Below are positions 1 to 64,000 of a stretch of DNA of 64,000 nt, piece by piece (positions within the stretch are counted from its first letter, which is position 1; each line of letters starts with the position of its first letter). This DNA comes from a bacterium. GTDB taxonomy: Bacteria; Joyebacterota; Joyebacteria; Joyebacterales; Joyebacteraceae. A model generated the notes under the pieces. That model was given only the letters and a program-made list of their open reading frames with translations. It was not told the origin of the DNA and did not search any database. The stretch covers positions 232,784-296,783 of the forward strand of contig JALGZK010000003.1 in NCBI GenBank assembly GCA_025774935.1, given 5' to 3'. The translations under genes and the position numbers were made by a program.

Positions 1-3000
1 CGAACGAGGTCTCGACGATCCAGTCGCTCCCGATGACCTCACGCCGGGACGTGGACGCGGACGTGGCCTCGACGTAGTACTCGGTGGCGCCGGAAGGACT
101 CTCGTCCGTCCACGAGACGACGTTCGAGAGACTCGACGTGTAGGCCGGTTCGGGCTCCATGACAGGGACGTCCGGACCGATCACGTCGACCTCGGTGGAG
201 GCATCGGGGACCAGAGGGACGTTCTCGATATTCCCCACGCTGTCGGTGCCTACGGTGTAGAAGTCGTAGGACCCGTCGCCCGTGGCCGTGAACGAGATCG
301 GGCTCGTCGCGTGCGTTCCGGGGAAGAGCTCGAAGCCGCCCCCGTCCAACTGGTACCAGAGCTCCACGTACTCGACGCCGCTCGTCGCGTCGACAGCGGT
401 GAAGGGGACATCGAACGTGTACTCCGTGTGGAGGGCGCCCGGGTCCAGCGCCATCGTGATGGGCGGCGAGTCGTCCTGGATCGAGACGACCACATCGGAC
501 CAGCCGCTCTCGTTCTGCAGCGTGTCCCTGGCCATCACACGGAACAGGTAGGCCTCAGCGTCGGTGAGGTCCGTGAACTCGAACGACGTATCCGCGATCC
601 ACCCGCTCCCGATCACCTCGGCGCCGACGCGTTCGGGTGTCGCCGCCTCCGCGAAGTACTCGACCGCTCCGGAAGCGCTCTCATCCGTCCAGGAGACCGT
701 GTTGGCCAATCCGGCCGTGTAGACGGGCTCGCCGGCCATCGTCGGAACACTCGGTGGAGTCGTGTCCACCGCCGTCGAGGCGTCCGGGGTATCCGGGGCG
801 GCCTCCACGTTCCCGACGCCGTCCGTTCCGACCGTGTAGAAGTCGTAGACACCGTCGCCGGACGCCGTGAACGAGATCGGACTCAGCGAGTACGTGCCCG
901 GATGCTGCTCGTAGCTCCCCCCGTCCAGGCGATACCAGAGCTCGACGAACTCGACGCCACTCGTAGCGTCGTTCCCGGAGAACGGCACGCCGAATGTCAG
1001 CGATGCCTGCGAGGCGCCGGGGTCGTCCGCCGCCGTGGAGGGCGGCGAGTCGTCCTGCATCGATGACGTGTACTCCGACCAGTCTCCCTCGTTGAGGGCT
1101 TCGTCGCGCGCCCTCACGCGATAGCTGTACTCCTGGCCGTCCAGGAGATCCGCGAACTCATGGGAGGTGGCCGCGATCCAGCCGCTCGCCACGATCTCCC
1201 GTGAGCCTCCACCGTCGTCGCTCTCGACGTAGTACTCCACGGCACCGCTGGCCGCTTCGTCGGACCACGCCACCGAGTTCGCGAGACCCTGCGTGAACGT
1301 GGGCTCGGGCGTCATCGTCGGCGCGTCGGGTCCGGTCATGTCGACGATGGTCGTCGCGTCCGGGACCGTCGGCGCATCCTCGACGTTCCCGACGCTGTCA
1401 GCGCCGACGGTGTAGAAGTCGTACTCGCCCTCGACGGCCGCCGTGAAGGAGATCGGGCTCGTCGTGAACGCTCCTCCGTAGAGGGAGTAGCCTCCGCCGT
1501 CGACCTGATACCAGAGCTCGACGTACTCGACTCCGCTCGTGGCGTCGGCGGCGGCGAAGGGTACGTCGAAGGTGTCGACCGTCTGGTACGCCCCCGGGTC
1601 CTGGGCGAGCGTTATGGGCGGAGAGTCGTCCTGGGAGGAGTTCACGACGTTCGACCACTCGCTCTCGTTCCCCGCGACGTCCCGCGATCTCACGCGGTAG
1701 TGGTAGATCTGGCCGTCAGCGAGAAGCTCGAACTCGTTCGAGGTCAGGGCGAGCCACGCGCTCTCGGTGACGCCCGTCGTGAAATCGGCGTCCCACGCGT
1801 ATTGGACCTTGTACTCGGAGGCGCCTGAGGCGCTCTCGTCGGACCACTCGACCTCGTTTGAGAGCCCCTGCGTGTACGGCGGCTCGTCCACCATCGTCGG
1901 GGCATCCGGGGCCGTCACGTCGACGACCGTAGAGGCATCGGCTCCGGCGGGAGCGTCTTCGGCGTTCCCGACGCTGTCGGTGCCCGTTGTGTAGAACTCG
2001 TAGCTCCCCTCGACAGCCGCCGTGAACGAGATCGGGCTCGCGTCGAACGAGCCGGGGAACTGCTGGAACCCACCTGCGTCGACCTGATACCAGAGCTCCA
2101 CGAACTCGGTCCCGCTCGTGGCGTCGAGCGCGGTGAACGGAACAGGGAACGTGAAAGACGTCTGATAGGCACCAGGGTCCTGGGCTGCGGTCGAGGGCGG
2201 CGTGTCGTCCTGTATCGAGTTCGTGTAGTCCGACCACTCACTCTCGTTGAGGGCGGCGTCACGTGCCTTGACGCGGTAGCTGTATTCCTGGCCGTCGACC
2301 AGATCCGTGAACTCGAACGACGTCTCCGCGATCCACCCGCTCCCGACCGCGTCCATGAACGGGGGCACGTCCTCGCGCTCAGCGTAGTACTCGATCGCCT
2401 CGGACGCGCTCTCGTCCGACCAAGAGACGGTGTTGGAGAGGCCCTGCGTGTACGGCGGCTCGCTCACCATCGTCGGGGCGTCCGGGGCGATCGGGTCGAC
2501 GACCGTCACGGCGTCTGCCACCGAAGGCGGGTTCTCCACGTTCGCGGCGACGTCGGTGCCGATCGTATAGAACTGGTACGCCCCCAACGCCGGGGCCGTG
2601 AACGAGATGGGGCTCGTCGTGTAGGTTCCCGGGTCCTGCGTGTACCCACCGCCGTCCAGCTGATACCAGAGCTCCACGTGGTCGACACCGCTCGTTGCGT
2701 CCGTCGCGCTGAATGGAAGGTCGAACGTGTACGTCGACTGAACGGCGCCCGGATCCAGGGCCGCGCTCTCAGGAGGCGTGGCGTCCTGGGTCGAGATCGT
2801 GGATTCGGACCAACCGCTCTCGTTGAGCACGGCGTCGCGAGACCTGACGCGGTAGCTGTACTCCTGACCGTCGGCGAGGTCCACGAACTCGAACGAGGTC
2901 TCCGCGATCCACCCGCTCCCGACGACCTCCCGCCCTGCGAGGTCATCGTCACGCTCGACGTAGTACTCGACGGCACCGGAGGCACTCTCGTCCGACCAGG

Positions 3001-5400
3001 AGACCGTGTTCGAGGTCCCCTGCGTGTACGCGGGCTCGACGTCGATCTCCGGCGAGTCCGGCGGCGTTGCGTCGACGACCGTCGACGCGTCCGGAACGAG
3101 CGGAGGGTCTTCGACGTTCCCCACCGCGTCCGCGCCGACCGTGTAGAAGTCGTACGCCCCGTCGCCGGGAGCGGTGAACGAGATGGGGCTCGCCGCATAG
3201 GTCCCGGCGAACTGGACGTACCCGGCGCCGTCGGCCTGATACCAGAGCTCTACATAGTCGACGCCGCTCGTCGCGTCCGAGGCCGCGAATGGCACGTCGA
3301 ACGTCAGAGCCGTCTGAACCGCGCCGGGATCCTGCGCGGACGACACCGGAGGAGTCGCGTCCTGTGTCGAGACCACGGTGGCGGACCAGCCGCTCTCGTT
3401 CAGGGCCGCATCGCGTGCCTTCACCCGGTACGAGTACGCCTGCCCGTCGGCGAGGTCCTCGAACTCGAACTCCGTTCCGGCCACCCACCCGCTGCCTACG
3501 ACCTCCCGGACGCCGAGCCCGTCGTCGCGCTCGGCGTAGTACTCGGCGGCTCCCGACGCGCTCTCGTCCGTCCACGTGACGGTGTTGGCGAGTCCCTGGG
3601 TGTAGGGAGGTTCGAGCGCGATGGACGGCGCCGACGGAGCGGTCGTGTCGACGACCGTCGAGGCATCCGGCACCCCGGGAGCGGTCTCGACATTACCCAC
3701 GGCGTCGGTGCCGATCGTGTAGAAGTCGTACGCCCCTTCTACTGGCGCGTCGAACGAGATCGGGCTCGTCGTGAACGTCCCGGGGAACTGCACGTACCCG
3801 CCGGCGTCGACCTCGTACCAGAGCTCCACGTAGTCGACACCGCTCGTGGCGTCCAGGGCGGTGAAGGGAACGTCGAAGGTCGTGGCGGTCTGGAAGCCGT
3901 CTAGAGCTCCGGCGGCGGTCGTCGGCGCAGTCGCGTCCTGCGTCGAGCTCACGGCGTCCGACCACCCGCTCTCGTTCAGCGCGTCGTCCCGCGCCCGGAC
4001 GCGGTAGTAGTACATCTGCCCGCCGGCCAGTGTCGAGAACTCGTGCGTGAGACCGGCGACCCAACCGCTCGCAACGACGCCGACACTGAACCCGGCGTCC
4101 TCCGCCGCCTCCGCGTAGTAGTCGGCTGCGCCCGACACGCTCTCGTCCGACCACTCGACCGTGTTGGCCGTCCCTTGCGTGTACGTCGGCTCCGCCGCCA
4201 GCGTCGGGACGTCCGGCGCCGCCGTGTCCACGGTGGTCGAGGCGTCAGGCCCCCCCGGAGGATCTTCGATGTTGCCGAGGCTGTCGGTTCCGATCGTGTA
4301 GAAGTCGTACGCGCCGTCGGACGGCGCCGTGAACGCGACGGGACTCGTCGTGAACGTCCCGGGGAACTGCACGTAGCCGCCGGCGTCGACCTCGTACCAG
4401 AGCTCCACGTAGTCGACACCGCTCGTAGAGTCGGTCGCGGTGAAGGGCACGTCGAACGTCAGGCCCGTCTGGTAGGTCCCGGGGTCGGTCGCCTCCGTCA
4501 CCGGCGGCGACGCGTCCTGCGTGGACGACACCGAGGCCGACCAGCCGCTCTCGTTCAGCGCGGCGTCCCGAGCCTTCACGCGGTAGTGGTAGGTCTGCCC
4601 GTCAGCGAGAGTCGTGAACTCAAAGGAGAGACCGGTGATCCAGCCGCTCGAAGCGACGCCGACGGTGAAGAGCTCGTCCTCGGCCCGCTCCGCGAAGTAG
4701 GCGTTCGCGCCCGAGGCGCTCTCGTCCGACCAGAGGACCGTGTTGGCGGCGCCCTGCGTGTATGCGGGCTCCGCGGTGATCGTCGGGGCGTCCGGGGCGG
4801 AGGTGTCGACGACCGTCGAGGCGTCCGCGAGGGCGGGCGCGGCCTCGACGTTCCCGACGCTGTCGGTCCCGGTCGTGTAGAGGTCATACGCGCCATCCGA
4901 TGGCGCGGTGAACGAGATCGGGCTCGTCGTGAAGGTCCCGGGGAACTGCACGTACCCGCCGGCATCGACCTGGTACCAGAGCTCCACGAAGTCGACCCCG
5001 CTCGTCGCGTCAGACGCCACGAACGGCACGTCGAACGTGAGAGACGTCTGGGTCCCACCGGGGTCCTGCGCTGACGTCGCGGGGGCTGTGGTATCCTGAG
5101 TCGAGCTCTCGGTGCCCGACCAGCCACTCTCCCCCAGCGTGTCGTCACGGGCCTTCACTCGGTAATAGTAGACCTGCCCGTCGGCGAGGCCCGCGAATTC
5201 GTGCGAGAGGTCGGCGATCCAGCCGCTCGACGCGAGGTCCACGCTGAACGCGGCGTCCTGGGCGCGCTCCGCGTAGTACTCGGAGGCGCCGGTGCTGCTC
5301 TCGTCGGTCCAGGAGACTGTGTTGGTGAGGCCCTGGGTGTAGGCGGGCTCGGCCGTCATGGTGGGAGGGTCAGGAGCGAGCGGGACCCCCGAGCCGTCTC
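1..5400. repeat. Tandem coding repeat, about 578-nt unit, nine or more copies
   Basis: The ESGWS-encoding block recurs near 501, 1087, 1656, 2237, 2815, 3393, 3971, 4549 and 5130. Spacing is exactly or nearly 578 nt in the five units nearest the start and slightly variable (569-586) farther away. This fits recent in-frame unit duplication at the 5' end of the gene. The repeats encode FN3 plus Ig-like modules and are not CRISPR or IS related. Confidence 0.85.
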
Positions 5401-5488
5401 CCGATGGCGCTCCACCGGTGGGCAGCTGCCCCGTGGCGGCGCCCGGGACGAGCGTCAGGACTGCGAGCGACCATATGATGAGGAGCAT
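1..5488 (-). CDS. Giant secreted FN3/Ig-like repeat protein, C-terminus outside window
   Basis: An open frame runs without a stop from the ATG at 5488 to the window edge (about 1,829 residues visible); an in-frame GTG six bases upstream is an alternative start. The N-terminus (MLLIIWSLAVLTLVPGAA) is a signal peptide. The rest consists of units of about 193 residues. Each has a fibronectin type III-like half (YTQGLTNTVSW, then YYYRVKARD, then ESGWS) and a bacterial Ig-like half (DATSGVDFVELWYQ, then SVGNVE). At least nine units are visible. No catalytic motif is seen, so a cell-surface or extracellular structural or adhesive role is inferred. Its C-terminus, where a sorting domain would be expected, lies off the window. 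A sigma70-like promoter sits upstream and transcription appears monocistronic at this end. Confidence 0.85.
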   Translation of the reverse strand, partial: MLLIIWSLAVLTLVPGAATGQLPTGGAPSGDGSGVPLAPDPPTMTAEPAYTQGLTNTVSWTDESSTGASEYYAERAQDAAFSVDLASSGWIADLSHEFAGLADGQVYYYRVKARDDTLGESGWSGTESSTQDTTAPATSAQDPGGTQTSLTFDVPFVASDATSGVDFVELWYQVDAGGYVQFPGTFTTSPISFTAPSDGAYDLYTTGTDSVGNVEAAPALADASTVVDTSAPDAPTITAEPAYTQGAANTVLWSDESASGANAYFAERAEDELFTVGVASSGWITGLSFEFTTLADGQTYHYRVKARDAALNESGWSASVSSTQDASPPVTEATDPGTYQTGLTFDVPFTATDSTSGVDYVELWYEVDAGGYVQFPGTFTTSPVAFTAPSDGAYDFYTIGTDSLGNIEDPPGGPDASTTVDTAAPDVPTLAAEPTYTQGTANTVEWSDESVSGAADYYAEAAEDAGFSVGVVASGWVAGLTHEFSTLAGGQMYYYRVRARDDALNESGWSDAVSSTQDATAPTTAAGALDGFQTATTFDVPFTALDATSGVDYVELWYEVDAGGYVQFPGTFTTSPISFDAPVEGAYDFYTIGTDAVGNVETAPGVPDASTVVDTTAPSAPSIALEPPYTQGLANTVTWTDESASGAAEYYAERDDGLGVREVVGSGWVAGTEFEFEDLADGQAYSYRVKARDAALNESGWSATVVSTQDATPPVSSAQDPGAVQTALTFDVPFAASDATSGVDYVELWYQADGAGYVQFAGTYAASPISFTAPGDGAYDFYTVGADAVGNVEDPPLVPDASTVVDATPPDSPEIDVEPAYTQGTSNTVSWSDESASGAVEYYVERDDDLAGREVVGSGWIAETSFEFVDLADGQEYSYRVRSRDAVLNESGWSESTISTQDATPPESAALDPGAVQSTYTFDLPFSATDATSGVDHVELWYQLDGGGYTQDPGTYTTSPISFTAPALGAYQFYTIGTDVAANVENPPSVADAVTVVDPIAPDAPTMVSEPPYTQGLSNTVSWSDESASEAIEYYAEREDVPPFMDAVGSGWIAETSFEFTDLVDGQEYSYRVKARDAALNESEWSDYTNSIQDDTPPSTAAQDPGAYQTSFTFPVPFTALDATSGTEFVELWYQVDAGGFQQFPGSFDASPISFTAAVEGSYEFYTTGTDSVGNAEDAPAGADASTVVDVTAPDAPTMVDEPPYTQGLSNEVEWSDESASGASEYKVQYAWDADFTTGVTESAWLALTSNEFELLADGQIYHYRVRSRDVAGNESEWSNVVNSSQDDSPPITLAQDPGAYQTVDTFDVPFAAADATSGVEYVELWYQVDGGGYSLYGGAFTTSPISFTAAVEGEYDFYTVGADSVGNVEDAPTVPDATTIVDMTGPDAPTMTPEPTFTQGLANSVAWSDEAASGAVEYYVESDDGGGSREIVASGWIAATSHEFADLLDGQEYSYRVRARDEALNEGDWSEYTSSMQDDSPPSTAADDPGASQASLTFGVPFSGNDATSGVEFVELWYRLDGGSYEQHPGTYSLSPISFTASGDGVYDFYTVGTDGVGNVEAAPDTPDASTAVDTTPPSVPTMAGEPVYTAGLANTVSWTDESASGAVEYFAEAATPERVGAEVIGSGWIADTSFEFTDLTDAEAYLFRVMARDTLQNESGWSDVVVSIQDDSPPITMALDPGALHTEYTFDVPFTAVDATSGVEYVELWYQLDGGGFELFPGTHATSPISFTATGDGSYDFYTVGTDSVGNIENVPLVPDASTEVDVIGPDVPVMEPEPAYTSSLSNVVSWTDESPSGATEYYVEATSASTSRREVIGSDWIVETSF

Positions 5489-5643
5489 TCTCACGGTCTT
5501 CGATCCGCCCTCTTCCACCACACGCGCATCACGCGGCGTCAGGGCAAGCCCCGGGGCCGCGGGCGGGCACCCCTGCCCGCGCGCTACCATGATAACCCAT
5601 CCCGGCCTCCTTCGCCCGGCCCAGCTTGGAGGTGGGCGGCCGC

Positions 5644-5672
5644 ATTGTAGTACATGTTGCTCTGTATAGCAA
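5644..5672 (-). promoter_or_regulatory. Sigma70-like promoter of the giant repeat gene
   Basis: On the minus strand, TTGCTA (5672-5667), a 17-nt spacer and TACAAT (5649-5644) form a near-consensus promoter. It predicts a start near 5637 and a leader of about 150 nt before the ATG at 5488. Confidence 0.65.
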
Positions 5673-5676
5673 GAAA

Positions 5677-5733
5677 CCCCCACGCTGGGGGCTTTTCAGG
5701 ACGAAACGACGGCCCGAGGGCACCCCCGGGCCG
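5677..5733 (-). terminator. Double hairpin downstream of preA
   Basis: Two inverted repeats lie between the preA stop and the next promoter. The first has a 7-bp outer stem, CGGCCCG paired with CGGGCCG (5710-5733). The second is CCCCC-ACGCT-GGGGG (5677-5691). On the minus strand they are followed by TCGTTTCG and TTTCTT. This arrangement suits transcription termination of the preTA operon before the repeat-gene promoter. Confidence 0.55.
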
Positions 5734-5784
5734 CCTTGTGTCAAGATCCCGCCGCCAATCTGGGTCCGCCGATCCGGATCCCGG

Positions 5785-7014
5785 TCAGGCCTCGCTCTCC
5801 CGCTCCTTCATGAGGATACACCCCGTGACGGGACACACAGTCCGGCAGAACCCGCATCCTATGCACTTCTCCTCGTCGACCCCCGGAATCCGCTCGTTTC
5901 CGGTCCCCGCGGCATCCTCCGGGAACTCGATCGCCTGGTGCCCCCCGTCCCGGCACGCGACGATGCAGGCGCCACATCCGACACAGAGGTCCCCGTCGAT
6001 TGATGCCACGACCTTGTAGTCGCGAGAGAGCGCCTCGTGGCTCACGACGTTCGGTAGCCCGCGGCCGACAAGATCAGCGGGCGTCCCCAGGCCCTTTTCC
6101 TCGAGGTAGTACCCGAGACCCTCGATCAGCTCCTCGACGATGTCGTAGCCGTACCGCATGACGGCCGTGCAGACCTGGACGATCCCGGCTCCCGCCAGAA
6201 GGAACTCGGCCGCATCCCTCCAGGTCACGACGCCGCCGACACCGGCCACGGGGATCCCGACGTCCTTCGCGACGTCCGAGACGAACCGGAGCGCGATGGG
6301 CTTGATCGCGGGGCCGGAGTATCCGCCGGCGGTCGACTTCCCGCCGACGTCCGGGATCGGCGCAAAGGTGTCGAGGTCGAAACCGAGGAGGCCCTTCAAG
6401 GTGTTGATGCACGTGATGCCCGCCGCACCGGCCTCTTTCACCTTCTGCGCGATGGGGCGGATGTCGGTCACGTTCGGCGTCAGCTTGATGAGCACCGGGA
6501 CGCTCGCAGCCTCCACCACCCACTTCGCGCGTTCGTACGTGAGAGCGGCATCCTGGCCGACCGCCGAGCCCATCCCCCGTTCGGGCATGCCGTGGGGGCA
6601 GGAGAAGCTGCACTCGATCATGTCGGCGCCCGCCTCCTGCACGCGCCGCGTGATCTCCTTCCACTCGTCCTCGGTACCGGCCATCATGCTCACGATCAGC
6701 ACCTGCTCCTGGTATCGCTTCTTGAGCTCGGAGACCTCCTGTAGGACTTCCGGAAGATGCCTGTTCGAGATGAGGTCGATGTTCTCGAGGCCGATCAGGT
6801 TCTTGTCCTCGTACGCGAGCCCGGCCATCATCGGCGAGACCAGGTTCACCTCGACGTGCTCGAGGCCGAGCGTCTTGACGACCGCCCCGCCCCAGCCCGC
6901 GTCGAAGCCCCGCGCGATCATCTCCGCGCTGTCCGTCGGAGGCGCAGCCGCAAGCACGAACGGGTTCGGGAACCTCACGCCGCAGAACTCGATCGAGAGA
7001 TCGGGCTTCCTCAT
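5785..7014 (-). CDS. preA: NAD-dependent dihydropyrimidine dehydrogenase subunit PreA
   Basis: The 409-residue protein is the catalytic FMN subunit that reduces uracil or thymine, working with PreT. Residues 1-330 form the dihydroorotate-dehydrogenase-like TIM barrel. The signature SCPHGMPERGMG places the active-site cysteine at about C139, and KLTPNVTDI follows. The C-terminus carries two [4Fe-4S] ferredoxin motifs (CVGCGACIVAC and CIGCGFCRTVC). The start codon overlaps the preT stop as ATGA (7011-7014), so translation is coupled. The length matches bacterial PreA. Other uses of the PreTA fold (flavin-dependent oxidoreduction of other substrates) cannot be excluded because the rest of a pyrimidine catabolic pathway is not in the window. 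Confidence 0.9.
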   Translation of the reverse strand: MRKPDLSIEFCGVRFPNPFVLAAAPPTDSAEMIARGFDAGWGGAVVKTLGLEHVEVNLVSPMMAGLAYEDKNLIGLENIDLISNRHLPEVLQEVSELKKRYQEQVLIVSMMAGTEDEWKEITRRVQEAGADMIECSFSCPHGMPERGMGSAVGQDAALTYERAKWVVEAASVPVLIKLTPNVTDIRPIAQKVKEAGAAGITCINTLKGLLGFDLDTFAPIPDVGGKSTAGGYSGPAIKPIALRFVSDVAKDVGIPVAGVGGVVTWRDAAEFLLAGAGIVQVCTAVMRYGYDIVEELIEGLGYYLEEKGLGTPADLVGRGLPNVVSHEALSRDYKVVASIDGDLCVGCGACIVACRDGGHQAIEFPEDAAGTGNERIPGVDEEKCIGCGFCRTVCPVTGCILMKERESEA

Positions 7015-8348
7015 CGGCCATCACCCCCTCCCGACGCGCTGTCCCCGAGCGACCTGAGATACCGGTCTATCCCTTCCGCCGCCCGTTTGCCTTCTGCGAC
7101 GGCCTGAACGACCGTCGCGCCGCCGCTCGTGACGTCGCCGCACGCGAACACGCCCGCTCGCGAGGTCGCCATCGTCTCGGGCTCGGCGGCCACGAGTCCT
7201 CGCTCGTCCGTCTCGACTCCTTCGTAGCGATCTGCGACTCCCTGACCGATCGCCTCGATCACCGCGTCCGCCCCGAGGCGGAACTCCGTCCCCGGGATCC
7301 TCTCCGCGTTCGACGGCACTAGGAGTCCGGGCTCCTTCCAGCGAATCCCGATGCCTTCGTATCCGACGACCTTCCCGCCTTCGCCCGTGATAGCGACGGG
7401 GATCGTCCGCGTGTGGAACTCGACGCCCTCCGCCTGAGCCGTCTCGATCTCCGACCGGAAGGCCGGCATCTCGTCGTGGGACTCCAGGCAGCAGAGGTCG
7501 ACGCGCTCTGCTCCCAGCCGGAGCGCAGTCGTCGCCGCGTCGATCGCGACGTTCCCGCCTCCGATGACGACGACCCGTCTCCCGAGGTCCGGGCGCCCGC
7601 CGTCGGCGACCACGGCGAGGATGTCGCCCGCGACGTGTACCCCCTCGAGGTCCTCGCCGGGAAGGCCGATCGTGTAGGGCTTCCAGAGACCGACCGCGAC
7701 GAGGACGGCGTCGTAGCCCGACCTGAGGAGCCGGGCGGGGTCCTCGTCTCCCCTGCCGGGAAGCACGTTCGCGCCGAGCCGCTTCGCGTACTCGAGCTCG
7801 CTCTCGGCGAACGAGCGTTCGAGCCGGAACGGCGGAACCCCGCGCGTGAGAAGGCCGCCCGGGGTCCCTGACCGCTCGAGGACGTCGACCTGGTACCCGG
7901 CCTTTCTGAGCTCCACCGCCGCCGCCAGCCCTCCGGGTCCCGAGCCGAGAACCGCTACCCTCTGGCTCCGCTCGTCCGCAACCTCCGGCAGCGGCGCGAG
8001 CGTCCCGAGTTCGACGTCACCCGCGAATCTCTGCAGGCCGGCGATGTCGATCGGCGTGTCGAGCTCCGCGCGCGTGCAGTGCTCCATGCACAGGATCTCC
8101 TGAGGACACAGTCGTCCGCAGACCCCGACGAGGAGGTTCGCCTCCCGGACCAGTCTGCTCGCCCCCAGGAAGTTCCCGAACCGGATCTTCCGGATGAAGC
8201 GCCGCGCGTCGACGCCGGCGGGGCACCCGCGGTTGCAGGGCGGGTCCTCGCACATGAGACATCGCGACGCCTCGAGCACGGCTTCGTGTGGGGCGTACGT
8301 CCTGTCGAACTCGACGAGAGCGCCGCTCCCGGCTGTCCTGTCGCTCAT
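7011..8348 (-). CDS. preT: NAD(P)-dependent flavoprotein PreT / glutamate-synthase small-subunit-like
   Basis: The 445-residue electron-transfer subunit takes electrons from NAD(P)H via FAD and Fe-S clusters to PreA. The N-terminal Cys-rich domain shows CLMCEDPPCNRGC (C30, C33, C38, C42) and a second set around CGRLCPQEILCMEHC. It is followed by the FAD dinucleotide fold GSGPGGLAAA and the nucleotide-binding GGGNVAIDAA. The frame is open upstream to 8678, but the ATG at 8348 is chosen. It has a GAGGGG site 8 nt upstream, gives the usual family N-terminus, and overlaps the preceding stop as ATGA. The C-terminus overlaps preA by four bases. The tight coupling of preT-preA with upstream envelope genes is unusual. 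Confidence 0.9.
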   Translation of the reverse strand: MSDRTAGSGALVEFDRTYAPHEAVLEASRCLMCEDPPCNRGCPAGVDARRFIRKIRFGNFLGASRLVREANLLVGVCGRLCPQEILCMEHCTRAELDTPIDIAGLQRFAGDVELGTLAPLPEVADERSQRVAVLGSGPGGLAAAVELRKAGYQVDVLERSGTPGGLLTRGVPPFRLERSFAESELEYAKRLGANVLPGRGDEDPARLLRSGYDAVLVAVGLWKPYTIGLPGEDLEGVHVAGDILAVVADGGRPDLGRRVVVIGGGNVAIDAATTALRLGAERVDLCCLESHDEMPAFRSEIETAQAEGVEFHTRTIPVAITGEGGKVVGYEGIGIRWKEPGLLVPSNAERIPGTEFRLGADAVIEAIGQGVADRYEGVETDERGLVAAEPETMATSRAGVFACGDVTSGGATVVQAVAEGKRAAEGIDRYLRSLGDSASGGGDGR

Positions 8349-10312
8349 CGAATACCCCTCGCGTCGAACCCGACGGCGAACTCGATTTCGTCCCGCCCTG
8401 GGCCGCCCGCCAGTCGAATGGTGAGTCCTACCCCGGAGAAGAGCGCTGCCTGAGCGCGAATATACCACCTCGTTCCCGGCGCGTTCAAGGTCGCGAGCCC
8501 GAACTCCCCCGGAAGCCGCGGCTCGTACTTCACGACCGAGGGGGCGTCGTCGGTCTCCGCCACGGCCGTCACCCCCGCGTCGACGACCCACCGCTCTCCC
8601 AGCTCCTCGGTCACGCGCACGCCCACGGCGGAGAGCGTTCCGGTCTCGCGGCGGCCGAGAGTCTCCGAGATCCTCCACGCGGCGAGGCGGACTTCAGGTC
8701 GCCCCCGCGTTCGGAACTCCAGTTTGGTCTTCCGGACGGACTCCTCGTCGGTCGACTCCGGGGTCCCGGTCTCGACGGTGCGTGACCGAACGCGCGTTTC
8801 GGCGGTGAGGCGTCCCAGCCTGTCGATCGAGAGCGCGGCGCCCCCACCGAGCGCGCAGGAGCGGTCCGGCAGTTCCAGATGATAGGACCGCCAGGGCCGT
8901 CCCGACACCGACCCCTCGATCCAGACGTTTGCGGTCGGGGTGGCCCGGTAGTCGACGCGCAGCCACGCGACGGCTCCGTTCGAACCCCCGCCGTACCCAG
9001 GCACCCCCGCCCCCAGCGGAGACCAGTAGTTCCGGGAGAGGTAACCGACCCCGAACGCGGCCTTCGTGCCGTCGAATCGCACGCGCGCGCACGCGACCGC
9101 CGCTCGGCCCCCGTACGAAGTGCCCGCGAGCTCCGCCCCCACCCTCCACGCCCCGCGCTCGAGCCGCGCATCCACACCGAAGACGACGAGCCCGCCGCCC
9201 GCGAACCTGAAGTGCTGTCGCTCGAAGTCCCCCGGCGCGAAGGGCGGATCGTAACCGAACCGGGCAAGGGAGCACCCGAGCTCGGACCCGCGACCAGGAC
9301 GAACGGCGACCCGCCCGCCGAGGAGGATCTCCTTGAGCGCCCCGGCAGCCGTCCGTTCGCCCTCCGTCCGATGGAGGCCGGTGGAGCGGAGTGCGCTCAC
9401 CCGGCCGTCATCACCTATCGTCGCGTCGAGCCGGGTGCCGGCGCAGATCGCGATGGCTCTGACGATCGCGCGTGAGGCATCGACGATGAACCCACGGCGC
9501 GCCGCGGTCTCTCCCGCCCCGTCGTATCCGCGGACCCTGTCGCGCATCCGTGGGAACGCCGCCGCCGACGTGAATCCCCCACCTGCTGCGGCGAGGCCCT
9601 GTCCCCACCCCACCAAGAAGTCGCCGGCGCCGACCAGGAGGCGCGGCTGCCCGCGGTTCTCCCACGTGGCGAACGCGACCGTGTGATCGAGGAGCCGGGC
9701 TTCACCCGGGTCACGCTCGCACGCGAGTCCGAACGCCACCCCGGACGCGAGCTCGGCCCGGAGCCGGACGAAGCTCCCGCATCGGTCCGCGAGACTGCCG
9801 CGACTCACCTCCGGGGCGCCCGCGTCCCACGCGACGGCCGCGCGTGCCCTGATCGACCAGGAAGCGACGGCGGTGCCTGACATCGACGCGGGCCCCGCGT
9901 CCGAGGGCGCCGTCGCCCGACCGCCCGGCGGCTTGATCACGAGATACGGCCTCACCGACTCCAGGGTCCGCGCGTCGACGCCGGCCGCCGAGAGGTCCTC
10001 CAGGGCGGAGAACGCCCCGCGATCGGAGCGGTGTGCGAAGATCCGCGCCGCCGACGCCGGGTCGAGGAACGGGACGCTCAGGAGCTCCTGCAGGCTCGCC
10101 GCGTTCACGTCGACGGGGTTCGCTCTCAGGGCCGCCGCCGTCCTCAGCACCTCCTCGAGATCGAGGGCCGAGCCCGGGCCGGCGCTCTCGATGTCGCTGA
10201 CACGGAACGGCTCGTCGAAGACAGACGGATCCGGGACGTCGCGGTCAGCACCCTGGGCTCCGACCGACGCCGCCCGGCCCAGCAGGAGCCAGCCGACGAG
10301 GACGAGGACCAC
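8345..10312 (-). CDS. Secreted helix-hairpin-helix protein with beta-barrel-like C-terminal region
   Basis: About 655 residues if started at GTG 10312, which begins a hydrophobic signal segment (VVLVLVGWLLLGRAASVGAQG). The frame stays open to 10630, but the added N-terminus is Arg/Ser-rich shadow sequence and overlaps the previous gene. The region after the signal contains a ComEA/HhH_3-like motif (NPVDVNAASLQELLSVPFLD, then RGAFSALEDLSAAGV). In other bacteria this motif binds DNA non-specifically. The remaining 500 residues are Gly/Arg-rich amphipathic strands of the kind seen in outer-membrane barrels. The stop overlaps the preT start. An outer-membrane DNA-binding or assembly role is inference; the precise start is uncertain. 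Confidence 0.65.
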   Translation of the reverse strand: MVLVLVGWLLLGRAASVGAQGADRDVPDPSVFDEPFRVSDIESAGPGSALDLEEVLRTAAALRANPVDVNAASLQELLSVPFLDPASAARIFAHRSDRGAFSALEDLSAAGVDARTLESVRPYLVIKPPGGRATAPSDAGPASMSGTAVASWSIRARAAVAWDAGAPEVSRGSLADRCGSFVRLRAELASGVAFGLACERDPGEARLLDHTVAFATWENRGQPRLLVGAGDFLVGWGQGLAAAGGGFTSAAAFPRMRDRVRGYDGAGETAARRGFIVDASRAIVRAIAICAGTRLDATIGDDGRVSALRSTGLHRTEGERTAAGALKEILLGGRVAVRPGRGSELGCSLARFGYDPPFAPGDFERQHFRFAGGGLVVFGVDARLERGAWRVGAELAGTSYGGRAAVACARVRFDGTKAAFGVGYLSRNYWSPLGAGVPGYGGGSNGAVAWLRVDYRATPTANVWIEGSVSGRPWRSYHLELPDRSCALGGGAALSIDRLGRLTAETRVRSRTVETGTPESTDEESVRKTKLEFRTRGRPEVRLAAWRISETLGRRETGTLSAVGVRVTEELGERWVVDAGVTAVAETDDAPSVVKYEPRLPGEFGLATLNAPGTRWYIRAQAALFSGVGLTIRLAGGPGRDEIEFAVGFDARGIR

Positions 10313-10340
10313 GAGCGCGCCCGTTCGCGAGCGGCGACGG

Positions 10341-11192
10341 TCACCCGCCGATGGACAACGACACAAAGGAACTCGCTCCCAGCACGGGGTGCCACTGCCA
10401 CGCAACGTCGACGACCGGGAGGGACGACCCGCGGCGCCTCCCGATTCCCGCTCCGAACCCGAACCGTCCGGGCTCGGTGCCGACTCCGGCACGAACCGAC
10501 ATCCAGGGCGACACGGCCGCCTCCACCGCGACCGTGGTAGACATCCGGAACCCAGGCTCCGAGACGAGGGCCGCCTCGATCGCCACGCCGTCGAGAGCGA
10601 GCTCGAGCGAGAACCGCGCCGATCTCGCAACGCCGGAACCGCCGAGGATGGGATCGTTCAGGTTCTCGAACGCGGCTCCGGCGACGAGTCGGCCGAGCAC
10701 GCGGGCACTCGCCCCCGCGTCGACACCGACAGTCCAGAGATCTGAGAGTCCGTCGGCGCTCAGGCCGAGGACTCGGACGGCGACCCACGGCACGAGACCC
10801 GATCCGAGCCGCCGGGCGACGGAGAGACCGAGGACGCGCTCGCGGTAGATCGGGGACCCGGTGGTTTCGACGTGTGCGGAGAACGAGGACGCGCCCCGCG
10901 GGAGAGACACCCGGGCCCCGCCCCCGGAAGCCTCGCGCAGCCCGAACAGCCGCCCCCCCGATGCCGATGCGGCGAGGGAGCCTGACGACTCACTCTCTTC
11001 GGCGGCCAGGAGTCCCCCGAGCCCAGGCGGCTCGATGCCCGGATCGAGCATCGCCGCCGCCCGCGCGTCGGGCCAGCGAACCTCGAACGCCGCCTCCGCG
11101 TGGGTACTCGCGAGAGCAAGGAGGGCGAGAGATGCGAGAACGGCGACGAGGCCGGGCCCGATGATCGGGACGACACGCTTCGCACGCGACAT
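10341..11192 (-). CDS. Outer-membrane beta-barrel candidate (PorV/PorQ-like)
   Basis: The 283-residue protein has a signal peptide (VVPIIGPGLVAVLASLALLALASTHAEA). Its body has alternating hydrophobic and polar strands rich in Gly, Ser and Val and ends in an aromatic/hydrophobic strand (SSFVSLSIGG). The ATG at 11192 is used because GAGGTG lies directly upstream; the frame extends to 11321 only as Arg-rich sequence. It starts two bases after the stop of the lamin-tail gene, so the pair is translationally coupled. The size fits small FCB outer-membrane barrels, but no family-specific motif is certain. Function unknown; secretion accessory or porin are both possible. Confidence 0.6.
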   Translation of the reverse strand: MSRAKRVVPIIGPGLVAVLASLALLALASTHAEAAFEVRWPDARAAAMLDPGIEPPGLGGLLAAEESESSGSLAASASGGRLFGLREASGGGARVSLPRGASSFSAHVETTGSPIYRERVLGLSVARRLGSGLVPWVAVRVLGLSADGLSDLWTVGVDAGASARVLGRLVAGAAFENLNDPILGGSGVARSARFSLELALDGVAIEAALVSEPGFRMSTTVAVEAAVSPWMSVRAGVGTEPGRFGFGAGIGRRRGSSLPVVDVAWQWHPVLGASSFVSLSIGG

Positions 11193-11194
11193 CG

Positions 11195-12895
11195 TCACCT
11201 CACGATCCCCACGGCCGCCCGGGCTGTCGCGAAGACGCCCTCTCTCGCCGAGAGCGCCTCCAGTGAGAGCACGTAGAGCCCGGAGGGAAGCAGGTCGCCG
11301 TCGAGACCGCGACCGTCCCACAGGAGTTCCCCGCGTCCCGCGACCTCAGCCTGGTCGAGGAGCACCGCGCGCACGCGCCCCCTGAGGTCGAAGACCGTGA
11401 GGCGTGCCACCGCTCGCGGCACCGGCAGCTCGAAGCGGACTACGGCCCGGTCGCCTACGCCGTCGCCGTCCGGCGTCAGGGGATTCGGGGCGACCGCTAG
11501 TGTCCCCGACGACGGCAGCGACGAGAGATGGATGCTGTTCGCTCGTCCCGGGGTGCTTCCCTCCTGCGACACGGAACTGCCCCAGTTGTTCGGGTCGTCG
11601 GGCGGCATGTCCGCGCGGACGCGTTCGAGCGAGACGCCCCGCGCGCCACCCCAGCGCCTGGCGTACGCGACCCGGTCGACCCGCGTGCCGTAGGAGTCGA
11701 GCAGCACCACAGTGTCGTCGGAGCTCAGGGCCTCCCAGCCGTCCGTCTCGACGACCGGAGCGGACGAAGCGCCGTCGAGGAGCGATGCTTCCCTCGCCAC
11801 TATGAGGTAGCCTCCAGGCGGCACGATGCAGAGGACGACCGTCTCCGGAACTGCGACCGCGAAGGCGTCGACGTCGTCCCCGAGCGCCCATCCCCGCACA
11901 TCAACCGAGTCCCGTGTCACGTTCACGAGCTCGACCCACTCCGTACGATCGTCCTCAGGCGAGTACATGACCTCGTTCACGGCCAGGGGCCCGGCCGGGG
12001 CTCCCACGGCCAGGCTCGTGCCGGCCGTGTTGTTCTCGAGATCGGAGTCCGGGGCGTACGCGAGGCGGGCGGCCGCGAGGTGGCGGCCCGGAACCGGGGC
12101 GTCCCACGCCAGCGCGACCTCGACGGAGTCACGGGGCGAGAGATCGGCGGTGATGAGTGCGGAGCTGGCGGGATCATCCGAGCCATTGACGAAGAGCTCG
12201 ATCGAGGCACCGTGTCCCTCGGTCGAGACGAATCCGACGTTCACAACAGCACACTCGACCTCGATCGGCTCGCCCTCTTCGAAGACCTGCCGTCCGGAGT
12301 GGCGAACCGCGAGCGCGAGGTCGTGAGCGAGCGAATTGCGCACGCCCGGCGTAGGGGCGTCGCACGCGGCGAGGTCCTCCGCGTTCAGGTCGTGGTCCCA
12401 GCAGTCGGGCGCGCGAGCGAGCGACCGCCCCGAAGACACGTCCGCAGCCGGCGCTCCTTCGTAGTATTCGGGGAAGAGCGGTTCGCCCCAGCCGACGAGG
12501 TCGAGGACGGCGGCGCCGTCGGTGAGCCGGACTGCATCGGGCCCGTTCTGCAGATCGAGCGACGTGACGTAGTCCGGGGTCGGCGCGACGTCCGCCTCGC
12601 CGACCAGGTAGATCTCTCCGGGGTCGAGGTGATCCAGGTCGCCCCCGATCCACTCGATCGTCCAGTCGTCCTGATTCGCGCCGTTCCCGGTCTCGAGCGT
12701 CCAGCCGCTCATGAGGACGACGACGTCGCCGCAGTTCACGATCTCCACGAACTCGAGCCCGGTGTCGGCCCCGTCCGGGTCGTAGAGGACCTCGTTGATG
12801 ACGACCGCCGCCGACGCCGGAGAGGGGACCGCGGAGAACCAGCAGAGCGGCGCCAGGCAGACGACCACGACCGCGCCGAAGCGGACCGATCCCAT
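11195..12895 (-). CDS. Secreted lamin-tail-domain protein with FlgD-like C-terminal domain
   Basis: The 566-residue protein has a signal peptide (MGSVRFGAVVVVCLAPLCWF) and two lamin-tail (LTD) modules. The first begins at VVINEVLYDPDG (about residues 30-175) and the second at LAVNEVMYSPEDDRTEW (about 305-455). A CARDB-like Ig segment lies between them. The last 90 residues form a FlgD-type Ig fold (APNPLTPDGDGVGD to SGLYVLSLEA), a type found at the C-terminus of secreted proteins in these lineages. No nuclease motif accompanies the LTDs. It is first in a coupled run with the barrel, HhH protein and preTA. The role is probably as an extracellular surface protein; the ligand is unknown. Confidence 0.8.
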   Translation of the reverse strand: MGSVRFGAVVVVCLAPLCWFSAVPSPASAAVVINEVLYDPDGADTGLEFVEIVNCGDVVVLMSGWTLETGNGANQDDWTIEWIGGDLDHLDPGEIYLVGEADVAPTPDYVTSLDLQNGPDAVRLTDGAAVLDLVGWGEPLFPEYYEGAPAADVSSGRSLARAPDCWDHDLNAEDLAACDAPTPGVRNSLAHDLALAVRHSGRQVFEEGEPIEVECAVVNVGFVSTEGHGASIELFVNGSDDPASSALITADLSPRDSVEVALAWDAPVPGRHLAAARLAYAPDSDLENNTAGTSLAVGAPAGPLAVNEVMYSPEDDRTEWVELVNVTRDSVDVRGWALGDDVDAFAVAVPETVVLCIVPPGGYLIVAREASLLDGASSAPVVETDGWEALSSDDTVVLLDSYGTRVDRVAYARRWGGARGVSLERVRADMPPDDPNNWGSSVSQEGSTPGRANSIHLSSLPSSGTLAVAPNPLTPDGDGVGDRAVVRFELPVPRAVARLTVFDLRGRVRAVLLDQAEVAGRGELLWDGRGLDGDLLPSGLYVLSLEALSAREGVFATARAAVGIVR

Positions 12896-12961
12896 GCGCT
12901 GACTCCCGTGGGGGGAACGGGGGAAGGGTGCTTTCTTGGCTGGGGCGTCAGGGGGAATCTC

Positions 12962-12989
12962 GACGCCGCGAGCGTGATGTCGCGGCGTC
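12962..12989 (-). other. Intergenic hairpin, weak terminator candidate
   Basis: A perfect 10-bp stem, GACGCCGCGA paired with TCGCGGCGTC around an 8-nt loop, lies just after the VWA gene stop. No U tract follows on the minus strand, so it may be an attenuator or mRNA-stabilising structure instead of a full terminator. Confidence 0.4.
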
Positions 12990-12995
12990 AGGGGA

Positions 12996-15161
12996 CTAGG
13001 GCAGTCCCTTCCTTCTTCTCAGGGTCCACTCGACCGAGAGGAGCCCGACGAACCCGAGGAGGAGCCACGGCGAGTTCCAGACCTCGAACTCCCGCGACGA
13101 GAGCCGTTCCTTCCAGTCGAGATGCACCGTCGAGGGCATCGCGTCGGCCGTCTCCGGGGTGACGTACGCGCCGCCCGTGTCCTCGGCGATCCTCGTGAGA
13201 AGGGACGACCGCCGCCGGACCTCCGAGTCCTCGAGACTGAATTCCTCGACGGTGAACTCCGCGGTCGCCGTGCCGGTCTCCTCGCCGCCCCTCTCCGCCG
13301 TCGCCGCGATGAGGTAGCGTCCGGGCTCCAGCGGTCCGGTCTCGCCTCGGTGGAAGTCCCCGTCCGGCTCGAGCACGACGGAGGCGACGGGCGCGGCGCC
13401 CTCTCCTCTGGCGATCGCCACGGTCACGGTCGCGTCCTGGGCGAGTCGGAAGTCCTCGCGGTAGACCTGCGCGGAGATGCGCACGGGCTCGCCCGCCGCG
13501 TAGACGTCCTTGTCCGACGACACGACCACGCGCTCGAGCTCGCCGCGGGCGGTGAGCCAGCGGGCCGCGTTCGCGAGGAACCGGTCGTAGGCGTCGACCT
13601 CCTCGGGACCCGCCATCTTCCACCGCCAGAGTCCTTCCGCGAGAACCGCCATCGTGCTTCCGGCTCCCGCGCGTCCGACCACGACAACGGGCAGTTCCTC
13701 ACCGCCCGGCGGGCTCGCGGTCACGAGCGTCCGCGCGTCGGGCTTAGCCGCCCACCGCAGCGCGGTTGCGGTCCAGACCGGCGGGAGCGAACGCCACATC
13801 TCCGCGTTCGCGAACCGGTCGCCGACGAACCTCGTCGTCGGGTCGGTCTCCCCGACCGCGGTCAGCGCGACCCTCGCCTCGCGTGCGGAGGCGCTGCCGG
13901 CAACGAGAACGACCGGGGCGATCGACGCGAGATCGTCTGAGGAGGCCCGTCCCGGAACACCGACGAGCAGGAGTCCTCCTCCCCTGTCCCTGACGAAGTC
14001 CGCCAACCAGTCCGACGGTATCGGCGGGGTGGCCCAGTCGGCTTCGACGAGGACGATGAGGTCGTAGGAGAAGAGACCCTCCCGGGAGCCCGGGAGCGGC
14101 CGGCCACGGGACGTCGGCGCTCCTTCCTTGAGAGCGACGGCGGTCACCTCCACGTTCTGATCCGCCTCGAACTCGCGCCTGACGAACGCGAAGTCCGAGC
14201 TGGGGCGCGGCGCTACGACGAGCGCACGGATCTTCCCCTTGAACACGTTCGTCGCTACGATGCGCACATTGTTCGCGGTGGTGAGCTCTCCGTGCGCCGG
14301 CGGCACCGAGATCGAGTAGCGGTGGATCCCCGGCGTGGCGGGGATCACCCTGAACGTGACCTCCGTCTCCTCGCCGGAGCCGGAGAGGCGGACCGGCACC
14401 GACTCGAGAAGCACGCCCTCTTCGGACAGCTCGACCGTGGTCTCCGAGTCCCCGTACCCGGCGCTCGAGATCCTCACCTCGATCGGGAGCACCTCCCCCG
14501 CATAGGAGATCCTGTTGGTGATGGCTTCTCGGACCGCGATGTCCGTCCTCGGTTCGGCGCTTCCCACACCGAGGACGAAGACGGGGACGCCGAGTTCGAC
14601 CGATGCCTCGTACGGGCTCCCGCCCCGGTTGTTCGCTCCGTCGGTCGCGAGCACGACGGCACCGAGGTTCTCGCCCGCAAGCTCGCGCTCGAGCGCGTCG
14701 AACGCCTCGCCGATGTCGGTCGACTCGCCGTCGAGCGGGAGCGTGCCGGGGATCCTCTTCCTTTCGGTCTCGAGCGGCTCCACTCCCGGCGAGAAGACGA
14801 ACGCGCGCACGTCGGCGTCGCGTCCGATACGCGGGAGGACGAGCTCGTTCGCGAGCGTCAGCGCCTCGTCACCGCGGCGAGCGCCACCCGTTCCGTCCCC
14901 GATCGCCATGCTCCGCGACCCGTCGACGAGCACGGCGATGACCGGGCGCTGTGCGATGACCCTCGTCAGCGCAATGACCGGCTCGATGAGCGCGAGGAAG
15001 AGGAGCACGAGCGCCGCCGAGCGGAGCGCGGCGAGAAGGAGCCTGAGACCGCGCCCGACGGTCGGCGGGACGCGGCGGTAGAACCACGCGACCGAGACGA
15101 CCGCGGCCGCTAGCAGAACGAGGAACACCCATCCGTATGGCTGGTTGATGAAGACGGTCAA
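12996..15161 (-). CDS. Membrane-anchored VWA protein with glutamine-amidotransferase-like region
   Basis: The 721-residue protein has two N-terminal membrane segments (about residues 10-30 and 42-64) and a von Willebrand factor A domain with the MIDAS motif DGSRS. A middle region resembles the class I amidotransferase-like fold (DLIVLVEADW, then GGLLLVGVPGRA). A large periplasmic Ig-like part follows, then a C-terminal membrane helix (WLLLGFVGLLSVEWTLRRR). The architecture resembles BatA-type and related VWA/GATase membrane proteins of many phyla. The amidotransferase region shows no obvious catalytic Cys-His-Glu triad. It starts 10 nt after the debranching-enzyme stop and may be read with the glucan genes. 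Biochemical role unknown. Confidence 0.75.
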   Translation of the reverse strand: MTVFINQPYGWVFLVLLAAAVVSVAWFYRRVPPTVGRGLRLLLAALRSAALVLLFLALIEPVIALTRVIAQRPVIAVLVDGSRSMAIGDGTGGARRGDEALTLANELVLPRIGRDADVRAFVFSPGVEPLETERKRIPGTLPLDGESTDIGEAFDALERELAGENLGAVVLATDGANNRGGSPYEASVELGVPVFVLGVGSAEPRTDIAVREAITNRISYAGEVLPIEVRISSAGYGDSETTVELSEEGVLLESVPVRLSGSGEETEVTFRVIPATPGIHRYSISVPPAHGELTTANNVRIVATNVFKGKIRALVVAPRPSSDFAFVRREFEADQNVEVTAVALKEGAPTSRGRPLPGSREGLFSYDLIVLVEADWATPPIPSDWLADFVRDRGGGLLLVGVPGRASSDDLASIAPVVLVAGSASAREARVALTAVGETDPTTRFVGDRFANAEMWRSLPPVWTATALRWAAKPDARTLVTASPPGGEELPVVVVGRAGAGSTMAVLAEGLWRWKMAGPEEVDAYDRFLANAARWLTARGELERVVVSSDKDVYAAGEPVRISAQVYREDFRLAQDATVTVAIARGEGAAPVASVVLEPDGDFHRGETGPLEPGRYLIAATAERGGEETGTATAEFTVEEFSLEDSEVRRRSSLLTRIAEDTGGAYVTPETADAMPSTVHLDWKERLSSREFEVWNSPWLLLGFVGLLSVEWTLRRRKGLP

Positions 15162-15171
15162 CGCTGGTCCT

Positions 15172-17508
15172 CTAGTCTCTGGTCACGTCCGCTGCCGTCG
15201 CGGACCAGCTGCCGTGAGCCTCCTCGACGATGAACTCGAGCGAGTGGCACGGTTCGAGGATGGCCTCCACCTCCGCCACGTCCGTGCGGACGTCGGCGTC
15301 GAGCGGCACCTTCGCGCCGAAGCGCACCGTGAGGGAAGGAAGCGACGCGCTCGCGGTCACCCGATAGGACGCCCGCGAGGCCGCCTCGTCGACCTCGCAG
15401 AACACGACGAGCGACCCGGTACCGAGTCGGATGGGTGCGGTCACCCACGAGAGGTCCCGGGGAAGCGCGGGACGGAAGTCGAGCGTCCCCTCGAGGAGGT
15501 CCGGCTGGAGGCCGAGGTAGTCCTGGTAGAAGTTGCGGAGGAACTCGGCGTTGCTCCAGGCCTGTGAGACGGCGCCCGCTACGTTCTCCTCGCCCTCCTG
15601 TGGGACGCCGTTCCTGAGCTCAGGGAGCGTTCCCGCCGCCCCTTCGTAGAAGAAGAGGTCCCTCAGCACCTTCGTCTGCTCCCATGCGGCCTCGACATGG
15701 CCGTGCTTCACGAGCGCGCTCACGACCGGGCCGGTCAGCCAGACCCAGACGTCGCCGTTGTGGTAGGCCTCGTCGAAGTGGTAGCGCTCGAGGTCGAGGT
15801 GCTTCGGGTGGAAGTCGGGGTCGTCCGGGTCGAGCGACGTGACGCCGTGCGGCAGTACGCACCTCTCGCGGACCTGGTCCAGTACTCCGGCCTCACGTTC
15901 CCGGGAGAGGATGTCCGTCCACGGCACCGTCAGGGCGAGGATCTGGTTCGGCCGGATCCTCCTGTCGGGTTCGCTGTCCGGCGCGAGGTGATCGTAGAGC
16001 GCCGACCTCTCCGCGTCCCAGAACATCCGACCGAACGACTCGCGGGCCCTGCCCGCCGCGTCGGCCCAACGCTCGACCCGCGACGACTCGCCGGCCAGCT
16101 CCGCCAGGGCGACGCCGGACTCGAGGCCGGTGATCCAGAGAACCTGGATCTCGACCGCGCGGCTCCCTCGCGGGGAGAACGGGTGTGCCTCGCCGCCGGC
16201 GTCCATCCAGGTCTCGGCCTCGCCGTGCAGCAGCAGACCCGACGAGTCCACCCTCTTCGTGAGGGCCCCCTCGATCGCGCGTTCGACCGCGGGGTAGACC
16301 CGGCGGGCGAAGTCGCTGTCTCCGGAGTATCGCATGTACTCGTAGCACTCTCTGAGGAACCACCAGGTCCCGTCGGCGGTGTTGTAGTACCTCGTGCCGG
16401 GCATCGCCAGGTTCGGGATCCTCCCGTAGAACAGGCTGTCTCCGCAGGTCTCCTGGAGATCCGCGAACGTCTCGAGCACCTCCCTCGCAACGCCGAACTC
16501 GCCCCTGACGAGACAGGCGCCCGGAAGACTGATGAAGCTGTCACGCCCCCAGTAGTTGGGGAACCAGTGCAGTCCCGCGAAGATCCCACGACCCATGACG
16601 TTCATGACGAGCGAGTCGACCGACGAGGATGCCCAGAGGAGTGCGTATCTGTAGTCGTTGTCGCGCGTGACTACCCCGATCCCGTCGAGGACCTTGGACA
16701 TGCGCCGCATCTTCTCGTCGTAGAGCGCGAACTCGTCCTCGACACCGCGGAGCGCGAGGGCGATGGTCTCCTCCAGATCGTCGCCCACTGCGATCCCGAA
16801 CGTGACGCTCGAGGCGAACGCCTCGTCGCCCGTGAAGCTGAACTCTATCCTGCCCGGCCAGAACGGCACCGCGGAGGCCATGGCGCGCCGGGCCGCGTCC
16901 TTCGTGTACGTCGTGGGACGATGGTCCGCCTCGGAAACGTAGAACGCGGGCCGGTCGCAGGCGATCGCTACCCAGACGGGGAAGTCGTCCTTCTCCGTCC
17001 TCGCGTCGTGATCGGTTCGGCGGAGCGCGAGGACGCGGCGGTCGGCGTCCCACTGCGACTCGTACTCGAACTTCCCTTCTTCCCAGATGCTCCGGATGTC
17101 GACCCGCGGGACGAAGGCGGCCCTCCCGCGGCTGTTCGTGCCGTACGTGAGAACGAGGAGGTTCTCGCTGTCGGCCAGGAAGACGGTCTCGGTCGTCTGC
17201 CCGATGACGTACTCTCGCGTCATGCTCTGCGGGAGCACGCACGCGCTCTTCACGCCCCACGAGGACAGGGGAACGTCACCGAGGAAGAGATCCCACCCCT
17301 CGAGGAACTTGTGGAGCTCGACGATGAGCCCCTCGTAGCTTCTCGTGTTAGTCGTGCCGGTCTCACCCGCGAAGTAGGCCTTCTCCTTGTTGGTGAGGAT
17401 GTACTCGCGGGACTGGTTCCGTCCGACGACGACCTGGAGACCCTCACGCTTCCCGACGATGGGGAGCCTGCGATCGCCCTGCCTCACGGTCGAGCTCTTC
17501 GTCTCCAT
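15172..17508 (-). CDS. Glycogen debranching enzyme (amylo-alpha-1,6-glucosidase)
   Basis: A 778-residue cytoplasmic enzyme with no signal peptide. It is expected to release alpha-1,6 branch glucose from glycogen or limit dextrins. The N-terminal 270 residues match the beta-rich debranching-enzyme N domain (EYILTNKEKAYFAGETGTTN; NSRGRAAFVPRVDIR). The C-terminal part is an (alpha/alpha)6 barrel with the hallmark NYWGRDSFISLPG (about residues 315-330) and WMDAGGEAHPF. The ATG at 17508 is preferred over the upstream open frame to 17577 because AGGGGAG precedes it. It follows GH57 in the same orientation after a 209-nt gap, so it is the likely intracellular step of the locus. Confidence 0.88.
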   Translation of the reverse strand: METKSSTVRQGDRRLPIVGKREGLQVVVGRNQSREYILTNKEKAYFAGETGTTNTRSYEGLIVELHKFLEGWDLFLGDVPLSSWGVKSACVLPQSMTREYVIGQTTETVFLADSENLLVLTYGTNSRGRAAFVPRVDIRSIWEEGKFEYESQWDADRRVLALRRTDHDARTEKDDFPVWVAIACDRPAFYVSEADHRPTTYTKDAARRAMASAVPFWPGRIEFSFTGDEAFASSVTFGIAVGDDLEETIALALRGVEDEFALYDEKMRRMSKVLDGIGVVTRDNDYRYALLWASSSVDSLVMNVMGRGIFAGLHWFPNYWGRDSFISLPGACLVRGEFGVAREVLETFADLQETCGDSLFYGRIPNLAMPGTRYYNTADGTWWFLRECYEYMRYSGDSDFARRVYPAVERAIEGALTKRVDSSGLLLHGEAETWMDAGGEAHPFSPRGSRAVEIQVLWITGLESGVALAELAGESSRVERWADAAGRARESFGRMFWDAERSALYDHLAPDSEPDRRIRPNQILALTVPWTDILSREREAGVLDQVRERCVLPHGVTSLDPDDPDFHPKHLDLERYHFDEAYHNGDVWVWLTGPVVSALVKHGHVEAAWEQTKVLRDLFFYEGAAGTLPELRNGVPQEGEENVAGAVSQAWSNAEFLRNFYQDYLGLQPDLLEGTLDFRPALPRDLSWVTAPIRLGTGSLVVFCEVDEAASRASYRVTASASLPSLTVRFGAKVPLDADVRTDVAEVEAILEPCHSLEFIVEEAHGSWSATAADVTRD

Positions 17509-17717
17509 GCCACTCCCCTGCAACTCCCCGACCACTCCTGACGAACCGCGTTCCCGCGCGTCCCGACCCCGAAACACACCGCTTCGGCTTCCAGGTCCGC
17601 GGTGCGGCGTCGCTGGCGTTCACACTCGCGGACCAGCTCGAAGCCCGCTCGGTCGACGCGGTTGACGATGCGGACGCCCGGTGCGGGCGCCTTTGGCGGC
17701 TCGCGGCCGCCCGCCGT
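17509..17717. other. Intergenic region with two GC hairpins
   Basis: No gene is supported here. Downstream of the GH57 stop there are two short inverted repeats: GGCGGC-TCGCG-GCCGCC (17696-17712) and CGCCCG-GTG-CGGGCG (17675-17689). Neither has a clear U tract on the minus strand. They may attenuate transcription between GH57 and the debranching enzyme. Confidence 0.4.
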
Positions 17718-20195
17718 CTACTCCACCACGATGAGCGAGTTCCGGCCGCCGTAGGGGTCGGCCACGCCCTCGGGATTGCCCGGGTCCTCGATCCAGCGCG
17801 CCCCGCCGTCGACCACGAACTTGTACTCGTACCGGCCGGGGGCCAGCTCGATCACGACCGTCCAGACCCCGTCGCCGTCCTCGTCCTCCATCGGCGTCGC
17901 GTCGGTGCTCCAGTCGTTGAACCCCCCCGCAAGATGGACGCTTCCCGCTTCCGGCTCCTTCACGCTGAACAGGTACCCGCCCTCGACCCGCGCGGGCCCG
18001 GCGAGAAGACCGCCTTCGCCCTCCGCCCTGGCCATGACGCCCGCGCCGGCACCGGTCGCGCCGGGAGCCGTGCCCTCTCCCGCACCCAGGATGCTCTCGG
18101 AGAGGAACGACGGAGGCTCCTTCCCGATCTCAGTGTACACGTTCGCGAGCATGCCCCGGAAGCTCTCATCGAAGCCGCCCTCGAGGGAAGATGTCTGGTC
18201 GTTCCCGTACCACCAGAACCAGTCGCTCCCCTCCGCCGCGAGAATCTCCCCGAACGCCCGGGCGATGGCATCGTCGTCGGCGTCGCCCTTCGTCCGGCAG
18301 TCCTCGAGGTCGGCCCGAACCGCCGCGAGGTAGTCCCACGCGAGGTTCTCCTCGGGCTCGCCGATCCACGTCGTGAGGTCGTGCCCGATCCACGAACCGG
18401 CCCAGAGCCGCTCAATCGACTTGGTCGGCGGGTGCTGGGCGAGGTACTCCGAGACGGTCACCGTCCCCAGGAATGAGGCGCGGCTCATCTGGTCGTACCA
18501 CGAGCGGAAGAACTCCTTGCCGTCGTGGCGGAACCACTCCCACGCGTTCTCGCCGTCGAGGATGATCGGCACGACGTAGCTCCGCTCGTCCCCCGCGAGT
18601 TCCTGGTGGATCGCGTGGAGGCTCCGCATCATGGAGTTCGCCGCGTCGACGCCGTCCATCTTCCCGAAGTTGAACCCGATGTCGTCCGAGAGCCGGTGGT
18701 CGCGGAAGATCGCGGCGACACGGGCGTCGCCGGCGCCTGCCCAGTACATCTGGTATCGCTGGCGGGAGCTCAGGCGGCCGGCGCCGAGCGACCGCTCGAG
18801 GATCTGGTCGTCCGACGCGATCCACTCGAACCCGGCGTCCGCTACCATTCCGACGATCTCCTGCGCGACGGCGCCCTCGCCCGGCCACATCCCGGCGGGC
18901 CTTCGCCCGAAGAGTCCCTCGTAGTACTCGACGGCGAGTTCGACGTGCCGACGCGCGTCGTCAGGGTAGCTGAAACGGTGCTCAGGGAGCCGGATTCCCG
19001 GAGACGCCACGCGCGCCAGGTCGGTGTCGTACACGAGCGGGAGAATCGGGTGGTAGAACGGTGTCGTAATCACCTCGAGCTGCCCACGGTCCTGCATCTC
19101 CTTGTGAACCGCGACCACGTTCCGAGCGATCGCCATCTGCGCCTCTATGATCTCCCGCTTGTCGGCCTCGGTGTACCCACGCTCCTTCTCGATGAGCGCC
19201 TTCACGCTGCCGACCGTTCCGTCGGGGAGCGTGACGTCTCCCTTCTGGAAGTCAGGGTCGAACCAAGCGAGGTTGAACCACGCCTGGAGGTCGCGCCAGT
19301 CCTGCTCGGTGAACCTCGCCGCCGCCGCGAGGAGCTGGACCTGCGTGTCGCCGCCCTTCTTGCCCTTGAGCTCGCCGTACCGGGGCCAGACGTGAATCAT
19401 GTTGTCCCAGTGGGCGTTGAAGAAGTGCGTGAGGAGATAGACCTGGTCCTCCGCGGTGAGCTCGGCCGCGTCCTTGAGCGTCATCCGAAGGTACGCGTCG
19501 GTCCCCGTCCCGTTCTCGTAGCCCGCGATGATGTCATCGAGCTGCGTGAGAAGAACGGGCGTCAGGTTGACCGTGAAGTGGATCTCCGGGAACTCCGCGA
19601 GGATCGCGACCATGTCGTAGTAGTCCTTGATCGCGTGCATCCTCACCCACGGATCCATGTACTCGCCCGTCTCGGCGTCCCTGAAGTACTTCGGCTGGTG
19701 CTGGTGCCAGACGATCGCCACGGAGAGCGGCGTGCCGAGCGACGGGAGTTCGTCGACGACGGGCTCCGCGGGGCCGAGGTCGGCGGCGAGCGGGCCGAGC
19801 ACAACCGACCCGTCGGAGTCGACCGAGACGACCGTGTTCACCCCGCCGTGGTTGTCGTCCACGGTGTGCGGATTCAGCGGGTCTTCCCTCCACGCGACCC
19901 CCCCGTCGACCACGAACTTGTACTCGTACGTCCTGCCCGCCTGGAGCTCCGTCACCACCTCCCACACACCGTCACCGTCGTCGTCGGACATCGGGAGCGC
20001 CGCTGGGTCCCACCCGTTGAACTCGCCGGCGAGGTGCACGCTCGAGGCGTCCGGCGCCGAGAACGCGAACCGTACCCCGCCGTCGGCAATCGTCGGCGGC
20101 GTGGCATCCGCGGCGCGGGCGACGTGGGGCGCAACGCACGCGAGCGCCAGCGCCGCGGCCGCCCAGAGCGCGAATCGTCTGTTCGTGACGAGCAC
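17718..20195 (-). CDS. Secreted GH57 alpha-glucanase flanked by two CBM48 (E-set) modules
   Basis: An 825-residue enzyme with a signal peptide (RRFALWAAAALALACVAPHVARA). The GTG at 20195 is chosen because GAGGAGG lies 5 nt upstream; the frame extends to 20243 without a better start. Residues about 35-125 and 735-825 are CBM48/AMPK-type glycogen-binding modules, both with EYKFVVDGG and nearby W and DP.NP positions. The middle is a GH57 barrel with WHQHQPKYF (about residue 160), GMWPGEGAV carrying the presumed nucleophile Glu (about 437), WIASDDQIL with the acid Asp, and DGENAWEWF (about 545). It probably hydrolyses alpha-1,4 or alpha-1,6 linkages of starch or glycogen in the periplasm or outside. 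GH57 amylopullulanases are the closest type by motif, but exact specificity is not set. Confidence 0.88.
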   Translation of the reverse strand: MLVTNRRFALWAAAALALACVAPHVARAADATPPTIADGGVRFAFSAPDASSVHLAGEFNGWDPAALPMSDDDGDGVWEVVTELQAGRTYEYKFVVDGGVAWREDPLNPHTVDDNHGGVNTVVSVDSDGSVVLGPLAADLGPAEPVVDELPSLGTPLSVAIVWHQHQPKYFRDAETGEYMDPWVRMHAIKDYYDMVAILAEFPEIHFTVNLTPVLLTQLDDIIAGYENGTGTDAYLRMTLKDAAELTAEDQVYLLTHFFNAHWDNMIHVWPRYGELKGKKGGDTQVQLLAAAARFTEQDWRDLQAWFNLAWFDPDFQKGDVTLPDGTVGSVKALIEKERGYTEADKREIIEAQMAIARNVVAVHKEMQDRGQLEVITTPFYHPILPLVYDTDLARVASPGIRLPEHRFSYPDDARRHVELAVEYYEGLFGRRPAGMWPGEGAVAQEIVGMVADAGFEWIASDDQILERSLGAGRLSSRQRYQMYWAGAGDARVAAIFRDHRLSDDIGFNFGKMDGVDAANSMMRSLHAIHQELAGDERSYVVPIILDGENAWEWFRHDGKEFFRSWYDQMSRASFLGTVTVSEYLAQHPPTKSIERLWAGSWIGHDLTTWIGEPEENLAWDYLAAVRADLEDCRTKGDADDDAIARAFGEILAAEGSDWFWWYGNDQTSSLEGGFDESFRGMLANVYTEIGKEPPSFLSESILGAGEGTAPGATGAGAGVMARAEGEGGLLAGPARVEGGYLFSVKEPEAGSVHLAGGFNDWSTDATPMEDEDGDGVWTVVIELAPGRYEYKFVVDGGARWIEDPGNPEGVADPYGGRNSLIVVE

Positions 20196-20344
20196 GGTAC
20201 CTCCTCGCGTCGCGTCGGGGATCGTCGGCCGTACCCGACCCATGATTCTCCTCTATAGTAGTGGCTCGCCCGGCGTGCCTTCCGCCGGGCGACACGGTGT
20301 CGTATGGGAGGGCGCTCCTGCCGGGGAGCGCGGGGGCTGCGTCG
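20196..20344. other. Intergenic leader with inverted repeat
   Basis: A perfect 10-bp inverted repeat, TCGCCCGGCG paired with CGCCGGGCGA (20266-20292), lies between the glucodextranase-C-like gene and GH57. It is followed by an ACTACTATAG stretch and then the GH57 ribosome site. It could be a terminator-attenuator or an operator. No U tract is present. Confidence 0.4.
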
Positions 20345-21127
20345 CTACTCGATCTCGAGCGCCGGTATCGTGGCCATCTCGCCCGTCTCGAGATCGTAGT
20401 CGCCGAGGATCTCCTCCTGCGGAATCTCGTCGCCGCCGAAGATCACGAGCACGCGCTTCGCCTTCGGCGCGATGATGTCGTACACGTTCGGGTCGATGGC
20501 GAGATCGTGTCCGCCGCCGCCCCGCCACTCTTCCGGTTCGGCCTTGACGTCGCGGAAGTCGCCCAGCCCACCCGCGCCGTAGTCGTCCTGAAGGCCGACG
20601 GCCGGAGTGAAGCGCCAGTCGGCTGCCGCGCCGTCGATCGCGTCGATCGGAACGGTGATCCTGATGGTCCCGGCCTCGATGTCGGTCTCGACGGTCGCCT
20701 CGACGTCGACGGGTTCCGAGTTCGCGTCGATCATCTGCACGGTCTCGCCCGCCGCGAAGATCTGGTACTCCGACGGCGCCTCGAGGAGGCAGTTGGCATT
20801 GCGCCGGAGCTCCTTGTCGCCGCCCTCCTCGGTGTCGATCGCGACGCAGACCATCGTCAGGCGGTTCCCGACGCCCCACGGGTCGACCAGGTTCCTGATC
20901 TTGTACTCGAAGATGAGGTTCCCGTTCTCCTTCTCGATCGCGAACGACAGGAGATCGGCCTCGCCCCCCTCGCCGAAGGACTCGTTCAACGGATAGACGT
21001 AGTCCCCGTCGCCGTAGTCGTCCCCCTCGGGGTCGATCCAGATCGCCAGGACCTCACCCGACGCGGCGGCGGCCGTGCCGAGGATCGCGCCGACCAGAAG
21101 CAGTACCAGAGCGCTTCTCATGTTCAT
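20345..21127 (-). CDS. Secreted free-standing glucodextranase C-terminal-like (Glucodextran_C) protein
   Basis: A 260-residue protein with a signal peptide (LVLLLVGAILGTAAAASG). The mature protein starts with DPEGDDYGDGDYVYP, the hallmark of the glucodextranase C-terminal or amylopullulanase DOMON-like binding module. It continues with the beta-sandwich to about residue 215. Two starts are possible, ATG 21127 and ATG 21121; the run of six G bases directly before the first suits the second start better. The module normally sits at the end of large alpha-glucan hydrolases, and here it is a separate protein between the solute-binding protein and GH57. A glucan-binding role at the surface or in the periplasm is inferred. 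No catalytic motif is seen. Confidence 0.75.
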   Translation of the reverse strand: MNMRSALVLLLVGAILGTAAAASGEVLAIWIDPEGDDYGDGDYVYPLNESFGEGGEADLLSFAIEKENGNLIFEYKIRNLVDPWGVGNRLTMVCVAIDTEEGGDKELRRNANCLLEAPSEYQIFAAGETVQMIDANSEPVDVEATVETDIEAGTIRITVPIDAIDGAAADWRFTPAVGLQDDYGAGGLGDFRDVKAEPEEWRGGGGHDLAIDPNVYDIIAPKAKRVLVIFGGDEIPQEEILGDYDLETGEMATIPALEIE

Positions 21128-21149
21128 CCCCCCGCGCTGGACGGTCCGC

Positions 21150-22382
21150 CTACTCGCCGGCCAGAAGCTTGTCGATCTCGGCGACGGCGGTGTCGAGCGC
21201 GTCCTTGACAGATTTCGTGTTATCCAGGGCCGCCTGCATCTCCGGGTTCATGATGTTCTCCATCTCAGGGTAGTACGGAGTCTGCGGCCGCGCAATCGCG
21301 GTCCTCATCTGCTCCACGAAGACCGCGAGATACGGATGCTCTTCAGACGTGATGGCGTCCATGGCCTTCACGTTCACCGGGATCTGCCCGAGGCTCGTCG
21401 CCCACATCCGCTGGACGTCCTCGCTCGCCACGAACATCAGGAACTCGGCCGCGAGCTCCGGGTTCTTCGAACTACGGAAGACGACGAGGTCGTTCCCCCC
21501 GACGTTGGTCCTGGTACCGGCGGGCCCGGTCGGAATGAGACCGACCCCGAAGTCGAGCCCGGTCTTCTTCAGGCTCTCGACCGCCCAGGGCCCGTTCATG
21601 ATCATCGCGTAGCGTCCGTTCTGGAACCCGAGGTCGTTCTGGATGCCTCCCGACCTCCACGCGCCGCCCTCGATCCGGTGCCTCGCGTACAGGTCGACCT
21701 TGAGCTGGAACGCCTCGACGCCCTCGGGGCTGTTCAGGACACAGCGCGTTCCGTCCCCGGAGAGGAACTCGGCGCCGAACGTGTAGAAGAACGGGAGCGA
21801 CCACCAGAGCGAGTTCCGGACACCGATGCCGAAGACGCCCTGCTCCTCGTCGGTGAGCCTCGTTCCGTACTCGATGAGCTCGTCCCACGTCGCGGGCGGA
21901 CGGTCCGGATCGAGCCCCGCCTGCCGAAAGAGCTCTCTATTATAGAAGAGGCACAGACCGTTCGTCTGGTCCGGGAGTCCCCAGAGCGTTCCGTCGTAGA
22001 CGCAGCTCTGGAGCGCCACCGGCAGGACCTCGTCCCGGAACGCCGCGGGCACGTGCTCCTCGAGCGACAGGAGCGCGTTCTTGCTCGCGAGCTTGGAGAG
22101 GAACGAGACGTCGACCCTCGCTATGTCCGGCTCGGTCCTCGTCGTGAGCGCCGTCTGGATCTTGGGCTCCGCTCCCGCGAACGGCAGCCGGACGATGTCG
22201 ATCGTGATCCCCGGGTGCGCCTCCTCGAACTGACGCACGATCTCCTTGAAGACGGGGTGCTCCTCGTCGTTGTACGTCTGCCAGATGGTGAGCGACGCCG
22301 CCTCCTCCTCCTTCCCGCATCCCCCGAGAGCGACGAGCGCGCAGAGCGACGCGGCGATCAGCCAGACGATGGTCCTTCTCAT
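21150..22382 (-). CDS. Extracellular solute-binding lipoprotein, MalE-like (family 1)
   Basis: A 410-residue ABC importer binding protein. The lipobox (LVALGGC, Cys about 22) predicts a membrane-anchored lipoprotein. The body matches family 1 sugar-binding proteins: SLTIWQTYNDEEHPVFKEIV at the start, DLLFYNRELF-like FYNRELFRQAGLD, PATWDELIEYG, and NGPWAVESLKK. Malto-oligosaccharide specificity is inferred from the neighbouring MalF/MalG-type permeases, GH57 and CBM48 proteins. The gene order permease-permease-binding protein is the reverse of the common order. The ATP-binding subunit is not in the window. Confidence 0.85.
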   Translation of the reverse strand: MRRTIVWLIAASLCALVALGGCGKEEEAASLTIWQTYNDEEHPVFKEIVRQFEEAHPGITIDIVRLPFAGAEPKIQTALTTRTEPDIARVDVSFLSKLASKNALLSLEEHVPAAFRDEVLPVALQSCVYDGTLWGLPDQTNGLCLFYNRELFRQAGLDPDRPPATWDELIEYGTRLTDEEQGVFGIGVRNSLWWSLPFFYTFGAEFLSGDGTRCVLNSPEGVEAFQLKVDLYARHRIEGGAWRSGGIQNDLGFQNGRYAMIMNGPWAVESLKKTGLDFGVGLIPTGPAGTRTNVGGNDLVVFRSSKNPELAAEFLMFVASEDVQRMWATSLGQIPVNVKAMDAITSEEHPYLAVFVEQMRTAIARPQTPYYPEMENIMNPEMQAALDNTKSVKDALDTAVAEIDKLLAGE

Positions 22383-22458
22383 TCCTGGTTCCCCCGTTCC
22401 AGTTCGCGGTGTGTCGGTCGCGCGACGCCCCGTTCCGAGCGCCTTCGCGGGCTGACGC

Positions 22459-23295
22459 CTAGCCCTTGAGCGCGCCCATCGTCATGCCTTCGATGAAGTA
22501 CCGCTGCGCGAAGAAGAAGATCGCGGCGATCGGAAGGACCGAGATGCACGAGCCCGCCATTATGAGCGTGTACGACGCTTCGTGCTGACTCCGGAAGAGC
22601 GCGAGCCCGACCGGGACCGTGTACAGTCTCTCGATGTTCACGACAATGAGCTGCCACAGGAAGTTATTCCAATGGAACTGGAAAGTCAGCAGAAAAAGGG
22701 TCGCGAGGATCGGGATCGAGAGCGGGACCATGATCGTCCGGAATACCTGCCATTCCCCCGCGCCGTCGATCCTCGCGGCCTCAAGGAGCTCGTTCGGGAT
22801 CGTCGTCATGTACTGCCTCATGAGGAAGAGCCCGAAGACGTTGGCGAGGTGCGGCACGATCATCGCCCGGTAGCTGTTCATCCACCCGAGCTTGTTGATG
22901 ATCGCGAACTGGGGAACGACGTACATCATCCCGGGGATCATGAGCGACGCGAGCAGGAACCCGAACAGCTTGTCGCGACCGATGAAGTCCTTCTTGGCGA
23001 ACACGTATCCAGCGAGCGCTGCGAAGAGTGTCGCGAACAGCGCGGCCGTCGTCGCGACGATGACGCTGTTCACGAAGTAACGGCCGAAGCCGAACTCGGT
23101 CAGGACGCGCGTGAAGTTCTCGAGGGTCGGGTTCTTCGGGAAGATCTCTGCCGTGAACGCCTGACCCGGCTCCTTGAAGGCCGTCACGACCATCCAGAAG
23201 AACGGGAAGAGGACCACGACCGCCGCGGCGGTGAGCCCGGCGTAGACGAGCGCGCGCTTCCACCCGCCCGCTCTTGTGCGTCCTCCCACGCTCAT
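22459..23295 (-). CDS. ABC sugar permease, MalG-like
   Basis: A 278-residue inner-membrane permease with six predicted helices. The EAA loop (EAARIDGAGEWQVFRTIMVPLSIP) contacts the ATPase. The ATG at 23295 (MSVGGRTRAGG) is preferred; the frame is open upstream to 23457, but that part overlaps malF and is Arg-rich. It starts 17 nt after the malF-like stop. The C-terminal FIEGMTMGALKG is the typical end of MalG-type permeases. Substrate assignment to malto-oligosaccharides comes from context, not from the sequence itself. Confidence 0.87.
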   Translation of the reverse strand: MSVGGRTRAGGWKRALVYAGLTAAAVVVLFPFFWMVVTAFKEPGQAFTAEIFPKNPTLENFTRVLTEFGFGRYFVNSVIVATTAALFATLFAALAGYVFAKKDFIGRDKLFGFLLASLMIPGMMYVVPQFAIINKLGWMNSYRAMIVPHLANVFGLFLMRQYMTTIPNELLEAARIDGAGEWQVFRTIMVPLSIPILATLFLLTFQFHWNNFLWQLIVVNIERLYTVPVGLALFRSQHEASYTLIMAGSCISVLPIAAIFFFAQRYFIEGMTMGALKG

Positions 23296-23312
23296 CGGGT
23301 GAACTCCATCCG

Positions 23313-24329
23313 TCAGACCTCCTCGGCTCTCAGGAAACGCCTGTTGACGAACGTGACCACGAGCGTCAGCCCGAGGAGCACGTACGACATCGCGGCCGCG
23401 TAGCCGAGCTTGAACTGCGTGTAGAACGTGTCGAAGACGTAGTAGCCCGTGACCCACGTCGCGCCGAGCGCCCTCCCGCCGACATCGACGTTAGGCCCGC
23501 CGCCCGTCATCGCGTAGACCTCTACGAAGGCGTTGAGCGCCGCGATCGTGCCGATGATAACCATGAAGAACGTGATTGGCTTGACGAGCGGAAGAGTGAT
23601 CGAGCGGAACTGCTGCCACGGCGTCGCGCCGTCGATCTCTGCCGCCTCGTAGAGCGAGCCCGGGATGTTCTGGATCGCCGAGAGGTAGAGGATCATGCCG
23701 AACCCCGCGCCCTTCAGGACGTTCGCGACGACGACGGACGGCATCGCCCACGCCGGCATGCCGAGGAATCCCTTCTCCGAGAACGCGGTGATGCCCACGC
23801 TCTCGAGAATCCTCACGAGGACACCCACGTGAGGGCTGTAGATGAGCGTCCAGACGATGCCGACGACGAGCATGTCCAGAACGTAGGGCATGAAGAACGC
23901 GCTCCGATAGGCGGCCACCGCCTTGAGGCGGTTGTTCAGGAGGAGCGCGAGCAGGAGCGACGCCGCGATCCCCGAGGGTATGATGAGTGCGGCGTAGTAG
24001 AGGGTCATGAGGACTGACCACCAGAACTTCACGTCCGCGAAGAGCTTCGCGAAGTTCGCGAAACCGACGAAGGTGAGTCCGCCGAAGATGTCGAACGAGT
24101 CGACGGGAACCCGGTGCAGGGCCAGATAGAGCGAGTAGAAGACCGGGAACGCGAGGAAGACGACGAAGATGATCAGAAACGGTGCGAGGAACGTGTAGGC
24201 GGTCAGGTTGTCGCTGCCTCGGAGAAGCCGAAGACCCGGCTTCCGGGGCCGGGTCTTCCTCCATTCTCTCGTCGGGCGCGCGTCGTGCGCGTCCGCCTGT
24301 CCCGCCTGTGAGGGTCCGGTCGCCGGCAT
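23313..24329 (-). CDS. ABC sugar permease, MalF-like
   Basis: A 338-residue inner-membrane permease. A basic N-terminal tail (about 40 residues) is followed by six or more hydrophobic helices. The EAA loop reads EAAEIDGATPWQQFRSITLPLV. It pairs with the MalG-like permease downstream and starts 6 nt after the stop of the CBM48 lipoprotein gene, so lipoprotein and transporter are likely co-translated. Family membership is clear; the transported sugar is inferred from the surrounding alpha-glucan genes. Confidence 0.87.
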   Translation of the reverse strand: MPATGPSQAGQADAHDARPTREWRKTRPRKPGLRLLRGSDNLTAYTFLAPFLIIFVVFLAFPVFYSLYLALHRVPVDSFDIFGGLTFVGFANFAKLFADVKFWWSVLMTLYYAALIIPSGIAASLLLALLLNNRLKAVAAYRSAFFMPYVLDMLVVGIVWTLIYSPHVGVLVRILESVGITAFSEKGFLGMPAWAMPSVVVANVLKGAGFGMILYLSAIQNIPGSLYEAAEIDGATPWQQFRSITLPLVKPITFFMVIIGTIAALNAFVEVYAMTGGGPNVDVGGRALGATWVTGYYVFDTFYTQFKLGYAAAMSYVLLGLTLVVTFVNRRFLRAEEV

Positions 24330-24335
24330 CGGCGA

Positions 24336-25109
24336 TCACTCCACCGTCAGGACGGAGTTCTTCCCGCCGTACGGATCGTCCATGGTGTCGGGATTGGCGG
24401 GGTCCTCGACCCACGTCCCGTCGACGACGAACTTGTACTCGTATTTGCCGGGCGCGAGTTCGAGCGTCACGCGGAAGATCCCGTCGTCACCCTTCTCGAA
24501 ACGGAGCACGCTCGGATCCCAGTCGTTGAACGTGCCGGCGATGTAGACTTCCCCCGCCGAGTCGTTCTCGTACTCGAAGGAGACCTCGACCATCTCCTGA
24601 GCCGCGGCCTCCGCGGCCTCGTCCCTCTTCGCGCGCTCGCCAGGCAGGTCGTCCGTCGTTCCGATCATCGTGCCGGTGATGATGGCCGGTTCGTACTGGA
24701 TGTTCTGCGGGACGATGACGAGCGAGTTCTCGAATCCGCCCTCGAAGTCCGTGTCGGGGTTGTTCGGATCGAGCTCCCAGACCACGCCTCCGTCGAGCAC
24801 GAACTTGTACTGGTATCTCCCCGAAGGCAGTGGCACGACTATCACCCACACGCCGTCGCCGTCCTCGTCGGTCATGATCCCGATGGTCGGGTCGTAGCGT
24901 CCGACGAGCGTCCCGCCCCAGTTGTTGAAGTTCCCGGCGAGGGTCACGTATCGCGAAGAGGGCGCGAAGTAGCTGAACTTGTAGCCGCCCTCGACCTCGT
25001 GGGGCGGGGGGAGCCTGTCCTTCACGACGTCCAGAATGCTCGTCGTGCACGACGAGAGGACGACGGCCGCGAGCAGAACCACCGTCAGAGTGCGCCACCT
25101 CGATGTCAT
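24336..25109 (-). CDS. Lipoprotein with two CBM48 glycogen-binding modules
   Basis: A 257-residue protein with a lipobox VVLSSC (Cys about 21) and two E-set CBM48 domains (about residues 40-140 and 170-257). Both have the motif YxYKFVxDG followed by W and DP.NP. There is no catalytic domain. The ATG at 25109 is chosen; a GTG seven codons upstream is also possible because GGAAGGT precedes it. A linker rich in Ala and Glu separates the modules. It is encoded directly upstream of malF, so an outer- or inner-membrane-anchored glycan-capture lipoprotein (functional analogue of SusE/SusF or SusD) is inferred. Confidence 0.8.
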   Translation of the reverse strand: MTSRWRTLTVVLLAAVVLSSCTTSILDVVKDRLPPPHEVEGGYKFSYFAPSSRYVTLAGNFNNWGGTLVGRYDPTIGIMTDEDGDGVWVIVVPLPSGRYQYKFVLDGGVVWELDPNNPDTDFEGGFENSLVIVPQNIQYEPAIITGTMIGTTDDLPGERAKRDEAAEAAAQEMVEVSFEYENDSAGEVYIAGTFNDWDPSVLRFEKGDDGIFRVTLELAPGKYEYKFVVDGTWVEDPANPDTMDDPYGGKNSVLTVE

Positions 25110-25182
25110 CACGTCTCTCACCTTCCCCACACCTTCCGTTCCGGAAGAGGACGGCGCGGCCGCCCACCCGGACCCCCGTCCA

Positions 25183-27318
25183 TCAGAATGTCAGCACGGC
25201 CATGATGCCGAGCGTCTGTGCGTCCTCGAGCGCCTTCTCGGCGCCGACCTCGCCGACCAGGCTGTGCGTCCATTGGTAGTGGGAACGCCAGCGCTCGCGA
25301 CCGTTGCCGTGGCCTTCGACCGGGGTGTCGATGTAGTTCGTGGGGTTCACCCCGTAGCTGAACAGCACCTTGATGTTCGTCCGGAGGTCCCACACGACCC
25401 CGACGAAGGGAGCGAAGAAGGTGTCGGTGTAGGTCTCGTCGCTCCGCGCGGCCGAGTTTCCGTCACCGTTCTCTTCTTCCTCCTCTTCCCTCGGGATGTC
25501 GTAGTAGGTCATCCAGCGCAGGTCGCCCACGAGGCTCCACTGCGTCACGAACTCCCACCGCCCGAGCAGGATGATCTCCCATGTGTCGAGCGGGTCGTAG
25601 ACGCCGCCGCCGTCGACCGAGAACCCCATGTACTCCGTGTCCAGGCCGAACCACAGTTTGTCGGCCTCGCGAAGGTCAACGCGCGACTGAAGGGCCAGTC
25701 TCGAGCGGGTGCCGCTCCAGTCGAGCTTCGTGTTCTCCGGGGCCTCCTCGTCGAAGAACGTGGCGTAGTACTCCCAGTTGTACTTCCCCCAGTCGTACTC
25801 GAGGAGCGCGTCGAAGATCCCGAACTTGACCCCCGCGTCGAACTCGGTCTCCCAGTCGTCGCGCGTGGGTGCCGGTCCCCAGACGCCGACCACGAGCGAG
25901 GACCCCGCCGAGCCCACGTCGGTGTAGTTGCGCCTCGGGTCGCCTCCCCAGACGGGGGTTTCGTAGGACACCCACTCCTCGTCCTCGTCCATCCCGTCGA
26001 TGCCGGTGTGCTGAACGTCAAGCCGGAGGCTCAGAGGCGGGACCGGGTCGCTGAAGAGGATGAGCTTCGGGACCCAGCCGGCGGTGTCCCCTACCGGAAC
26101 GTTGATCCTGCCGTTCGTGTAGTCGGTGCCCTCGATCCTCTCCTTGTTCCCGACGTCCCACCTCGCTCTGTACGACGCGTAGCCAATCTCGGCCTTGACT
26201 CTCAGAAGCTCCTGCATTGCAGGCCAGTCGACGTCGACGCCGCCTATCTGCTGTGCGATCGCTAGCTCGAACCAGTCGCTCTCGCTTCCGGTCTCCGCTA
26301 CGAACTCGTCGAGCTCCGGCATCTCGTTGCCCTCGGCGAGGTAGTTGATCCACCAGCCGTCCCTGAGCGATGTCCAGGTCGCGCCGAGAGTCACCGTGTC
26401 CGTCGGCCACTTGAGGCGTCCGGCCAGGAGGTCGGTGCCCGTGTTGTCGTAGATCTCCGGGTCGTTGTAGATGTCCCAGTCGTAGATGTTGGCGTAGACG
26501 AACACGAGGCTGGTAGGCCCGATGTTCGCATCGAGGCCGACGCCCTGCGACCCGCGGCCGTAGTAAATCCGCTCCTGGAGGATCGTGCCATCGAGGTTGT
26601 AGTGACCGAGCTGCTCGATCGGGTTGTCGAACTGATAGCGCTCCTCGTTGTAGTAGCCGAGTACCCCGAACGCGCTGCCGGAGAGGACCACGTTCCCGCT
26701 GTAGAACTCCGCGAAGAGCTTGTTGATGTCACCCACACCCGTGTCCAAGCGGAGTGTGACGTCCCCGGTCACGTTCTCGTTTACGGTCGGCTTGATGGCG
26801 AGGTAGACCTCGTGCGCCGGTCTCTCCAGCCGCCACCTGGGGTCGCTCGGCACGTTAGACACCGTGTTGTACGTCGCCCGGTACCACCCGTCGAGCTTCA
26901 CCCTCGAGCTCAGCGCCGTGTTCGAGACGGGCTCAGCCGTCCCGGCCTCCGCGGTCTCCGTCGGCATCCCGTCGTCACCGACGACGAGCTCGGAGTTCCC
27001 GTAGTCGCCGACGACCTTCGGGTTGTCGGGGTCGGCCATCCACTGGGACCCGTTCACGACGAACTTGTACTCGTACCGGCCCGGCTCGAGATCCAGCACC
27101 ACCCTCCACACACCTTCCTCGTCCATCTCGAGCGGGTCCGCGTCCATGCTCCAGCCGTTGAAGTCGCCGGCAACCGCCACGCTTCCGGCGTACGGATCGG
27201 AATACAGGAACTCAACGTCGCCCTCCACCCCGGCTAGACCGGCGAGCGAAGGGCATGCGCCGAGGAACACGACCGCCGTCGCGATCAATGCTGCCCCGGT
27301 GTGACTCCGAGTCTTCAT
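25183..27318 (-). CDS. CBM48 module fused to an outer-membrane beta-barrel
   Basis: A 711-residue protein. The signal peptide (TGAALIATAVVFLGACPSLA) is followed by one CBM48 module (about residues 30-115; FLYSDPYAGSVAVAGDFNGW, YEYKFVVNGSQWMADPDNP). After a Thr/Ala/Glu linker come about 560 residues of aromatic-rich alternating strands. The protein ends in LGIMAVLTF, an outer-membrane barrel signature with terminal Phe. The ATG at 27318 follows GGAGACGGAGA; the open frame to 27378 is only Arg-rich. It lies between a second barrel and the CBM48 lipoprotein. A glucan-binding outer-membrane porin is the simplest interpretation. The fusion is unusual, and barrel membership rests on strand pattern and context only. 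Confidence 0.72.
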   Translation of the reverse strand: MKTRSHTGAALIATAVVFLGACPSLAGLAGVEGDVEFLYSDPYAGSVAVAGDFNGWSMDADPLEMDEEGVWRVVLDLEPGRYEYKFVVNGSQWMADPDNPKVVGDYGNSELVVGDDGMPTETAEAGTAEPVSNTALSSRVKLDGWYRATYNTVSNVPSDPRWRLERPAHEVYLAIKPTVNENVTGDVTLRLDTGVGDINKLFAEFYSGNVVLSGSAFGVLGYYNEERYQFDNPIEQLGHYNLDGTILQERIYYGRGSQGVGLDANIGPTSLVFVYANIYDWDIYNDPEIYDNTGTDLLAGRLKWPTDTVTLGATWTSLRDGWWINYLAEGNEMPELDEFVAETGSESDWFELAIAQQIGGVDVDWPAMQELLRVKAEIGYASYRARWDVGNKERIEGTDYTNGRINVPVGDTAGWVPKLILFSDPVPPLSLRLDVQHTGIDGMDEDEEWVSYETPVWGGDPRRNYTDVGSAGSSLVVGVWGPAPTRDDWETEFDAGVKFGIFDALLEYDWGKYNWEYYATFFDEEAPENTKLDWSGTRSRLALQSRVDLREADKLWFGLDTEYMGFSVDGGGVYDPLDTWEIILLGRWEFVTQWSLVGDLRWMTYYDIPREEEEEENGDGNSAARSDETYTDTFFAPFVGVVWDLRTNIKVLFSYGVNPTNYIDTPVEGHGNGRERWRSHYQWTHSLVGEVGAEKALEDAQTLGIMAVLTF

Positions 27319-27409
27319 TCTCCGTCTCCGTGTCGGGCGCCCTAAGCGCCACCTTCGTACCGTGCGGCCCGGCGCCACCGCGACGGACCGTCTCCTGCCT
27401 AACCGTCCC

Positions 27410-28996
27410 CTAGTAGTAGATCCTGAGGAACGTCTTGAACACCAGCTCCGTCGTCGAGCTCGAATCTCGGTTCACGAAGTCGCCGTCGCGGGTCAGGTCG
27501 TTCGAGTGGCCCTCGTTTCCGAACTCGATGAAGAACTCGGCGCCCTGCCAGCCCAGATACCTGAGCTGCATGAACGCCGTCTGCCGCGACTCGGTCTTCT
27601 CGTCGACATTCATGACGCGGCTGTAGAACTTCCATCTGTCGGTGAGGTTCACGTTCGCTTCGAACGCGAACGCCAGGATCTCGTAGGGTGAGTCGATGTC
27701 CTTGATCGCGAACTGCGACCTCAGCCGGACGAGTCGATTCTCCCCGGTCACCTCAAAGAAGAGCGCGGGCCAGGTCCCGTTCTTGTCCTGGTAAACCTTG
27801 TACTCGGCCGTGCCGGTGAACCCGTGGAGGAACTCGATGTAGGTCCAGACGCCCCACTCGTCGATCGTCCCGACGGTCTGCGAGTAGCTCGTGAGTCCGG
27901 GGTGCTCCGGCTCGGCGTGCGTGACCCACCCCGTCACGTTGATCGCTTCGACGGGCACGCGGTACCGCGCCTCGAGGTAAAGCCTCGAGTAGTCGTTCAG
28001 ATCCCGACGATTACCGGACGCGAGTCCGTCGGTATAGAACTCGGCGCCGTACTTCTCGTAGGAGCCTATGAACCGCCAGGCGTTGCCGATCCCGAAGTCC
28101 CTGATCTCGGTCTTGAATCCGTTCGGCTGCGGGTCCTCCAAGGCGGAGAGCCAGCCCGAGATGTTGCGCCCGTACTCGCTCAGCCACGTCACTCGCCCGA
28201 ACCGCGCGAGCGGCGACCAGAGCTCCCCGAGCGCGAGCTCGAGGTCGGCGGCGATGGTCTCGTCGTAGTCGATCGATCTCCCGTGGTACAGGCCGTCGCT
28301 GTAGCGGATGTAGTCCTTGCGGCCGTAGGTCACGCCGTAGAACCCGCGCCTCTTCGGGAACGCCCCCGTGACCCGAAACGCGCGGTAATCGTCGGTCCGG
28401 CCGGTAATGGTGTCCCCCGGCGCCATCCCGGGGTAGTACGACTGCTCCGACTCCGGGATCTCGTCGTAGGCGCGCGTGAAGTAGTCGCTCCGCTCGCTGA
28501 TGAACGCCGCACCGGAGAGCGTGTAGACGTTCCAGAAGTCGAGCCGGATGCCCTGCGCTCGGGGCCCGAAGTTGTCGTGCTTGACGACGTCCGGGTTGAC
28601 GATGTCGAGGAGGGGTTCGTTCAGCCAGAACCGGTTCTGTCCGAAGAAGAGGTGGCCCTCCAGGTTCGACCACCTGTAGCGCATGTGCCCTTCGCGGAGG
28701 AAGAGGAGCGTCTCCTTGACGTCGGTGTCGGCGAGCCTGACCCAGCGGTTCGACTCCGACCACAACTTGAGGAAGGCTTCCAGGTCCATGAGCGGCGTCG
28801 ACCTGAGCGACAGCTCCGCGTAGAGCTGAGGGTTCGACAGCTCCCAGGTCGGGTCGTCGATCGATGAGGTCCGGGTCTCCGCCACGAACGAGGAATAGCC
28901 CTCGATCGTCGTCTGGGCGCGTGCAGGTGGCGCGACCGCGAGAACCGCGAGAACCGCGGCCGGCAGCAGACAGGCTTGTGTGATCGATCGACTCAT
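27410..28996 (-). CDS. Outer-membrane beta-barrel protein, putative porin
   Basis: A 528-residue protein with a signal peptide (LLPAAVLAVLAVAPPARA). It has regular aromatic-girdled strands throughout (for example YRWSNLEGHLFFGQNRFWL, TELVFKTFLRIYY) and a C-terminal Tyr, as expected for an outer-membrane barrel. It starts four bases after the stop of the PorV-like gene and precedes the CBM48-barrel gene. Capacity for a 16- to 18-strand barrel fits maltoporin-like uptake, but no maltoporin motif was recognised. Function as glucan porin is inferred from the locus. Confidence 0.68.
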   Translation of the reverse strand: MSRSITQACLLPAAVLAVLAVAPPARAQTTIEGYSSFVAETRTSSIDDPTWELSNPQLYAELSLRSTPLMDLEAFLKLWSESNRWVRLADTDVKETLLFLREGHMRYRWSNLEGHLFFGQNRFWLNEPLLDIVNPDVVKHDNFGPRAQGIRLDFWNVYTLSGAAFISERSDYFTRAYDEIPESEQSYYPGMAPGDTITGRTDDYRAFRVTGAFPKRRGFYGVTYGRKDYIRYSDGLYHGRSIDYDETIAADLELALGELWSPLARFGRVTWLSEYGRNISGWLSALEDPQPNGFKTEIRDFGIGNAWRFIGSYEKYGAEFYTDGLASGNRRDLNDYSRLYLEARYRVPVEAINVTGWVTHAEPEHPGLTSYSQTVGTIDEWGVWTYIEFLHGFTGTAEYKVYQDKNGTWPALFFEVTGENRLVRLRSQFAIKDIDSPYEILAFAFEANVNLTDRWKFYSRVMNVDEKTESRQTAFMQLRYLGWQGAEFFIEFGNEGHSNDLTRDGDFVNRDSSSTTELVFKTFLRIYY

Positions 28997-29000
28997 CTAC

Positions 29001-29879
29001 CTACCAGACGAACATTGCGGAGAGCCTGTAGAGGCTCCCGATCCTGCGCTCCGAGAGGAGCGCGACGTCGACTCTGATGTGTCTGCTCTTGATGCCGACG
29101 CCGGCGGCGATCCGGTCCCGGTTGATGCCGGTCCGGAGGGCGAAGGCGTCGTAGAACCAGAGCTCGATCCCCGCGTTCAGCGTCGTCGAGCCGTCGTAGT
29201 ACTCCGGGACCTCTCTCGGAACCCGCCACTCGACGGAGAAGAGCATGACTTCCCGGAAGAGGTACGTGCCCCCCAGTCTAAACTCGGTGTAGACGGGGTC
29301 GGTCTCGACGGTCGTCGACAGGAGCTTGAGCTTGGGCTCGCCGAGGTTCCGGATCACCGCCGCCGCGCTCCACTGCCCCGAGCGCCAGAGCGCCCCGATG
29401 TCGGCGGCGTACGCGTCGTCCCCGCCCGAGTTGAAGGCAGGGTCGTTGTAGTAGTCGTATCCGGGCGCGTCGATCGCGAACCGCTTGATCGAGAGCCCGG
29501 CGTCCAGGCCTTCGATGGGCGTCCTGCGTCCGTATCCGGCGACGATGGTGTCTTCGTAGTAGAGATCCCGCGCGGCTGTGCGCATCCAGCCGACGCCGAA
29601 GCCCTGTCCTTCCATACCGTACGCGGCCAGCACGGCGTCCTCGTCGAGTCCGTCCACGCTGTACACGCTCGTGCGCTCGCCGAGCACCTGAATCCCCCGG
29701 AAGCTCGCGAGTCCCGCGGGGTTCCAGTGGAGCGCGGAGGCGTCGTCCGCGACCGCGATGAACGCGCCTCCCATGCCGAGCGCCCGGGCCCCGATCTCGA
29801 CCTCCACGAAGTTCGCCGACGCGGCGCCCGCGAGGACGACGATGAGGAGAGGGACGAGAGTGAGCTTCACCGTGCGCAT
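29001..29879 (-). CDS. PorV/PorQ-like outer-membrane protein
   Basis: A 292-residue protein. The signal peptide (LTLVPLLIVVLAGAASA) is followed by the family hallmark GARALGMGGAFIAVADDASALHWNPAGLA, typical of PorV/PorQ and FadL-like barrels of the FCB group. It ends in YRLSAMFVW. In type IX secretion, PorV shuttles cargo carrying C-terminal sorting domains. The upstream 1,790-residue gene encodes such a cargo candidate with a FlgD-like C-terminus, which makes a cargo-specific shuttle plausible. A structural barrel role is the alternative. The gene starts 63 nt after the large gene's stop. Confidence 0.75.
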   Translation of the reverse strand: MRTVKLTLVPLLIVVLAGAASANFVEVEIGARALGMGGAFIAVADDASALHWNPAGLASFRGIQVLGERTSVYSVDGLDEDAVLAAYGMEGQGFGVGWMRTAARDLYYEDTIVAGYGRRTPIEGLDAGLSIKRFAIDAPGYDYYNDPAFNSGGDDAYAADIGALWRSGQWSAAAVIRNLGEPKLKLLSTTVETDPVYTEFRLGGTYLFREVMLFSVEWRVPREVPEYYDGSTTLNAGIELWFYDAFALRTGINRDRIAAGVGIKSRHIRVDVALLSERRIGSLYRLSAMFVW

Positions 29880-29942
29880 GGTCTGCCTGTCAGAGCGTCT
29901 CCCGCCGCCCGGCGGCGAGGACCACGGCGCCGGAGCGCGCCG

Positions 29943-32900
29943 CTACTTGATGACCACGACCGGCCGGTTCACGCGTTCGTAGATCGGCGCGGTCTTGAAC
30001 TTCGCCTCGAGTCGCATGATGTAGATGCCGTACGGAACGACGTTCCCGTTCTCGTCGGTGCCGTCCCAGACGATCTGCATCGGCGTGCGGCCCGTGTCGG
30101 TCGACGCCAGCTGGAACTCGAGCCGGTTGACGAGCCTTCCGGTCAGATCGAAGAACTCGACGTTCACGTAGTCGGCCTCCCGGCCGAGCCAGAACGTCAC
30201 GCGCGTCTCTTCGTAGAGGCCGTCGCCGTTCGGCGAGAACGGGTTCGGCTCGACTCCGACGCCGGACAGGCCCTGTGAGCCGCCGACGTCGAGCTGCTCC
30301 CAGTAGAAGACGCCGAAACGCCCGAAATCGTCTACGAAATTGAGGATGTTCCGTCCGGACGTGTTGGAGTTGCCGCCGACCATGATCCACCGGTCAGTCG
30401 TGTCGTTCCATCTGAAGAGCCCGAACGAGTTCTCGTCGAGCCCTCGCACCTCGTACGGCGGGTAGTGAACGAACAGCCAGGAGAGGTAGTCGAGGCCGGT
30501 GAACGTACCCTGGTCGGTCTCGAGCCAGATGTCCCGGGTGACACCGATGTACTCCATGTCACTCCGGATGTTGTCGATGTCGACCTGCGTGTTCGCGATG
30601 GGATCGAGCACCAGGTCGATCGGTCCCCGCACGTCGGGAAGCGAGTTCGGCTCGAGGACGATGATCGTCCCGTCCTGGAAGATGAACAGCTCGTCCTCGC
30701 CCTCGGTCATGAGGCTGTCGACCTCGGCGAACGTCTGCGTGTCGGACCACGGTTCCGGCACGCCGAGCTCGTAGGGACCAGCCCAGATCTCGTTCTCGTT
30801 CGAGGAGGCATCTCTCGCGTACACCTCCCCCACGATCACGCGCGCGGGCCCCGTCCTAACGAGGTCGACGACGTTCGTCTCCGAGGTGATCTGCTCGCGC
30901 GAGAGGTCCGCCGCCCAGTACGGATCGGCGAGCTCGACCATCTCCGTCACGCGCGTCGCCGTGTCGCCGAGCGTCTGCCAGTGGAATTCCGCCACCTCGA
31001 CGCCCGAGAAGTCGTCGATGGTCGTCCAGAAGACGGCCGGCGCGTCGAGGAGTGCCCTCCAGGGGATGTGCTGGAGATCCGGGTCACCTTCGAACCCGCT
31101 GATCAGAGGCGGCGAGAAGTCCTCGGCGAAGCTCGCCTCGACGACGCACGCGATCTTGCTGTTCAGGAAGCGCGCCTCGGCATCGGGCGTCGTGTAGTCG
31201 AGCATCTCGGACTGCGGGCGGCCCGGCTCGTGCCCGAACCCCGGCGAGGCGGCTACGTCGATGATGTTCGCGTCGCGGTCGCGGCCCACCTCGCTGTCCC
31301 GCCCGCCGCCGAACTGCCACTCAGCCGTGTTCGCGTTCACCCAGCGGATGGCGCCGAGGTTCTGGTCGTTCGAGTCTCCGTCGTGCGATGAGAGACAGAC
31401 GATGATGTCCCACTTCAGGATGGCGGTCCGGATCTCCTCCTCGTCGATCTCGTCTCCCTCGAATCCAAGGAGCTCGCGGTCGACCGCCACGTCGACGTAG
31501 TTCTCGACGTGGTCGTCGCACATCCGGATGTCGGAGTCGCCCTTGAAGAGATCCCACGCCGCGATCGAGGGCGAGTCGTTCGAGACCACGAACCACTTGC
31601 CCCACCCTTCGACGGAAATGCCGTAGTCCCACGCGTCGACGGGGGCAACGTCGACGTACCTGTTCGGGAACCCGGCCGTAGAACCCTTGCCCTCCACGGC
31701 GTCGATGTAGATGTCGATCTTCTGGAGGTTGAGGTCCGTCCTGTTCGGGTTGTCGCACGTCGCGGCGCTCGGCTGGGGGGCGCCCCAGTCGGCGGCGCCC
31801 GCCTCCTGGTGACTCACGAGATCCTGAAGGTGGGTCCTGAAGACGATCCAGTCTCCGTCGGTGAAGATGTCGACACCAGTGATGTCGAACGATCCCGGAC
31901 CGAAGACGAAGTTCGTCGGGTAGAAGTAGTAGAGCCCGGTCACCGGGACGTCGCTGTCGTCGAGCTGGTTCGGACCGTGGTCGTCCCCTATGTCGTCCTC
32001 GAACGACCTGAGCGCCGTCGCCGGGTTGTCGACGTCGAGGAGGATGCCGAGGGCGGTCGGCCAGATGTTGGCGGCGTCCCGCGCGGTCACGGTAAGCGTG
32101 TGCTCGCCGTCCGACGCCGCTCGAGTGAGCGTGTCCCCCGCCGTGTACGTGAAGTCGCCCGCGGTACCGTCGGGAAAGACGCCGTCGTCGGTCATCCTGA
32201 CGAGCGACGAGCCCCCGATGTCCGACAGGTCGATGAAGACGTCGCCGACTCCCCCGCCTCCGTCGCCGACGTCGACCGTGTACGTGACGAAGGCGCCCGG
32301 CTGCGCCGGGGACGGACTCGCGAGCCCGTCCGAGAGATCGGGCGGGAAGCCCTCCTCGAGCATGAGCGCCTTCGCGTAGTTCGATAGATAGACGGAGTCG
32401 GTCGCGGTCTCCCACCAGTCGCCCTCGTCGGGCAGCATGTCGTGCGTCGCGTCGTGAGGCACCGAGTCGAGGGCGTTGTACTTCGTGCCCTCGGCCGTCT
32501 CCTGCATGATGTACCCCTGCACCCGCACGGTCTCGCCCACGGCGGTCTCGAGCGGCGCGAAGGGGAGGCGGAACGCGACCTTCTCGTCGGTCTTCGTGAC
32601 GTAGCCTTCGGCCCGCACGCCCTCGTTCCAGTCGCTCACCCAGGTCTCGCCGACGAAGTCGTAGAACTGCCAGGCGTTGATGTTCCAGCGTCTGAGGTCG
32701 GCGTACTCCTCGCCGGCGTGATCGCTGTACTTGTACGTGAACGCATAATCGGGCTTGTAGGGATGTGTGTAGCCGATCGGGAACGTGAAGGGATCATCAG
32801 ACGCGCCGGTGTCATTCGCGTGCGTCTCGAGCACCACGGCCAGGTGCATGCCCGCCCACGCCGAGTAGAAGTCGTGGGTCACGACGAGAGTGTCGGCGGA

Positions 32901-35315
32901 GTTCGCGACCCGGAGGATCGTGAGATCGGCGCCGGGGTCGCTGTTATGGTCGGGGTCCGACTCGGGAGCCTGCTCATCGGTCGCGATGATCGTGGCGTCG
33001 ATCGGCACGAAGAGCGACTCGACCGTGAGCGCCCCCCCGCTGCCCGCGATCTCAAGCATGCCGTAGTCCGAGCCGACCACTAGCTCACCCGTCGCCACGC
33101 CCTCCGCGTTCGTCACGATCGGCGAATCGAGCGATTCGACGAGGCCGGCGGGGACCGCCTCGAGGAAGACCGAGAGCCCGGCAAGCTCGACGCCGTTCCC
33201 CCAGTCGTCCTGCACCCTCGCCGTGATCTCGGAGACGCCTCCGTCAGTGAGCGCGGCGGGGTTCGCCGAGAGCACGACCGTCGAAGCGTCGCCCGGCAGG
33301 AGCGTCATCTCGAGCGTGTCGACAGGGAGGTTCGCGTACGCCGACGACTGGTCGATGATCCCCGTCACGTACGCGACGCCGGCGTTGAGCCCTCCGAAGT
33401 CGACTCCGAACCGGCCGTTCGCGTCCGTCTCCGGCGAGCTGACGCTGAAGGCTCCTCCGACACCGAGCGCCTGCATGTCTACGCCCACGCCCTGGACCTT
33501 CGCGTCGTTATCGCTGGCGTCCTTGAGCTGGCCGATGATGCGCGCCACGTCCTCGAAGACCTCGAGGGTGTCGACGTCCGAGATGAGTTCGAGCCGGACC
33601 GGCTCGGGTTCCTTGATGCCGACCTCGAAGACGCCCACGATCGCGTCACGCGTAGCCTGGACGTCGCGCGACGCCTGGACTCGAAGTACCTCGATCGCAT
33701 CGTTCGCCGTCAGGAACTCGGCGCGCGCATCGTCGAACATGTCCGCGGTGATCATCGAGTCCGCGAGGAGGACCGTGTCGCCGTCTGCGAAGACGACCGT
33801 CCCATTCGGGGGATACGCCGGGTCGAGTCTCGTCGCAGTGAGCAGGACGCTGTCCTGCGCCGTCTCGTCCCAGTATGCGATCCGGTCGTCGTCGTCCCGC
33901 GGTTGGAGCCACGCCTCGGCGAAGTAGAAGAGTGTGTCGTCCGGGATGCTCACGGTCGTCGCAGAGCTCAGGATCGTGTTCCCGAGCGAGTCCGTAAAAG
34001 CGTACTGCGTTGCGACGACGACGGGGAGCTCCATGGTCCCGACCTCGGTCGTATCGCCGTTCGCCACGATCGTGTCGACCGAGGCCTCAACGTAGCCCTT
34101 GCCCTCGGCCACGACCTCGTAGGGACCGTCGAGAAGCGTCCCGATCGAGAACGGGCCGGTTCCCCCCACGACGAGGAACGGACCCGTGCCCCCGATCTCC
34201 CCCGTGACAGCGTCGTAAGCGGTGACCGTCACGTCGACGGCGGGACCGCCTCCAGTGAGCGCTACGTCGCCTTCGATCCGGCCCGTCACGAACTGGATTA
34301 CGAAGTCCTGGCCGGTCACTTCGGTCGTGTCGGTGGCGACGACCACACCTTCGATCGAGTCCGAGAGATACGACGGAGCCGTGGCGATCAGATCGTACGT
34401 CCCGGCCGCGAGGCTCGTGACGGAGTACGGTCCGCCTCCGGGAGGGGTCTCGGCGGACGCGTACTCGACGTCGCCAACGTAGGCGGTGACCGTCGCCACG
34501 GTCGTGAGGTCGCCGGGCTCGTCGAGCGTCACCGTGCCGGAGATCCTGCCCTGGGGCGGGTACCCTCGATCGGGGATCCCGTCGCCGTTCGCGTCGACCG
34601 GGACCTCCGCGTAGAGATCGAGATCCGTCACCGCGTCCCATGGATACCCCGGGTCCGTCTCGATCTCCGTGCTCGTCGTCGGGACGGCGTCGAACGCGCC
34701 GGACCCGTCGCCTCCGACGGTCGCCGCGACCGCGCGGACCCGCGTCCCCGCCGGCACCACGCCGTGGCCGAGCCCGTAGAGGCCGTTCCACGAGATCGCG
34801 AACTCGTGCTCCCGCCATCCGGGGTTCCACTGCGAGAAGAACTCGTCGATCGGGACCGTACTCGTGACGTCCGTGCAGTCCCTGGCTTCGAAAGGGATCG
34901 TGCTCCCGCCGTCCCAGCCGGCGACGATAACGTCGACGCCCATCGTACTGAAGGTGATGTTCCTGCCGTAGAAGTCAGAGTCGTTGAAGTCGGTAGCGCC
35001 CGTGATCCCGTTCTGTGCGTCCGTGTCGAGGTAGACCACGAGCCCGTTCCCGAAGCCGCCGGGGCCGCCGTCGGTCCTGAACCCGACGTAGAGGCTGTCC
35101 GCACTCCAGGTCATATAGAGATCGTAGAGATCCGTGTCGCCGCCGTAGCGGCAGTCGTCGGTCGGGTCCTCGGCGGCGAGTTCGTCCGCGTCCCAGTCGG
35201 CAGGCTCGACCACGATGTGGCCGTCGACGTCTGGTGAATTGTAGCTGGTGGAGACCGCGAGTCCCGCGGAGAGAAGGACAGTGAGAACGGCGATGAGCGG
35301 AGGACGTCTCGGCAT
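29943..35315 (-). CDS. Very large secreted protein with glucodextranase-C-like, carboxypeptidase-regulatory-like and FlgD-like domains
   Basis: A 1,790-residue protein with a signal peptide (LIAVLTVLLSAGLAVS). Residues about 25-235 form a DOMON/CBM9-like beta-sandwich (DLYMTWSADSLYVGFRTDGG). Two carboxypeptidase-regulatory-like repeats follow (RISGTVTLDEPGD and RIEGDVALTGGGP), then Ig-like Big domains. Around residues 1110-1340 the sequence DDIGDDHGPN to YYFYPTNFVF matches the glucodextranase-C signature and contains RWVNANTAEWQFGGG. The final 100 residues are a FlgD-like Ig fold (VEPNPFSPNGDG, then PYGIYIMRLEA). No glycosidase catalytic motif is evident. It is first in the glucan gene run and probably a surface glucan-binding scaffold sorted with the help of the PorV-like neighbour. 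Confidence 0.78.
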   Translation of the reverse strand: MPRRPPLIAVLTVLLSAGLAVSTSYNSPDVDGHIVVEPADWDADELAAEDPTDDCRYGGDTDLYDLYMTWSADSLYVGFRTDGGPGGFGNGLVVYLDTDAQNGITGATDFNDSDFYGRNITFSTMGVDVIVAGWDGGSTIPFEARDCTDVTSTVPIDEFFSQWNPGWREHEFAISWNGLYGLGHGVVPAGTRVRAVAATVGGDGSGAFDAVPTTSTEIETDPGYPWDAVTDLDLYAEVPVDANGDGIPDRGYPPQGRISGTVTLDEPGDLTTVATVTAYVGDVEYASAETPPGGGPYSVTSLAAGTYDLIATAPSYLSDSIEGVVVATDTTEVTGQDFVIQFVTGRIEGDVALTGGGPAVDVTVTAYDAVTGEIGGTGPFLVVGGTGPFSIGTLLDGPYEVVAEGKGYVEASVDTIVANGDTTEVGTMELPVVVATQYAFTDSLGNTILSSATTVSIPDDTLFYFAEAWLQPRDDDDRIAYWDETAQDSVLLTATRLDPAYPPNGTVVFADGDTVLLADSMITADMFDDARAEFLTANDAIEVLRVQASRDVQATRDAIVGVFEVGIKEPEPVRLELISDVDTLEVFEDVARIIGQLKDASDNDAKVQGVGVDMQALGVGGAFSVSSPETDANGRFGVDFGGLNAGVAYVTGIIDQSSAYANLPVDTLEMTLLPGDASTVVLSANPAALTDGGVSEITARVQDDWGNGVELAGLSVFLEAVPAGLVESLDSPIVTNAEGVATGELVVGSDYGMLEIAGSGGALTVESLFVPIDATIIATDEQAPESDPDHNSDPGADLTILRVANSADTLVVTHDFYSAWAGMHLAVVLETHANDTGASDDPFTFPIGYTHPYKPDYAFTYKYSDHAGEEYADLRRWNINAWQFYDFVGETWVSDWNEGVRAEGYVTKTDEKVAFRLPFAPLETAVGETVRVQGYIMQETAEGTKYNALDSVPHDATHDMLPDEGDWWETATDSVYLSNYAKALMLEEGFPPDLSDGLASPSPAQPGAFVTYTVDVGDGGGGVGDVFIDLSDIGGSSLVRMTDDGVFPDGTAGDFTYTAGDTLTRAASDGEHTLTVTARDAANIWPTALGILLDVDNPATALRSFEDDIGDDHGPNQLDDSDVPVTGLYYFYPTNFVFGPGSFDITGVDIFTDGDWIVFRTHLQDLVSHQEAGAADWGAPQPSAATCDNPNRTDLNLQKIDIYIDAVEGKGSTAGFPNRYVDVAPVDAWDYGISVEGWGKWFVVSNDSPSIAAWDLFKGDSDIRMCDDHVENYVDVAVDRELLGFEGDEIDEEEIRTAILKWDIIVCLSSHDGDSNDQNLGAIRWVNANTAEWQFGGGRDSEVGRDRDANIIDVAASPGFGHEPGRPQSEMLDYTTPDAEARFLNSKIACVVEASFAEDFSPPLISGFEGDPDLQHIPWRALLDAPAVFWTTIDDFSGVEVAEFHWQTLGDTATRVTEMVELADPYWAADLSREQITSETNVVDLVRTGPARVIVGEVYARDASSNENEIWAGPYELGVPEPWSDTQTFAEVDSLMTEGEDELFIFQDGTIIVLEPNSLPDVRGPIDLVLDPIANTQVDIDNIRSDMEYIGVTRDIWLETDQGTFTGLDYLSWLFVHYPPYEVRGLDENSFGLFRWNDTTDRWIMVGGNSNTSGRNILNFVDDFGRFGVFYWEQLDVGGSQGLSGVGVEPNPFSPNGDGLYEETRVTFWLGREADYVNVEFFDLTGRLVNRLEFQLASTDTGRTPMQIVWDGTDENGNVVPYGIYIMRLEAKFKTAPIYERVNRPVVVIK

Positions 35316-35440
35316 CAGCGGTCCCTGAAGGCCCGTACGGCTGCCTCGCGGGCCTCGAAGTGTCTCTCGGCTGCAACCGCCCGGTGGACACTCGCTTCCG
35401 AGCGCTCCCTCCGAATCCGGCAGCTGCGTGGATGTCGGGA

Positions 35441-35469
35441 AGGTTAGCAGAATCGGGGCCCCGAATCAA
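35441..35469 (-). promoter_or_regulatory. Possible promoter of the glucan locus, spacer palindrome
   Basis: On the minus strand, TTGATT (35469-35464) and TAACCT (35446-35441) are 17 nt apart, about 125 nt upstream of the 1,790-residue gene. The spacer holds the palindrome CGGGGCCCCG, which could be an operator or part of the sirtuin terminator. The -10 box is weak, so confidence is low. Confidence 0.35.
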
Positions 35470-35485
35470 GACAACGCGAGGGCCC

Positions 35486-36310
35486 TCAGGAGGCGGTGGG
35501 CTCCCGGACCCCGTTCTCCGCCTCGGCGTCCTGATGGTCGTTCCCGGATCTCATCCCTGACCGGCGGTCGAGCAAGGCGTCGACGAGCTTCGGCAGCACG
35601 TCTCCCGCCTTCCCGATGAGCGTGGCGTCGATGAGCGCGGAGATGGGCGTGTAGGTCATGTTCACCTCCACCACGAACGCGCCGTTGTGCTTCGCCACGA
35701 GCGGGAGCGACGCCGCCGGCCGCACCACGGCCGACGTCCCCACGACGAGCATCGCGTCGCACGTCGAGGCTGCTTGATGCGAGGTCTCGTAGGCCTCCAT
35801 CGGCAGCGGCTCACCGAACCACACGACGTCGGGCCGGAGGAGCGAACCGCACACCGTGCACTTGGGCGGGATTCGCGCAAGAGGATTCCCTGGGAGGTCG
35901 ACGGTCGTGAGCTCCTTCGTGCAGCGCGCTCGCCAGATGTTCCCGTGCAGCTCGACGGGCCCGCCACTCCCGGCCCGTTCGTGCAGGCCGTCGACATTCT
36001 GCGTCACGAGCGTGAAGTCGTCGAAGTCGCCTTCGAGCCGCGCGATCGCTCTGTGGGCCTTGTTCGGTTCCGCGTCGGCAATGATCCTCCGTCGGTAGTC
36101 GTACCAGCTCCAGACGAGCACCGGGTCCCTATCGAACGCCTCCCACGTCGCTAGATCCTCGGGCCTGTGCTGACGCCAGAGCCCCTCTTCACCCCTGAAG
36201 GTCGGTATACCGCTCTCCCTCGAAACCCCGGACCCGGTAAGCACCACCAGGCGCGACGACCGGCCGAGCCGCTCGATCAGCCCATGCGCTATTCCGCTCG
36301 CGGGTTTCAT
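35486..36310 (-). CDS. NAD-dependent protein deacylase, class III sirtuin
   Basis: A 274-residue Sir2 enzyme. It shows TGSGVSRESGIPTFRG (NAD pocket), TQNVDGLHERAG, and ELHGN with catalytic His at about 122. The pair Tyr70 and Arg73 (WYDYRRR) matches the Y-x-x-R signature of SIRT5/CobB class enzymes, so desuccinylase or demalonylase activity is predicted along with deacetylation. The zinc site has only three visible cysteines (C130, C151, C154); the fourth position is absent, as in E. coli CobB. The ATG at 36310 follows GGAAGGGGGAA. The C-terminal 25 residues are a charged tail. It is probably co-transcribed with the polyferredoxin gene upstream. Confidence 0.88.
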   Translation of the reverse strand: MKPASGIAHGLIERLGRSSRLVVLTGSGVSRESGIPTFRGEEGLWRQHRPEDLATWEAFDRDPVLVWSWYDYRRRIIADAEPNKAHRAIARLEGDFDDFTLVTQNVDGLHERAGSGGPVELHGNIWRARCTKELTTVDLPGNPLARIPPKCTVCGSLLRPDVVWFGEPLPMEAYETSHQAASTCDAMLVVGTSAVVRPAASLPLVAKHNGAFVVEVNMTYTPISALIDATLIGKAGDVLPKLVDALLDRRSGMRSGNDHQDAEAENGVREPTAS

Positions 36311-36386
36311 GTGTTCCCCCTTCCGGGACAACGCAGCGGGACCCTCCCGTTACTTCGTTCCTCTCGCCGCCGACGGAACGGCGGCG

Positions 36387-37286
36387 CTAGTCGAGCTCGG
36401 ACTCGGCCGCCCGTGCCGCTGCGGCCTTGTGCCGCGCCGGATCCCAGAGCGGACCGAAGTGCATCCGCCACTTCACCGAGCCGTAGCTCGTGCAGTTCAT
36501 ACACCGGATGCAGTCGACGCTGCCGATCTGCTCGGGCACCTTGAGATCCATCGGGCAGTGCTCCGAGCAGTAGTTGCACGACGCGCAGTTCTCGAACTCC
36601 GACCCCTTCGCGAACGCGATGGCACAGCTGTCGAGATCGATCTCGAGCTGGAGCATGCTGAACTTGTTCGTCAGGCCGAAGAGCGCCCCGAGGGGGCAGA
36701 TGAATCGGCAGAACGGCCGCCTCATCATGCCGGAGAAGAGAACGAGTCCACCCAGAAGCACCATCTTGAGGCCGAAGAAGACGGTCGCGAACTGCATCCC
36801 CTCGGCCGACTCGGACCCGCGCGCGGACCAGAGAAGCCACGGAAGCCCGCCCTCGAGCGAGCCCGCCGGACACAGCTTGCAGAACCACGAATCGAGCGTG
36901 ACCCACGCGACCGCGAGAGTCGCTGCGAGCACGACGTACTTGGAGTGCCTCAGCCAGTCCGGCGCGGAGAACTTCGGCAGCTTGAGCTTGTAGATCGCCT
37001 CCTGAAACCACCCGAACGGACACAGCCACCCGCAGGGGAACCGCCCGATGAACACGCCGACGATCCCGACGAGCCCCAGCACGTAGAACGGAAGCTGTCT
37101 GATGATGACGAAATGCTGGAGCGCGCCGATGGGGCAGGAACCCCACGCGAGCGGGCACGCGTAGCAGTTCAGCGCCGGAACGCAGACGCCCTTGAGGGGA
37201 CCCTGGTAGAAGTGCGCGGTCGGGATGGCCGCGTAGTAGGCGTTGATGGCCAGGGTCGAGATGAGTTGCCCGATCCGTCGGTTCAA
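36387..37286 (-). CDS. NapH-like membrane polyferredoxin (4Fe-4S)
   Basis: A 299-residue integral membrane iron-sulfur protein with four to five hydrophobic segments. Cys motifs include CYACPLAWGSCP, CGWLCPFGW, CKLCPAG and CRFICPLGA in the membrane-loop pattern of NapH/RdxA proteins. Two ferredoxin clusters follow near the C-terminus (CASCNYCSEHCP and CIRCMNC). It probably moves electrons from the quinol pool across the membrane to a periplasmic or Fe-S acceptor; the partner is not in the window. The start is TTG at 37286 with GGCGGGG 7 nt upstream. It is read from the promoter near 37.6 kb, with the sirtuin downstream. Confidence 0.82.
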   Translation of the reverse strand: MNRRIGQLISTLAINAYYAAIPTAHFYQGPLKGVCVPALNCYACPLAWGSCPIGALQHFVIIRQLPFYVLGLVGIVGVFIGRFPCGWLCPFGWFQEAIYKLKLPKFSAPDWLRHSKYVVLAATLAVAWVTLDSWFCKLCPAGSLEGGLPWLLWSARGSESAEGMQFATVFFGLKMVLLGGLVLFSGMMRRPFCRFICPLGALFGLTNKFSMLQLEIDLDSCAIAFAKGSEFENCASCNYCSEHCPMDLKVPEQIGSVDCIRCMNCTSYGSVKWRMHFGPLWDPARHKAAAARAAESELD

Positions 37287-37402
37287 GAACTAGCCCCGCC
37301 TTCACTCACGTCCGCCGCCCGCTCGCCCGTGGCGGGGGTGCATCAGACCACAGTGGCCGGTGGTCGCGCCTGACGGTGTCACCCGACACCGATGCACGAC
37401 AG

Positions 37403-37522
37403 TCATATCATCGAGCCGTTCAGGCTCGTCGTCAGGAAGTCGTAGTTCCGGATACCGACGATGAGGATGACGGCGAAGAAGACGAGGAAGAGGATGAAGG
37501 CGAGCTTCCTCAAGGCAACCAC
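37403..37522 (-). CDS. Small single-pass membrane protein (39 aa)
   Basis: The frame from GTG 37522 encodes VVALRKLAFILFLVFFAVIL followed by IVGIRNYDFL and a short tail: one basic N-terminal turn, one strong transmembrane helix and about 12 residues after it. The frame is open back to 37618, but the promoter at 37589-37618 would exclude the longer start. A GGGAGG sequence lies upstream at a rather long spacing. It precedes the polyferredoxin and sirtuin genes. No family is recognised; a small subunit of an electron-transfer complex or a LapA-like peptide are possibilities. Confidence 0.4.
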   Translation of the reverse strand: MVALRKLAFILFLVFFAVILIVGIRNYDFLTTSLNGSMI

Positions 37523-37588
37523 CGATCCGCTGGACCTCCCGGCGGCGGACCGCCGGGGGCGCTCTTCCGCATTGGACTTGACGAGTGC

Positions 37589-37618
37589 ATTGTAGGGGGT
37601 TCTCAGGCCGACCGTCAA
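37589..37618 (-). promoter_or_regulatory. Sigma70-like promoter upstream of small membrane ORF and napH-like gene
   Basis: On the minus strand, TTGACG (37618-37613), an 18-nt spacer and TACAAT (37594-37589) make a strong match. The predicted start is near 37582, about 60 nt before the 39-residue ORF. Confidence 0.65.
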
Positions 37619-37681
37619 GCGTAAACGCCTGAGTTTGCGGCCGGTTATGCCGCCGGAACGGCGTGGAAGGTACGCCGGAGA

Positions 37682-40600
37682 CTACCTGAGAAGGACCATC
37701 TTGTGGAAGATGTTCCTTCCGTCCGACTCGAGCCGCACGAAGTAGACCCCGCTCGGGAGAGCGCTCCCGGATGGGTCGCGCGCGTGCCACGATGCGACGT
37801 GCCGCCCGGCGGGCATTGGGCCGTCGACGAGGGTCGCTACGTGCCCCCCTCGCGCCGAGTATACGCTGAGACGCACCCGGGCCATTCTGGGCAGATCGAA
37901 CGTCACGCGAGTGACGGGATTGAACGGATTCGGGCTGTTGCCGCGAATTGCGAGCTCCTGGGGGACGGCGTCTTCGACCCCCGTCACGACCTCCGCGGAC
38001 ACCTCCTCCGACGCCTCGCCCTCGTTCCCGTGAACGTCGACGCCGGTGACGACGTAGTACCACGTACCCTCGCCCGCGTCGGCGTGCGTGTATGTCGTCC
38101 CTCCCGTCGAGTCGAGGAACGTCTCCTCGCCCGGCGGGAACCCTGACTCGTCGCTCGTGTAGACGTTGTAGTGCGCGAGGTCCTCGTCGTTCTCCCCGCT
38201 CGGCGACCACGCGAGCTCCACCTCCCAGACGATGACCTCGGCCTCGAGACCGAGCGGAGCCCCGGGAGCCAGGTTGTCGATCGAGGAACCGCTGTCCGGC
38301 GGGCTCGAAGCCCAGTCGCCGGGCGGGAACGTGCTCACGGTTACGCAATACACGCTGCCCGGGAGCGAGTCGACGTCCGCGGGAACGCGAACCGAGTACG
38401 ATTCCTGGTTCGTGGCCGCGACCGTGTCGACCGCCGCCCACACCCCGGGCGGGAGGTTCCGACCGGACCAGCGCACCTCGCGGTCACGGCCGGATGGGAG
38501 GGCGCGTCCGGGGACCCCGATTGGAGGCTGTCTCCGCCACACGGTGTACTCGGTGGCGGGATGCTCGGGCTCATCGCTGAAGTCGAAGCCGGAGCGTTCG
38601 AACTCGAGATCGACCCAGCCTCCCTGGTCACCGGGGACGTCCTGAACGGACTCGATGACGGGGAACGCATTGAGCCACTCGAGCTCGAGCCGCGTGCAGA
38701 GCGGCGAGAGCTGCCTGCCCGTGTAGAAGAGGCCAGATCTCCAACGGAGATCGCTGCCCGGCGACGCGAACCTCAACCACGCACCGCCCGGCGCGGCATC
38801 CGCCCAGCCGCCTCCACCGTCGACGCTCAGTTCCCAGCGGATGGAATCGGTCTGCGAGGAGTTGAGCCTCGCCCGGACGACGTCGGCGCCGTAGGGCTCG
38901 ACGTCGAGAGACCGCGCGACGTTGGCCTGTGAGTCCACGACCCTCTGGAAAACCTCGATCACGTGAACTCCCGAGAGCTCGTCTGCGACGAAAGCGTGAT
39001 CACCCGCCATCACGACGCCGCTGGCGTACCCCGGCGTGTCGCAGCTTCCCGCCCACACGGGGTTCGTCGGGTCGCTGATGTCGACAACTTCGAGACCGGA
39101 CGAACCGGTCACGACGAACGCGCGGTCGCCGGAGACGGCAACGCCCCGGGCCGAGCTCGGAGTCGTGTAGCTCCCGACGATGGCCGGGCTCGTTGGATCC
39201 GTGACATCGACGACCTGGAGTCCCCCGCCCCAGTCCGCCACGTAGGCACGGTCACCGGAGATCGCGAGGCCGCGCGCGGAGCTCGGGGTGTCGCAGCTCC
39301 CCACGCTCACCGGGCTCGTCGGCTCGGTGATGTCGAGAACCTGGAGTCCGGACGAGCCGTCAGCGACGTAGAGCGAATTCCCGGAGACCACGACGTCACG
39401 GGCGGAGCCCGGAGTGTCGAAGCTCCCCGCCGCCACCGGGGCCGATGGGGCGCCGACATCGATCACCTGGAGACCGGAGTCTCCATCCGCTACGTACGCG
39501 TAGCTGCCGCCGACGGCGACGCCGCGAGCGTCGCCCGGAGTGTCGAAGGCGCCGACGAACTCGGGCGTCGCCGAATCGCCGATGCCGATAACCTGAAGCC
39601 CGGAGGACCCGTCGGCCACGAAGGCGTTGCTACCGACGACGGCCACAGCGAGGGCCGCGCCGGGCGTGTCGTACCCTCCCACGAGAGCGGGACCCGCAGG
39701 GTCGGTGATGTCGAGCACCTGGAGTCCGGACGAACCGTCCGCGACGTAGAAGTGGTCGCCGGCAGCGGCCGCCGCGCGCGCTTCGCCGGGCGTCTCGGCG
39801 TTCCCCACGCGCACCGGGCTCACGTGCTCCGCGATGTCGATCACCTGGAGGCCGTCGCGCCAGTTCGCTACCCATGCGTGGCCGCCGGTGATCGCGACCC
39901 CTCGCGCGTAACCGGGCGTCTCGCAGCTCCCCACCAACACCGGAGCCGTCGGGTCGCTCACGTCGATCACCTGAAGACCGCTCCCCCAGTCCGCCACGCA
40001 GGCGTAGTCGCCCGCGAGGGCGACGCCGCAGCCGAGGTTGGGCGTGTTGCAGCTGCCAACCGACACCGGATCGGTCGGATCGCTCACGTCGATCACCTGG
40101 AGGCCGGAATACTCGTCCGCCACGTAGGCGAGGCCACCCGCGACCACCACGCCCCGCGCCGTGCTGGGCGTCGGACAGCTTCCCGCGTAGACCGGGTCAG
40201 ACGGGTCGCTGATGTCGATCACCTGGAGCCCCGACGCGCCGTCCGCCACGTATGCGCAGTCGCCCGCCACGGCGATGCCCCGAGAAGAGCCCGGTGTGTC
40301 GTAACTGCCCACCCACACCGGGTTCGACGGATCACTGACGTCGAGCACCTGCGGTCCCGAGGTCCAGTCCGCCACGATCGCGTAGTCGCCCGCGACGGCG
40401 ACAGCCCGAGCAAGGCTCGGCGTCTCGTGCCCTACGATCCACACAGGGCTTGTCGGATCGCTGATGTCGACCACCTGAAGACCTGCGTAGTCGCCCGTCA
40501 CGTAGGCATGGTCACCGGCGATGGCGACGCCGTTGGCCCAGCCGGGCACGGCGCAGCTCCCGGCGGGCTCGGGCGTCGTCGGATCGCTGATGTCGAAGAC

Positions 40601-40882
40601 GTGCAGACCCGCGTAGCCGTCCGGCACGTATGCGTGGTCGCCCGCGACCGCAACGGCGCAGGCATCTCCAGGCGTGTCGCTGCTCCCTATCACCTCAGGC
40701 TCGAACGGGAAGAGCCTGGTCTCTCCCGCCAGCGTGTCCCAGTTGGCGGTCGTGCCGGATGTGTCGCAGTACTCATGCGTCTCGAATTCCTCCACGTGCA
40801 GACGTGCAGCTGCCGCGGAGCACACGAGCCCCGCCAGAATGAGGGCGAACAGACAACGTGTTCTATCGAGACGCCACCGCAT
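37682..40882 (-). CDS. Secreted LVIVD-repeat double beta-propeller with FlgD-like C-terminal domain
   Basis: A 1,066-residue protein with a signal peptide (LFALILAGLVCSAAAA). Residues about 64-651 are fourteen LVIVD-type repeats of 42 residues (consensus VGSxDTPGxARGVAVAGD, then YVADGSSGLQVIDISDP). Fourteen equals two seven-bladed propellers. The middle region is Ig/FN3-like (SSIDNLAPGAPLGLEAEVI; WYYVVTGVDVHGNEGEAS). The last 90 residues are a FlgD-like domain with SPNPFNP, SGVYFVRL and terminal KMVLLR, a type IX-like sorting end. The start follows AGGAGCCGGGG. It is probably an extracellular binding protein of unknown ligand. Confidence 0.85.
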   Translation of the reverse strand: MRWRLDRTRCLFALILAGLVCSAAAARLHVEEFETHEYCDTSGTTANWDTLAGETRLFPFEPEVIGSSDTPGDACAVAVAGDHAYVPDGYAGLHVFDISDPTTPEPAGSCAVPGWANGVAIAGDHAYVTGDYAGLQVVDISDPTSPVWIVGHETPSLARAVAVAGDYAIVADWTSGPQVLDVSDPSNPVWVGSYDTPGSSRGIAVAGDCAYVADGASGLQVIDISDPSDPVYAGSCPTPSTARGVVVAGGLAYVADEYSGLQVIDVSDPTDPVSVGSCNTPNLGCGVALAGDYACVADWGSGLQVIDVSDPTAPVLVGSCETPGYARGVAITGGHAWVANWRDGLQVIDIAEHVSPVRVGNAETPGEARAAAAAGDHFYVADGSSGLQVLDITDPAGPALVGGYDTPGAALAVAVVGSNAFVADGSSGLQVIGIGDSATPEFVGAFDTPGDARGVAVGGSYAYVADGDSGLQVIDVGAPSAPVAAGSFDTPGSARDVVVSGNSLYVADGSSGLQVLDITEPTSPVSVGSCDTPSSARGLAISGDRAYVADWGGGLQVVDVTDPTSPAIVGSYTTPSSARGVAVSGDRAFVVTGSSGLEVVDISDPTNPVWAGSCDTPGYASGVVMAGDHAFVADELSGVHVIEVFQRVVDSQANVARSLDVEPYGADVVRARLNSSQTDSIRWELSVDGGGGWADAAPGGAWLRFASPGSDLRWRSGLFYTGRQLSPLCTRLELEWLNAFPVIESVQDVPGDQGGWVDLEFERSGFDFSDEPEHPATEYTVWRRQPPIGVPGRALPSGRDREVRWSGRNLPPGVWAAVDTVAATNQESYSVRVPADVDSLPGSVYCVTVSTFPPGDWASSPPDSGSSIDNLAPGAPLGLEAEVIVWEVELAWSPSGENDEDLAHYNVYTSDESGFPPGEETFLDSTGGTTYTHADAGEGTWYYVVTGVDVHGNEGEASEEVSAEVVTGVEDAVPQELAIRGNSPNPFNPVTRVTFDLPRMARVRLSVYSARGGHVATLVDGPMPAGRHVASWHARDPSGSALPSGVYFVRLESDGRNIFHKMVLLR
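38930..40693. repeat. Tandem coding repeat, 126-nt unit, 14 copies
   Basis: Fourteen consecutive in-frame units of exactly 42 codons encode the LVIVD propeller blades. The GLQVIDxSDP-encoding block recurs every 126 nt. The units are divergent at the DNA level but equal in length. Confidence 0.85.
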
Positions 40883-40954
40883 CCCCGGCTCCTGTCACGC
40901 AGCACGTGCGGCGGGACACTGCGCCACCGCGGCCGCCTCCTCCATCTGCGCGAC

Positions 40955-40984
40955 GGGGCCCCCGTGGAGACCCACAGGGGCCCC
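40955..40984. other. GC-rich hairpin between VWA and LVIVD genes
   Basis: GGGGCCCC arms flank a 5-bp stem with one G-U pair and a 4-nt loop. It lies 31 nt downstream of the VWA gene stop on the minus strand. No U tract follows. It could stabilise the 3' end of the VWA mRNA or attenuate transcription into the LVIVD gene. Confidence 0.4.
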
Positions 40985-41015
40985 GATGGGCCGACGAAGC
41001 GCTGGCGGCCGAGTG

Positions 41016-42251
41016 CTACTTGTACTCGTGCTTGATCTTGCCCCACGAAGACCGTTCCGCAGGCACCGGCCCGGCGACATCGACGCACACGTGCTGACGG
41101 GCATACTCCACGTCGTCGCCCATCGCGCAGATGTCGAAGCAGTACAGGCCTTCCTCGACGTTCATGGGTACCGTGATCGTGATCTCGAATGGCAGGTAAT
41201 GGTCCTCGTCGAGGACGATGTTCGAGTAGCCAGCCGGCACGACGTTCGTCAGCCACGCCTCGTACCCGGGCGTGCAGACCTCGAGGGTCATGTACTCGAT
41301 CTCCTCACCGATCTCCAGCCCGATGATGGAGGCGATGAAGTCGGCGATGTTCGACCCTCCGGGGATGGTCCCGTCGTAGTTGATGAAGAACGCCTGTCCT
41401 CCCGTGATGAAGGCGTAGCAGTCCCAGAGAGTCAGGTACTGACCGCTGTGGAGGGGGAGCAGCGTGATGTCCGCCGCCGCCATCCCGAACAGCACGTTGA
41501 GAATCTCGAGGTCGTCGGCGTTGTTGTCGACCCCGTCCCGTCCGGGGTCGGGTCCGTAGGTCTGCTGCCCACCGAGACACGCGTCCCACTCGCAGTCGTG
41601 GGGCACGTTGTCGCCCCACTGCAGGACGATCTTCTTCGCGCCGTCGCGCCACCCGATGCCTGGGTCGCTGTACGTCTCGTACAGGGCGCGGGAGTAGTCC
41701 TCGGGCAGATCCCACCCGTCGGTGTTCCCCAGCGCGTTGATGGCCGTGGTCACGACGCCGGTGTCGTCCGTCAACGGCTGATCCAGGCTGTAGTCGTAGT
41801 CGCCGTCGGACGCGAGACCGTACGTCGCGCTGTAGCCGCAGCCGGAGTGGACTCCGTCGTAGTCCATGTGGGAGATCACGCCGAAATTGGTGTCGGGGAT
41901 GAGAGCCCTCACGGCGTTCATGATGTTCACCGAGTTGTTCTTTACGTTGTTCAGCTCCTGGTTCATGCTGGCCGTCAGGTCGAAGCAGATGAGAACGTCG
42001 CCTTTCGAAGGTGTCACGCTGGCCGGGATGAAGAGCATCTTGTCCTCGGTGAACGACGCACCGGGGTATATGTCCTCCACGTAGAGCGAGTCGGGCTCGA
42101 GGGTCGCCTCCTGCCGCGTCACGTAGTTGATCAGCGGTACCGTGGCCGGCATCGGAGGTCCCGTGTACTGGCTCCTGGTCGCGTGCGCCTCCGCCGGTAC
42201 GAACACGACGGAGCAGACGAGCAACACGCACAGTATCAGTGGTCTACGCAT
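41016..42251 (-). CDS. Secreted VWA-domain protein
   Basis: A 411-residue protein with a signal peptide (ILCVLLVCSVVFVPAEA). From about residue 90 it carries a von Willebrand factor A domain with the MIDAS motif DLTAS (GDVLICFDLTASMNQELN). A long insert with Tyr-, Gly- and Asp-rich sequence follows (MDYDGVHSGCGYSATYG). The C-terminal 100 residues are an Ig-like beta-sandwich ending in KHEYK. There is no FlgD-type domain and no membrane helix. GGAGG lies 9 nt before the ATG. It is an adhesive or protein-interaction surface protein by family, with unknown partner. Confidence 0.78.
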   Translation of the reverse strand: MRRPLILCVLLVCSVVFVPAEAHATRSQYTGPPMPATVPLINYVTRQEATLEPDSLYVEDIYPGASFTEDKMLFIPASVTPSKGDVLICFDLTASMNQELNNVKNNSVNIMNAVRALIPDTNFGVISHMDYDGVHSGCGYSATYGLASDGDYDYSLDQPLTDDTGVVTTAINALGNTDGWDLPEDYSRALYETYSDPGIGWRDGAKKIVLQWGDNVPHDCEWDACLGGQQTYGPDPGRDGVDNNADDLEILNVLFGMAAADITLLPLHSGQYLTLWDCYAFITGGQAFFINYDGTIPGGSNIADFIASIIGLEIGEEIEYMTLEVCTPGYEAWLTNVVPAGYSNIVLDEDHYLPFEITITVPMNVEEGLYCFDICAMGDDVEYARQHVCVDVAGPVPAERSSWGKIKHEYK

Positions 42252-42543
42252 GATCTGAGTCCTCCGGGTGGTGCTCCTTTCGGGTGGGACTGGGGCCTCA
42301 ACGGACAGCGCTCGAATGCACGCCTCAAGCGGCCTCGCGGTCAGGCCTCGACGCTGTCCGATGCCGTGCGGCTTCTTCAGTGGTCCTCCTTTCCCTGTGG
42401 ACGTTCATGCCTGCGTGTCACCGCTAGAACCTGGCTTCGCGTCAGACCTGGACAGGTTCCGGTCTATCTCAGGACTCCCTCGTCAGGCGCGGCCGGCTGT
42501 GTCGGTCTGCCCCCCGCGCAGCGCCACTCCCCTGGCGCGGTTC
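42252..42543. other. Leader region without a supported gene
   Basis: This 292-nt stretch separates the GH5 gene stop from nothing downstream on its strand and forms the leader of the VWA gene. Two Shine-Dalgarno-like boxes are present on the minus strand (AAAGGAGG about 130 nt and GGAGG 9 nt before the ATG). No start codon follows the first box. A complete riboswitch or promoter was not recognised. Confidence 0.4.
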
Positions 42544-45500
42544 CTACTTCAAGAGGACCATCTTCAGACGGTGATGAGATCCTCCTGCTTCCATGAAGCA
42601 CAGATAGACGCCGCTCCCCACGAATCGCCCCCCGCTGTCGCGCCCGTTCCACATCACCTCGTGCCGTCCGGGATCGACCTCGTCGTCGACGAGTGTCCGG
42701 ACGAGCCGACCCGTCGGGCTGTAGACGCGAACGGTCACGTGCGAGACTTCCGGGACGTCGAAGGAGATGTTCGTCGCGGGGTTGAACGGGTTCGGCACGT
42801 TGCCAACCAGGCGGTACGACGTCGGACGTTCGTTGGACGGAGCGCAGCCCGTGATCACGGCGGTCAGGTCCTCGTTCTCCGCTCCGCGGAGCGCCGCCCG
42901 CACGAAGCTCAGACCACCGTCGTCCGAGAGGGCGCGGAACCTGAGGACGGCCAGCTCTCCCGGTCCGCCGATCGTCGCCCCGCGCCCGAGGACCGCGAGG
43001 TCGACCCCGACTGTGCCGACACCGGCCCCGTACCAGAAGAAGACCTTGTCCGGAGCCCCGGACAGATCCTCCGAGAGCTCTGCACTCACGAACTCGAGTC
43101 CGCCGGGGTCGAAGGCGACGGTCGTGGACACACCCTTCACCTGAGCCGCGTTCCCCTCGAGAACGACCGCCACCTCCACCTCACCCCCGGCGTCGGTCTG
43201 GTGCTCCGCGAGCGACAGAGCGAGGTCCCGCCCGGCGTCCGGCGCGGGCAGGACCGGGGTCCCTCGCGGCCCCACGACCGAGTAGTTCATCGCGAATGCC
43301 ATCAGATCCTCAAACTCGACGAGACCGTCCGGAAGAGGGAGTCCCTGCGAACTCCCCTCCGGGTTCACCGTCGGCCCCACGTCGCACTGGTTGTCCGGTG
43401 CGGGGGGTGCGATCGCCGCATAGGCGCCACCGAGCTTGTCGATGTCGGGATCGCCCACGAAGCCGTTGTAGCCCCACGACCCCATCGTGGAGGAGACGTC
43501 GCCGAGCCAGTAGTTCGTGGCCGCGCCCCGCGCGGTCTCGTCCGCCGCGCCGTAGTTCCGCGCCGCGTCGTAGCAGAAGGCCTGGTAGTAGTAGATGTTC
43601 CGGTCGGCCACGGCGTCCGTCCAGCTGGTCCCGGAACCGGTGTAGGTCTCGGTCCCGTCGGCATGGTCGCCCGGGAAGAACGAGTCGAAGGAGGGCCAGC
43701 TCGCGACCAGCAGTGGGTACTCCGGATACTCGTCCGCGTCGGACGTTCTCCTGACCGTGACCCCCGCGAGCTGCAAATCCGTTCCCATCGTCCACGACAG
43801 GCCGCACTGCTCGTGACCGGGGACCGCCTCGAAGTCCGTCACGGCCGTCGGTGGCGTGTTGTCCGCCGTGATCGTGTCGCTTCCCGGAGCCGCGGGGTTC
43901 CCGAGGAGGTCGAGGGCCGAGACGGTCACCGACACCGTCCCGTCGGCCGGGGAGCACGCGACGCTCCCGACGGTACCCGTCCACGTCGCGAGGTTGCCGG
44001 CGTACGTGTCCGGGTTGACGGCGGCCCCGCCACCCAGACCCGAGAGATCGGCCGTGATGTTCGAGATCCCGAAGGCCGGGTTGTTGTCGGTGACGGTCGC
44101 CGTGATTCTCGCGGCGTCGCCGTCCTTAATGTAGTCGTCCGTGTGCCCGAGCGTCAGGTTCTCGATGAGAACGCCGGACACGACCGGGGGGATCGGTCCG
44201 TTGATCCTCTCGGCCTCGTTGATGATGATCGAGATGGTGCTCGTGTGCTCCGGGCAGTAGACCCCGAACCCGTCATAGTCGGGGTAGTCGTCGTGGTAGA
44301 GGATCCAGAGGTTCGAGCCGCCGGCCGCCTCGCCCGCCTGTGCGGCGGAGTAGATCTCGTCGTACCAGCCCTGATAGAAGAGGTCGCGCGTCACGAGGGG
44401 CTGCTGCTTCCCGAACTCCTCGAGGATCACCGGCTTGCCGAGGAGGTCGTCGCTGTCGTCGATGTGGTCCCGGATCCAGGCCATCGACTGGGTGTAGTTC
44501 GTCCCCCACCAGTCCGGCCAGATGTGGGCGCATGCGAAGTCGATCGACGACACGTCGTGGTTCGGGATGAAGTCGACCCCGACCCACTGCATCCAGCTGA
44601 CGGGATTGTGGTTCGGCCCGGACGGACCGTAGAACCCCTCAGACCCGGTGGTCACCATGTGCCACGGGTCGATGCCCTTCACGTAGGCTGACATCTCTGC
44701 GATCCACGCCTGCAGGGTCGCGCCCGAGGTGTCCGATTCGCAGCGCGGCTCGTTCGCGAGCTCCCACGCGAAGACGGTGGGGTCCTCCTTGTAGACGCGG
44801 CCGTTGAAGGTGTTCACGCGGTTGAGGACCGTGGAAATGTGGTTCTTGTACCAGGTCCTGCAGTTCGCGTCGGTGTAGAAGTGGTCGTGGCTCGAGGCCG
44901 TGCCGCTCCACGACACGTACTGGTTCATGCCGCCGTAGTCGTCCCAGTTGTTGACGAAGGCGAGAACCACCTTGAGCCCGTTCTGGTCCGCGAGGTGGAG
45001 CGCGTAGTCGAGTCCCTGGAAGACGTACTCCTGGTAGACTCCGGGGGCGGTCTGGAGCGCGTTCCACTGCCCGGCTCCGTCGTTGAAGGCCCACGTCCTG
45101 AGGACGGTGAGCCCCATGTCCGCGCCCTCCGTCTGCACCTCCTCGACGTAGTGCCTCAGGCCGAGGTCGGCCGCGTAGACCATCTGGTAGTAGTTGTTGA
45201 AGCCGGCGTAGAGGTAGGGCTCGCCGTCGAGGACGAAGTGGTTCCCCGAGACGGTCACGAACCCTTCGGGCGGTACGAGGTCCGCGAGTTCGTCGACGTG
45301 TGACGACATGACCGCGAGGGTGGAGCTGTCGCTGTCGTAGACGCTGTACCAGCCCTGGTGCTCGTGGGGCGGGTCGCCGATCCAGTCGTCGCCGGCCGCC
45401 CACAGGCTACCGTACGGGACCGACGGCCGCCCCTCTCCGCCCCACGCCCAGATGTTGTCCCCCACCGCTCCGCCGCCTGCCGCCGCCGAGGCGTGCACCT

Positions 45501-46578
45501 CGTCGTACATGGCCCCGTAGAACGTGTCCTTCCAGACGGTCGACGACGCGGGATCGTAGCTCCCCCCGTCTCTCGCGAGTCCGAACTCCTCCAGAACGAA
45601 CGGCTTGCCGAGAACACCGGACGCCTCCGCCTCGTGCGCGTTGAAGTAGGCGCGAGCGTTCGCCTCCGACGTCGCGTAGGTGCCGCCCGGGTTCGCCGGG
45701 TCGTACCACCCCCAGTTCTGCGGCCAGATGTGTACCGTCGCGTAGTCGATGTCCGGTCCGTCGTGGTTCGCAATGAAGTCGAGCCCGTTCCACGACGGCC
45801 ACGGGGTGTCCCCCTCGCACCCCGTTGTCACGAGGTGGTTCGAGTCGAGTGACTTGATGTACGCCGCGGTGTCGTCGACCCACTGGTTGAAGGCGACCGC
45901 GTTGTTGTTGTACCCGCGCGGCTCGTTGCCGAGCTCCCACGACATGATCGTGGGATCGTCCCGGTACGCGACGCCTGTGTGGGGATTGACGCGGTTGACG
46001 ATGAAGGTGATGTGATCGCGGAAGTCCTGCTTCGCTCCCGCGTTCGAGTAGAAGTCGGACGCGTAATCCTGATAGACGTTCCAGTCGCCGCCCGGCTCCG
46101 GCGGCGGATACGGGATCGGTCCACCACCGTTCCAGCTCACGTACTGCGCCATCCCGCCGGACCACTGCCAGAAGTTCGTGAGGCACATCACCGCGCGGAG
46201 CTCGCGATCGTCCATCGCCTTCAGGAGGTAGTCGAGCCCGTCGAGGACGTCGGCGTCGTAGACGCCGGGGCTCGTCTGCAGTGAAGGGATCATCCGCCAC
46301 GGTTCGGTGTCGGGCCCTTCCGATCCGGCCATGATCCTGAGGTTCGTGACCCCGAGGGAACTCAGGGAGTCGAGCTCGCGCTCGAGACGGGCCCGGTCTC
46401 CACCGGGACCGTTCGAGGCCAGATTGAGCCCGTACCAGAAGTTGACTCCCACGAAGTAGTGCGGCTGCCCTGCCACGGTGAGCGTCAGGCCGTCGACCTC
46501 GACGTAGCCCACGTTCTCCGCCCGGCACGTCCAGCACGGAATCACGAGCAACACAGCCAGAACGAGCGTCAGTCGCAT
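42544..46578 (-). CDS. Secreted double GH5 mannanase-like enzyme with dockerin-like, cohesin-like and FlgD-like domains
   Basis: A 1,344-residue protein with a signal peptide (LTLVLAVLLVIPCWTCRA). Two complete GH5 (subfamily 7-like) domains occupy about residues 25-435 and 440-795. Each has an acid/base Glu in a WEL(G/A)NEPR motif (E219, E610) and a nucleophile in LEEFG (E331, E721). After an Ig and an FN3-like segment comes a dockerin-like stretch (about 1040-1100; DPDIDKLGG, LPDGLVEFEDLMAFAMNY). A cohesin-like beta-sandwich (about 1118-1255; GGEVEVAVVLEG, GELAVLRFRALSDDGGLSF) follows. A FlgD-like end with VPNPFNP and KMVLLK closes the protein. Extracellular beta-mannan cleavage is predicted. 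Two intact catalytic modules plus both cohesin-like and dockerin-like parts in one chain is notable. Confidence 0.82.
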   Translation of the reverse strand: MRLTLVLAVLLVIPCWTCRAENVGYVEVDGLTLTVAGQPHYFVGVNFWYGLNLASNGPGGDRARLERELDSLSSLGVTNLRIMAGSEGPDTEPWRMIPSLQTSPGVYDADVLDGLDYLLKAMDDRELRAVMCLTNFWQWSGGMAQYVSWNGGGPIPYPPPEPGGDWNVYQDYASDFYSNAGAKQDFRDHITFIVNRVNPHTGVAYRDDPTIMSWELGNEPRGYNNNAVAFNQWVDDTAAYIKSLDSNHLVTTGCEGDTPWPSWNGLDFIANHDGPDIDYATVHIWPQNWGWYDPANPGGTYATSEANARAYFNAHEAEASGVLGKPFVLEEFGLARDGGSYDPASSTVWKDTFYGAMYDEVHASAAAGGGAVGDNIWAWGGEGRPSVPYGSLWAAGDDWIGDPPHEHQGWYSVYDSDSSTLAVMSSHVDELADLVPPEGFVTVSGNHFVLDGEPYLYAGFNNYYQMVYAADLGLRHYVEEVQTEGADMGLTVLRTWAFNDGAGQWNALQTAPGVYQEYVFQGLDYALHLADQNGLKVVLAFVNNWDDYGGMNQYVSWSGTASSHDHFYTDANCRTWYKNHISTVLNRVNTFNGRVYKEDPTVFAWELANEPRCESDTSGATLQAWIAEMSAYVKGIDPWHMVTTGSEGFYGPSGPNHNPVSWMQWVGVDFIPNHDVSSIDFACAHIWPDWWGTNYTQSMAWIRDHIDDSDDLLGKPVILEEFGKQQPLVTRDLFYQGWYDEIYSAAQAGEAAGGSNLWILYHDDYPDYDGFGVYCPEHTSTISIIINEAERINGPIPPVVSGVLIENLTLGHTDDYIKDGDAARITATVTDNNPAFGISNITADLSGLGGGAAVNPDTYAGNLATWTGTVGSVACSPADGTVSVTVSALDLLGNPAAPGSDTITADNTPPTAVTDFEAVPGHEQCGLSWTMGTDLQLAGVTVRRTSDADEYPEYPLLVASWPSFDSFFPGDHADGTETYTGSGTSWTDAVADRNIYYYQAFCYDAARNYGAADETARGAATNYWLGDVSSTMGSWGYNGFVGDPDIDKLGGAYAAIAPPAPDNQCDVGPTVNPEGSSQGLPLPDGLVEFEDLMAFAMNYSVVGPRGTPVLPAPDAGRDLALSLAEHQTDAGGEVEVAVVLEGNAAQVKGVSTTVAFDPGGLEFVSAELSEDLSGAPDKVFFWYGAGVGTVGVDLAVLGRGATIGGPGELAVLRFRALSDDGGLSFVRAALRGAENEDLTAVITGCAPSNERPTSYRLVGNVPNPFNPATNISFDVPEVSHVTVRVYSPTGRLVRTLVDDEVDPGRHEVMWNGRDSGGRFVGSGVYLCFMEAGGSHHRLKMVLLK

Positions 46579-46929
46579 GATGTTCCGCCTTCAGGTGTCG
46601 CCGCTTGAGACTCGTCATGCGGACAGCCGGTGTGGGCGGCCCCGCGCGACAAGGCCCGGCACCGAGCCGGGCCCCTCCGCACGCTGAACGCGCACTCGGC
46701 GTCTTTGGGGTAGGCCCGGATGTCAATGCCGGCCGGGGAGACAGAGCAGAGACAATCCGGGCCTCCCTTAGGACCTTCCCGGAGAGCGGTACGGGAGAGG
46801 TCCACCACATCCTGTCAGTTCATTGCTCGTAAGAACGCTCGATCGCCCCGCGACCTCGCCGTCCGCCGTCGAGACCCAGCCGACTTGACGACGACGGCGA
46901 TGGCGCGCGGCGTTCGCTCCCCCGATCGA
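46579..46929. other. 351-nt intergenic region with hairpin
   Basis: No gene is supported. On the minus strand, after the stop of the 211-residue gene, the region holds a perfect 8-bp inverted repeat, GGCCCGGC-ACCGA-GCCGGGCC (46653-46673), followed by TTGTCG. This may be a weak terminator. GH5 has no clear -35/-10 pair here; GAAGGCGG serves as its ribosome site. Confidence 0.45.
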
Positions 46930-47565
46930 CTATCGAGCCGTCTCGTCGACCCAGCCCTCGAGCTCGATGGTCAACTTGGGAATCGCGCCCGCGTCCGCCT
47001 CGGACGGATCCTCGGTAGCCAGCCCATCGGGCTGCACCGTGCGAGAACCGGCCGCACGGGCCGATACGTCTGCAACCTCGAGATAGAGCGTGTGCGTGCC
47101 GCGCTGCCCGTTGCCCTGTAGGAACGTCTCGTCCGCGACGACGGGCGACTCATGGACGATCGCACCACCTTCGTCGCGGAGACGGCACACCACCGCTCCC
47201 GACACGAGCGACGGCTTGCCTCCTCCCGGCAGACCGAGTCGCACGTTCAGCCCCCAGTCGGTAGCGTTCGAAGAGACCGTCAGCTGAACGACGTCCCCGA
47301 GCACCTCTCCGTCGTTGCCACCTCGACGGAGGGGCGGCTCCACGGGGCTCTCCACGACGATGACCCTGATCTTGCGCGGGATGAAGAGGCTCATGCCAGC
47401 CTGTCCCTCGTTGGGCGGCTCCGGGTCGCCTTCGACGATCATCGCGCCGCCGAGCAGAACAGCGACGAGGATGCCGGCGAACAGGCAGAACCGGATTCCC
47501 CTCCGAAGGCGGCGGGCGCCCACTCGCTCCGTCCGTCCTCTCATCTTTCTGCGAAGCTCAAGCAT
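46930..47565 (-). CDS. Uncharacterised membrane-anchored protein of the secretin locus
   Basis: A 211-residue protein with a basic N-terminus (RRKMRGRTERVGARRLRRG) and one hydrophobic helix (about residues 26-46; FCLFAGILVAVLLGGAMIV). A periplasmic domain of mostly beta character ends in IELEGWVDETAR. GGGGGAG lies 7 nt before the ATG. It is the last gene of the secretin run. The topology (short cytosolic end, one helix, periplasmic domain) resembles inner-membrane linkers of secretion systems such as GspC/PilP. No homologous motif was recognised, so this role is inference. Confidence 0.6.
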   Translation of the reverse strand: MLELRRKMRGRTERVGARRLRRGIRFCLFAGILVAVLLGGAMIVEGDPEPPNEGQAGMSLFIPRKIRVIVVESPVEPPLRRGGNDGEVLGDVVQLTVSSNATDWGLNVRLGLPGGGKPSLVSGAVVCRLRDEGGAIVHESPVVADETFLQGNGQRGTHTLYLEVADVSARAAGSRTVQPDGLATEDPSEADAGAIPKLTIELEGWVDETAR

Positions 47566-47629
47566 CTACTCACTCCCCCTGCTCTCCTTCGCGCCTGACC
47601 TCACCCCTCCCGGACCCGATAGCCCCCTG

Positions 47630-49297
47630 CTACTGAATGAGACTGGCGAGTTCGGTGGGGTGAATCATGATGTGAGGAGTCACGAGCACGAACATCTCGC
47701 TCTCCTCTTTCTCAATGCTGGTGTATCCGAAGAGTCCCCCAATGATCGGAATCCGACCGAGGATGGGGATGCGATTCTCCTCCGTTCTCTCCCTTTCAGC
47801 CAATAGGCCTCCAATGATGACTGATTCCCCGTTGTCAACCCTTGCGGTTGTCTCCACTTCTCGCACACTTGTGACCGGCAGATCGTCGACGCCGAACGAG
47901 CGGACGTCGCTGACCTCGACCGAGATGTCCGTCACGATCTCGGAGGAGTCCATGATGTAGGGTGTTATCCTCAGTGTCGTCCCCGTGGCGATCTTCTCGA
48001 GTGTGTAGTAGGCGTACGTGACCGACCCGCTCAGGAGCGAGTAGTACGCCTCAGTACCCACCCGTATCCGCGCTTCCTGCCCGTCGAGCGTGGCGACGTG
48101 CGGATTCGCCTTCACGCTCGCCCCGCCCGACGCTTCGAGCGCCCGTACCGCGACCCTCACGCTCGCCACCCCTCCGAAGAGATCGACGCCGGTCTGGAGC
48201 AGCTGCCCGATGAAAGCGGAGTCGATGAGTGCCGGCGTCAGCTTGGCGATCCTGAAGATGTCGCCGTTCGTAGTTCCGAGAACGCCCCAGTCGATTCCCC
48301 ACTCCCTCGCCATGTCGCTGTCTACCTCGACGACAAGGGCCTCGATCATCACCTGCTGGGGCGGCCGGTCTATGATCGCGAGGTCCCTGAGGAAGGCCCT
48401 CAGGACCTCGGGCGGTCCTGCCACCGACAGGGTGTTGCCCCCGGTAGCGTCGAATCTGACGTACTGCCCGTACCCCTCCGGCAGCATCTTGAGGGCGTCC
48501 TTGGCGAGAAGGTGCCTGGGGCGGATCTCCACGACCTCGCTCAGGAGCACCGACCCGGGGTCGCCCGGATCCGCAACCCCGACGAGGTAGTACCCGTCCA
48601 TCCAGCGGTAGCCGAGGCCGAGCGGAACAGCGAGTCGGCGCAGACACTCCTCGAGCGGCAGATCGATGAACTCCATTGTGATGTAGCCCCGGAGGCCCTC
48701 CGCTCCGATGATCGGGATTCCCACCTGGCTCGAGATGTCAGCCAAGGTCTGGTAGATGTCCGTCTCGTAGAACACGTTCGTGACGAGAGGATTGGGGTGC
48801 GGATTGCCTGAGACGTACTGCGTCGCGGCGCTCGCTCCCGGCTCCTCGGAGCCTTCGATGCCGAAGGGGGTCCCAGGACCGGATCCGCGGCCGGCCAGCC
48901 CGTGGCTCGTTCGTGTCCGCCAGTCTTCCACGACTGCTGTGAACCTTTCTCTCTCCGGAAGCACCGCCCAGCGTCTCGGGTAGTAGTACATCAGAAGATC
49001 GAGACTGAGAGCGGCCTCCTCTTCATTCCCCAGCGCCAGCTCTGACGCGCCAATGAGGTACAGAAGTTCGGGCGTGACACGGAATGCGGTCGCGCCCATG
49101 AGGCCCGCACGAGCGAGAGCCGCGGCCTCCGCGTACTCGCCCGCCTCGTATCGGGCTGCCGCGTCCTCGAGGTATGCCTCGGAGGACGGGGCTCCTCCCT
49201 CGATGGGCTCCGGTAGCGCATCCTCCGTCTCCGAGGCGCACCCGACGACAGACAGCAGGCAGCCCATCAGGAACACAACGTAGAAGCGATGTCTCAT
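47630..49297 (-). CDS. Secretin lipoprotein (GspD/PilQ-type outer-membrane channel)
   Basis: A 555-residue protein. The lipobox LLSVVGC (C20) predicts a lipoprotein. Residues about 40-130 are a TPR-like helical region (YEAGEYAEAAALARAGL). N0/STN-like and N1-like domains follow (TLADISSQVGIPIIGAEGLRG; LPLEECLRRLAVPLG). From about 315 to the end is the secretin barrel (VMIEALVVEVDSDMAREWG, ANPHVATLDGQEARIRVG, TARVDNGESVIIGGLL, IPILGRIPIIGGLFG). The start ATG 49297 is chosen over the open frame to 49360 because it begins the signal. It is smaller than PilQ or GspD of Proteobacteria. No pilus ATPase or prepilin lies nearby. Confidence 0.88.
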   Translation of the reverse strand: MRHRFYVVFLMGCLLSVVGCASETEDALPEPIEGGAPSSEAYLEDAAARYEAGEYAEAAALARAGLMGATAFRVTPELLYLIGASELALGNEEEAALSLDLLMYYYPRRWAVLPERERFTAVVEDWRTRTSHGLAGRGSGPGTPFGIEGSEEPGASAATQYVSGNPHPNPLVTNVFYETDIYQTLADISSQVGIPIIGAEGLRGYITMEFIDLPLEECLRRLAVPLGLGYRWMDGYYLVGVADPGDPGSVLLSEVVEIRPRHLLAKDALKMLPEGYGQYVRFDATGGNTLSVAGPPEVLRAFLRDLAIIDRPPQQVMIEALVVEVDSDMAREWGIDWGVLGTTNGDIFRIAKLTPALIDSAFIGQLLQTGVDLFGGVASVRVAVRALEASGGASVKANPHVATLDGQEARIRVGTEAYYSLLSGSVTYAYYTLEKIATGTTLRITPYIMDSSEIVTDISVEVSDVRSFGVDDLPVTSVREVETTARVDNGESVIIGGLLAERERTEENRIPILGRIPIIGGLFGYTSIEKEESEMFVLVTPHIMIHPTELASLIQ

Positions 49298-49313
49298 CCC
49301 GGCCGTACTCCCT

Positions 49314-50933
49314 TCATCGAAGCCCCTCAGGCGTGACCGTCGCGCTCGTGAAGAGGGCATCTGCGTAGCGAGGTCCGACAGACGAGTCCTTCTGAACGAT
49401 CTCTGCCTCGACGATGAAGTCTCCTTCGTCCACCACCGGGAGGGGCATCCGGAACTCTCGTTTCCCGCCCGGCGCTACGGGTACCCAGTTGTCCTTTCCG
49501 ATCGTCATGGTCGCGATGGCCTGTCCGGTCGTTCTCTTGAGGACGATGGTCCCCTTCACATGCCCCGCCGCCCCTCCGGTGTTGCCGACCGTGAGGACCG
49601 CACCTCCGGGGTTCAGCTCGGGGTCCGACCTGATGAGCTTGAGGCTGACGATGTCCACGTTCGCCTCGCCTCGGGTGGGCGGCGCGATTACGAGCAGCGC
49701 GCCCATGTCGTACAGGGTCTCCCATCCTTCCTGGGACGGATCACCGTCCGCGCTCCCGACGAGACGCACTCCCTTGACTACTGTGGACTCGAGGGTCTCG
49801 ACCCGCTCCATCTTCACCATCGCCCTGAAGAGCGCCGTCCTCTTCGGCCCCACCTCGAGGCTGTCCGGCGAGACCTCGACGCTGAGACCAGGAACGGAAT
49901 CGCCCGACTGCCCGAAGGTCCAGGCGCCGTCGCTCTCCATTCGCACGTCCTCGACCGTCGCCTTGAGCACGATGGACGTGTCCCCGGTGTTCCGCACGCG
50001 GACCGGTACCGATCTCGCCGCCCCGGAAGGGAGAGTCAGCTCGAACATCGACTCCTCCAGCCAGAGGTCGGTGCCCAGCTCGCCCCGGAGGTCCCGGTCG
50101 CTCCCGGCGATGCGATCCCCCAGGCTCACCAGGAACTGCGCCCGGGATTCGCGTCCTCTGCCGAGATCGAGCCTCACGAGTGCCGTGTACGCCCCCGGGG
50201 GGAGCTGTCGCGCGAACGTGCAGTCCATCCGCACGAGCTGCCCGGGATAGATCGCCATGGGGTGTCCTGTAGTCCTGACGGGTATCTCCGCTCTCTCCGG
50301 AAATCCACCGGCTTCCGGGTACAGGAGCACGTCTCCCTTCACGTCGGTCACCCAGACGCCCGTGTTCCGAACGTCGATGGTCAGCGTCGGGCTCCTTGCG
50401 TTCCCGTGGAGCTCCACACCCTCTACGTCGAGCTGAAGCGATCCGCTGGAACGGACTCTGATGAGAAGCTCTACGTTGATGGCCGCAATGAGCTGGGTCA
50501 CCATCGCGGCCGCTGGTTCCTCCGGACGTAGCTTGACGAGAACGAACGCAGAGTACGAGCCGAACGCCCCCTCCGGGCACTTCACGACCAAAGGAACAGT
50601 CTGTCTCTCACCTCCGCTCATCGTGATCTCCGGGAGGGTCTCGATCCACCCCGTCGCTGACCTCACGCCAGCGCCGGAATCGGTCGGGATCTTCGCGCCG
50701 CTCGTCTTCTGGAAGAGGTCCTTGAGCTCGAGGTCGATGACGACTCTACCTTGACCAGTGGCGATGACAGCGAACTCGCCCTGCCACGTCCCCCCGGGAG
50801 CGATGTCGATCTCTATGAACGTCGGACCCACTGCGACCCCGCCCATGTCCGGCCCAGGCTCCTGGGCGCAAGCGTAAGGAGCGAGCAGGGCGATCGCCGC
50901 GATGAACCACAAGACAAGAAGTAGGGCTTTCAT
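49314..50933 (-). CDS. Secreted multi-Ig protein, chaperone- or DUF916-like
   Basis: A 539-residue protein with a signal peptide (LLLVLWFIAAIALLAPYACA). The N-terminal region (about 30-150) reads VGPTFIEIDIAPGGTWQGEF, then WIETLPEITMSGGERQTVPL and GSYSAFVLVKL. This is the strand pattern of DUF916/P-pilus-chaperone-like Ig folds. At least three further Ig-like modules follow up to the C-terminus (FELTLPSGAARSVPVRVRNT; GDFIVEAEIV). The ATG at 50933 follows GGGGAGAAC. It lies 16 nt upstream of the secretin start, so the two are likely coupled. It could be a periplasmic chaperone or anchor for the secreted subunits next to it. The family assignment is by strand pattern and needs a profile search. 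Confidence 0.55.
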   Translation of the reverse strand: MKALLLVLWFIAAIALLAPYACAQEPGPDMGGVAVGPTFIEIDIAPGGTWQGEFAVIATGQGRVVIDLELKDLFQKTSGAKIPTDSGAGVRSATGWIETLPEITMSGGERQTVPLVVKCPEGAFGSYSAFVLVKLRPEEPAAAMVTQLIAAINVELLIRVRSSGSLQLDVEGVELHGNARSPTLTIDVRNTGVWVTDVKGDVLLYPEAGGFPERAEIPVRTTGHPMAIYPGQLVRMDCTFARQLPPGAYTALVRLDLGRGRESRAQFLVSLGDRIAGSDRDLRGELGTDLWLEESMFELTLPSGAARSVPVRVRNTGDTSIVLKATVEDVRMESDGAWTFGQSGDSVPGLSVEVSPDSLEVGPKRTALFRAMVKMERVETLESTVVKGVRLVGSADGDPSQEGWETLYDMGALLVIAPPTRGEANVDIVSLKLIRSDPELNPGGAVLTVGNTGGAAGHVKGTIVLKRTTGQAIATMTIGKDNWVPVAPGGKREFRMPLPVVDEGDFIVEAEIVQKDSSVGPRYADALFTSATVTPEGLR

Positions 50934-50968
50934 GATGTTCTCCCCGGCAGTCTGCACAGCAACTCGGC

Positions 50969-51000
50969 GGCACTGGAGGCTCCGAAGAGCCTCCAGTGCC
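50969..51000 (-). terminator. 14-bp UUCG-loop hairpin after the secreted subunit gene
   Basis: A perfect 14-bp stem (GGCACTGGAGGCTC paired with GAGCCTCCAGTGCC) closes a TTCG tetraloop on the minus strand, 13 nt after the stop of the 243-residue gene. No U tract follows. It may act as attenuator or as mRNA stabiliser, giving more of the subunit than of the downstream chaperone-like protein and secretin. Confidence 0.65.
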
Positions 51001-51013
51001 AGTCCGTGCTACA

Positions 51014-51745
51014 TCACGGTGACGTGAAGTCGACGTCGAGCCACGTGGTGTAGAGGTCCCCGCCGTCCATCATGCCATTACGATGGATACGACAGAGGAA
51101 CTTGATGGTCCCAAAGACCTGCGGTGCCATGGACCCAGTCGTGTAGACCTGGCTCGCCGGCGCGCAGGGGAACATATGCTGGTTGGGGAAGTCCCCCGCG
51201 CCGCAGATCGTCATCAGGCCACCGCCCGCCGGCCCGCTCAGATAGCAGCCGGGGTTCCCGCAGAACGGGACCGTGTGGCCCGCGACCGGAACGCCGCCAA
51301 TCGTGAACGGACACATCGCGATGGTGAACCACGTCGGGATCGTGCCGAAGGGCGAGTTGAGCGTCCCCGTCAGATCTCCGTTCGTGTGCACGTTCATCGT
51401 CAACGCGTTGTTCGACTGGACGTAGATCACCGCTCCGTCGTCGGACTCGTAGTACATCCCCGTGGGAGCGTACCAGTGGTCACCTGCCCACGGGTACATC
51501 GGGTGCTGGTTGTCAGTGTCCGGGCACTTCGTGTACGCGCCAGTCGGCGACGTGTTGTACCAATCGAACGGCGACTGGTCGGTGAAGTGGATCTCGGCGT
51601 CCTGACGCAGAACCTGGATCCAGCAGTCGATCTGGAGTTCGATCGTGATGTCGCCCTCCGGATCTCCGTCCCACGTGGTGTTGTAGGCCATGGCCGGCAG
51701 TGCGAGCGCGGCCATCGTCATGATTGCCACGAATACCCGCAACAT
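51014..51745 (-). CDS. Secreted Cys-rich beta-sandwich protein, candidate major subunit
   Basis: A 243-residue protein with a clear signal peptide (FVAIMTMAALALPAMA, cleavage before YNTTW). The mature chain has eight cysteines, which suits disulfides. Its strand pattern (ITIELQIDCWIQVL; VIYVQSNNALTMNVH; then TIKFLCRIH and YTTWLDVDFTSP) resembles pilin-like or spore-coat/DUF4402-type subunits. The C-terminus is a short strand. The gene precedes a 14-bp hairpin, a common arrangement for an abundant structural component. No type IV prepilin motif is present, so it is not a type IV pilin. A role as the exported subunit of the secretin locus is inferred. Confidence 0.6.
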   Translation of the reverse strand: MLRVFVAIMTMAALALPAMAYNTTWDGDPEGDITIELQIDCWIQVLRQDAEIHFTDQSPFDWYNTSPTGAYTKCPDTDNQHPMYPWAGDHWYAPTGMYYESDDGAVIYVQSNNALTMNVHTNGDLTGTLNSPFGTIPTWFTIAMCPFTIGGVPVAGHTVPFCGNPGCYLSGPAGGGLMTICGAGDFPNQHMFPCAPASQVYTTGSMAPQVFGTIKFLCRIHRNGMMDGGDLYTTWLDVDFTSP

Positions 51746-52044
51746 GATAAGGTTTCCTCCTACTCTCGCTGACCGTGGGTGGTCGGTCCGCCGCAGTGCC
51801 CAAACAGGGAGAGGGAGTGTCGTCTCATGCGTCCTCCCCTCGCCGGGGTTGGCGGATCACCGCGGCTCCCTTGCCCGGCCTTCGTTCCTCGGGGAGCCGC
51901 TCACTTCAGCGCGGCATAGGGCCGCGGATTCCCCCATGGCACCTCCTTCCTGAAGCACCGATCCCGGGCCAGCGGCGATTCGCATCCCCCTCGCTCGCCG
52001 GTCTCCATGATCCCAGGATCAACCTACTGAGTTTCATCGCCGGG
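51746..52044. other. Leader of subunit gene with two tiny ORFs bearing strong ribosome sites
   Basis: On the minus strand, AAGGAGGTGCC precedes an ATG that opens a 26-codon frame (begins MGESAALCRAEV). GGGGAGGACGC precedes another ATG that opens a 22-codon frame (begins MRRHSLSLFGHCGG). Neither resembles a known peptide. They may be leader peptides or chance; no promoter was recognised. Confidence 0.3.
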
Positions 52045-53082
52045 CTAGCCCGGCGACCCGACCAACAGAACCTGACTGGCGTACGCACCGGGACGGTCTC
52101 CCAGTGTCACGTCGAGCTCCAGTCGGAAGCGCGCCATGAACACGCCGCGCTCCCCGTACCCCGACATGAGGACGTCGCTCTCACCTACCGCCATCCAGTC
52201 ACCGGGTTCTCCGTCCGCGCCGAGCCTCGTCCACTCCACCCTCTCCAGGGGAATCTCGCCGTTCTCGGATACGAAGGGCGTTCCGGATAGCCTGAGCGCC
52301 CACTGCATCTCGTTGCTGGCAAGGAGCACCTCCACGTCGGGCTCGAGGACGTACCGCCCCGGGCCCGGCCCCCCCTGGATCGCGAACTCGGACTGCGACG
52401 CCACCACGAGGCTGAAGCTCCCGACTGACATCTCCACGGGAATGGACACCCCGCCACCACTCCCCGCGACGATCTCCTCAGGTGACGTGGTCCCGAGCCC
52501 TTCGTCCGTGCCGGGAGCGACGAGCCGTGCCGGAGGCGCGAACTCCGAGGACGGTTCCGACGTCCCGGGCGGCCTGACGGGCACGAGCCGAAGAACTCCC
52601 TCTCGGGGTCCCGGCGCGTCCTCCCAGGACGGCCTCACCTGAAGGAGCACCGTGAGTCCCTCTGCGGGCTGGGGCCCTGTGCCCCGCGCGATGATCGGCC
52701 TGTCCACCGCAGGAACGAACTGCCCGCCCGTCTCAGGTGAACTCACGAGCACCGCGTGAGGATCGAGGACGCCCCCCTCTCCTTCCATCCCACCGACCTC
52801 GATGGCGACGGCCCACTCCGGCAGGGGCGATGCTACGGCGAAGGTGAGGAGCCCCTGGGAAGCCGGCACCATCGGGATTCCTTCCTCTGGAGAGAGAGGC
52901 ACCACCTCATCGAGGATCAGCTGATCTGCATCAGGGGTAATCTGCATGGTGATCGTCAGAGGCGTGCCCAGACTTCCGGAGTCCGTCTCGACCTGCACGC
53001 GCCCGGAAGCCATCGTCGTCGGCTGGAGCATCAGCACCAGAGGAACAAGCCCGCACACAACCAGTCGCCAACACATTGTCAT
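52045..53082 (-). CDS. Secreted beta-sandwich protein of the secretin locus
   Basis: A 345-residue protein with a signal peptide (WRLVVCGLVPLVLMLQPTTMA). Residues about 25-190 form a cohesin-like or Ig-like sheet (GSLGTPLTITMQITPDADQL). After a Pro/Ser-rich stretch, the C-terminal 130 residues have the pattern of pilin-like subunits (VEVLLASNEMQWALRLSGTP, then EIPLERVEWTRL, then GVFMARFRLELDVTLGDRPG). This is similar in layout to the 243-residue neighbour. The starts at 53082 and 53076 are both possible; GAAGGCGG fits the second. It is first behind the strong promoter at 53.4 kb and probably a minor or tip subunit. Function is inferred only. Confidence 0.55.
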   Translation of the reverse strand: MTMCWRLVVCGLVPLVLMLQPTTMASGRVQVETDSGSLGTPLTITMQITPDADQLILDEVVPLSPEEGIPMVPASQGLLTFAVASPLPEWAVAIEVGGMEGEGGVLDPHAVLVSSPETGGQFVPAVDRPIIARGTGPQPAEGLTVLLQVRPSWEDAPGPREGVLRLVPVRPPGTSEPSSEFAPPARLVAPGTDEGLGTTSPEEIVAGSGGGVSIPVEMSVGSFSLVVASQSEFAIQGGPGPGRYVLEPDVEVLLASNEMQWALRLSGTPFVSENGEIPLERVEWTRLGADGEPGDWMAVGESDVLMSGYGERGVFMARFRLELDVTLGDRPGAYASQVLLVGSPG

Positions 53083-53384
53083 CCGCCTTCTCGCTAGTGA
53101 CGCGTTTCGTGCTTGCTGCCCTCCACTCCGCACGCCGGTCCCTCCCTTCTCAGTGGATTCCCCGCCGCGCGGCGAACTCGCACGCGGTGGCGATCTCCCG
53201 CTCTTGTGAAAGCTCTCGGGGTTCACGACATCCCGCTCCTTCCGCGCCTCTCATGACACGCGCGCACGGAGTTATGCAGCGGACGATTCCGCCATTCGAC
53301 CAAGGTGCATTCCATCGTGCTTGTCCATCCGCGATGTGAGATGCCCCGGGTCACGCTACCATGACGATGTTGAAAGGATGTGTC
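53083..53384 (-). promoter_or_regulatory. Long 5' leader of the secretin locus
   Basis: About 296 nt lie between the predicted start (near 53378) and the first coding ATG. The frame is open through much of it, but only as Arg/Ser/Gly-rich sequence. No known riboswitch was recognised. The length is enough for a regulatory RNA element. Confidence 0.4.
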
Positions 53385-53413
53385 ATTATATAACGAGCGC
53401 AGGATGCCGTCAA
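53385..53413 (-). promoter_or_regulatory. Strong sigma70-like promoter of the secretin locus
   Basis: On the minus strand, TTGACG (53413-53408), a 17-nt spacer and a perfect TATAAT (53390-53385). The A/T stretch AAAATATTC directly upstream of the -35 resembles an UP element. The local base composition is much more A+T-rich than the rest of the window. Confidence 0.75.
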
Positions 53414-53594
53414 GAATATTTTGCTAACCGGATAGAGCCAGAAATGACGGTCTGTTCACTGAGTAAACGCTCATGATCCCACATATTGACCGTGCGCTCA
53501 CCCACATTCCCAATGTTCTGCCGCTTGAACGCTTCCCCCTTGCGCTCTTGGCCCCTTAACCGCCCGTTTCGCCTGCTCGTGTCGCCTGAAACGC

Positions 53595-53628
53595 AAAGCG
53601 GGAACAGCCTTCGGGCTGTTCCCGCTTT
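53595..53628 (-). terminator. Terminator of ppdK
   Basis: A perfect 15-bp stem (AAAGCGGGAACAGCC paired with GGCTGTTCCCGCTTT) with a 4-nt loop lies 42 nt after the ppdK stop. It is followed by GCGTTTC on the minus strand; on the plus strand by CCTTTC. Its A/T-flanked, long stem is the best terminator candidate in the window. Confidence 0.75.
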
Positions 53629-53669
53629 CCTTTCAGCTCCGCCGCCGTGGCGAATCTGTCACTCGGTGT

Positions 53670-56351
53670 CTAGTGGAATCCCCTCATCCGTGCCTTCAGA
53701 ACCGCGTGGGACGCAGCGAGGCGGGCTACTGGCACCCGGAACGGCGAGCAGCTGACGTACGCGAGGCCGGCATGGTGGCAGAAGTTGATCGAGTCCGGGT
53801 CGCCCCCGTGCTCTCCGCAGATGCCGATGTGGAGATCCGGGTTGGCCTGGCTGCCCTTCTCGGCCGCCATCTTGACGAGCTGGCCGACGCCCCGCTGGTC
53901 GAGCGACTGGAAGGGGTCTCTCCGGAGGATGCCCTGCTTCACGTACTCCTTGATGAACGGACCCGCGTCGTCCCGGCTGTAGCCGTACGCCATCTGGGTC
54001 AGGTCGTTCGTTCCGAACGAGAAGAAGTCCGCGTGCACCGCGACCTCATCCGCCGTGAGCGCCGCGCGCGGAATCTCGATCATGGTGCCGATTCGGATGT
54101 CGACGCTCGCCTTCTCACGCGCGATAACCTCGCGTGCCACGCGGTCGACCAGCTCCCGGAGGATCGAGAGCTCCTTCGCCTCGCCGACGAGCGGGATCAT
54201 CACCTCGGGCTTGACGTTCACGCCTCGCTTCGACAGCGCGCAAGCCGCCTCGTAGATCGCCCTCGCCTGCATCTCGTAGACCTCCGGGTACGTGATCCCG
54301 AGCCTGCACCCGCGGTGTCCGAGCATCGGGTTCGACTCGCGCAGCTCCTCCGCGCGGGCCTTCATCATCTCGGCGTCCTTGCCGAGGTCCGCCGCGAGCT
54401 GACCGATCTCCTCGTCCGGCGGGATGAACTCGTGGAGTGGAGGATCGAGGAGCCTGATCGTGACCGGGAGACCCTCCATGGCTTCCAGGATCCCCTCGAA
54501 GTCTTCCCGCTGGAACGGGAGGAGATTGCCGAGCGCCTCGCGCCGTTCCCCCTCGTCGCTCGCCATGATCATGGCTCGGATGTGTTTGATCCGCTCCTCG
54601 CCGAAGAACATGTGCTCCGTCCTGCAGAGACCGATTCCCTCGGCGCCGAAGCTCCGGGCCCGCGCCGCGTCCTGAGGATTGTCGGCATTCGTGCGGACGC
54701 CGAGCTGCCTGAACTCGTCCGCCCACTCGAGGAGCGTCGCGAAGTTGCCGGAGAGTTCCGGATCCACGGTCGCCACCTGGCCGAGAATGACCTCGCCGGT
54801 CGCGCCGTTCAGAGTGACCCAGTCACCTTCCTTGACGACCGTCCCGTCGACGGTGAAAGTCCTGGCGGCGTAGTCGATCTTGATGTCGCCCGCGCCCGCG
54901 ATGCAGCACTTCCCCATCCCGCGCGCGACGACCGCGGCGTGAGACGTCATGCCGCCCCTCGCAGTCAGTACGCCCTGCGCTACGTTCATTCCGTCGATGT
55001 CCTCCGGCGAGGTCTCCTCGCGCACGAGGACCGTCTTGCTCTTCTCCGGATCGCCACTCTCCGCCCAGCCCATGGCGTCCTCGGCCGTGAACACGACTCG
55101 CCCTACGCCCGCACCTGGAGAAGCGGGGAGTCCTTTCGTCAGGACGTCGTAGTCCGCCGCGGGGTCGAGGCGCTTGTGGAGAAGCTGCTCGATCTGATCG
55201 GGCTCGACCCTGAGGACTGCGGTCTTCCGGTCGATCAGGCCCTCGGCCTCCATCTCGACGGCGATCCTGACGGCAGCCTCGGCCGTGCGCTTGCCCGTCC
55301 GGGTCTGGAGCATCCAGAGCTTGCCGTCCTGGATCGTGAACTCGATGTCCTGGGTGTCGGTGTAGTGGCGCTCGAGCTTCTGTCGAATTGTCTCGAGCTC
55401 CCGGTAGATCGGCGGCATCGTCTCTTCGAGCGACTCCTCCGCTCCCTTCTTCTTCTGCGCGAGGTTGATCGGACGCGGAGTTCTCACGCCGGCCACGACG
55501 TCCTCGCCCTGCGCGTTCGGAAGGTACTCGCCGTAGAAGACTCGCTCGCCCGTCGCGGGGTCCCTCGTGAATGCGACCCCGGTCGCGCTGTCGGTGCCCA
55601 TGTTCCCGAAGACCATCGCCTGCACGTTGACCGCGGTGCCCCAATCGTCGGGTATCTCGTTCAGTCTCCGGTACGAGATCGCGCGCGGGATGTTCCACGA
55701 ATCGAAGACCGCCCGGATCGCACCCCAGAGCTGCTCCATGGGGTCGTCGGGGAAGTCCCTGCCGGAGAGCTCCTTCACCTTCGTCTTGTAGTCGGCCGTG
55801 ATGCTCTTGAGGTCATCCGCGTCGAGGTCGAGGTCGTGCCAGGCGCCCTTCTCCTTCTTCCGGGCATCGAGGATCGCGTGGAACGCCTCGATGTCGAGCC
55901 CCATCACGACGTCGGCGTACATCTGGATGAGACGCCTGTAGCTGTCGTAGACGAAGCGCTCGTCGCTCGTCTTCTTGATGAGACCCGCGGCCGTCTTCTC
56001 GTTGAGCCCGATGTTCAGTACGGTGTCCATCATGCCGGGCATTGATACCCGCGCACCGGAGCGAACGGAGAAGAGGAGCGGATTCTCTGGGTCGCCGAAT
56101 CCCGTGCCCATGGCCGCTTCGACCTTCCTGATGGCCGCCGTAACCTCGTCCTCGAGCCCATCCGGAAACACCCCGTCACGCTCCATGAAGTACGTGCAGA
56201 CCTTCGTCGAGATCGAGAATCCCGCCGGAACCGGGATCCCGAGGTTCGTCATCTCGGCGAGATTGGCGCCCTTGCCGCCGAGGATGTTCTTCATCTCCCC
56301 GCGACCGTCGGCTTTCCCCTCTCCGAAGAAGTAGACGCGCCTGTTAGGCAT
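53670..56351 (-). CDS. ppdK: Pyruvate, phosphate dikinase
   Basis: An 893-residue enzyme interconverting pyruvate, ATP and phosphate with phosphoenolpyruvate, AMP and pyrophosphate in the cytoplasm. The N-terminal ATP-grasp domain starts with GGKGANLAEMTNLGIPVPAGF. The phosphohistidine domain has GGMTSHAAVVARGMGKCCI with the catalytic His near residue 470. The C-terminal PEP-binding TIM barrel ends with GICGEHGGDPDSINFCHHAG and SCSPFRVPVARLAAS. The length is the family norm. AAAGGAG precedes the ATG. It has its own promoter and terminator and so is monocistronic. It provides a gluconeogenic or glycolytic link for sugars taken up by the glucan locus. Confidence 0.95.
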   Translation of the reverse strand: MPNRRVYFFGEGKADGRGEMKNILGGKGANLAEMTNLGIPVPAGFSISTKVCTYFMERDGVFPDGLEDEVTAAIRKVEAAMGTGFGDPENPLLFSVRSGARVSMPGMMDTVLNIGLNEKTAAGLIKKTSDERFVYDSYRRLIQMYADVVMGLDIEAFHAILDARKKEKGAWHDLDLDADDLKSITADYKTKVKELSGRDFPDDPMEQLWGAIRAVFDSWNIPRAISYRRLNEIPDDWGTAVNVQAMVFGNMGTDSATGVAFTRDPATGERVFYGEYLPNAQGEDVVAGVRTPRPINLAQKKKGAEESLEETMPPIYRELETIRQKLERHYTDTQDIEFTIQDGKLWMLQTRTGKRTAEAAVRIAVEMEAEGLIDRKTAVLRVEPDQIEQLLHKRLDPAADYDVLTKGLPASPGAGVGRVVFTAEDAMGWAESGDPEKSKTVLVREETSPEDIDGMNVAQGVLTARGGMTSHAAVVARGMGKCCIAGAGDIKIDYAARTFTVDGTVVKEGDWVTLNGATGEVILGQVATVDPELSGNFATLLEWADEFRQLGVRTNADNPQDAARARSFGAEGIGLCRTEHMFFGEERIKHIRAMIMASDEGERREALGNLLPFQREDFEGILEAMEGLPVTIRLLDPPLHEFIPPDEEIGQLAADLGKDAEMMKARAEELRESNPMLGHRGCRLGITYPEVYEMQARAIYEAACALSKRGVNVKPEVMIPLVGEAKELSILRELVDRVAREVIAREKASVDIRIGTMIEIPRAALTADEVAVHADFFSFGTNDLTQMAYGYSRDDAGPFIKEYVKQGILRRDPFQSLDQRGVGQLVKMAAEKGSQANPDLHIGICGEHGGDPDSINFCHHAGLAYVSCSPFRVPVARLAASHAVLKARMRGFH

Positions 56352-56445
56352 CCGAAACTCCTTTCAACTGTGCTTCTGCTCTGTGTTCCCCGTGTGGTCC
56401 GCCTCCGAGGCGGCTCTCGGGAATCAATCCCATCCAGAATCAGAG

Positions 56446-56474
56446 AGTATACCACCCCTCAGCGAGTCAGGCAA
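56446..56474 (-). promoter_or_regulatory. Sigma70-like promoter of ppdK
   Basis: On the minus strand, TTGCCT (56474-56469), a 17-nt spacer and TATACT (56451-56446). The leader of about 90 nt contains a short CCGCCTC/GAGGCGG hairpin (56400-56413) before the ribosome site. Confidence 0.65.
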
Positions 56475-56576
56475 ACGTGATTGCCCGTGACGGCTCGTTC
56501 GAATGAGGTTACGGGGAAACGGTGGGGCGTTCGGAGGGTCGGTCGTGGGTGGGCGGCACTCAGAAAGCAGGCGACG

Positions 56577-57815
56577 CTACCGGGTTGGCACCGTCTCCTT
56601 CTCACTCTCGCGTTCCGGAGCGGCCTCGGGCGCGGGAGCGTCCTGCCCCGGACCGTCGGAGGCCGCCTCGACTGCGGTCTCGTCCGCGGAGTCCCTTGCG
56701 ATCCGGCGGTACTCGACCTCCCGGCGGAGCTGCGCGGTGATGATCTGACGAAGGGTCGGCTCCTCGTCCTCGCCGTCGTCCGCGTCACGTGCCCCCAGGA
56801 GGTAGGCGAACTCCTGCCCGGGTGGACGCTCTGTCGTGACGGCGTTCTTGCGCTGCTGCTCGAAGATGACCCGCGCGACGAGGGCCGCCACGGCGTAGCT
56901 CCCGAGGATGTAGACGAGTCCGTGGGGAGCGACGAGCCCGAGCATCTGGCCTCCGAAGAAGACGGTGACTCCCCAGAGGACGAGAACGGTCATCTTCGGA
57001 TGGAGCCCGAACCGGATGAGGCGGTGGTGCACGTGCGACCTGTCGGCCGTCATCATGCCGCGCCGGGCCCGGGCGCGCCGCAGCATCGTCGTGACGACGT
57101 CGAAGGCCGGAACGACCATACAGGCGGCGACGACGAGGAGCGCGGTGCTGGCGGCGTCGTGGCGGGCCCCGATGATCGCGCCGCCACCCAGGAAGAACCC
57201 GAGGACCATGCTCCCGCCGTCCCCCAGGTAGATGTTGCCCTTCCGGAAGTTGTGGAGGAGGAACCCGAGCGAGCTGCCGAGGAGCCCGGCTGCCACTATA
57301 TAGAGGAGGGGCTGCCCGGAGAGGACGCCCGCTGCGAAGAGGCCGATCGCGGCGATCGCGGAGATTCCGCCGGCCAGTCCGTCCAGGCCGTCGATCAGGT
57401 TCACGGCGTTCATGAACCCCACCAGCCAGAACGCGGTGATCGGGTATCGGATCCAGCCGAGCCAGACCGACGGGCTGTCGATGAACCGAAAGCGCTCGAT
57501 GCCCACCCCGCCCGCCGTCACTCCGACCGCGACGACCGTTTGTGCTATGAGCTTCACCCACGGCCTCAGGTTGACCCGGTCGTCGATCATGCCGAGCACG
57601 AGGACCGCCGATCCTCCCGCCAGGAGAACGACGAGCTCCCTCGCCACCTCCGGCGACACGCCGGGGCACAGCCGCTGGGTCAGGAGCAAGGAGACGGCGA
57701 CCGTCCCGAAGATCACGAGACCGCCGGTCGTCGGGACCGGCCGCGCCCGCGTCCGCCGCGAGCTGGGATGATCGGCGAGGCGGAGCTTGAGACCGAGCCA
57801 CGCCGCTGGCCGCAC
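56577..57815 (-). CDS. Polyprenyl-phosphate N-acetylhexosamine-1-phosphate transferase (WecA/MraY family)
   Basis: At least 412 residues with multiple membrane helices. It carries the family motifs: PTTGGLVIF near the start, the catalytic-loop motif NLIDGLDGLAGG, LGDGGSMVLGF, and HVHHRLIRFG. It would attach the first sugar phosphate to undecaprenyl phosphate for a surface polysaccharide. The C-terminal 100 residues are a charged, Pro/Ala/Glu-rich cytosolic tail. The true N-terminus is unclear: the GTG at 57815 cuts into the first helix, and the frame is open another 70 nt upstream with no ATG, GTG or TTG but a CTG after a GAGGTG site. An adjacent ATG (57885) is in another frame. Confidence 0.85.
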   Translation of the reverse strand: MRPAAWLGLKLRLADHPSSRRTRARPVPTTGGLVIFGTVAVSLLLTQRLCPGVSPEVARELVVLLAGGSAVLVLGMIDDRVNLRPWVKLIAQTVVAVGVTAGGVGIERFRFIDSPSVWLGWIRYPITAFWLVGFMNAVNLIDGLDGLAGGISAIAAIGLFAAGVLSGQPLLYIVAAGLLGSSLGFLLHNFRKGNIYLGDGGSMVLGFFLGGGAIIGARHDAASTALLVVAACMVVPAFDVVTTMLRRARARRGMMTADRSHVHHRLIRFGLHPKMTVLVLWGVTVFFGGQMLGLVAPHGLVYILGSYAVAALVARVIFEQQRKNAVTTERPPGQEFAYLLGARDADDGEDEEPTLRQIITAQLRREVEYRRIARDSADETAVEAASDGPGQDAPAPEAAPERESEKETVPTR

Positions 57816-58019
57816 CAGGAGCCACGAGGCGCCGAGCGCGAAGACGAAGATCAGGAGCGAGCACGCGAACGGATTCAGACATCACCTCACGGGCGGGGCC
57901 CCATCGCGCGGGGCCAGAGTGAAACCACGTCCAGCGAAGCTACCACACGCACGCGGCGTTGGGAAGGCTGGTGCATGACAGTTTGAGTAGGTGGGGTCTT
58001 CGCGGGGAGCGTGGGTGTC

Positions 58020-58958
58020 TCACCGTACGAGGGGGTTCCTGAGGCCGAACGCCAGGCGCCGGGCAGATGCCGTGAAACGACCGCGGAGACGGGCCTCGTA
58101 GCCGCGCCAGCGGCGGGCCGTGTCGCGGAGGGCCTTCGTCCCGGACATCTCGTGGACGGTCTCGAGACCGAGGATGTGTTCGCGGTGCGTCTCCTGGTCG
58201 GCGAGCCGCTCGCCGCTCCAGGTCTCGTCGAGGTCGTGCCGCGACCAGTACCCGGTGTCGTAGCGGTCCAGCGAGAAGACGAGCCCGCGGACGCAGCGCT
58301 CGAACAGGTCGGGCGCCCCCTCCTCGGACATCGCGCGCGCGACGTCGAAGATCGCCCAGAGGGCTCGCAGGTGCCCGCCGAGCGCCAGCGACGGCCGCCG
58401 CGGCATCGGGTGTTCCTCGATGAAGGCGAGCGTGGCGAGTCCGGCCTCGTCGCCCGTGTCTCCGATCTCCCGGAGGAATCCGCCGTCCTCGACGGTCGTG
58501 CAGAAGCCCGGGAATGCGACACGCACGGCCTCGTCTGCCCCGTCGAGCCTTACCAGCGAGGCCGCCCGGACGAGGGCACTGACGCACTCCGCGTGCACGG
58601 CGCCCCCGAACCACCCGTGGCCCAGTTCTCGCCTCAGCGCTCGCGGCGGGTCCGGGACCGACCAGCTGGCGAAGCTCCCGGGGACGCTCTCCTGGCTTCC
58701 GACGAGCCACCGGCACGCCCTCTCGAAGCGCTCGCGGCGGCCAGAGCTCCCGCCCTCAAGGTAGATCTCGAGGTTCCCGAGCGCATAACGCGCGACGCGC
58801 CTCGGTGATTCCACCAGGGCGCCGTCGTTCGATCTTGCGAGGGGCAGACCCGCGTCGTCCACGTCGCGGCGAGGGTCGCTCCACTTTGAGTAGTCCAGGT
58901 AGTAGCCGCGGGGGGACTCGAGGTCGATGTGCTTCCCCCGCATCACCCCACGCTTCAC
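58020..58958 (-). CDS. D-glucuronyl C5-epimerase-like protein
   Basis: A 312-residue soluble protein with no signal peptide. It resembles the C-terminal catalytic (alpha/alpha) domain of D-glucuronyl C5-epimerases: YYLDYSKWSDPR near the start, GDEAGLATLAFIEEHP in the middle and DTGYWSRHDLDETWSGERLA followed by HREHILGLETVHEMSG and ARRWRGY at the end. In known systems this fold converts glucuronate to iduronate in a polymer. It lies between the aminotransferase and the phosphoglycosyltransferase, so a role in tailoring the polysaccharide repeat or lipid-linked precursor is inferred. A structural homologue without epimerase activity is possible. Confidence 0.7.
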   Translation of the reverse strand: MKRGVMRGKHIDLESPRGYYLDYSKWSDPRRDVDDAGLPLARSNDGALVESPRRVARYALGNLEIYLEGGSSGRRERFERACRWLVGSQESVPGSFASWSVPDPPRALRRELGHGWFGGAVHAECVSALVRAASLVRLDGADEAVRVAFPGFCTTVEDGGFLREIGDTGDEAGLATLAFIEEHPMPRRPSLALGGHLRALWAIFDVARAMSEEGAPDLFERCVRGLVFSLDRYDTGYWSRHDLDETWSGERLADQETHREHILGLETVHEMSGTKALRDTARRWRGYEARLRGRFTASARRLAFGLRNPLVR

Positions 58959-59024
58959 GGGCGGTCCCTCCGGTTGTCTCTCCCGGCGCGCTCCCCGGCA
59001 GCGCCTCCCTACAGCCCGGCAACG

Positions 59025-60137
59025 CTACCGCACGTTCCCGGCGACGTACGCGAGAACCGTCGATGCCACGTAGTCCCTCTCCTCCTCGGTCAGGAGCGAG
59101 AAGATCGGGAGCGAGAGCGTCTCCTTCGACGCGCGCTCGGACTCGGGAAGGTCGCCCTCCTTGTATCCGAGCTTCGCGAAGCACTTCTGGAGGTGCAGCG
59201 ACAGCGGGTAGTAGATCGCGCAGCCGACGTCGTTCGCCTTGAGGTGCTCCTTTAGTCCGTCGCGGTCGGGAACGCGGATCACGTACTGGTTGTAGATGTG
59301 ACGCGCCCCGTCCATCTTGAATGGCGTCACGATCTCCGTGTCCTTGAACCGTTCGTTGTAGTAGTCGGCGTTGCGCGAACGGCCGTCGCTCCACTCGTCG
59401 AGGTGGTTCATCTTGACATCGAGGACCGCCGCCTGCAGTGCGTCGAGGCGGCTGTTCATGCCGATCGTCCAGTGGTGATAGAGTTCCGACTGACCGTGTT
59501 CGCGAAGACTGATGAGGAGGTCCGCGAGCTTCTCGTCATCCGTCGTAAGCATGCCGCCGTCGCCGTAGCCACCGAGGTTCTTGCTCGGGAAGAAACTGAA
59601 GCACCCGACGTCCGCGAGCGACCCCGCCCGTCTTCCCTTGTACTCGGAACCGATTGCCTGCGCGGCGTCCTCGATCACGACAAGGCCGTGCCTCTTTGCG
59701 ATCTCGTTGATCGGGTCCATGTCGGCGCACTGCCCGAACAGATGAACCGGCATGATCGCCTTCGTCTTCTCGGTGATCGCGGCTTCGATCTTCGCAGGGT
59801 CGATGTTGTACGTCGCAGCGTCGATGTCGACGTAGACCGGAACCGCGCCGGCCCGCCAGATCGATCCCCCGGTCGCGAAGAACGTGTACGGCGTCGTGAT
59901 GACCTCGTCGCCCTCGCCCACTCCCCAGGCCATGAGCGCGAGGAGGAGTGCATCGGTGCCCGAGGCGCATCCCACGGCCCGCTTCGTCCCGCAGTACTCG
60001 GCCACGCGCTCCTCGAACGCCGCGACCTTCGGTCCGAGCTTGAAGTACTGGGTCTCGACGACTCCGGCGATCGCCGGGTCGATCTCGCCTTTGATGATGC
60101 GGTACTGCCTGACCAAATCGAGCAGAGGGACCTTCAT
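59025..60137 (-). CDS. DegT/DnrJ/EryC1/StrS-family sugar aminotransferase
   Basis: A 370-residue PLP enzyme that makes amino sugars from nucleotide-linked keto sugars. It has ASGTDALLLAL, the Asp-containing VVIEDAAQAIGS and the PLP lysine in FFPSKNLGGYGDGG (K186). The ATG at 60137 (MKVPLLDLVRQY) is the usual family start and follows AAAGGCGG; the upstream frame to 60176 is not used. It is first of a three-gene minus-strand run (aminotransferase, epimerase-like, phosphoglycosyltransferase), facing the glycosyltransferase pair across a divergent promoter region. Confidence 0.9.
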   Translation of the reverse strand: MKVPLLDLVRQYRIIKGEIDPAIAGVVETQYFKLGPKVAAFEERVAEYCGTKRAVGCASGTDALLLALMAWGVGEGDEVITTPYTFFATGGSIWRAGAVPVYVDIDAATYNIDPAKIEAAITEKTKAIMPVHLFGQCADMDPINEIAKRHGLVVIEDAAQAIGSEYKGRRAGSLADVGCFSFFPSKNLGGYGDGGMLTTDDEKLADLLISLREHGQSELYHHWTIGMNSRLDALQAAVLDVKMNHLDEWSDGRSRNADYYNERFKDTEIVTPFKMDGARHIYNQYVIRVPDRDGLKEHLKANDVGCAIYYPLSLHLQKCFAKLGYKEGDLPESERASKETLSLPIFSLLTEEERDYVASTVLAYVAGNVR

Positions 60138-60223
60138 CGATGTCCGCCTTTCGTCCGTGCATTCAGAGTCCCGCAATCCCGCGACGCGATGACGCGCTCC
60201 GCCGTCACGGGCACGTCCCCCAT

Positions 60224-60252
60224 CTCATATCAGCTTTACGAGGCCGTTTCAA
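60224..60252 (-). promoter_or_regulatory. Promoter of the aminotransferase gene run
   Basis: On the minus strand, TTGAAA (60252-60247), a 17-nt spacer and TATGAG (60229-60224). It is about 85 nt upstream of the ATG at 60137 and back to back with the plus-strand promoter at 60278. Confidence 0.5.
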
Positions 60253-60277
60253 CGGCATTCCCGGCCGCCCGTTCGGG

Positions 60278-60306
60278 TTGACACGTCCGGGACGGCCCCA
60301 TACCCT
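60278..60306 (+). promoter_or_regulatory. Promoter of the glycosyltransferase pair
   Basis: On the plus strand, perfect TTGACA (60278-60283), a 17-nt spacer and TACCCT (60301-60306), about 55 nt before the ATG at 60362. With the minus-strand promoter it forms a divergent pair separated by about 25 nt between the -35 boxes. Confidence 0.6.
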
Positions 60307-60361
60307 CGACTCATTGCACTTCGCGTGCCCACCCGACGCACCAAGGAAAGAACCTCGGGGA

Positions 60362-61531
60362 ATGACCGGAGACCACTCACTGCGCGACCGCCGCATCGTC
60401 CTCGTGTCGAACACGTCGTGGTATCTCTGGAACTTCAGGGGCGACACCATACGCGCGCTCATCCGGCTCGGAGCCGAAGTGACCACGGTCGCGCCGGAGG
60501 ACGCGTACCGCGAGCGCCTCGAGGGACTCGGCGCCGCGCACGTCGTCTGGCGGTTCGACCGAAGGAGCGTGGCTCCGTGGACGAGCCTCGGTCCCCTCCG
60601 CCGCCTGCGCGGCCTCTACCGGAGGCTGTCCCCCGACGTCGTCCACCACTTCACGATCAAGCCGGTCATCCTCGGCGGCATCGCCGCGAGGCTCGAACGC
60701 GTCCCCGGAATCGTCCAGTCCGTGCCCGGGCTCGGGCTCGCGTTCGCCGAGTCGAACGTTCTCCACGTCCCGGCGCTCCTCGGGTACCGCCTCGCGCTCG
60801 GGGGACGGGCCAGGACCATCTTCCAGAACGCCGACGACATGGAGCGCCTGATCGCTAGCGGAGTCGCCGCGCGGGAACGGAGCGTCCTGATCCGGAGTTC
60901 GGGGGTCGATGTGGAGCGCCTCGGCGCGGTATCGCACCCGGCCGACTCGGGAGCCGCCTCGCCGGCGCGGCCGATCACGTTCCTGATGGCATGCAGGATG
61001 CTGTGGGCGAAGGGCGTCCGCGAGTACGCCGAGGCCGCAGCGGCGCTGCACAATCGTGGGATGAACGCGCGGTTCGTGCTTCTGGGCGACCCGGACGAGG
61101 GCAATCCGGACGCCGTCCCGCGTGACTGGCTCGAGAACCTCCGTCTATCCGGCGACGTCGAGTGGCGCGGGTTCCAGGACGACGTCACGGGGGAACTCGC
61201 GGAGGCGGATGTCGTGATCCTCCCTTCCTACTATGGAGAAGGGGTGCCGAAGTCGCTCCTCGAAGGAGGAGCAGCGGGTAGGGCTCTCGTCGCCGCCGAC
61301 GCCCCGGGTTCCCGTGACGTCGTGATCGACACCGAGACCGGGCTGCTCGTACCCCCGAAGGACGGAACGGCGCTCGCGGAAGCCATGGAGAAGCTCATCC
61401 GGGATCCGGAACTCCGACAGGAGCTCGGACGCCGTGCGCAGGAGCTGGTCCGAGCCGAGTTCTCGAGCGACGCGGTCGTCGACCGCACCATCGAGGTCTA
61501 CGAGAGCGCGCTCGCGGAGGGGTCGAAGTGA
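60362..61531 (+). CDS. GT4-family glycosyltransferase
   Basis: A 389-residue glycosyltransferase of GT-B fold. The N-terminal half has IVLVSNTSWYLWNFRGDTIRA and PDVVHHFTIKPVILGGIAAR, the pattern of GT4 enzymes acting on UDP-sugars such as WbpH/CapM-like proteins. The C-terminal half carries PSYYGEGVPKSLLEGGAAGRA, containing the nucleotide-sugar-binding Glu residues. The ATG at 60362 is used; the frame is open to 60140 across the promoter, which cannot be coding. Its stop overlaps the next start as GTGA (61528-61531). It adds a sugar to the lipid-linked repeat in the cytoplasm; the acceptor is unknown. Confidence 0.87.
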   Translation: MTGDHSLRDRRIVLVSNTSWYLWNFRGDTIRALIRLGAEVTTVAPEDAYRERLEGLGAAHVVWRFDRRSVAPWTSLGPLRRLRGLYRRLSPDVVHHFTIKPVILGGIAARLERVPGIVQSVPGLGLAFAESNVLHVPALLGYRLALGGRARTIFQNADDMERLIASGVAARERSVLIRSSGVDVERLGAVSHPADSGAASPARPITFLMACRMLWAKGVREYAEAAAALHNRGMNARFVLLGDPDEGNPDAVPRDWLENLRLSGDVEWRGFQDDVTGELAEADVVILPSYYGEGVPKSLLEGGAAGRALVAADAPGSRDVVIDTETGLLVPPKDGTALAEAMEKLIRDPELRQELGRRAQELVRAEFSSDAVVDRTIEVYESALAEGSK

Positions 61532-62673
61532 GCTCTCCGGTTCGAATCATGCACGTCATCACGGGACTCGAGATCGGCGGGGCCGAGCAGTCTCTCCACC
61601 AGCTCCTGAGCGTCACCGACAGGAACGAGTTCGATCCCGTCGTCGTCTCACTCACCACGGCCGGTCGGGTGGCCGCGCGTATCGAGCGGCTCGGTGTCGA
61701 GGTCCGCGCGCTCGGCCTCTCTCGTTCGCTCCCGAACCCGTGGGGGATTCTGTCGCTGGCCGGTGAGATCCGTCGGGGCCGGCCCGAAGTGATCCAAACG
61801 TGGATGTACCACGCGGATCTCCTCGGCGGAGTCGCGGCGTGGCTCGCAGGCGGTGTTCCCGTCGCATGGGGAATCCGGCACTCCGACTTCGACTGGAAGG
61901 CGACGAGCGCGCGAACACGCTACGTGGTCAGAGCGTGCGCCCGGCTATCGAGAGTCCTTCCCACGAAGATCGTGTCGAACTCGCACGTCGCGAGGGAGTT
62001 CCACGGCTCGATCGGCTACGACGCCTCCAAGATCGTCGTGATTCCGAACGGGTTCGATCTCGTGGCCTTCCGGCCCGATCCCCGCGCGCGACGGGAGGTG
62101 CGCGAAGAGATCGGAGTACCTGACGATGCCGTCCTCATCGGGGCGGCAGGTCGGTTCCACCCGCAGAAGGACCACGCGACGCTCGCGGCCGCGGCCGCGA
62201 TCCTAGCGGAGCGGGACCCCGGCGTCCGATTCGCGCTCTGCGGTGAGGGAATCGAAGAGGGGAATCCCCAGCTCGCGGGCCTCTTCGAACGCGACGCCCT
62301 CCAGGGTCGGGTCAGTCTCCTGGGACGACGCGACGACATGCCGCGTATCCTCGCGGCGCTCGACGTCGCGACATCCTCCTCCTCCTACGGCGAGGCGTTC
62401 CCGCGAGTCCTTGGAGAGGCCATGGCTTGCGGCGTGCCGTGCGTCGCGACCGACGTGGGCGATTCGGCGATCATCGTCGAGGACACGGGAATCATCGTGC
62501 CCCCGCGGAACGCCGGAGCGCTCGCGGACGCGTGGTCCAAGATGATCTCGATGGGAGCTGCCGGAAGGGCGAGGCTGGGCAAAGCCGGAAGAGCGAGGAT
62601 CCGGGAGCACTACGAGGCAGGAGCGGTCGGACGCCGGTTCGCCGCACTTCACAAGGAGCTCGCAGGGCGCTGA
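61528..62673 (+). CDS. GT4-family glycosyltransferase
   Basis: A 381-residue GT-B glycosyltransferase. It has IMHVITGLEIGGAEQSLHQL at the N-terminus, VIQTWMYHADLLGGVAAWLA, and IPNGFDLVAFRPDP at the inter-domain junction. The donor-site loop is SYGEAFPRVLGEAMACGVPCV. The GTG start overlaps the previous stop, so the two transferases are translationally coupled. The transferred sugar cannot be told from the sequence. It ends convergently with the flippase gene 37 nt away. Confidence 0.88.
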   Translation: MSSPVRIMHVITGLEIGGAEQSLHQLLSVTDRNEFDPVVVSLTTAGRVAARIERLGVEVRALGLSRSLPNPWGILSLAGEIRRGRPEVIQTWMYHADLLGGVAAWLAGGVPVAWGIRHSDFDWKATSARTRYVVRACARLSRVLPTKIVSNSHVAREFHGSIGYDASKIVVIPNGFDLVAFRPDPRARREVREEIGVPDDAVLIGAAGRFHPQKDHATLAAAAAILAERDPGVRFALCGEGIEEGNPQLAGLFERDALQGRVSLLGRRDDMPRILAALDVATSSSSYGEAFPRVLGEAMACGVPCVATDVGDSAIIVEDTGIIVPPRNAGALADAWSKMISMGAAGRARLGKAGRARIREHYEAGAVGRRFAALHKELAGR

Positions 62674-62690
62674 GCGCATGTCGAGCTGGC

Positions 62691-62717
62691 CCCCGAACCG
62701 GCCAGCCGGTTCAGGGG
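62691..62717. terminator. Convergent hairpin between glycosyltransferase and flippase
   Basis: CCCCGAACCGGC pairs with GCCGGTTC and GGGG around a 2-nt loop, with one bulged A. It overlaps the stop codon of the flippase gene and lies 17 nt after the glycosyltransferase stop. A bidirectional terminator is plausible, although U tracts are weak on both strands. Confidence 0.5.
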
Positions 62718-64000
62718 TTACCGCCCCCCACCCTCTCTCCGCCCGAACGATGCCCGAACCCGCGCTCCCGAAGATCCCGGAGCGCCTCTCTGACCCTTCG
62801 CACGTCATCCATCCTCGGCCGCCACGCCTCGGACAGACTCATCCCCGTCACGCGCCGGAACGCCGCCACGAGAATGACGCTGCTCGTGAGGAACCCGAGC
62901 GTCATTGCGAGCGCCGCGCCGGCGAGACCCATGACGGGAAGCAGAACGAGAAGCGCGGTGATGTTGACGACGATGCTGGAACCGACGGCCCACGAACAGA
63001 TGCCGGGGCGGTCCGTTCCCATGAAGAACGGAACGAGCACCTTCGACGTCGCGCGCATGAGCACGCCCGGAGCCATGATCCAGATGAGCGGTACCGCATC
63101 CAGGAACCGAGGGGAGAGGAGCACCGCAACGATGGGCCAGGCGAGCGCGCAGAGAACGGCTAGACCCGCCGCCGCGACCACGGCCGTGATCCTCGCGGAC
63201 TGACTCACGACGTCCGGTCGGCCGGCGGCGTCAGAAGCAACACGATGGAAGAGCGCGTTCGCGACGGAGTTCGGAAGCAGCAGGAGTTGCGACATGAGTC
63301 CCGAGGCCGCAGCGAAGATGCCGATCTCGCCTGCCGTCACGAAGAAGGCAAGGACCATTGTCCCAACGCGCACGTTGACGGTGTTGCCGACTCTCTCGAT
63401 GTAGGACCGGAGACCGTACGACAGGAGCAGCCGGTAGTGCTCGAGTCTCAGACGCACGCGCCGATACGCGCCCTCCTGGCGAAGCGCTACCGCGGCAAAC
63501 ACGACTCTGGTGGCGCCGCCCGCGGCGAGTGCGAGGAGCGCGCCCTCGACGCCCATGTGGAGCACCCTCACGAAGATGAGCACCGCTATGAGCTGTGCCA
63601 GGAACCCGGCGACCACCATGACGGCCATCCATGCGATGCGACCCAGACCGACCAGAAGCGAGACGCATCCACGACCGAACAGCGTGAACGGGATCACGGC
63701 GAGAGCGACCACGAACGCGGAGTGCGATGCCTTCTCGAAGATCGGGAGGCCCGTCTCCATCAGGAGTCTCCCGACCACTATCGCCACAGCTGACGAGAAG
63801 AGCAGCGCCGACGCCGTGCTCCAGACAGCCTCCGGCTTCGACAGGCGACCAGAGGCCACGGCGTAGCGGCCGGCGAGGTCCATCGCGAAGTGGAGCCCGA
63901 GCCCGAGGAGATTCCCGTAGAGAAGGCAGACCGCGTACGACCCTCGTCCTGCGGGTCCGAGGAACCACGCCAGACTCGCCTGGATGCCGAGGGTAATCAG
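62711..64000 (-). CDS. Polysaccharide flippase (Wzx/MOP superfamily), N-terminus outside window
   Basis: The frame is open from the stop at 62711 to the window edge (430 residues visible). An internal ATG at 63883 is not the start because the upstream sequence (LGIQASLAWFLGPAGRGSYAV) is a typical Wzx helix 1-2. Twelve or so hydrophobic helices are expected, and GPAGRGSYAVCLLYG and LPNSVANALFHRVA are characteristic of Wzx-type transporters. It would flip the lipid-linked repeat across the inner membrane. It is convergent with the two glycosyltransferases and belongs to the same exopolysaccharide cluster. The C-terminal tail is Arg/Gly-rich. Confidence 0.85.
   Translation of the reverse strand: MITLGIQASLAWFLGPAGRGSYAVCLLYGNLLGLGLHFAMDLAGRYAVASGRLSKPEAVWSTASALLFSSAVAIVVGRLLMETGLPIFEKASHSAFVVALAVIPFTLFGRGCVSLLVGLGRIAWMAVMVVAGFLAQLIAVLIFVRVLHMGVEGALLALAAGGATRVVFAAVALRQEGAYRRVRLRLEHYRLLLSYGLRSYIERVGNTVNVRVGTMVLAFFVTAGEIGIFAAASGLMSQLLLLPNSVANALFHRVASDAAGRPDVVSQSARITAVVAAAGLAVLCALAWPIVAVLLSPRFLDAVPLIWIMAPGVLMRATSKVLVPFFMGTDRPGICSWAVGSSIVVNITALLVLLPVMGLAGAALAMTLGFLTSSVILVAAFRRVTGMSLSEAWRPRMDDVRRVREALRDLRERGFGHRSGGERVGGGNP

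Follow-up and report, generated by a model that had tools for sequence, protein, structure and literature searches.

A probable alpha-glucan scavenging operon with two related outer-membrane barrels in Candidatus Effluviviacota

Polysaccharide uptake in didermic bacteria has mostly been described as a task of SusCD and TonB, or of small porins combined with periplasmic enzymes, and the amylopullulanase of Thermococcales is a GH57 enzyme. The described systems closest to the locus reported here are the E. coli maltose system (LamB/MalS/MalEFGK/MalPQZ), in which MalS is periplasmic (PMC10223318), the MD operon of Thermococcales (mdxEFG-pulA-mdxK), in which a MalEFG-type importer is encoded together with an amylopullulanase (PMC4158304, PMC2246101), and SusCDEFG of Bacteroidota. 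Remote, multitask ATPases of sugar importers, of the MsmX/MsiK/UgpC type, are also known (PMC7658222), and the mal operons of Thermotoga likewise have no adjacent malK (PMC2246101).

The locus was analysed within a window of 64,000 nucleotides (the whole stretch of DNA examined; G000:C2:232784-296783) of a 3.24-Mb draft genome that is 96% complete. The host is a member of Candidatus Effluviviacota, not of Bacteroidota; an origin from the latter was ruled out, and the neighbouring genomes are those of Ca. Effluviviaceae and relatives. The bacteria of this phylum live in cold seeps and are predicted to be Gram-negative (PMC11323493). The paper on the phylum names GH57 and starch degradation, and its main text makes no mention of the locus (PMC11323493).

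Gene content, conservation and likeness to described systems

Eleven minus-strand ORFs, lettered A to K in the order of transcription, occupy positions 15172-35315 of the window, the coordinates first given for the locus (Table 1). The intergenic gaps are 4-140 bp, with 6 bp at the border of E and F, apart from one overlap, which arises because the MalG ORF was begun too far upstream. By Pfam, GDE_C, GH57 with a CBM48 at each end, SBP_bac_1 and two BPD_transp_1 permeases are borne out, as are the double-CBM48 lipoprotein (E), the CBM48 N-terminal to the barrel (D), and Glucodextran_C both as a stand-alone protein and within A. The sequence-only reading had listed 11 co-directional genes with this content, a MalEFG-type importer and an alpha-glucan theme. 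The ORFs and Pfam agree with the list, SBP_bac_1 and the two BPD_transp_1 matches confirm the importer, and the presence of GH57, a debranching enzyme and CBM48s points to the substrate that was proposed. No riboswitch or other Rfam element was found in the window.

Table 1. Genes of the locus and its conserved neighbours (positions are those of the window)
Gene	Position	Strand	Product	Remark
P	35486..36331	-	SIR2-family gene	conserved upstream neighbour of A
A	29943..35315	-	1790-aa secreted protein	signal peptide, CarboxypepD_reg, Big_1-like, Glucodextran_C (residues 1104-1376), C-terminal FlgD_ig
B	29001..29879	-	PorV/PorQ-like outer-membrane protein	FadL-type; under curated cut-off
C	27410..28996	-	528-aa outer-membrane barrel	no named family; porin-like
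D	25183..27378	-	CBM48 followed by a predicted 22-strand outer-membrane barrel	no plug domain; true start likely ~27318 (MKTRSH...)
E	24336..25130	-	lipoprotein with two CBM48 domains	LSSC lipobox
F	23313..24329	-	MalF-type permease	
G	22459..23457	-	MalG-type permease	listed start overlaps F and is probably upstream of the true one
H	21150..22382	-	MalE-type sugar-binding lipoprotein	LGGC lipobox
I	20345..21127	-	secreted stand-alone Glucodextran_C protein	
J	17718..20243	-	secreted GH57, amylopullulanase-type motifs	CBM48 at both ends; without type IX tail
K	15172..17577	-	cytoplasmic archaeal-type glycogen debranching enzyme, GDE_C	true start probably METKSS, ~70 bp downstream of the listed start
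L	12996..15161	-	membrane protein, hydrophobic ends	weak MG2/CARDB matches; 10 bp after K

The phylum was sampled with 20 genomes from one family and eight genera. In tblastn searches with the window proteins against contigs of the relatives, the order Q(Fer4_5)-P(SIR2)-A-B-C-D-E-F-G-H-I-J-K-L-M-N-O was unchanged wherever the contig was long enough. Gene order is thus conserved in 8 of 8 genera, and the loss of conservation that had been named beforehand as refuting was not seen. Because this order is kept at about 44-97% protein identity of A-K across all eight genera, it is far beyond chance and the operon is real. L is kept beside K in those genera whose contigs reach that far, and nearby in L076 and L077; it is probably the twelfth and last gene of the operon. 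The contigs that reach the region upstream of A (35486-37286 in the window), L077 included, carry there the SIR2-family gene and one for a membrane protein of ferredoxin type (Fer4_5), neither with an obvious tie to glucan uptake.

The C barrel is a single-copy gene in 18 of 20 genomes and in all 13 of the high-quality genomes, and one genome that is 95% complete (G009) is without C, D and J. In three genomes of genus g3 (G004, G005 and G007; loci L047, L049 and L054), the block is kept, yet J is missing from precisely its place between I and K; the operon can thus do without a GH57 of its own. The same genomes keep I, the former tail of J. In G004 (L085:412-3234), D and E lie in one frame after a deletion in which D lost its final strand and E its signal. 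This may be an assembly or mutation artefact, a real deletion being the alternative, and the fusion was set aside as evidence.

With the E. coli maltose system, the locus would share passive porin passage, an extracytoplasmic amylase, MalE-MalFG-MalK import, cytoplasmic processing and independence of TonB and SusCD. Unlike that system, with its LamB porin and GH13 enzyme, it has barrels (C and D) that are not LamB by Pfam and a GH57 enzyme; it also carries CBM48s on a barrel and a lipoprotein, includes a type IX-type secreted protein and a PorV-like protein, and has its MalK outside. With the Thermococcales MD operon it shares importer genes next to a GH57 amylopullulanase-type gene (in the order F, G, H, I, J). 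However, the MD operon is archaeal, with no outer membrane to serve, and contains mdxK, whereas in our host MalK is encoded on another contig, Glucodextran_C stands as a protein by itself and the importer genes follow an outer-membrane module.

The SusCDEFG system of Bacteroidota would serve the same task; the CBM lipoprotein E recalls SusE/SusF, and a large outer-membrane barrel is found in both. In contrast, there is no SusD in the phylum and no TonB-dependent receptor in the locus, import across the inner membrane is of the ABC type, and the enzyme is GH57 where SusG is GH13. As SusD and SusC, two defining features of a Sus locus, are absent, the locus is not of that type. The sequence-only reading had presented it as an alternative layout for polysaccharide utilisation, which we correct in that the layout has precedents: the maltose system of E. 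coli and, in Thermococcales, the mdxEFG-amylopullulanase operon (PMC4158304, PMC2246101). The system would work like the former joined to the layout of the latter, with a new barrel pair. Besides this pair, the novel features are the link to type IX secretion and a 22-strand barrel whose CBM48 is predicted to be on the periplasmic side; in the open-licence literature, neither a CBM48 barrel nor the locus was found to have been described before.

The outer-membrane module

All absences reported here come from family (profile) searches. None of the 20 genomes from the phylum gave a match to SusD_RagB (PF07980) in a search that was positive in a Bacteroides control, and SusD was also found in 0 of 8 wider relatives. 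The locus has no SusC or SusD gene, as had been read from the sequence. The contrast with Bacteroidota drawn from this is misplaced, as it presupposes a missing system: the host is of another phylum, and SusD was not found at all in its 20 genomes. There is consequently no sign of SusCD replacement, and SusCD was probably never present in this lineage rather than replaced.

Neither Plug nor TonB_dep_Rec matched any protein of the locus or any of 21 D and 21 C homologues, and a hidden SusC within C or D was ruled out (0 of 21 members each). A search for TonB receptors elsewhere in the genome, proposed along with the first reading, found two Plug-domain receptors in the host, both on contigs other than the locus contig. 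Neither is SusC by the curated cut-off, as both lie far under it and score better as a haem, B12 or siderophore receptor.

The model of D, made with 21 homologues (mean pLDDT 80), shows exactly 22 long strands after CBM48, with odd loops of 8-46 residues and even turns of 2-5. In outer-membrane proteins, the long loops normally lie outside and the short turns inside. Given outward loops of 8-46 residues against inward turns of 2-5, the two termini of D lie on the periplasmic side in this model, and CBM48 is most likely there or in the lumen, not at the surface. With CBM48 so placed, D would capture glucan after, not before, its passage through the outer membrane. The proposal of a CBM-fused barrel is upheld in that CBM48 is N-terminal to the barrel in D, but not as a device for surface capture, the CBM48 being predicted as periplasmic or luminal. 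Its ligand-type residues W31, W46, K60 and N83 (mature D) are invariant in 21 sequences from three lineages, and W68 is kept in 20 of the 21.

Among the matches listed, the best structural match of D was a TonB receptor (5fp2_B; VIA Z 18.1, rmsd 4.3, 370 aligned residues). The alignments of TonB receptors to D begin just after the receptor plug and, among the same matches, ushers and AlgE are close behind. Since these are nearly as good, the likeness of the D model to TonB receptors may be one of equal barrel size alone. The 22 strands are common to both, but D has no match to Plug (PF07715) or TonB_dep_Rec, and CBM48 holds the N-terminal plug position.

For C, no Pfam or NCBIfam family was found, and its model is poor (pLDDT 67), giving generic porin matches (MOMP/AlgE/Occ/maltoporin-type). 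The LamB family gave no match in 21 C and 21 D members at E up to 1, and no PDB sequence relatives of the barrels were found beyond the CBM48 of D. C and D are homologous by profile comparison (probability 96%, E 1.9e-9), which suggests that the pair probably arose by duplication, with one copy bearing CBM48.

At residues 1704-1771, A carries a FlgD_ig domain (29.0 bits, cut-off 27), a type used as a sorting tail in type IX secretion. The SprA translocon (PF14349) is encoded in 17 of 20 genomes, the host included, which suggests that A is probably displayed by type IX secretion. B may serve this step for A. It had been called a PorV-like factor, and a PorV-like protein is indeed present, although its 78 bits fall under the PorV_fam cut-off of 90. 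A 1066-aa protein with ~13 LVIVD repeats and a FlgD_ig tail, encoded at 37685-40882, is a probable type IX cargo, and FlgD_ig-like tails are repeated in G000:C2:215000-234999.

Importer, enzymes and exchanged partners

The binding protein (H, SBP_bac_1) and two permeases (F and G, BPD_transp_1) are encoded together, and the nearest solved relatives of H include maltose-type binding proteins. There is no ATPase gene in the locus. One OB_MalK protein of the UgpC/MalK type is encoded per genome, outside the locus, in 17 of 20 genomes; in the host its gene is on another contig, directly followed by that of a ROK glucokinase. This distant single MalK presumably powers MalFG, and an ATPase encoded away from its importer is shared with the MsmX/MsiK/UgpC-type systems (PMC7658222).

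J carries the motifs HQP, TTPFYHP, GMWPGE and LDGEN, which we take to be those of an amylopullulanase-type GH57. Its signal peptide, together with the lack of a type IX tail, makes the periplasm a likelier site for J than the surface. A second GH57, 43% identical to J and without a signal peptide, is encoded at G000:C2:93532, and GH13 enzymes are encoded on contigs C12, C21 and C28. One secreted GH13 with CBM48 outside the locus (G000:C21:56400-58450; L059:6329-8806) resembles the enzyme of the Krumholzibacteriia operon. Since GH57 and Glucodextran_C form one protein in L077-L079, I is the detached tail of J. Glucodextran_C modules had been proposed as glucan binders, and this was not borne out, the Pfam domain being SLH-like and one of the two modules a detached GH57 tail. 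A close relationship between the Glucodextran_C of A and that of I was also dropped, as BLASTP gave fragments only. D, E and J contain five CBM48 copies, one with F replacing the second W. CBM48 is also common in glycogen-synthesis enzymes, so CBM48 alone is no proof of uptake.

When the C barrel was searched for in 84,980 named species, 28 loci were found, 'Candidatus Effluviviaceae Genus IV' among them. A-B-C were in the same order on 'Eisenbacteria'-titled or unnamed contigs (L076-L079, L081 and L084) and in Krumholzibacteriia or related lineages (L086-L092), and D and an E-type protein followed in order where these contigs were long enough. The outer module A-B-C-D-E thus occurs in 'Eisenbacteria'-titled and unnamed contigs, of which L077, L078 and L079 carry the single GH57-Glucodextran_C protein beside it, and A-B-C-D plus an E-type protein are present in Krumholzibacteriia. 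In the phylum around L088, 80 genomes were covered, and ~26 of them encode a near full-length D. The D protein of Krumholzibacteriia bears two CBM48s and the E-type protein one; malEFG is there on the opposite strand and, in L086, the adjoining enzyme is a GH13 with three CBM48s, plus a CBM20 protein, in place of GH57. Between the outer module and the GH13 gene of L086 lie two tandem similar proteins, the first with CBM20 (L086:14723-17271), which are possibly further surface or periplasmic starch-binding proteins.

The importer and the barrels differ in their relationships. In L078, MalE shares 50% identity with its Krumholzibacteriia counterpart and 25% with H, while the C/D barrels of L078 are 47/38% identical to those of the locus and 33/29% to those of Krumholzibacteriia. 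The trees for the importer and for C+D have the same branching order, and the branch between the two groups is 1.9 for MalE and 2.2 for MalFG against 0.2 for C+D. We read this as an outer module that stayed constant while its importer was probably exchanged, although the long branch may instead reflect an importer that evolved faster along one branch. In all three lineages, A-E have an alpha-glucan importer and a CBM48 amylase as neighbours. That the alpha-glucan partners outlast both importer and enzyme swaps is the best evidence from sequence for the substrate.

Proposed function and its alternatives

We consider it likely that the locus is an alpha-glucan scavenging operon of a didermic bacterium without SusCD. 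The genes, their order and conservation, their domains, the lack of SusD, the topology of the D model, the one MalK, the GH57-Glucodextran_C fusion elsewhere and the varying importer and enzyme beside a constant outer module are computational results. The substrate, the direction, the locations of E and J, the pairing with MalK and the roles of A and B are what we infer, as follows. The related barrels C and D would let maltodextrins or short branched alpha-glucans through the outer membrane independently of TonB, and the CBM48s of D (in the periplasm), E (two) and J would keep the glucan at the site of cleavage by J. The products could then be passed by MalE (H) to MalFG (F and G), powered by the single distant MalK, and K, probably with the cytoplasmic GH57 paralogue and the glucokinase, would complete the breakdown in the cytoplasm. 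A would be displayed by type IX secretion, possibly with B.

It is unlikely that two adjacent units have been taken for one, i.e. a Thermococcales-like F-K cluster with an unrelated envelope/type IX unit (A-E) merely upstream. The importer lineage and the enzymes do vary between lineages while A-E stay, and the opposite strand of malEFG in Krumholzibacteriia fits such an arrangement. However, D and E bear alpha-glucan-type CBM48s with conserved ligand residues, A-E lie beside an alpha-glucan importer and a CBM48 amylase in every one of the three lineages, and only 6 bp lie between E and F.

The substrate could also be an alpha-linked glucan other than starch or glycogen, or a small sugar of the trehalose/maltose type, with the CBM48s being structural. 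Ligands vary in this MalE-type family, whose specificity is unreadable from sequence, but the amylopullulanase-type motifs of the GH57, the debranching enzyme, the five CBM48 copies in D, E and J, and the GH13 and CBM20 proteins in distant versions of the locus make this very unlikely. The least probable explanation considered here is that the barrels export or secrete an alpha-glucan or glycogen-like polymer in an AlgE-like manner and that the ABC part recycles its breakdown products. C resembles AlgE among other porins, and CBM48 is frequent in enzymes of glycogen synthesis; yet no synthase or polymerase is found in the locus, in which hydrolases and a solute-binding-protein importer dominate.

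D could tentatively be seen as the founder of a new kind of outer-membrane glycan channel, an idea that we regard as possible rather than probable. It would be a plugless barrel of TonB-receptor size with a periplasmic or luminal CBM48 in place of the plug, which gates or traps alpha-glucan by affinity and not by TonB energy, and is paired with the related C and a surface protein displayed by type IX secretion. This module would be common to at least three uncultured lineages and inherited independently of the importer and amylase.

The operon suggests another arrangement for the use of alpha-glucans, with two barrels of no named family. Its C barrel occurs once per high-quality genome of a seep-dwelling phylum, and the operon can be traced to Krumholzibacteriia. 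It could provide a concrete gene set for how such bacteria use the glycogen or starch of dead biomass, and a marker for similar loci.
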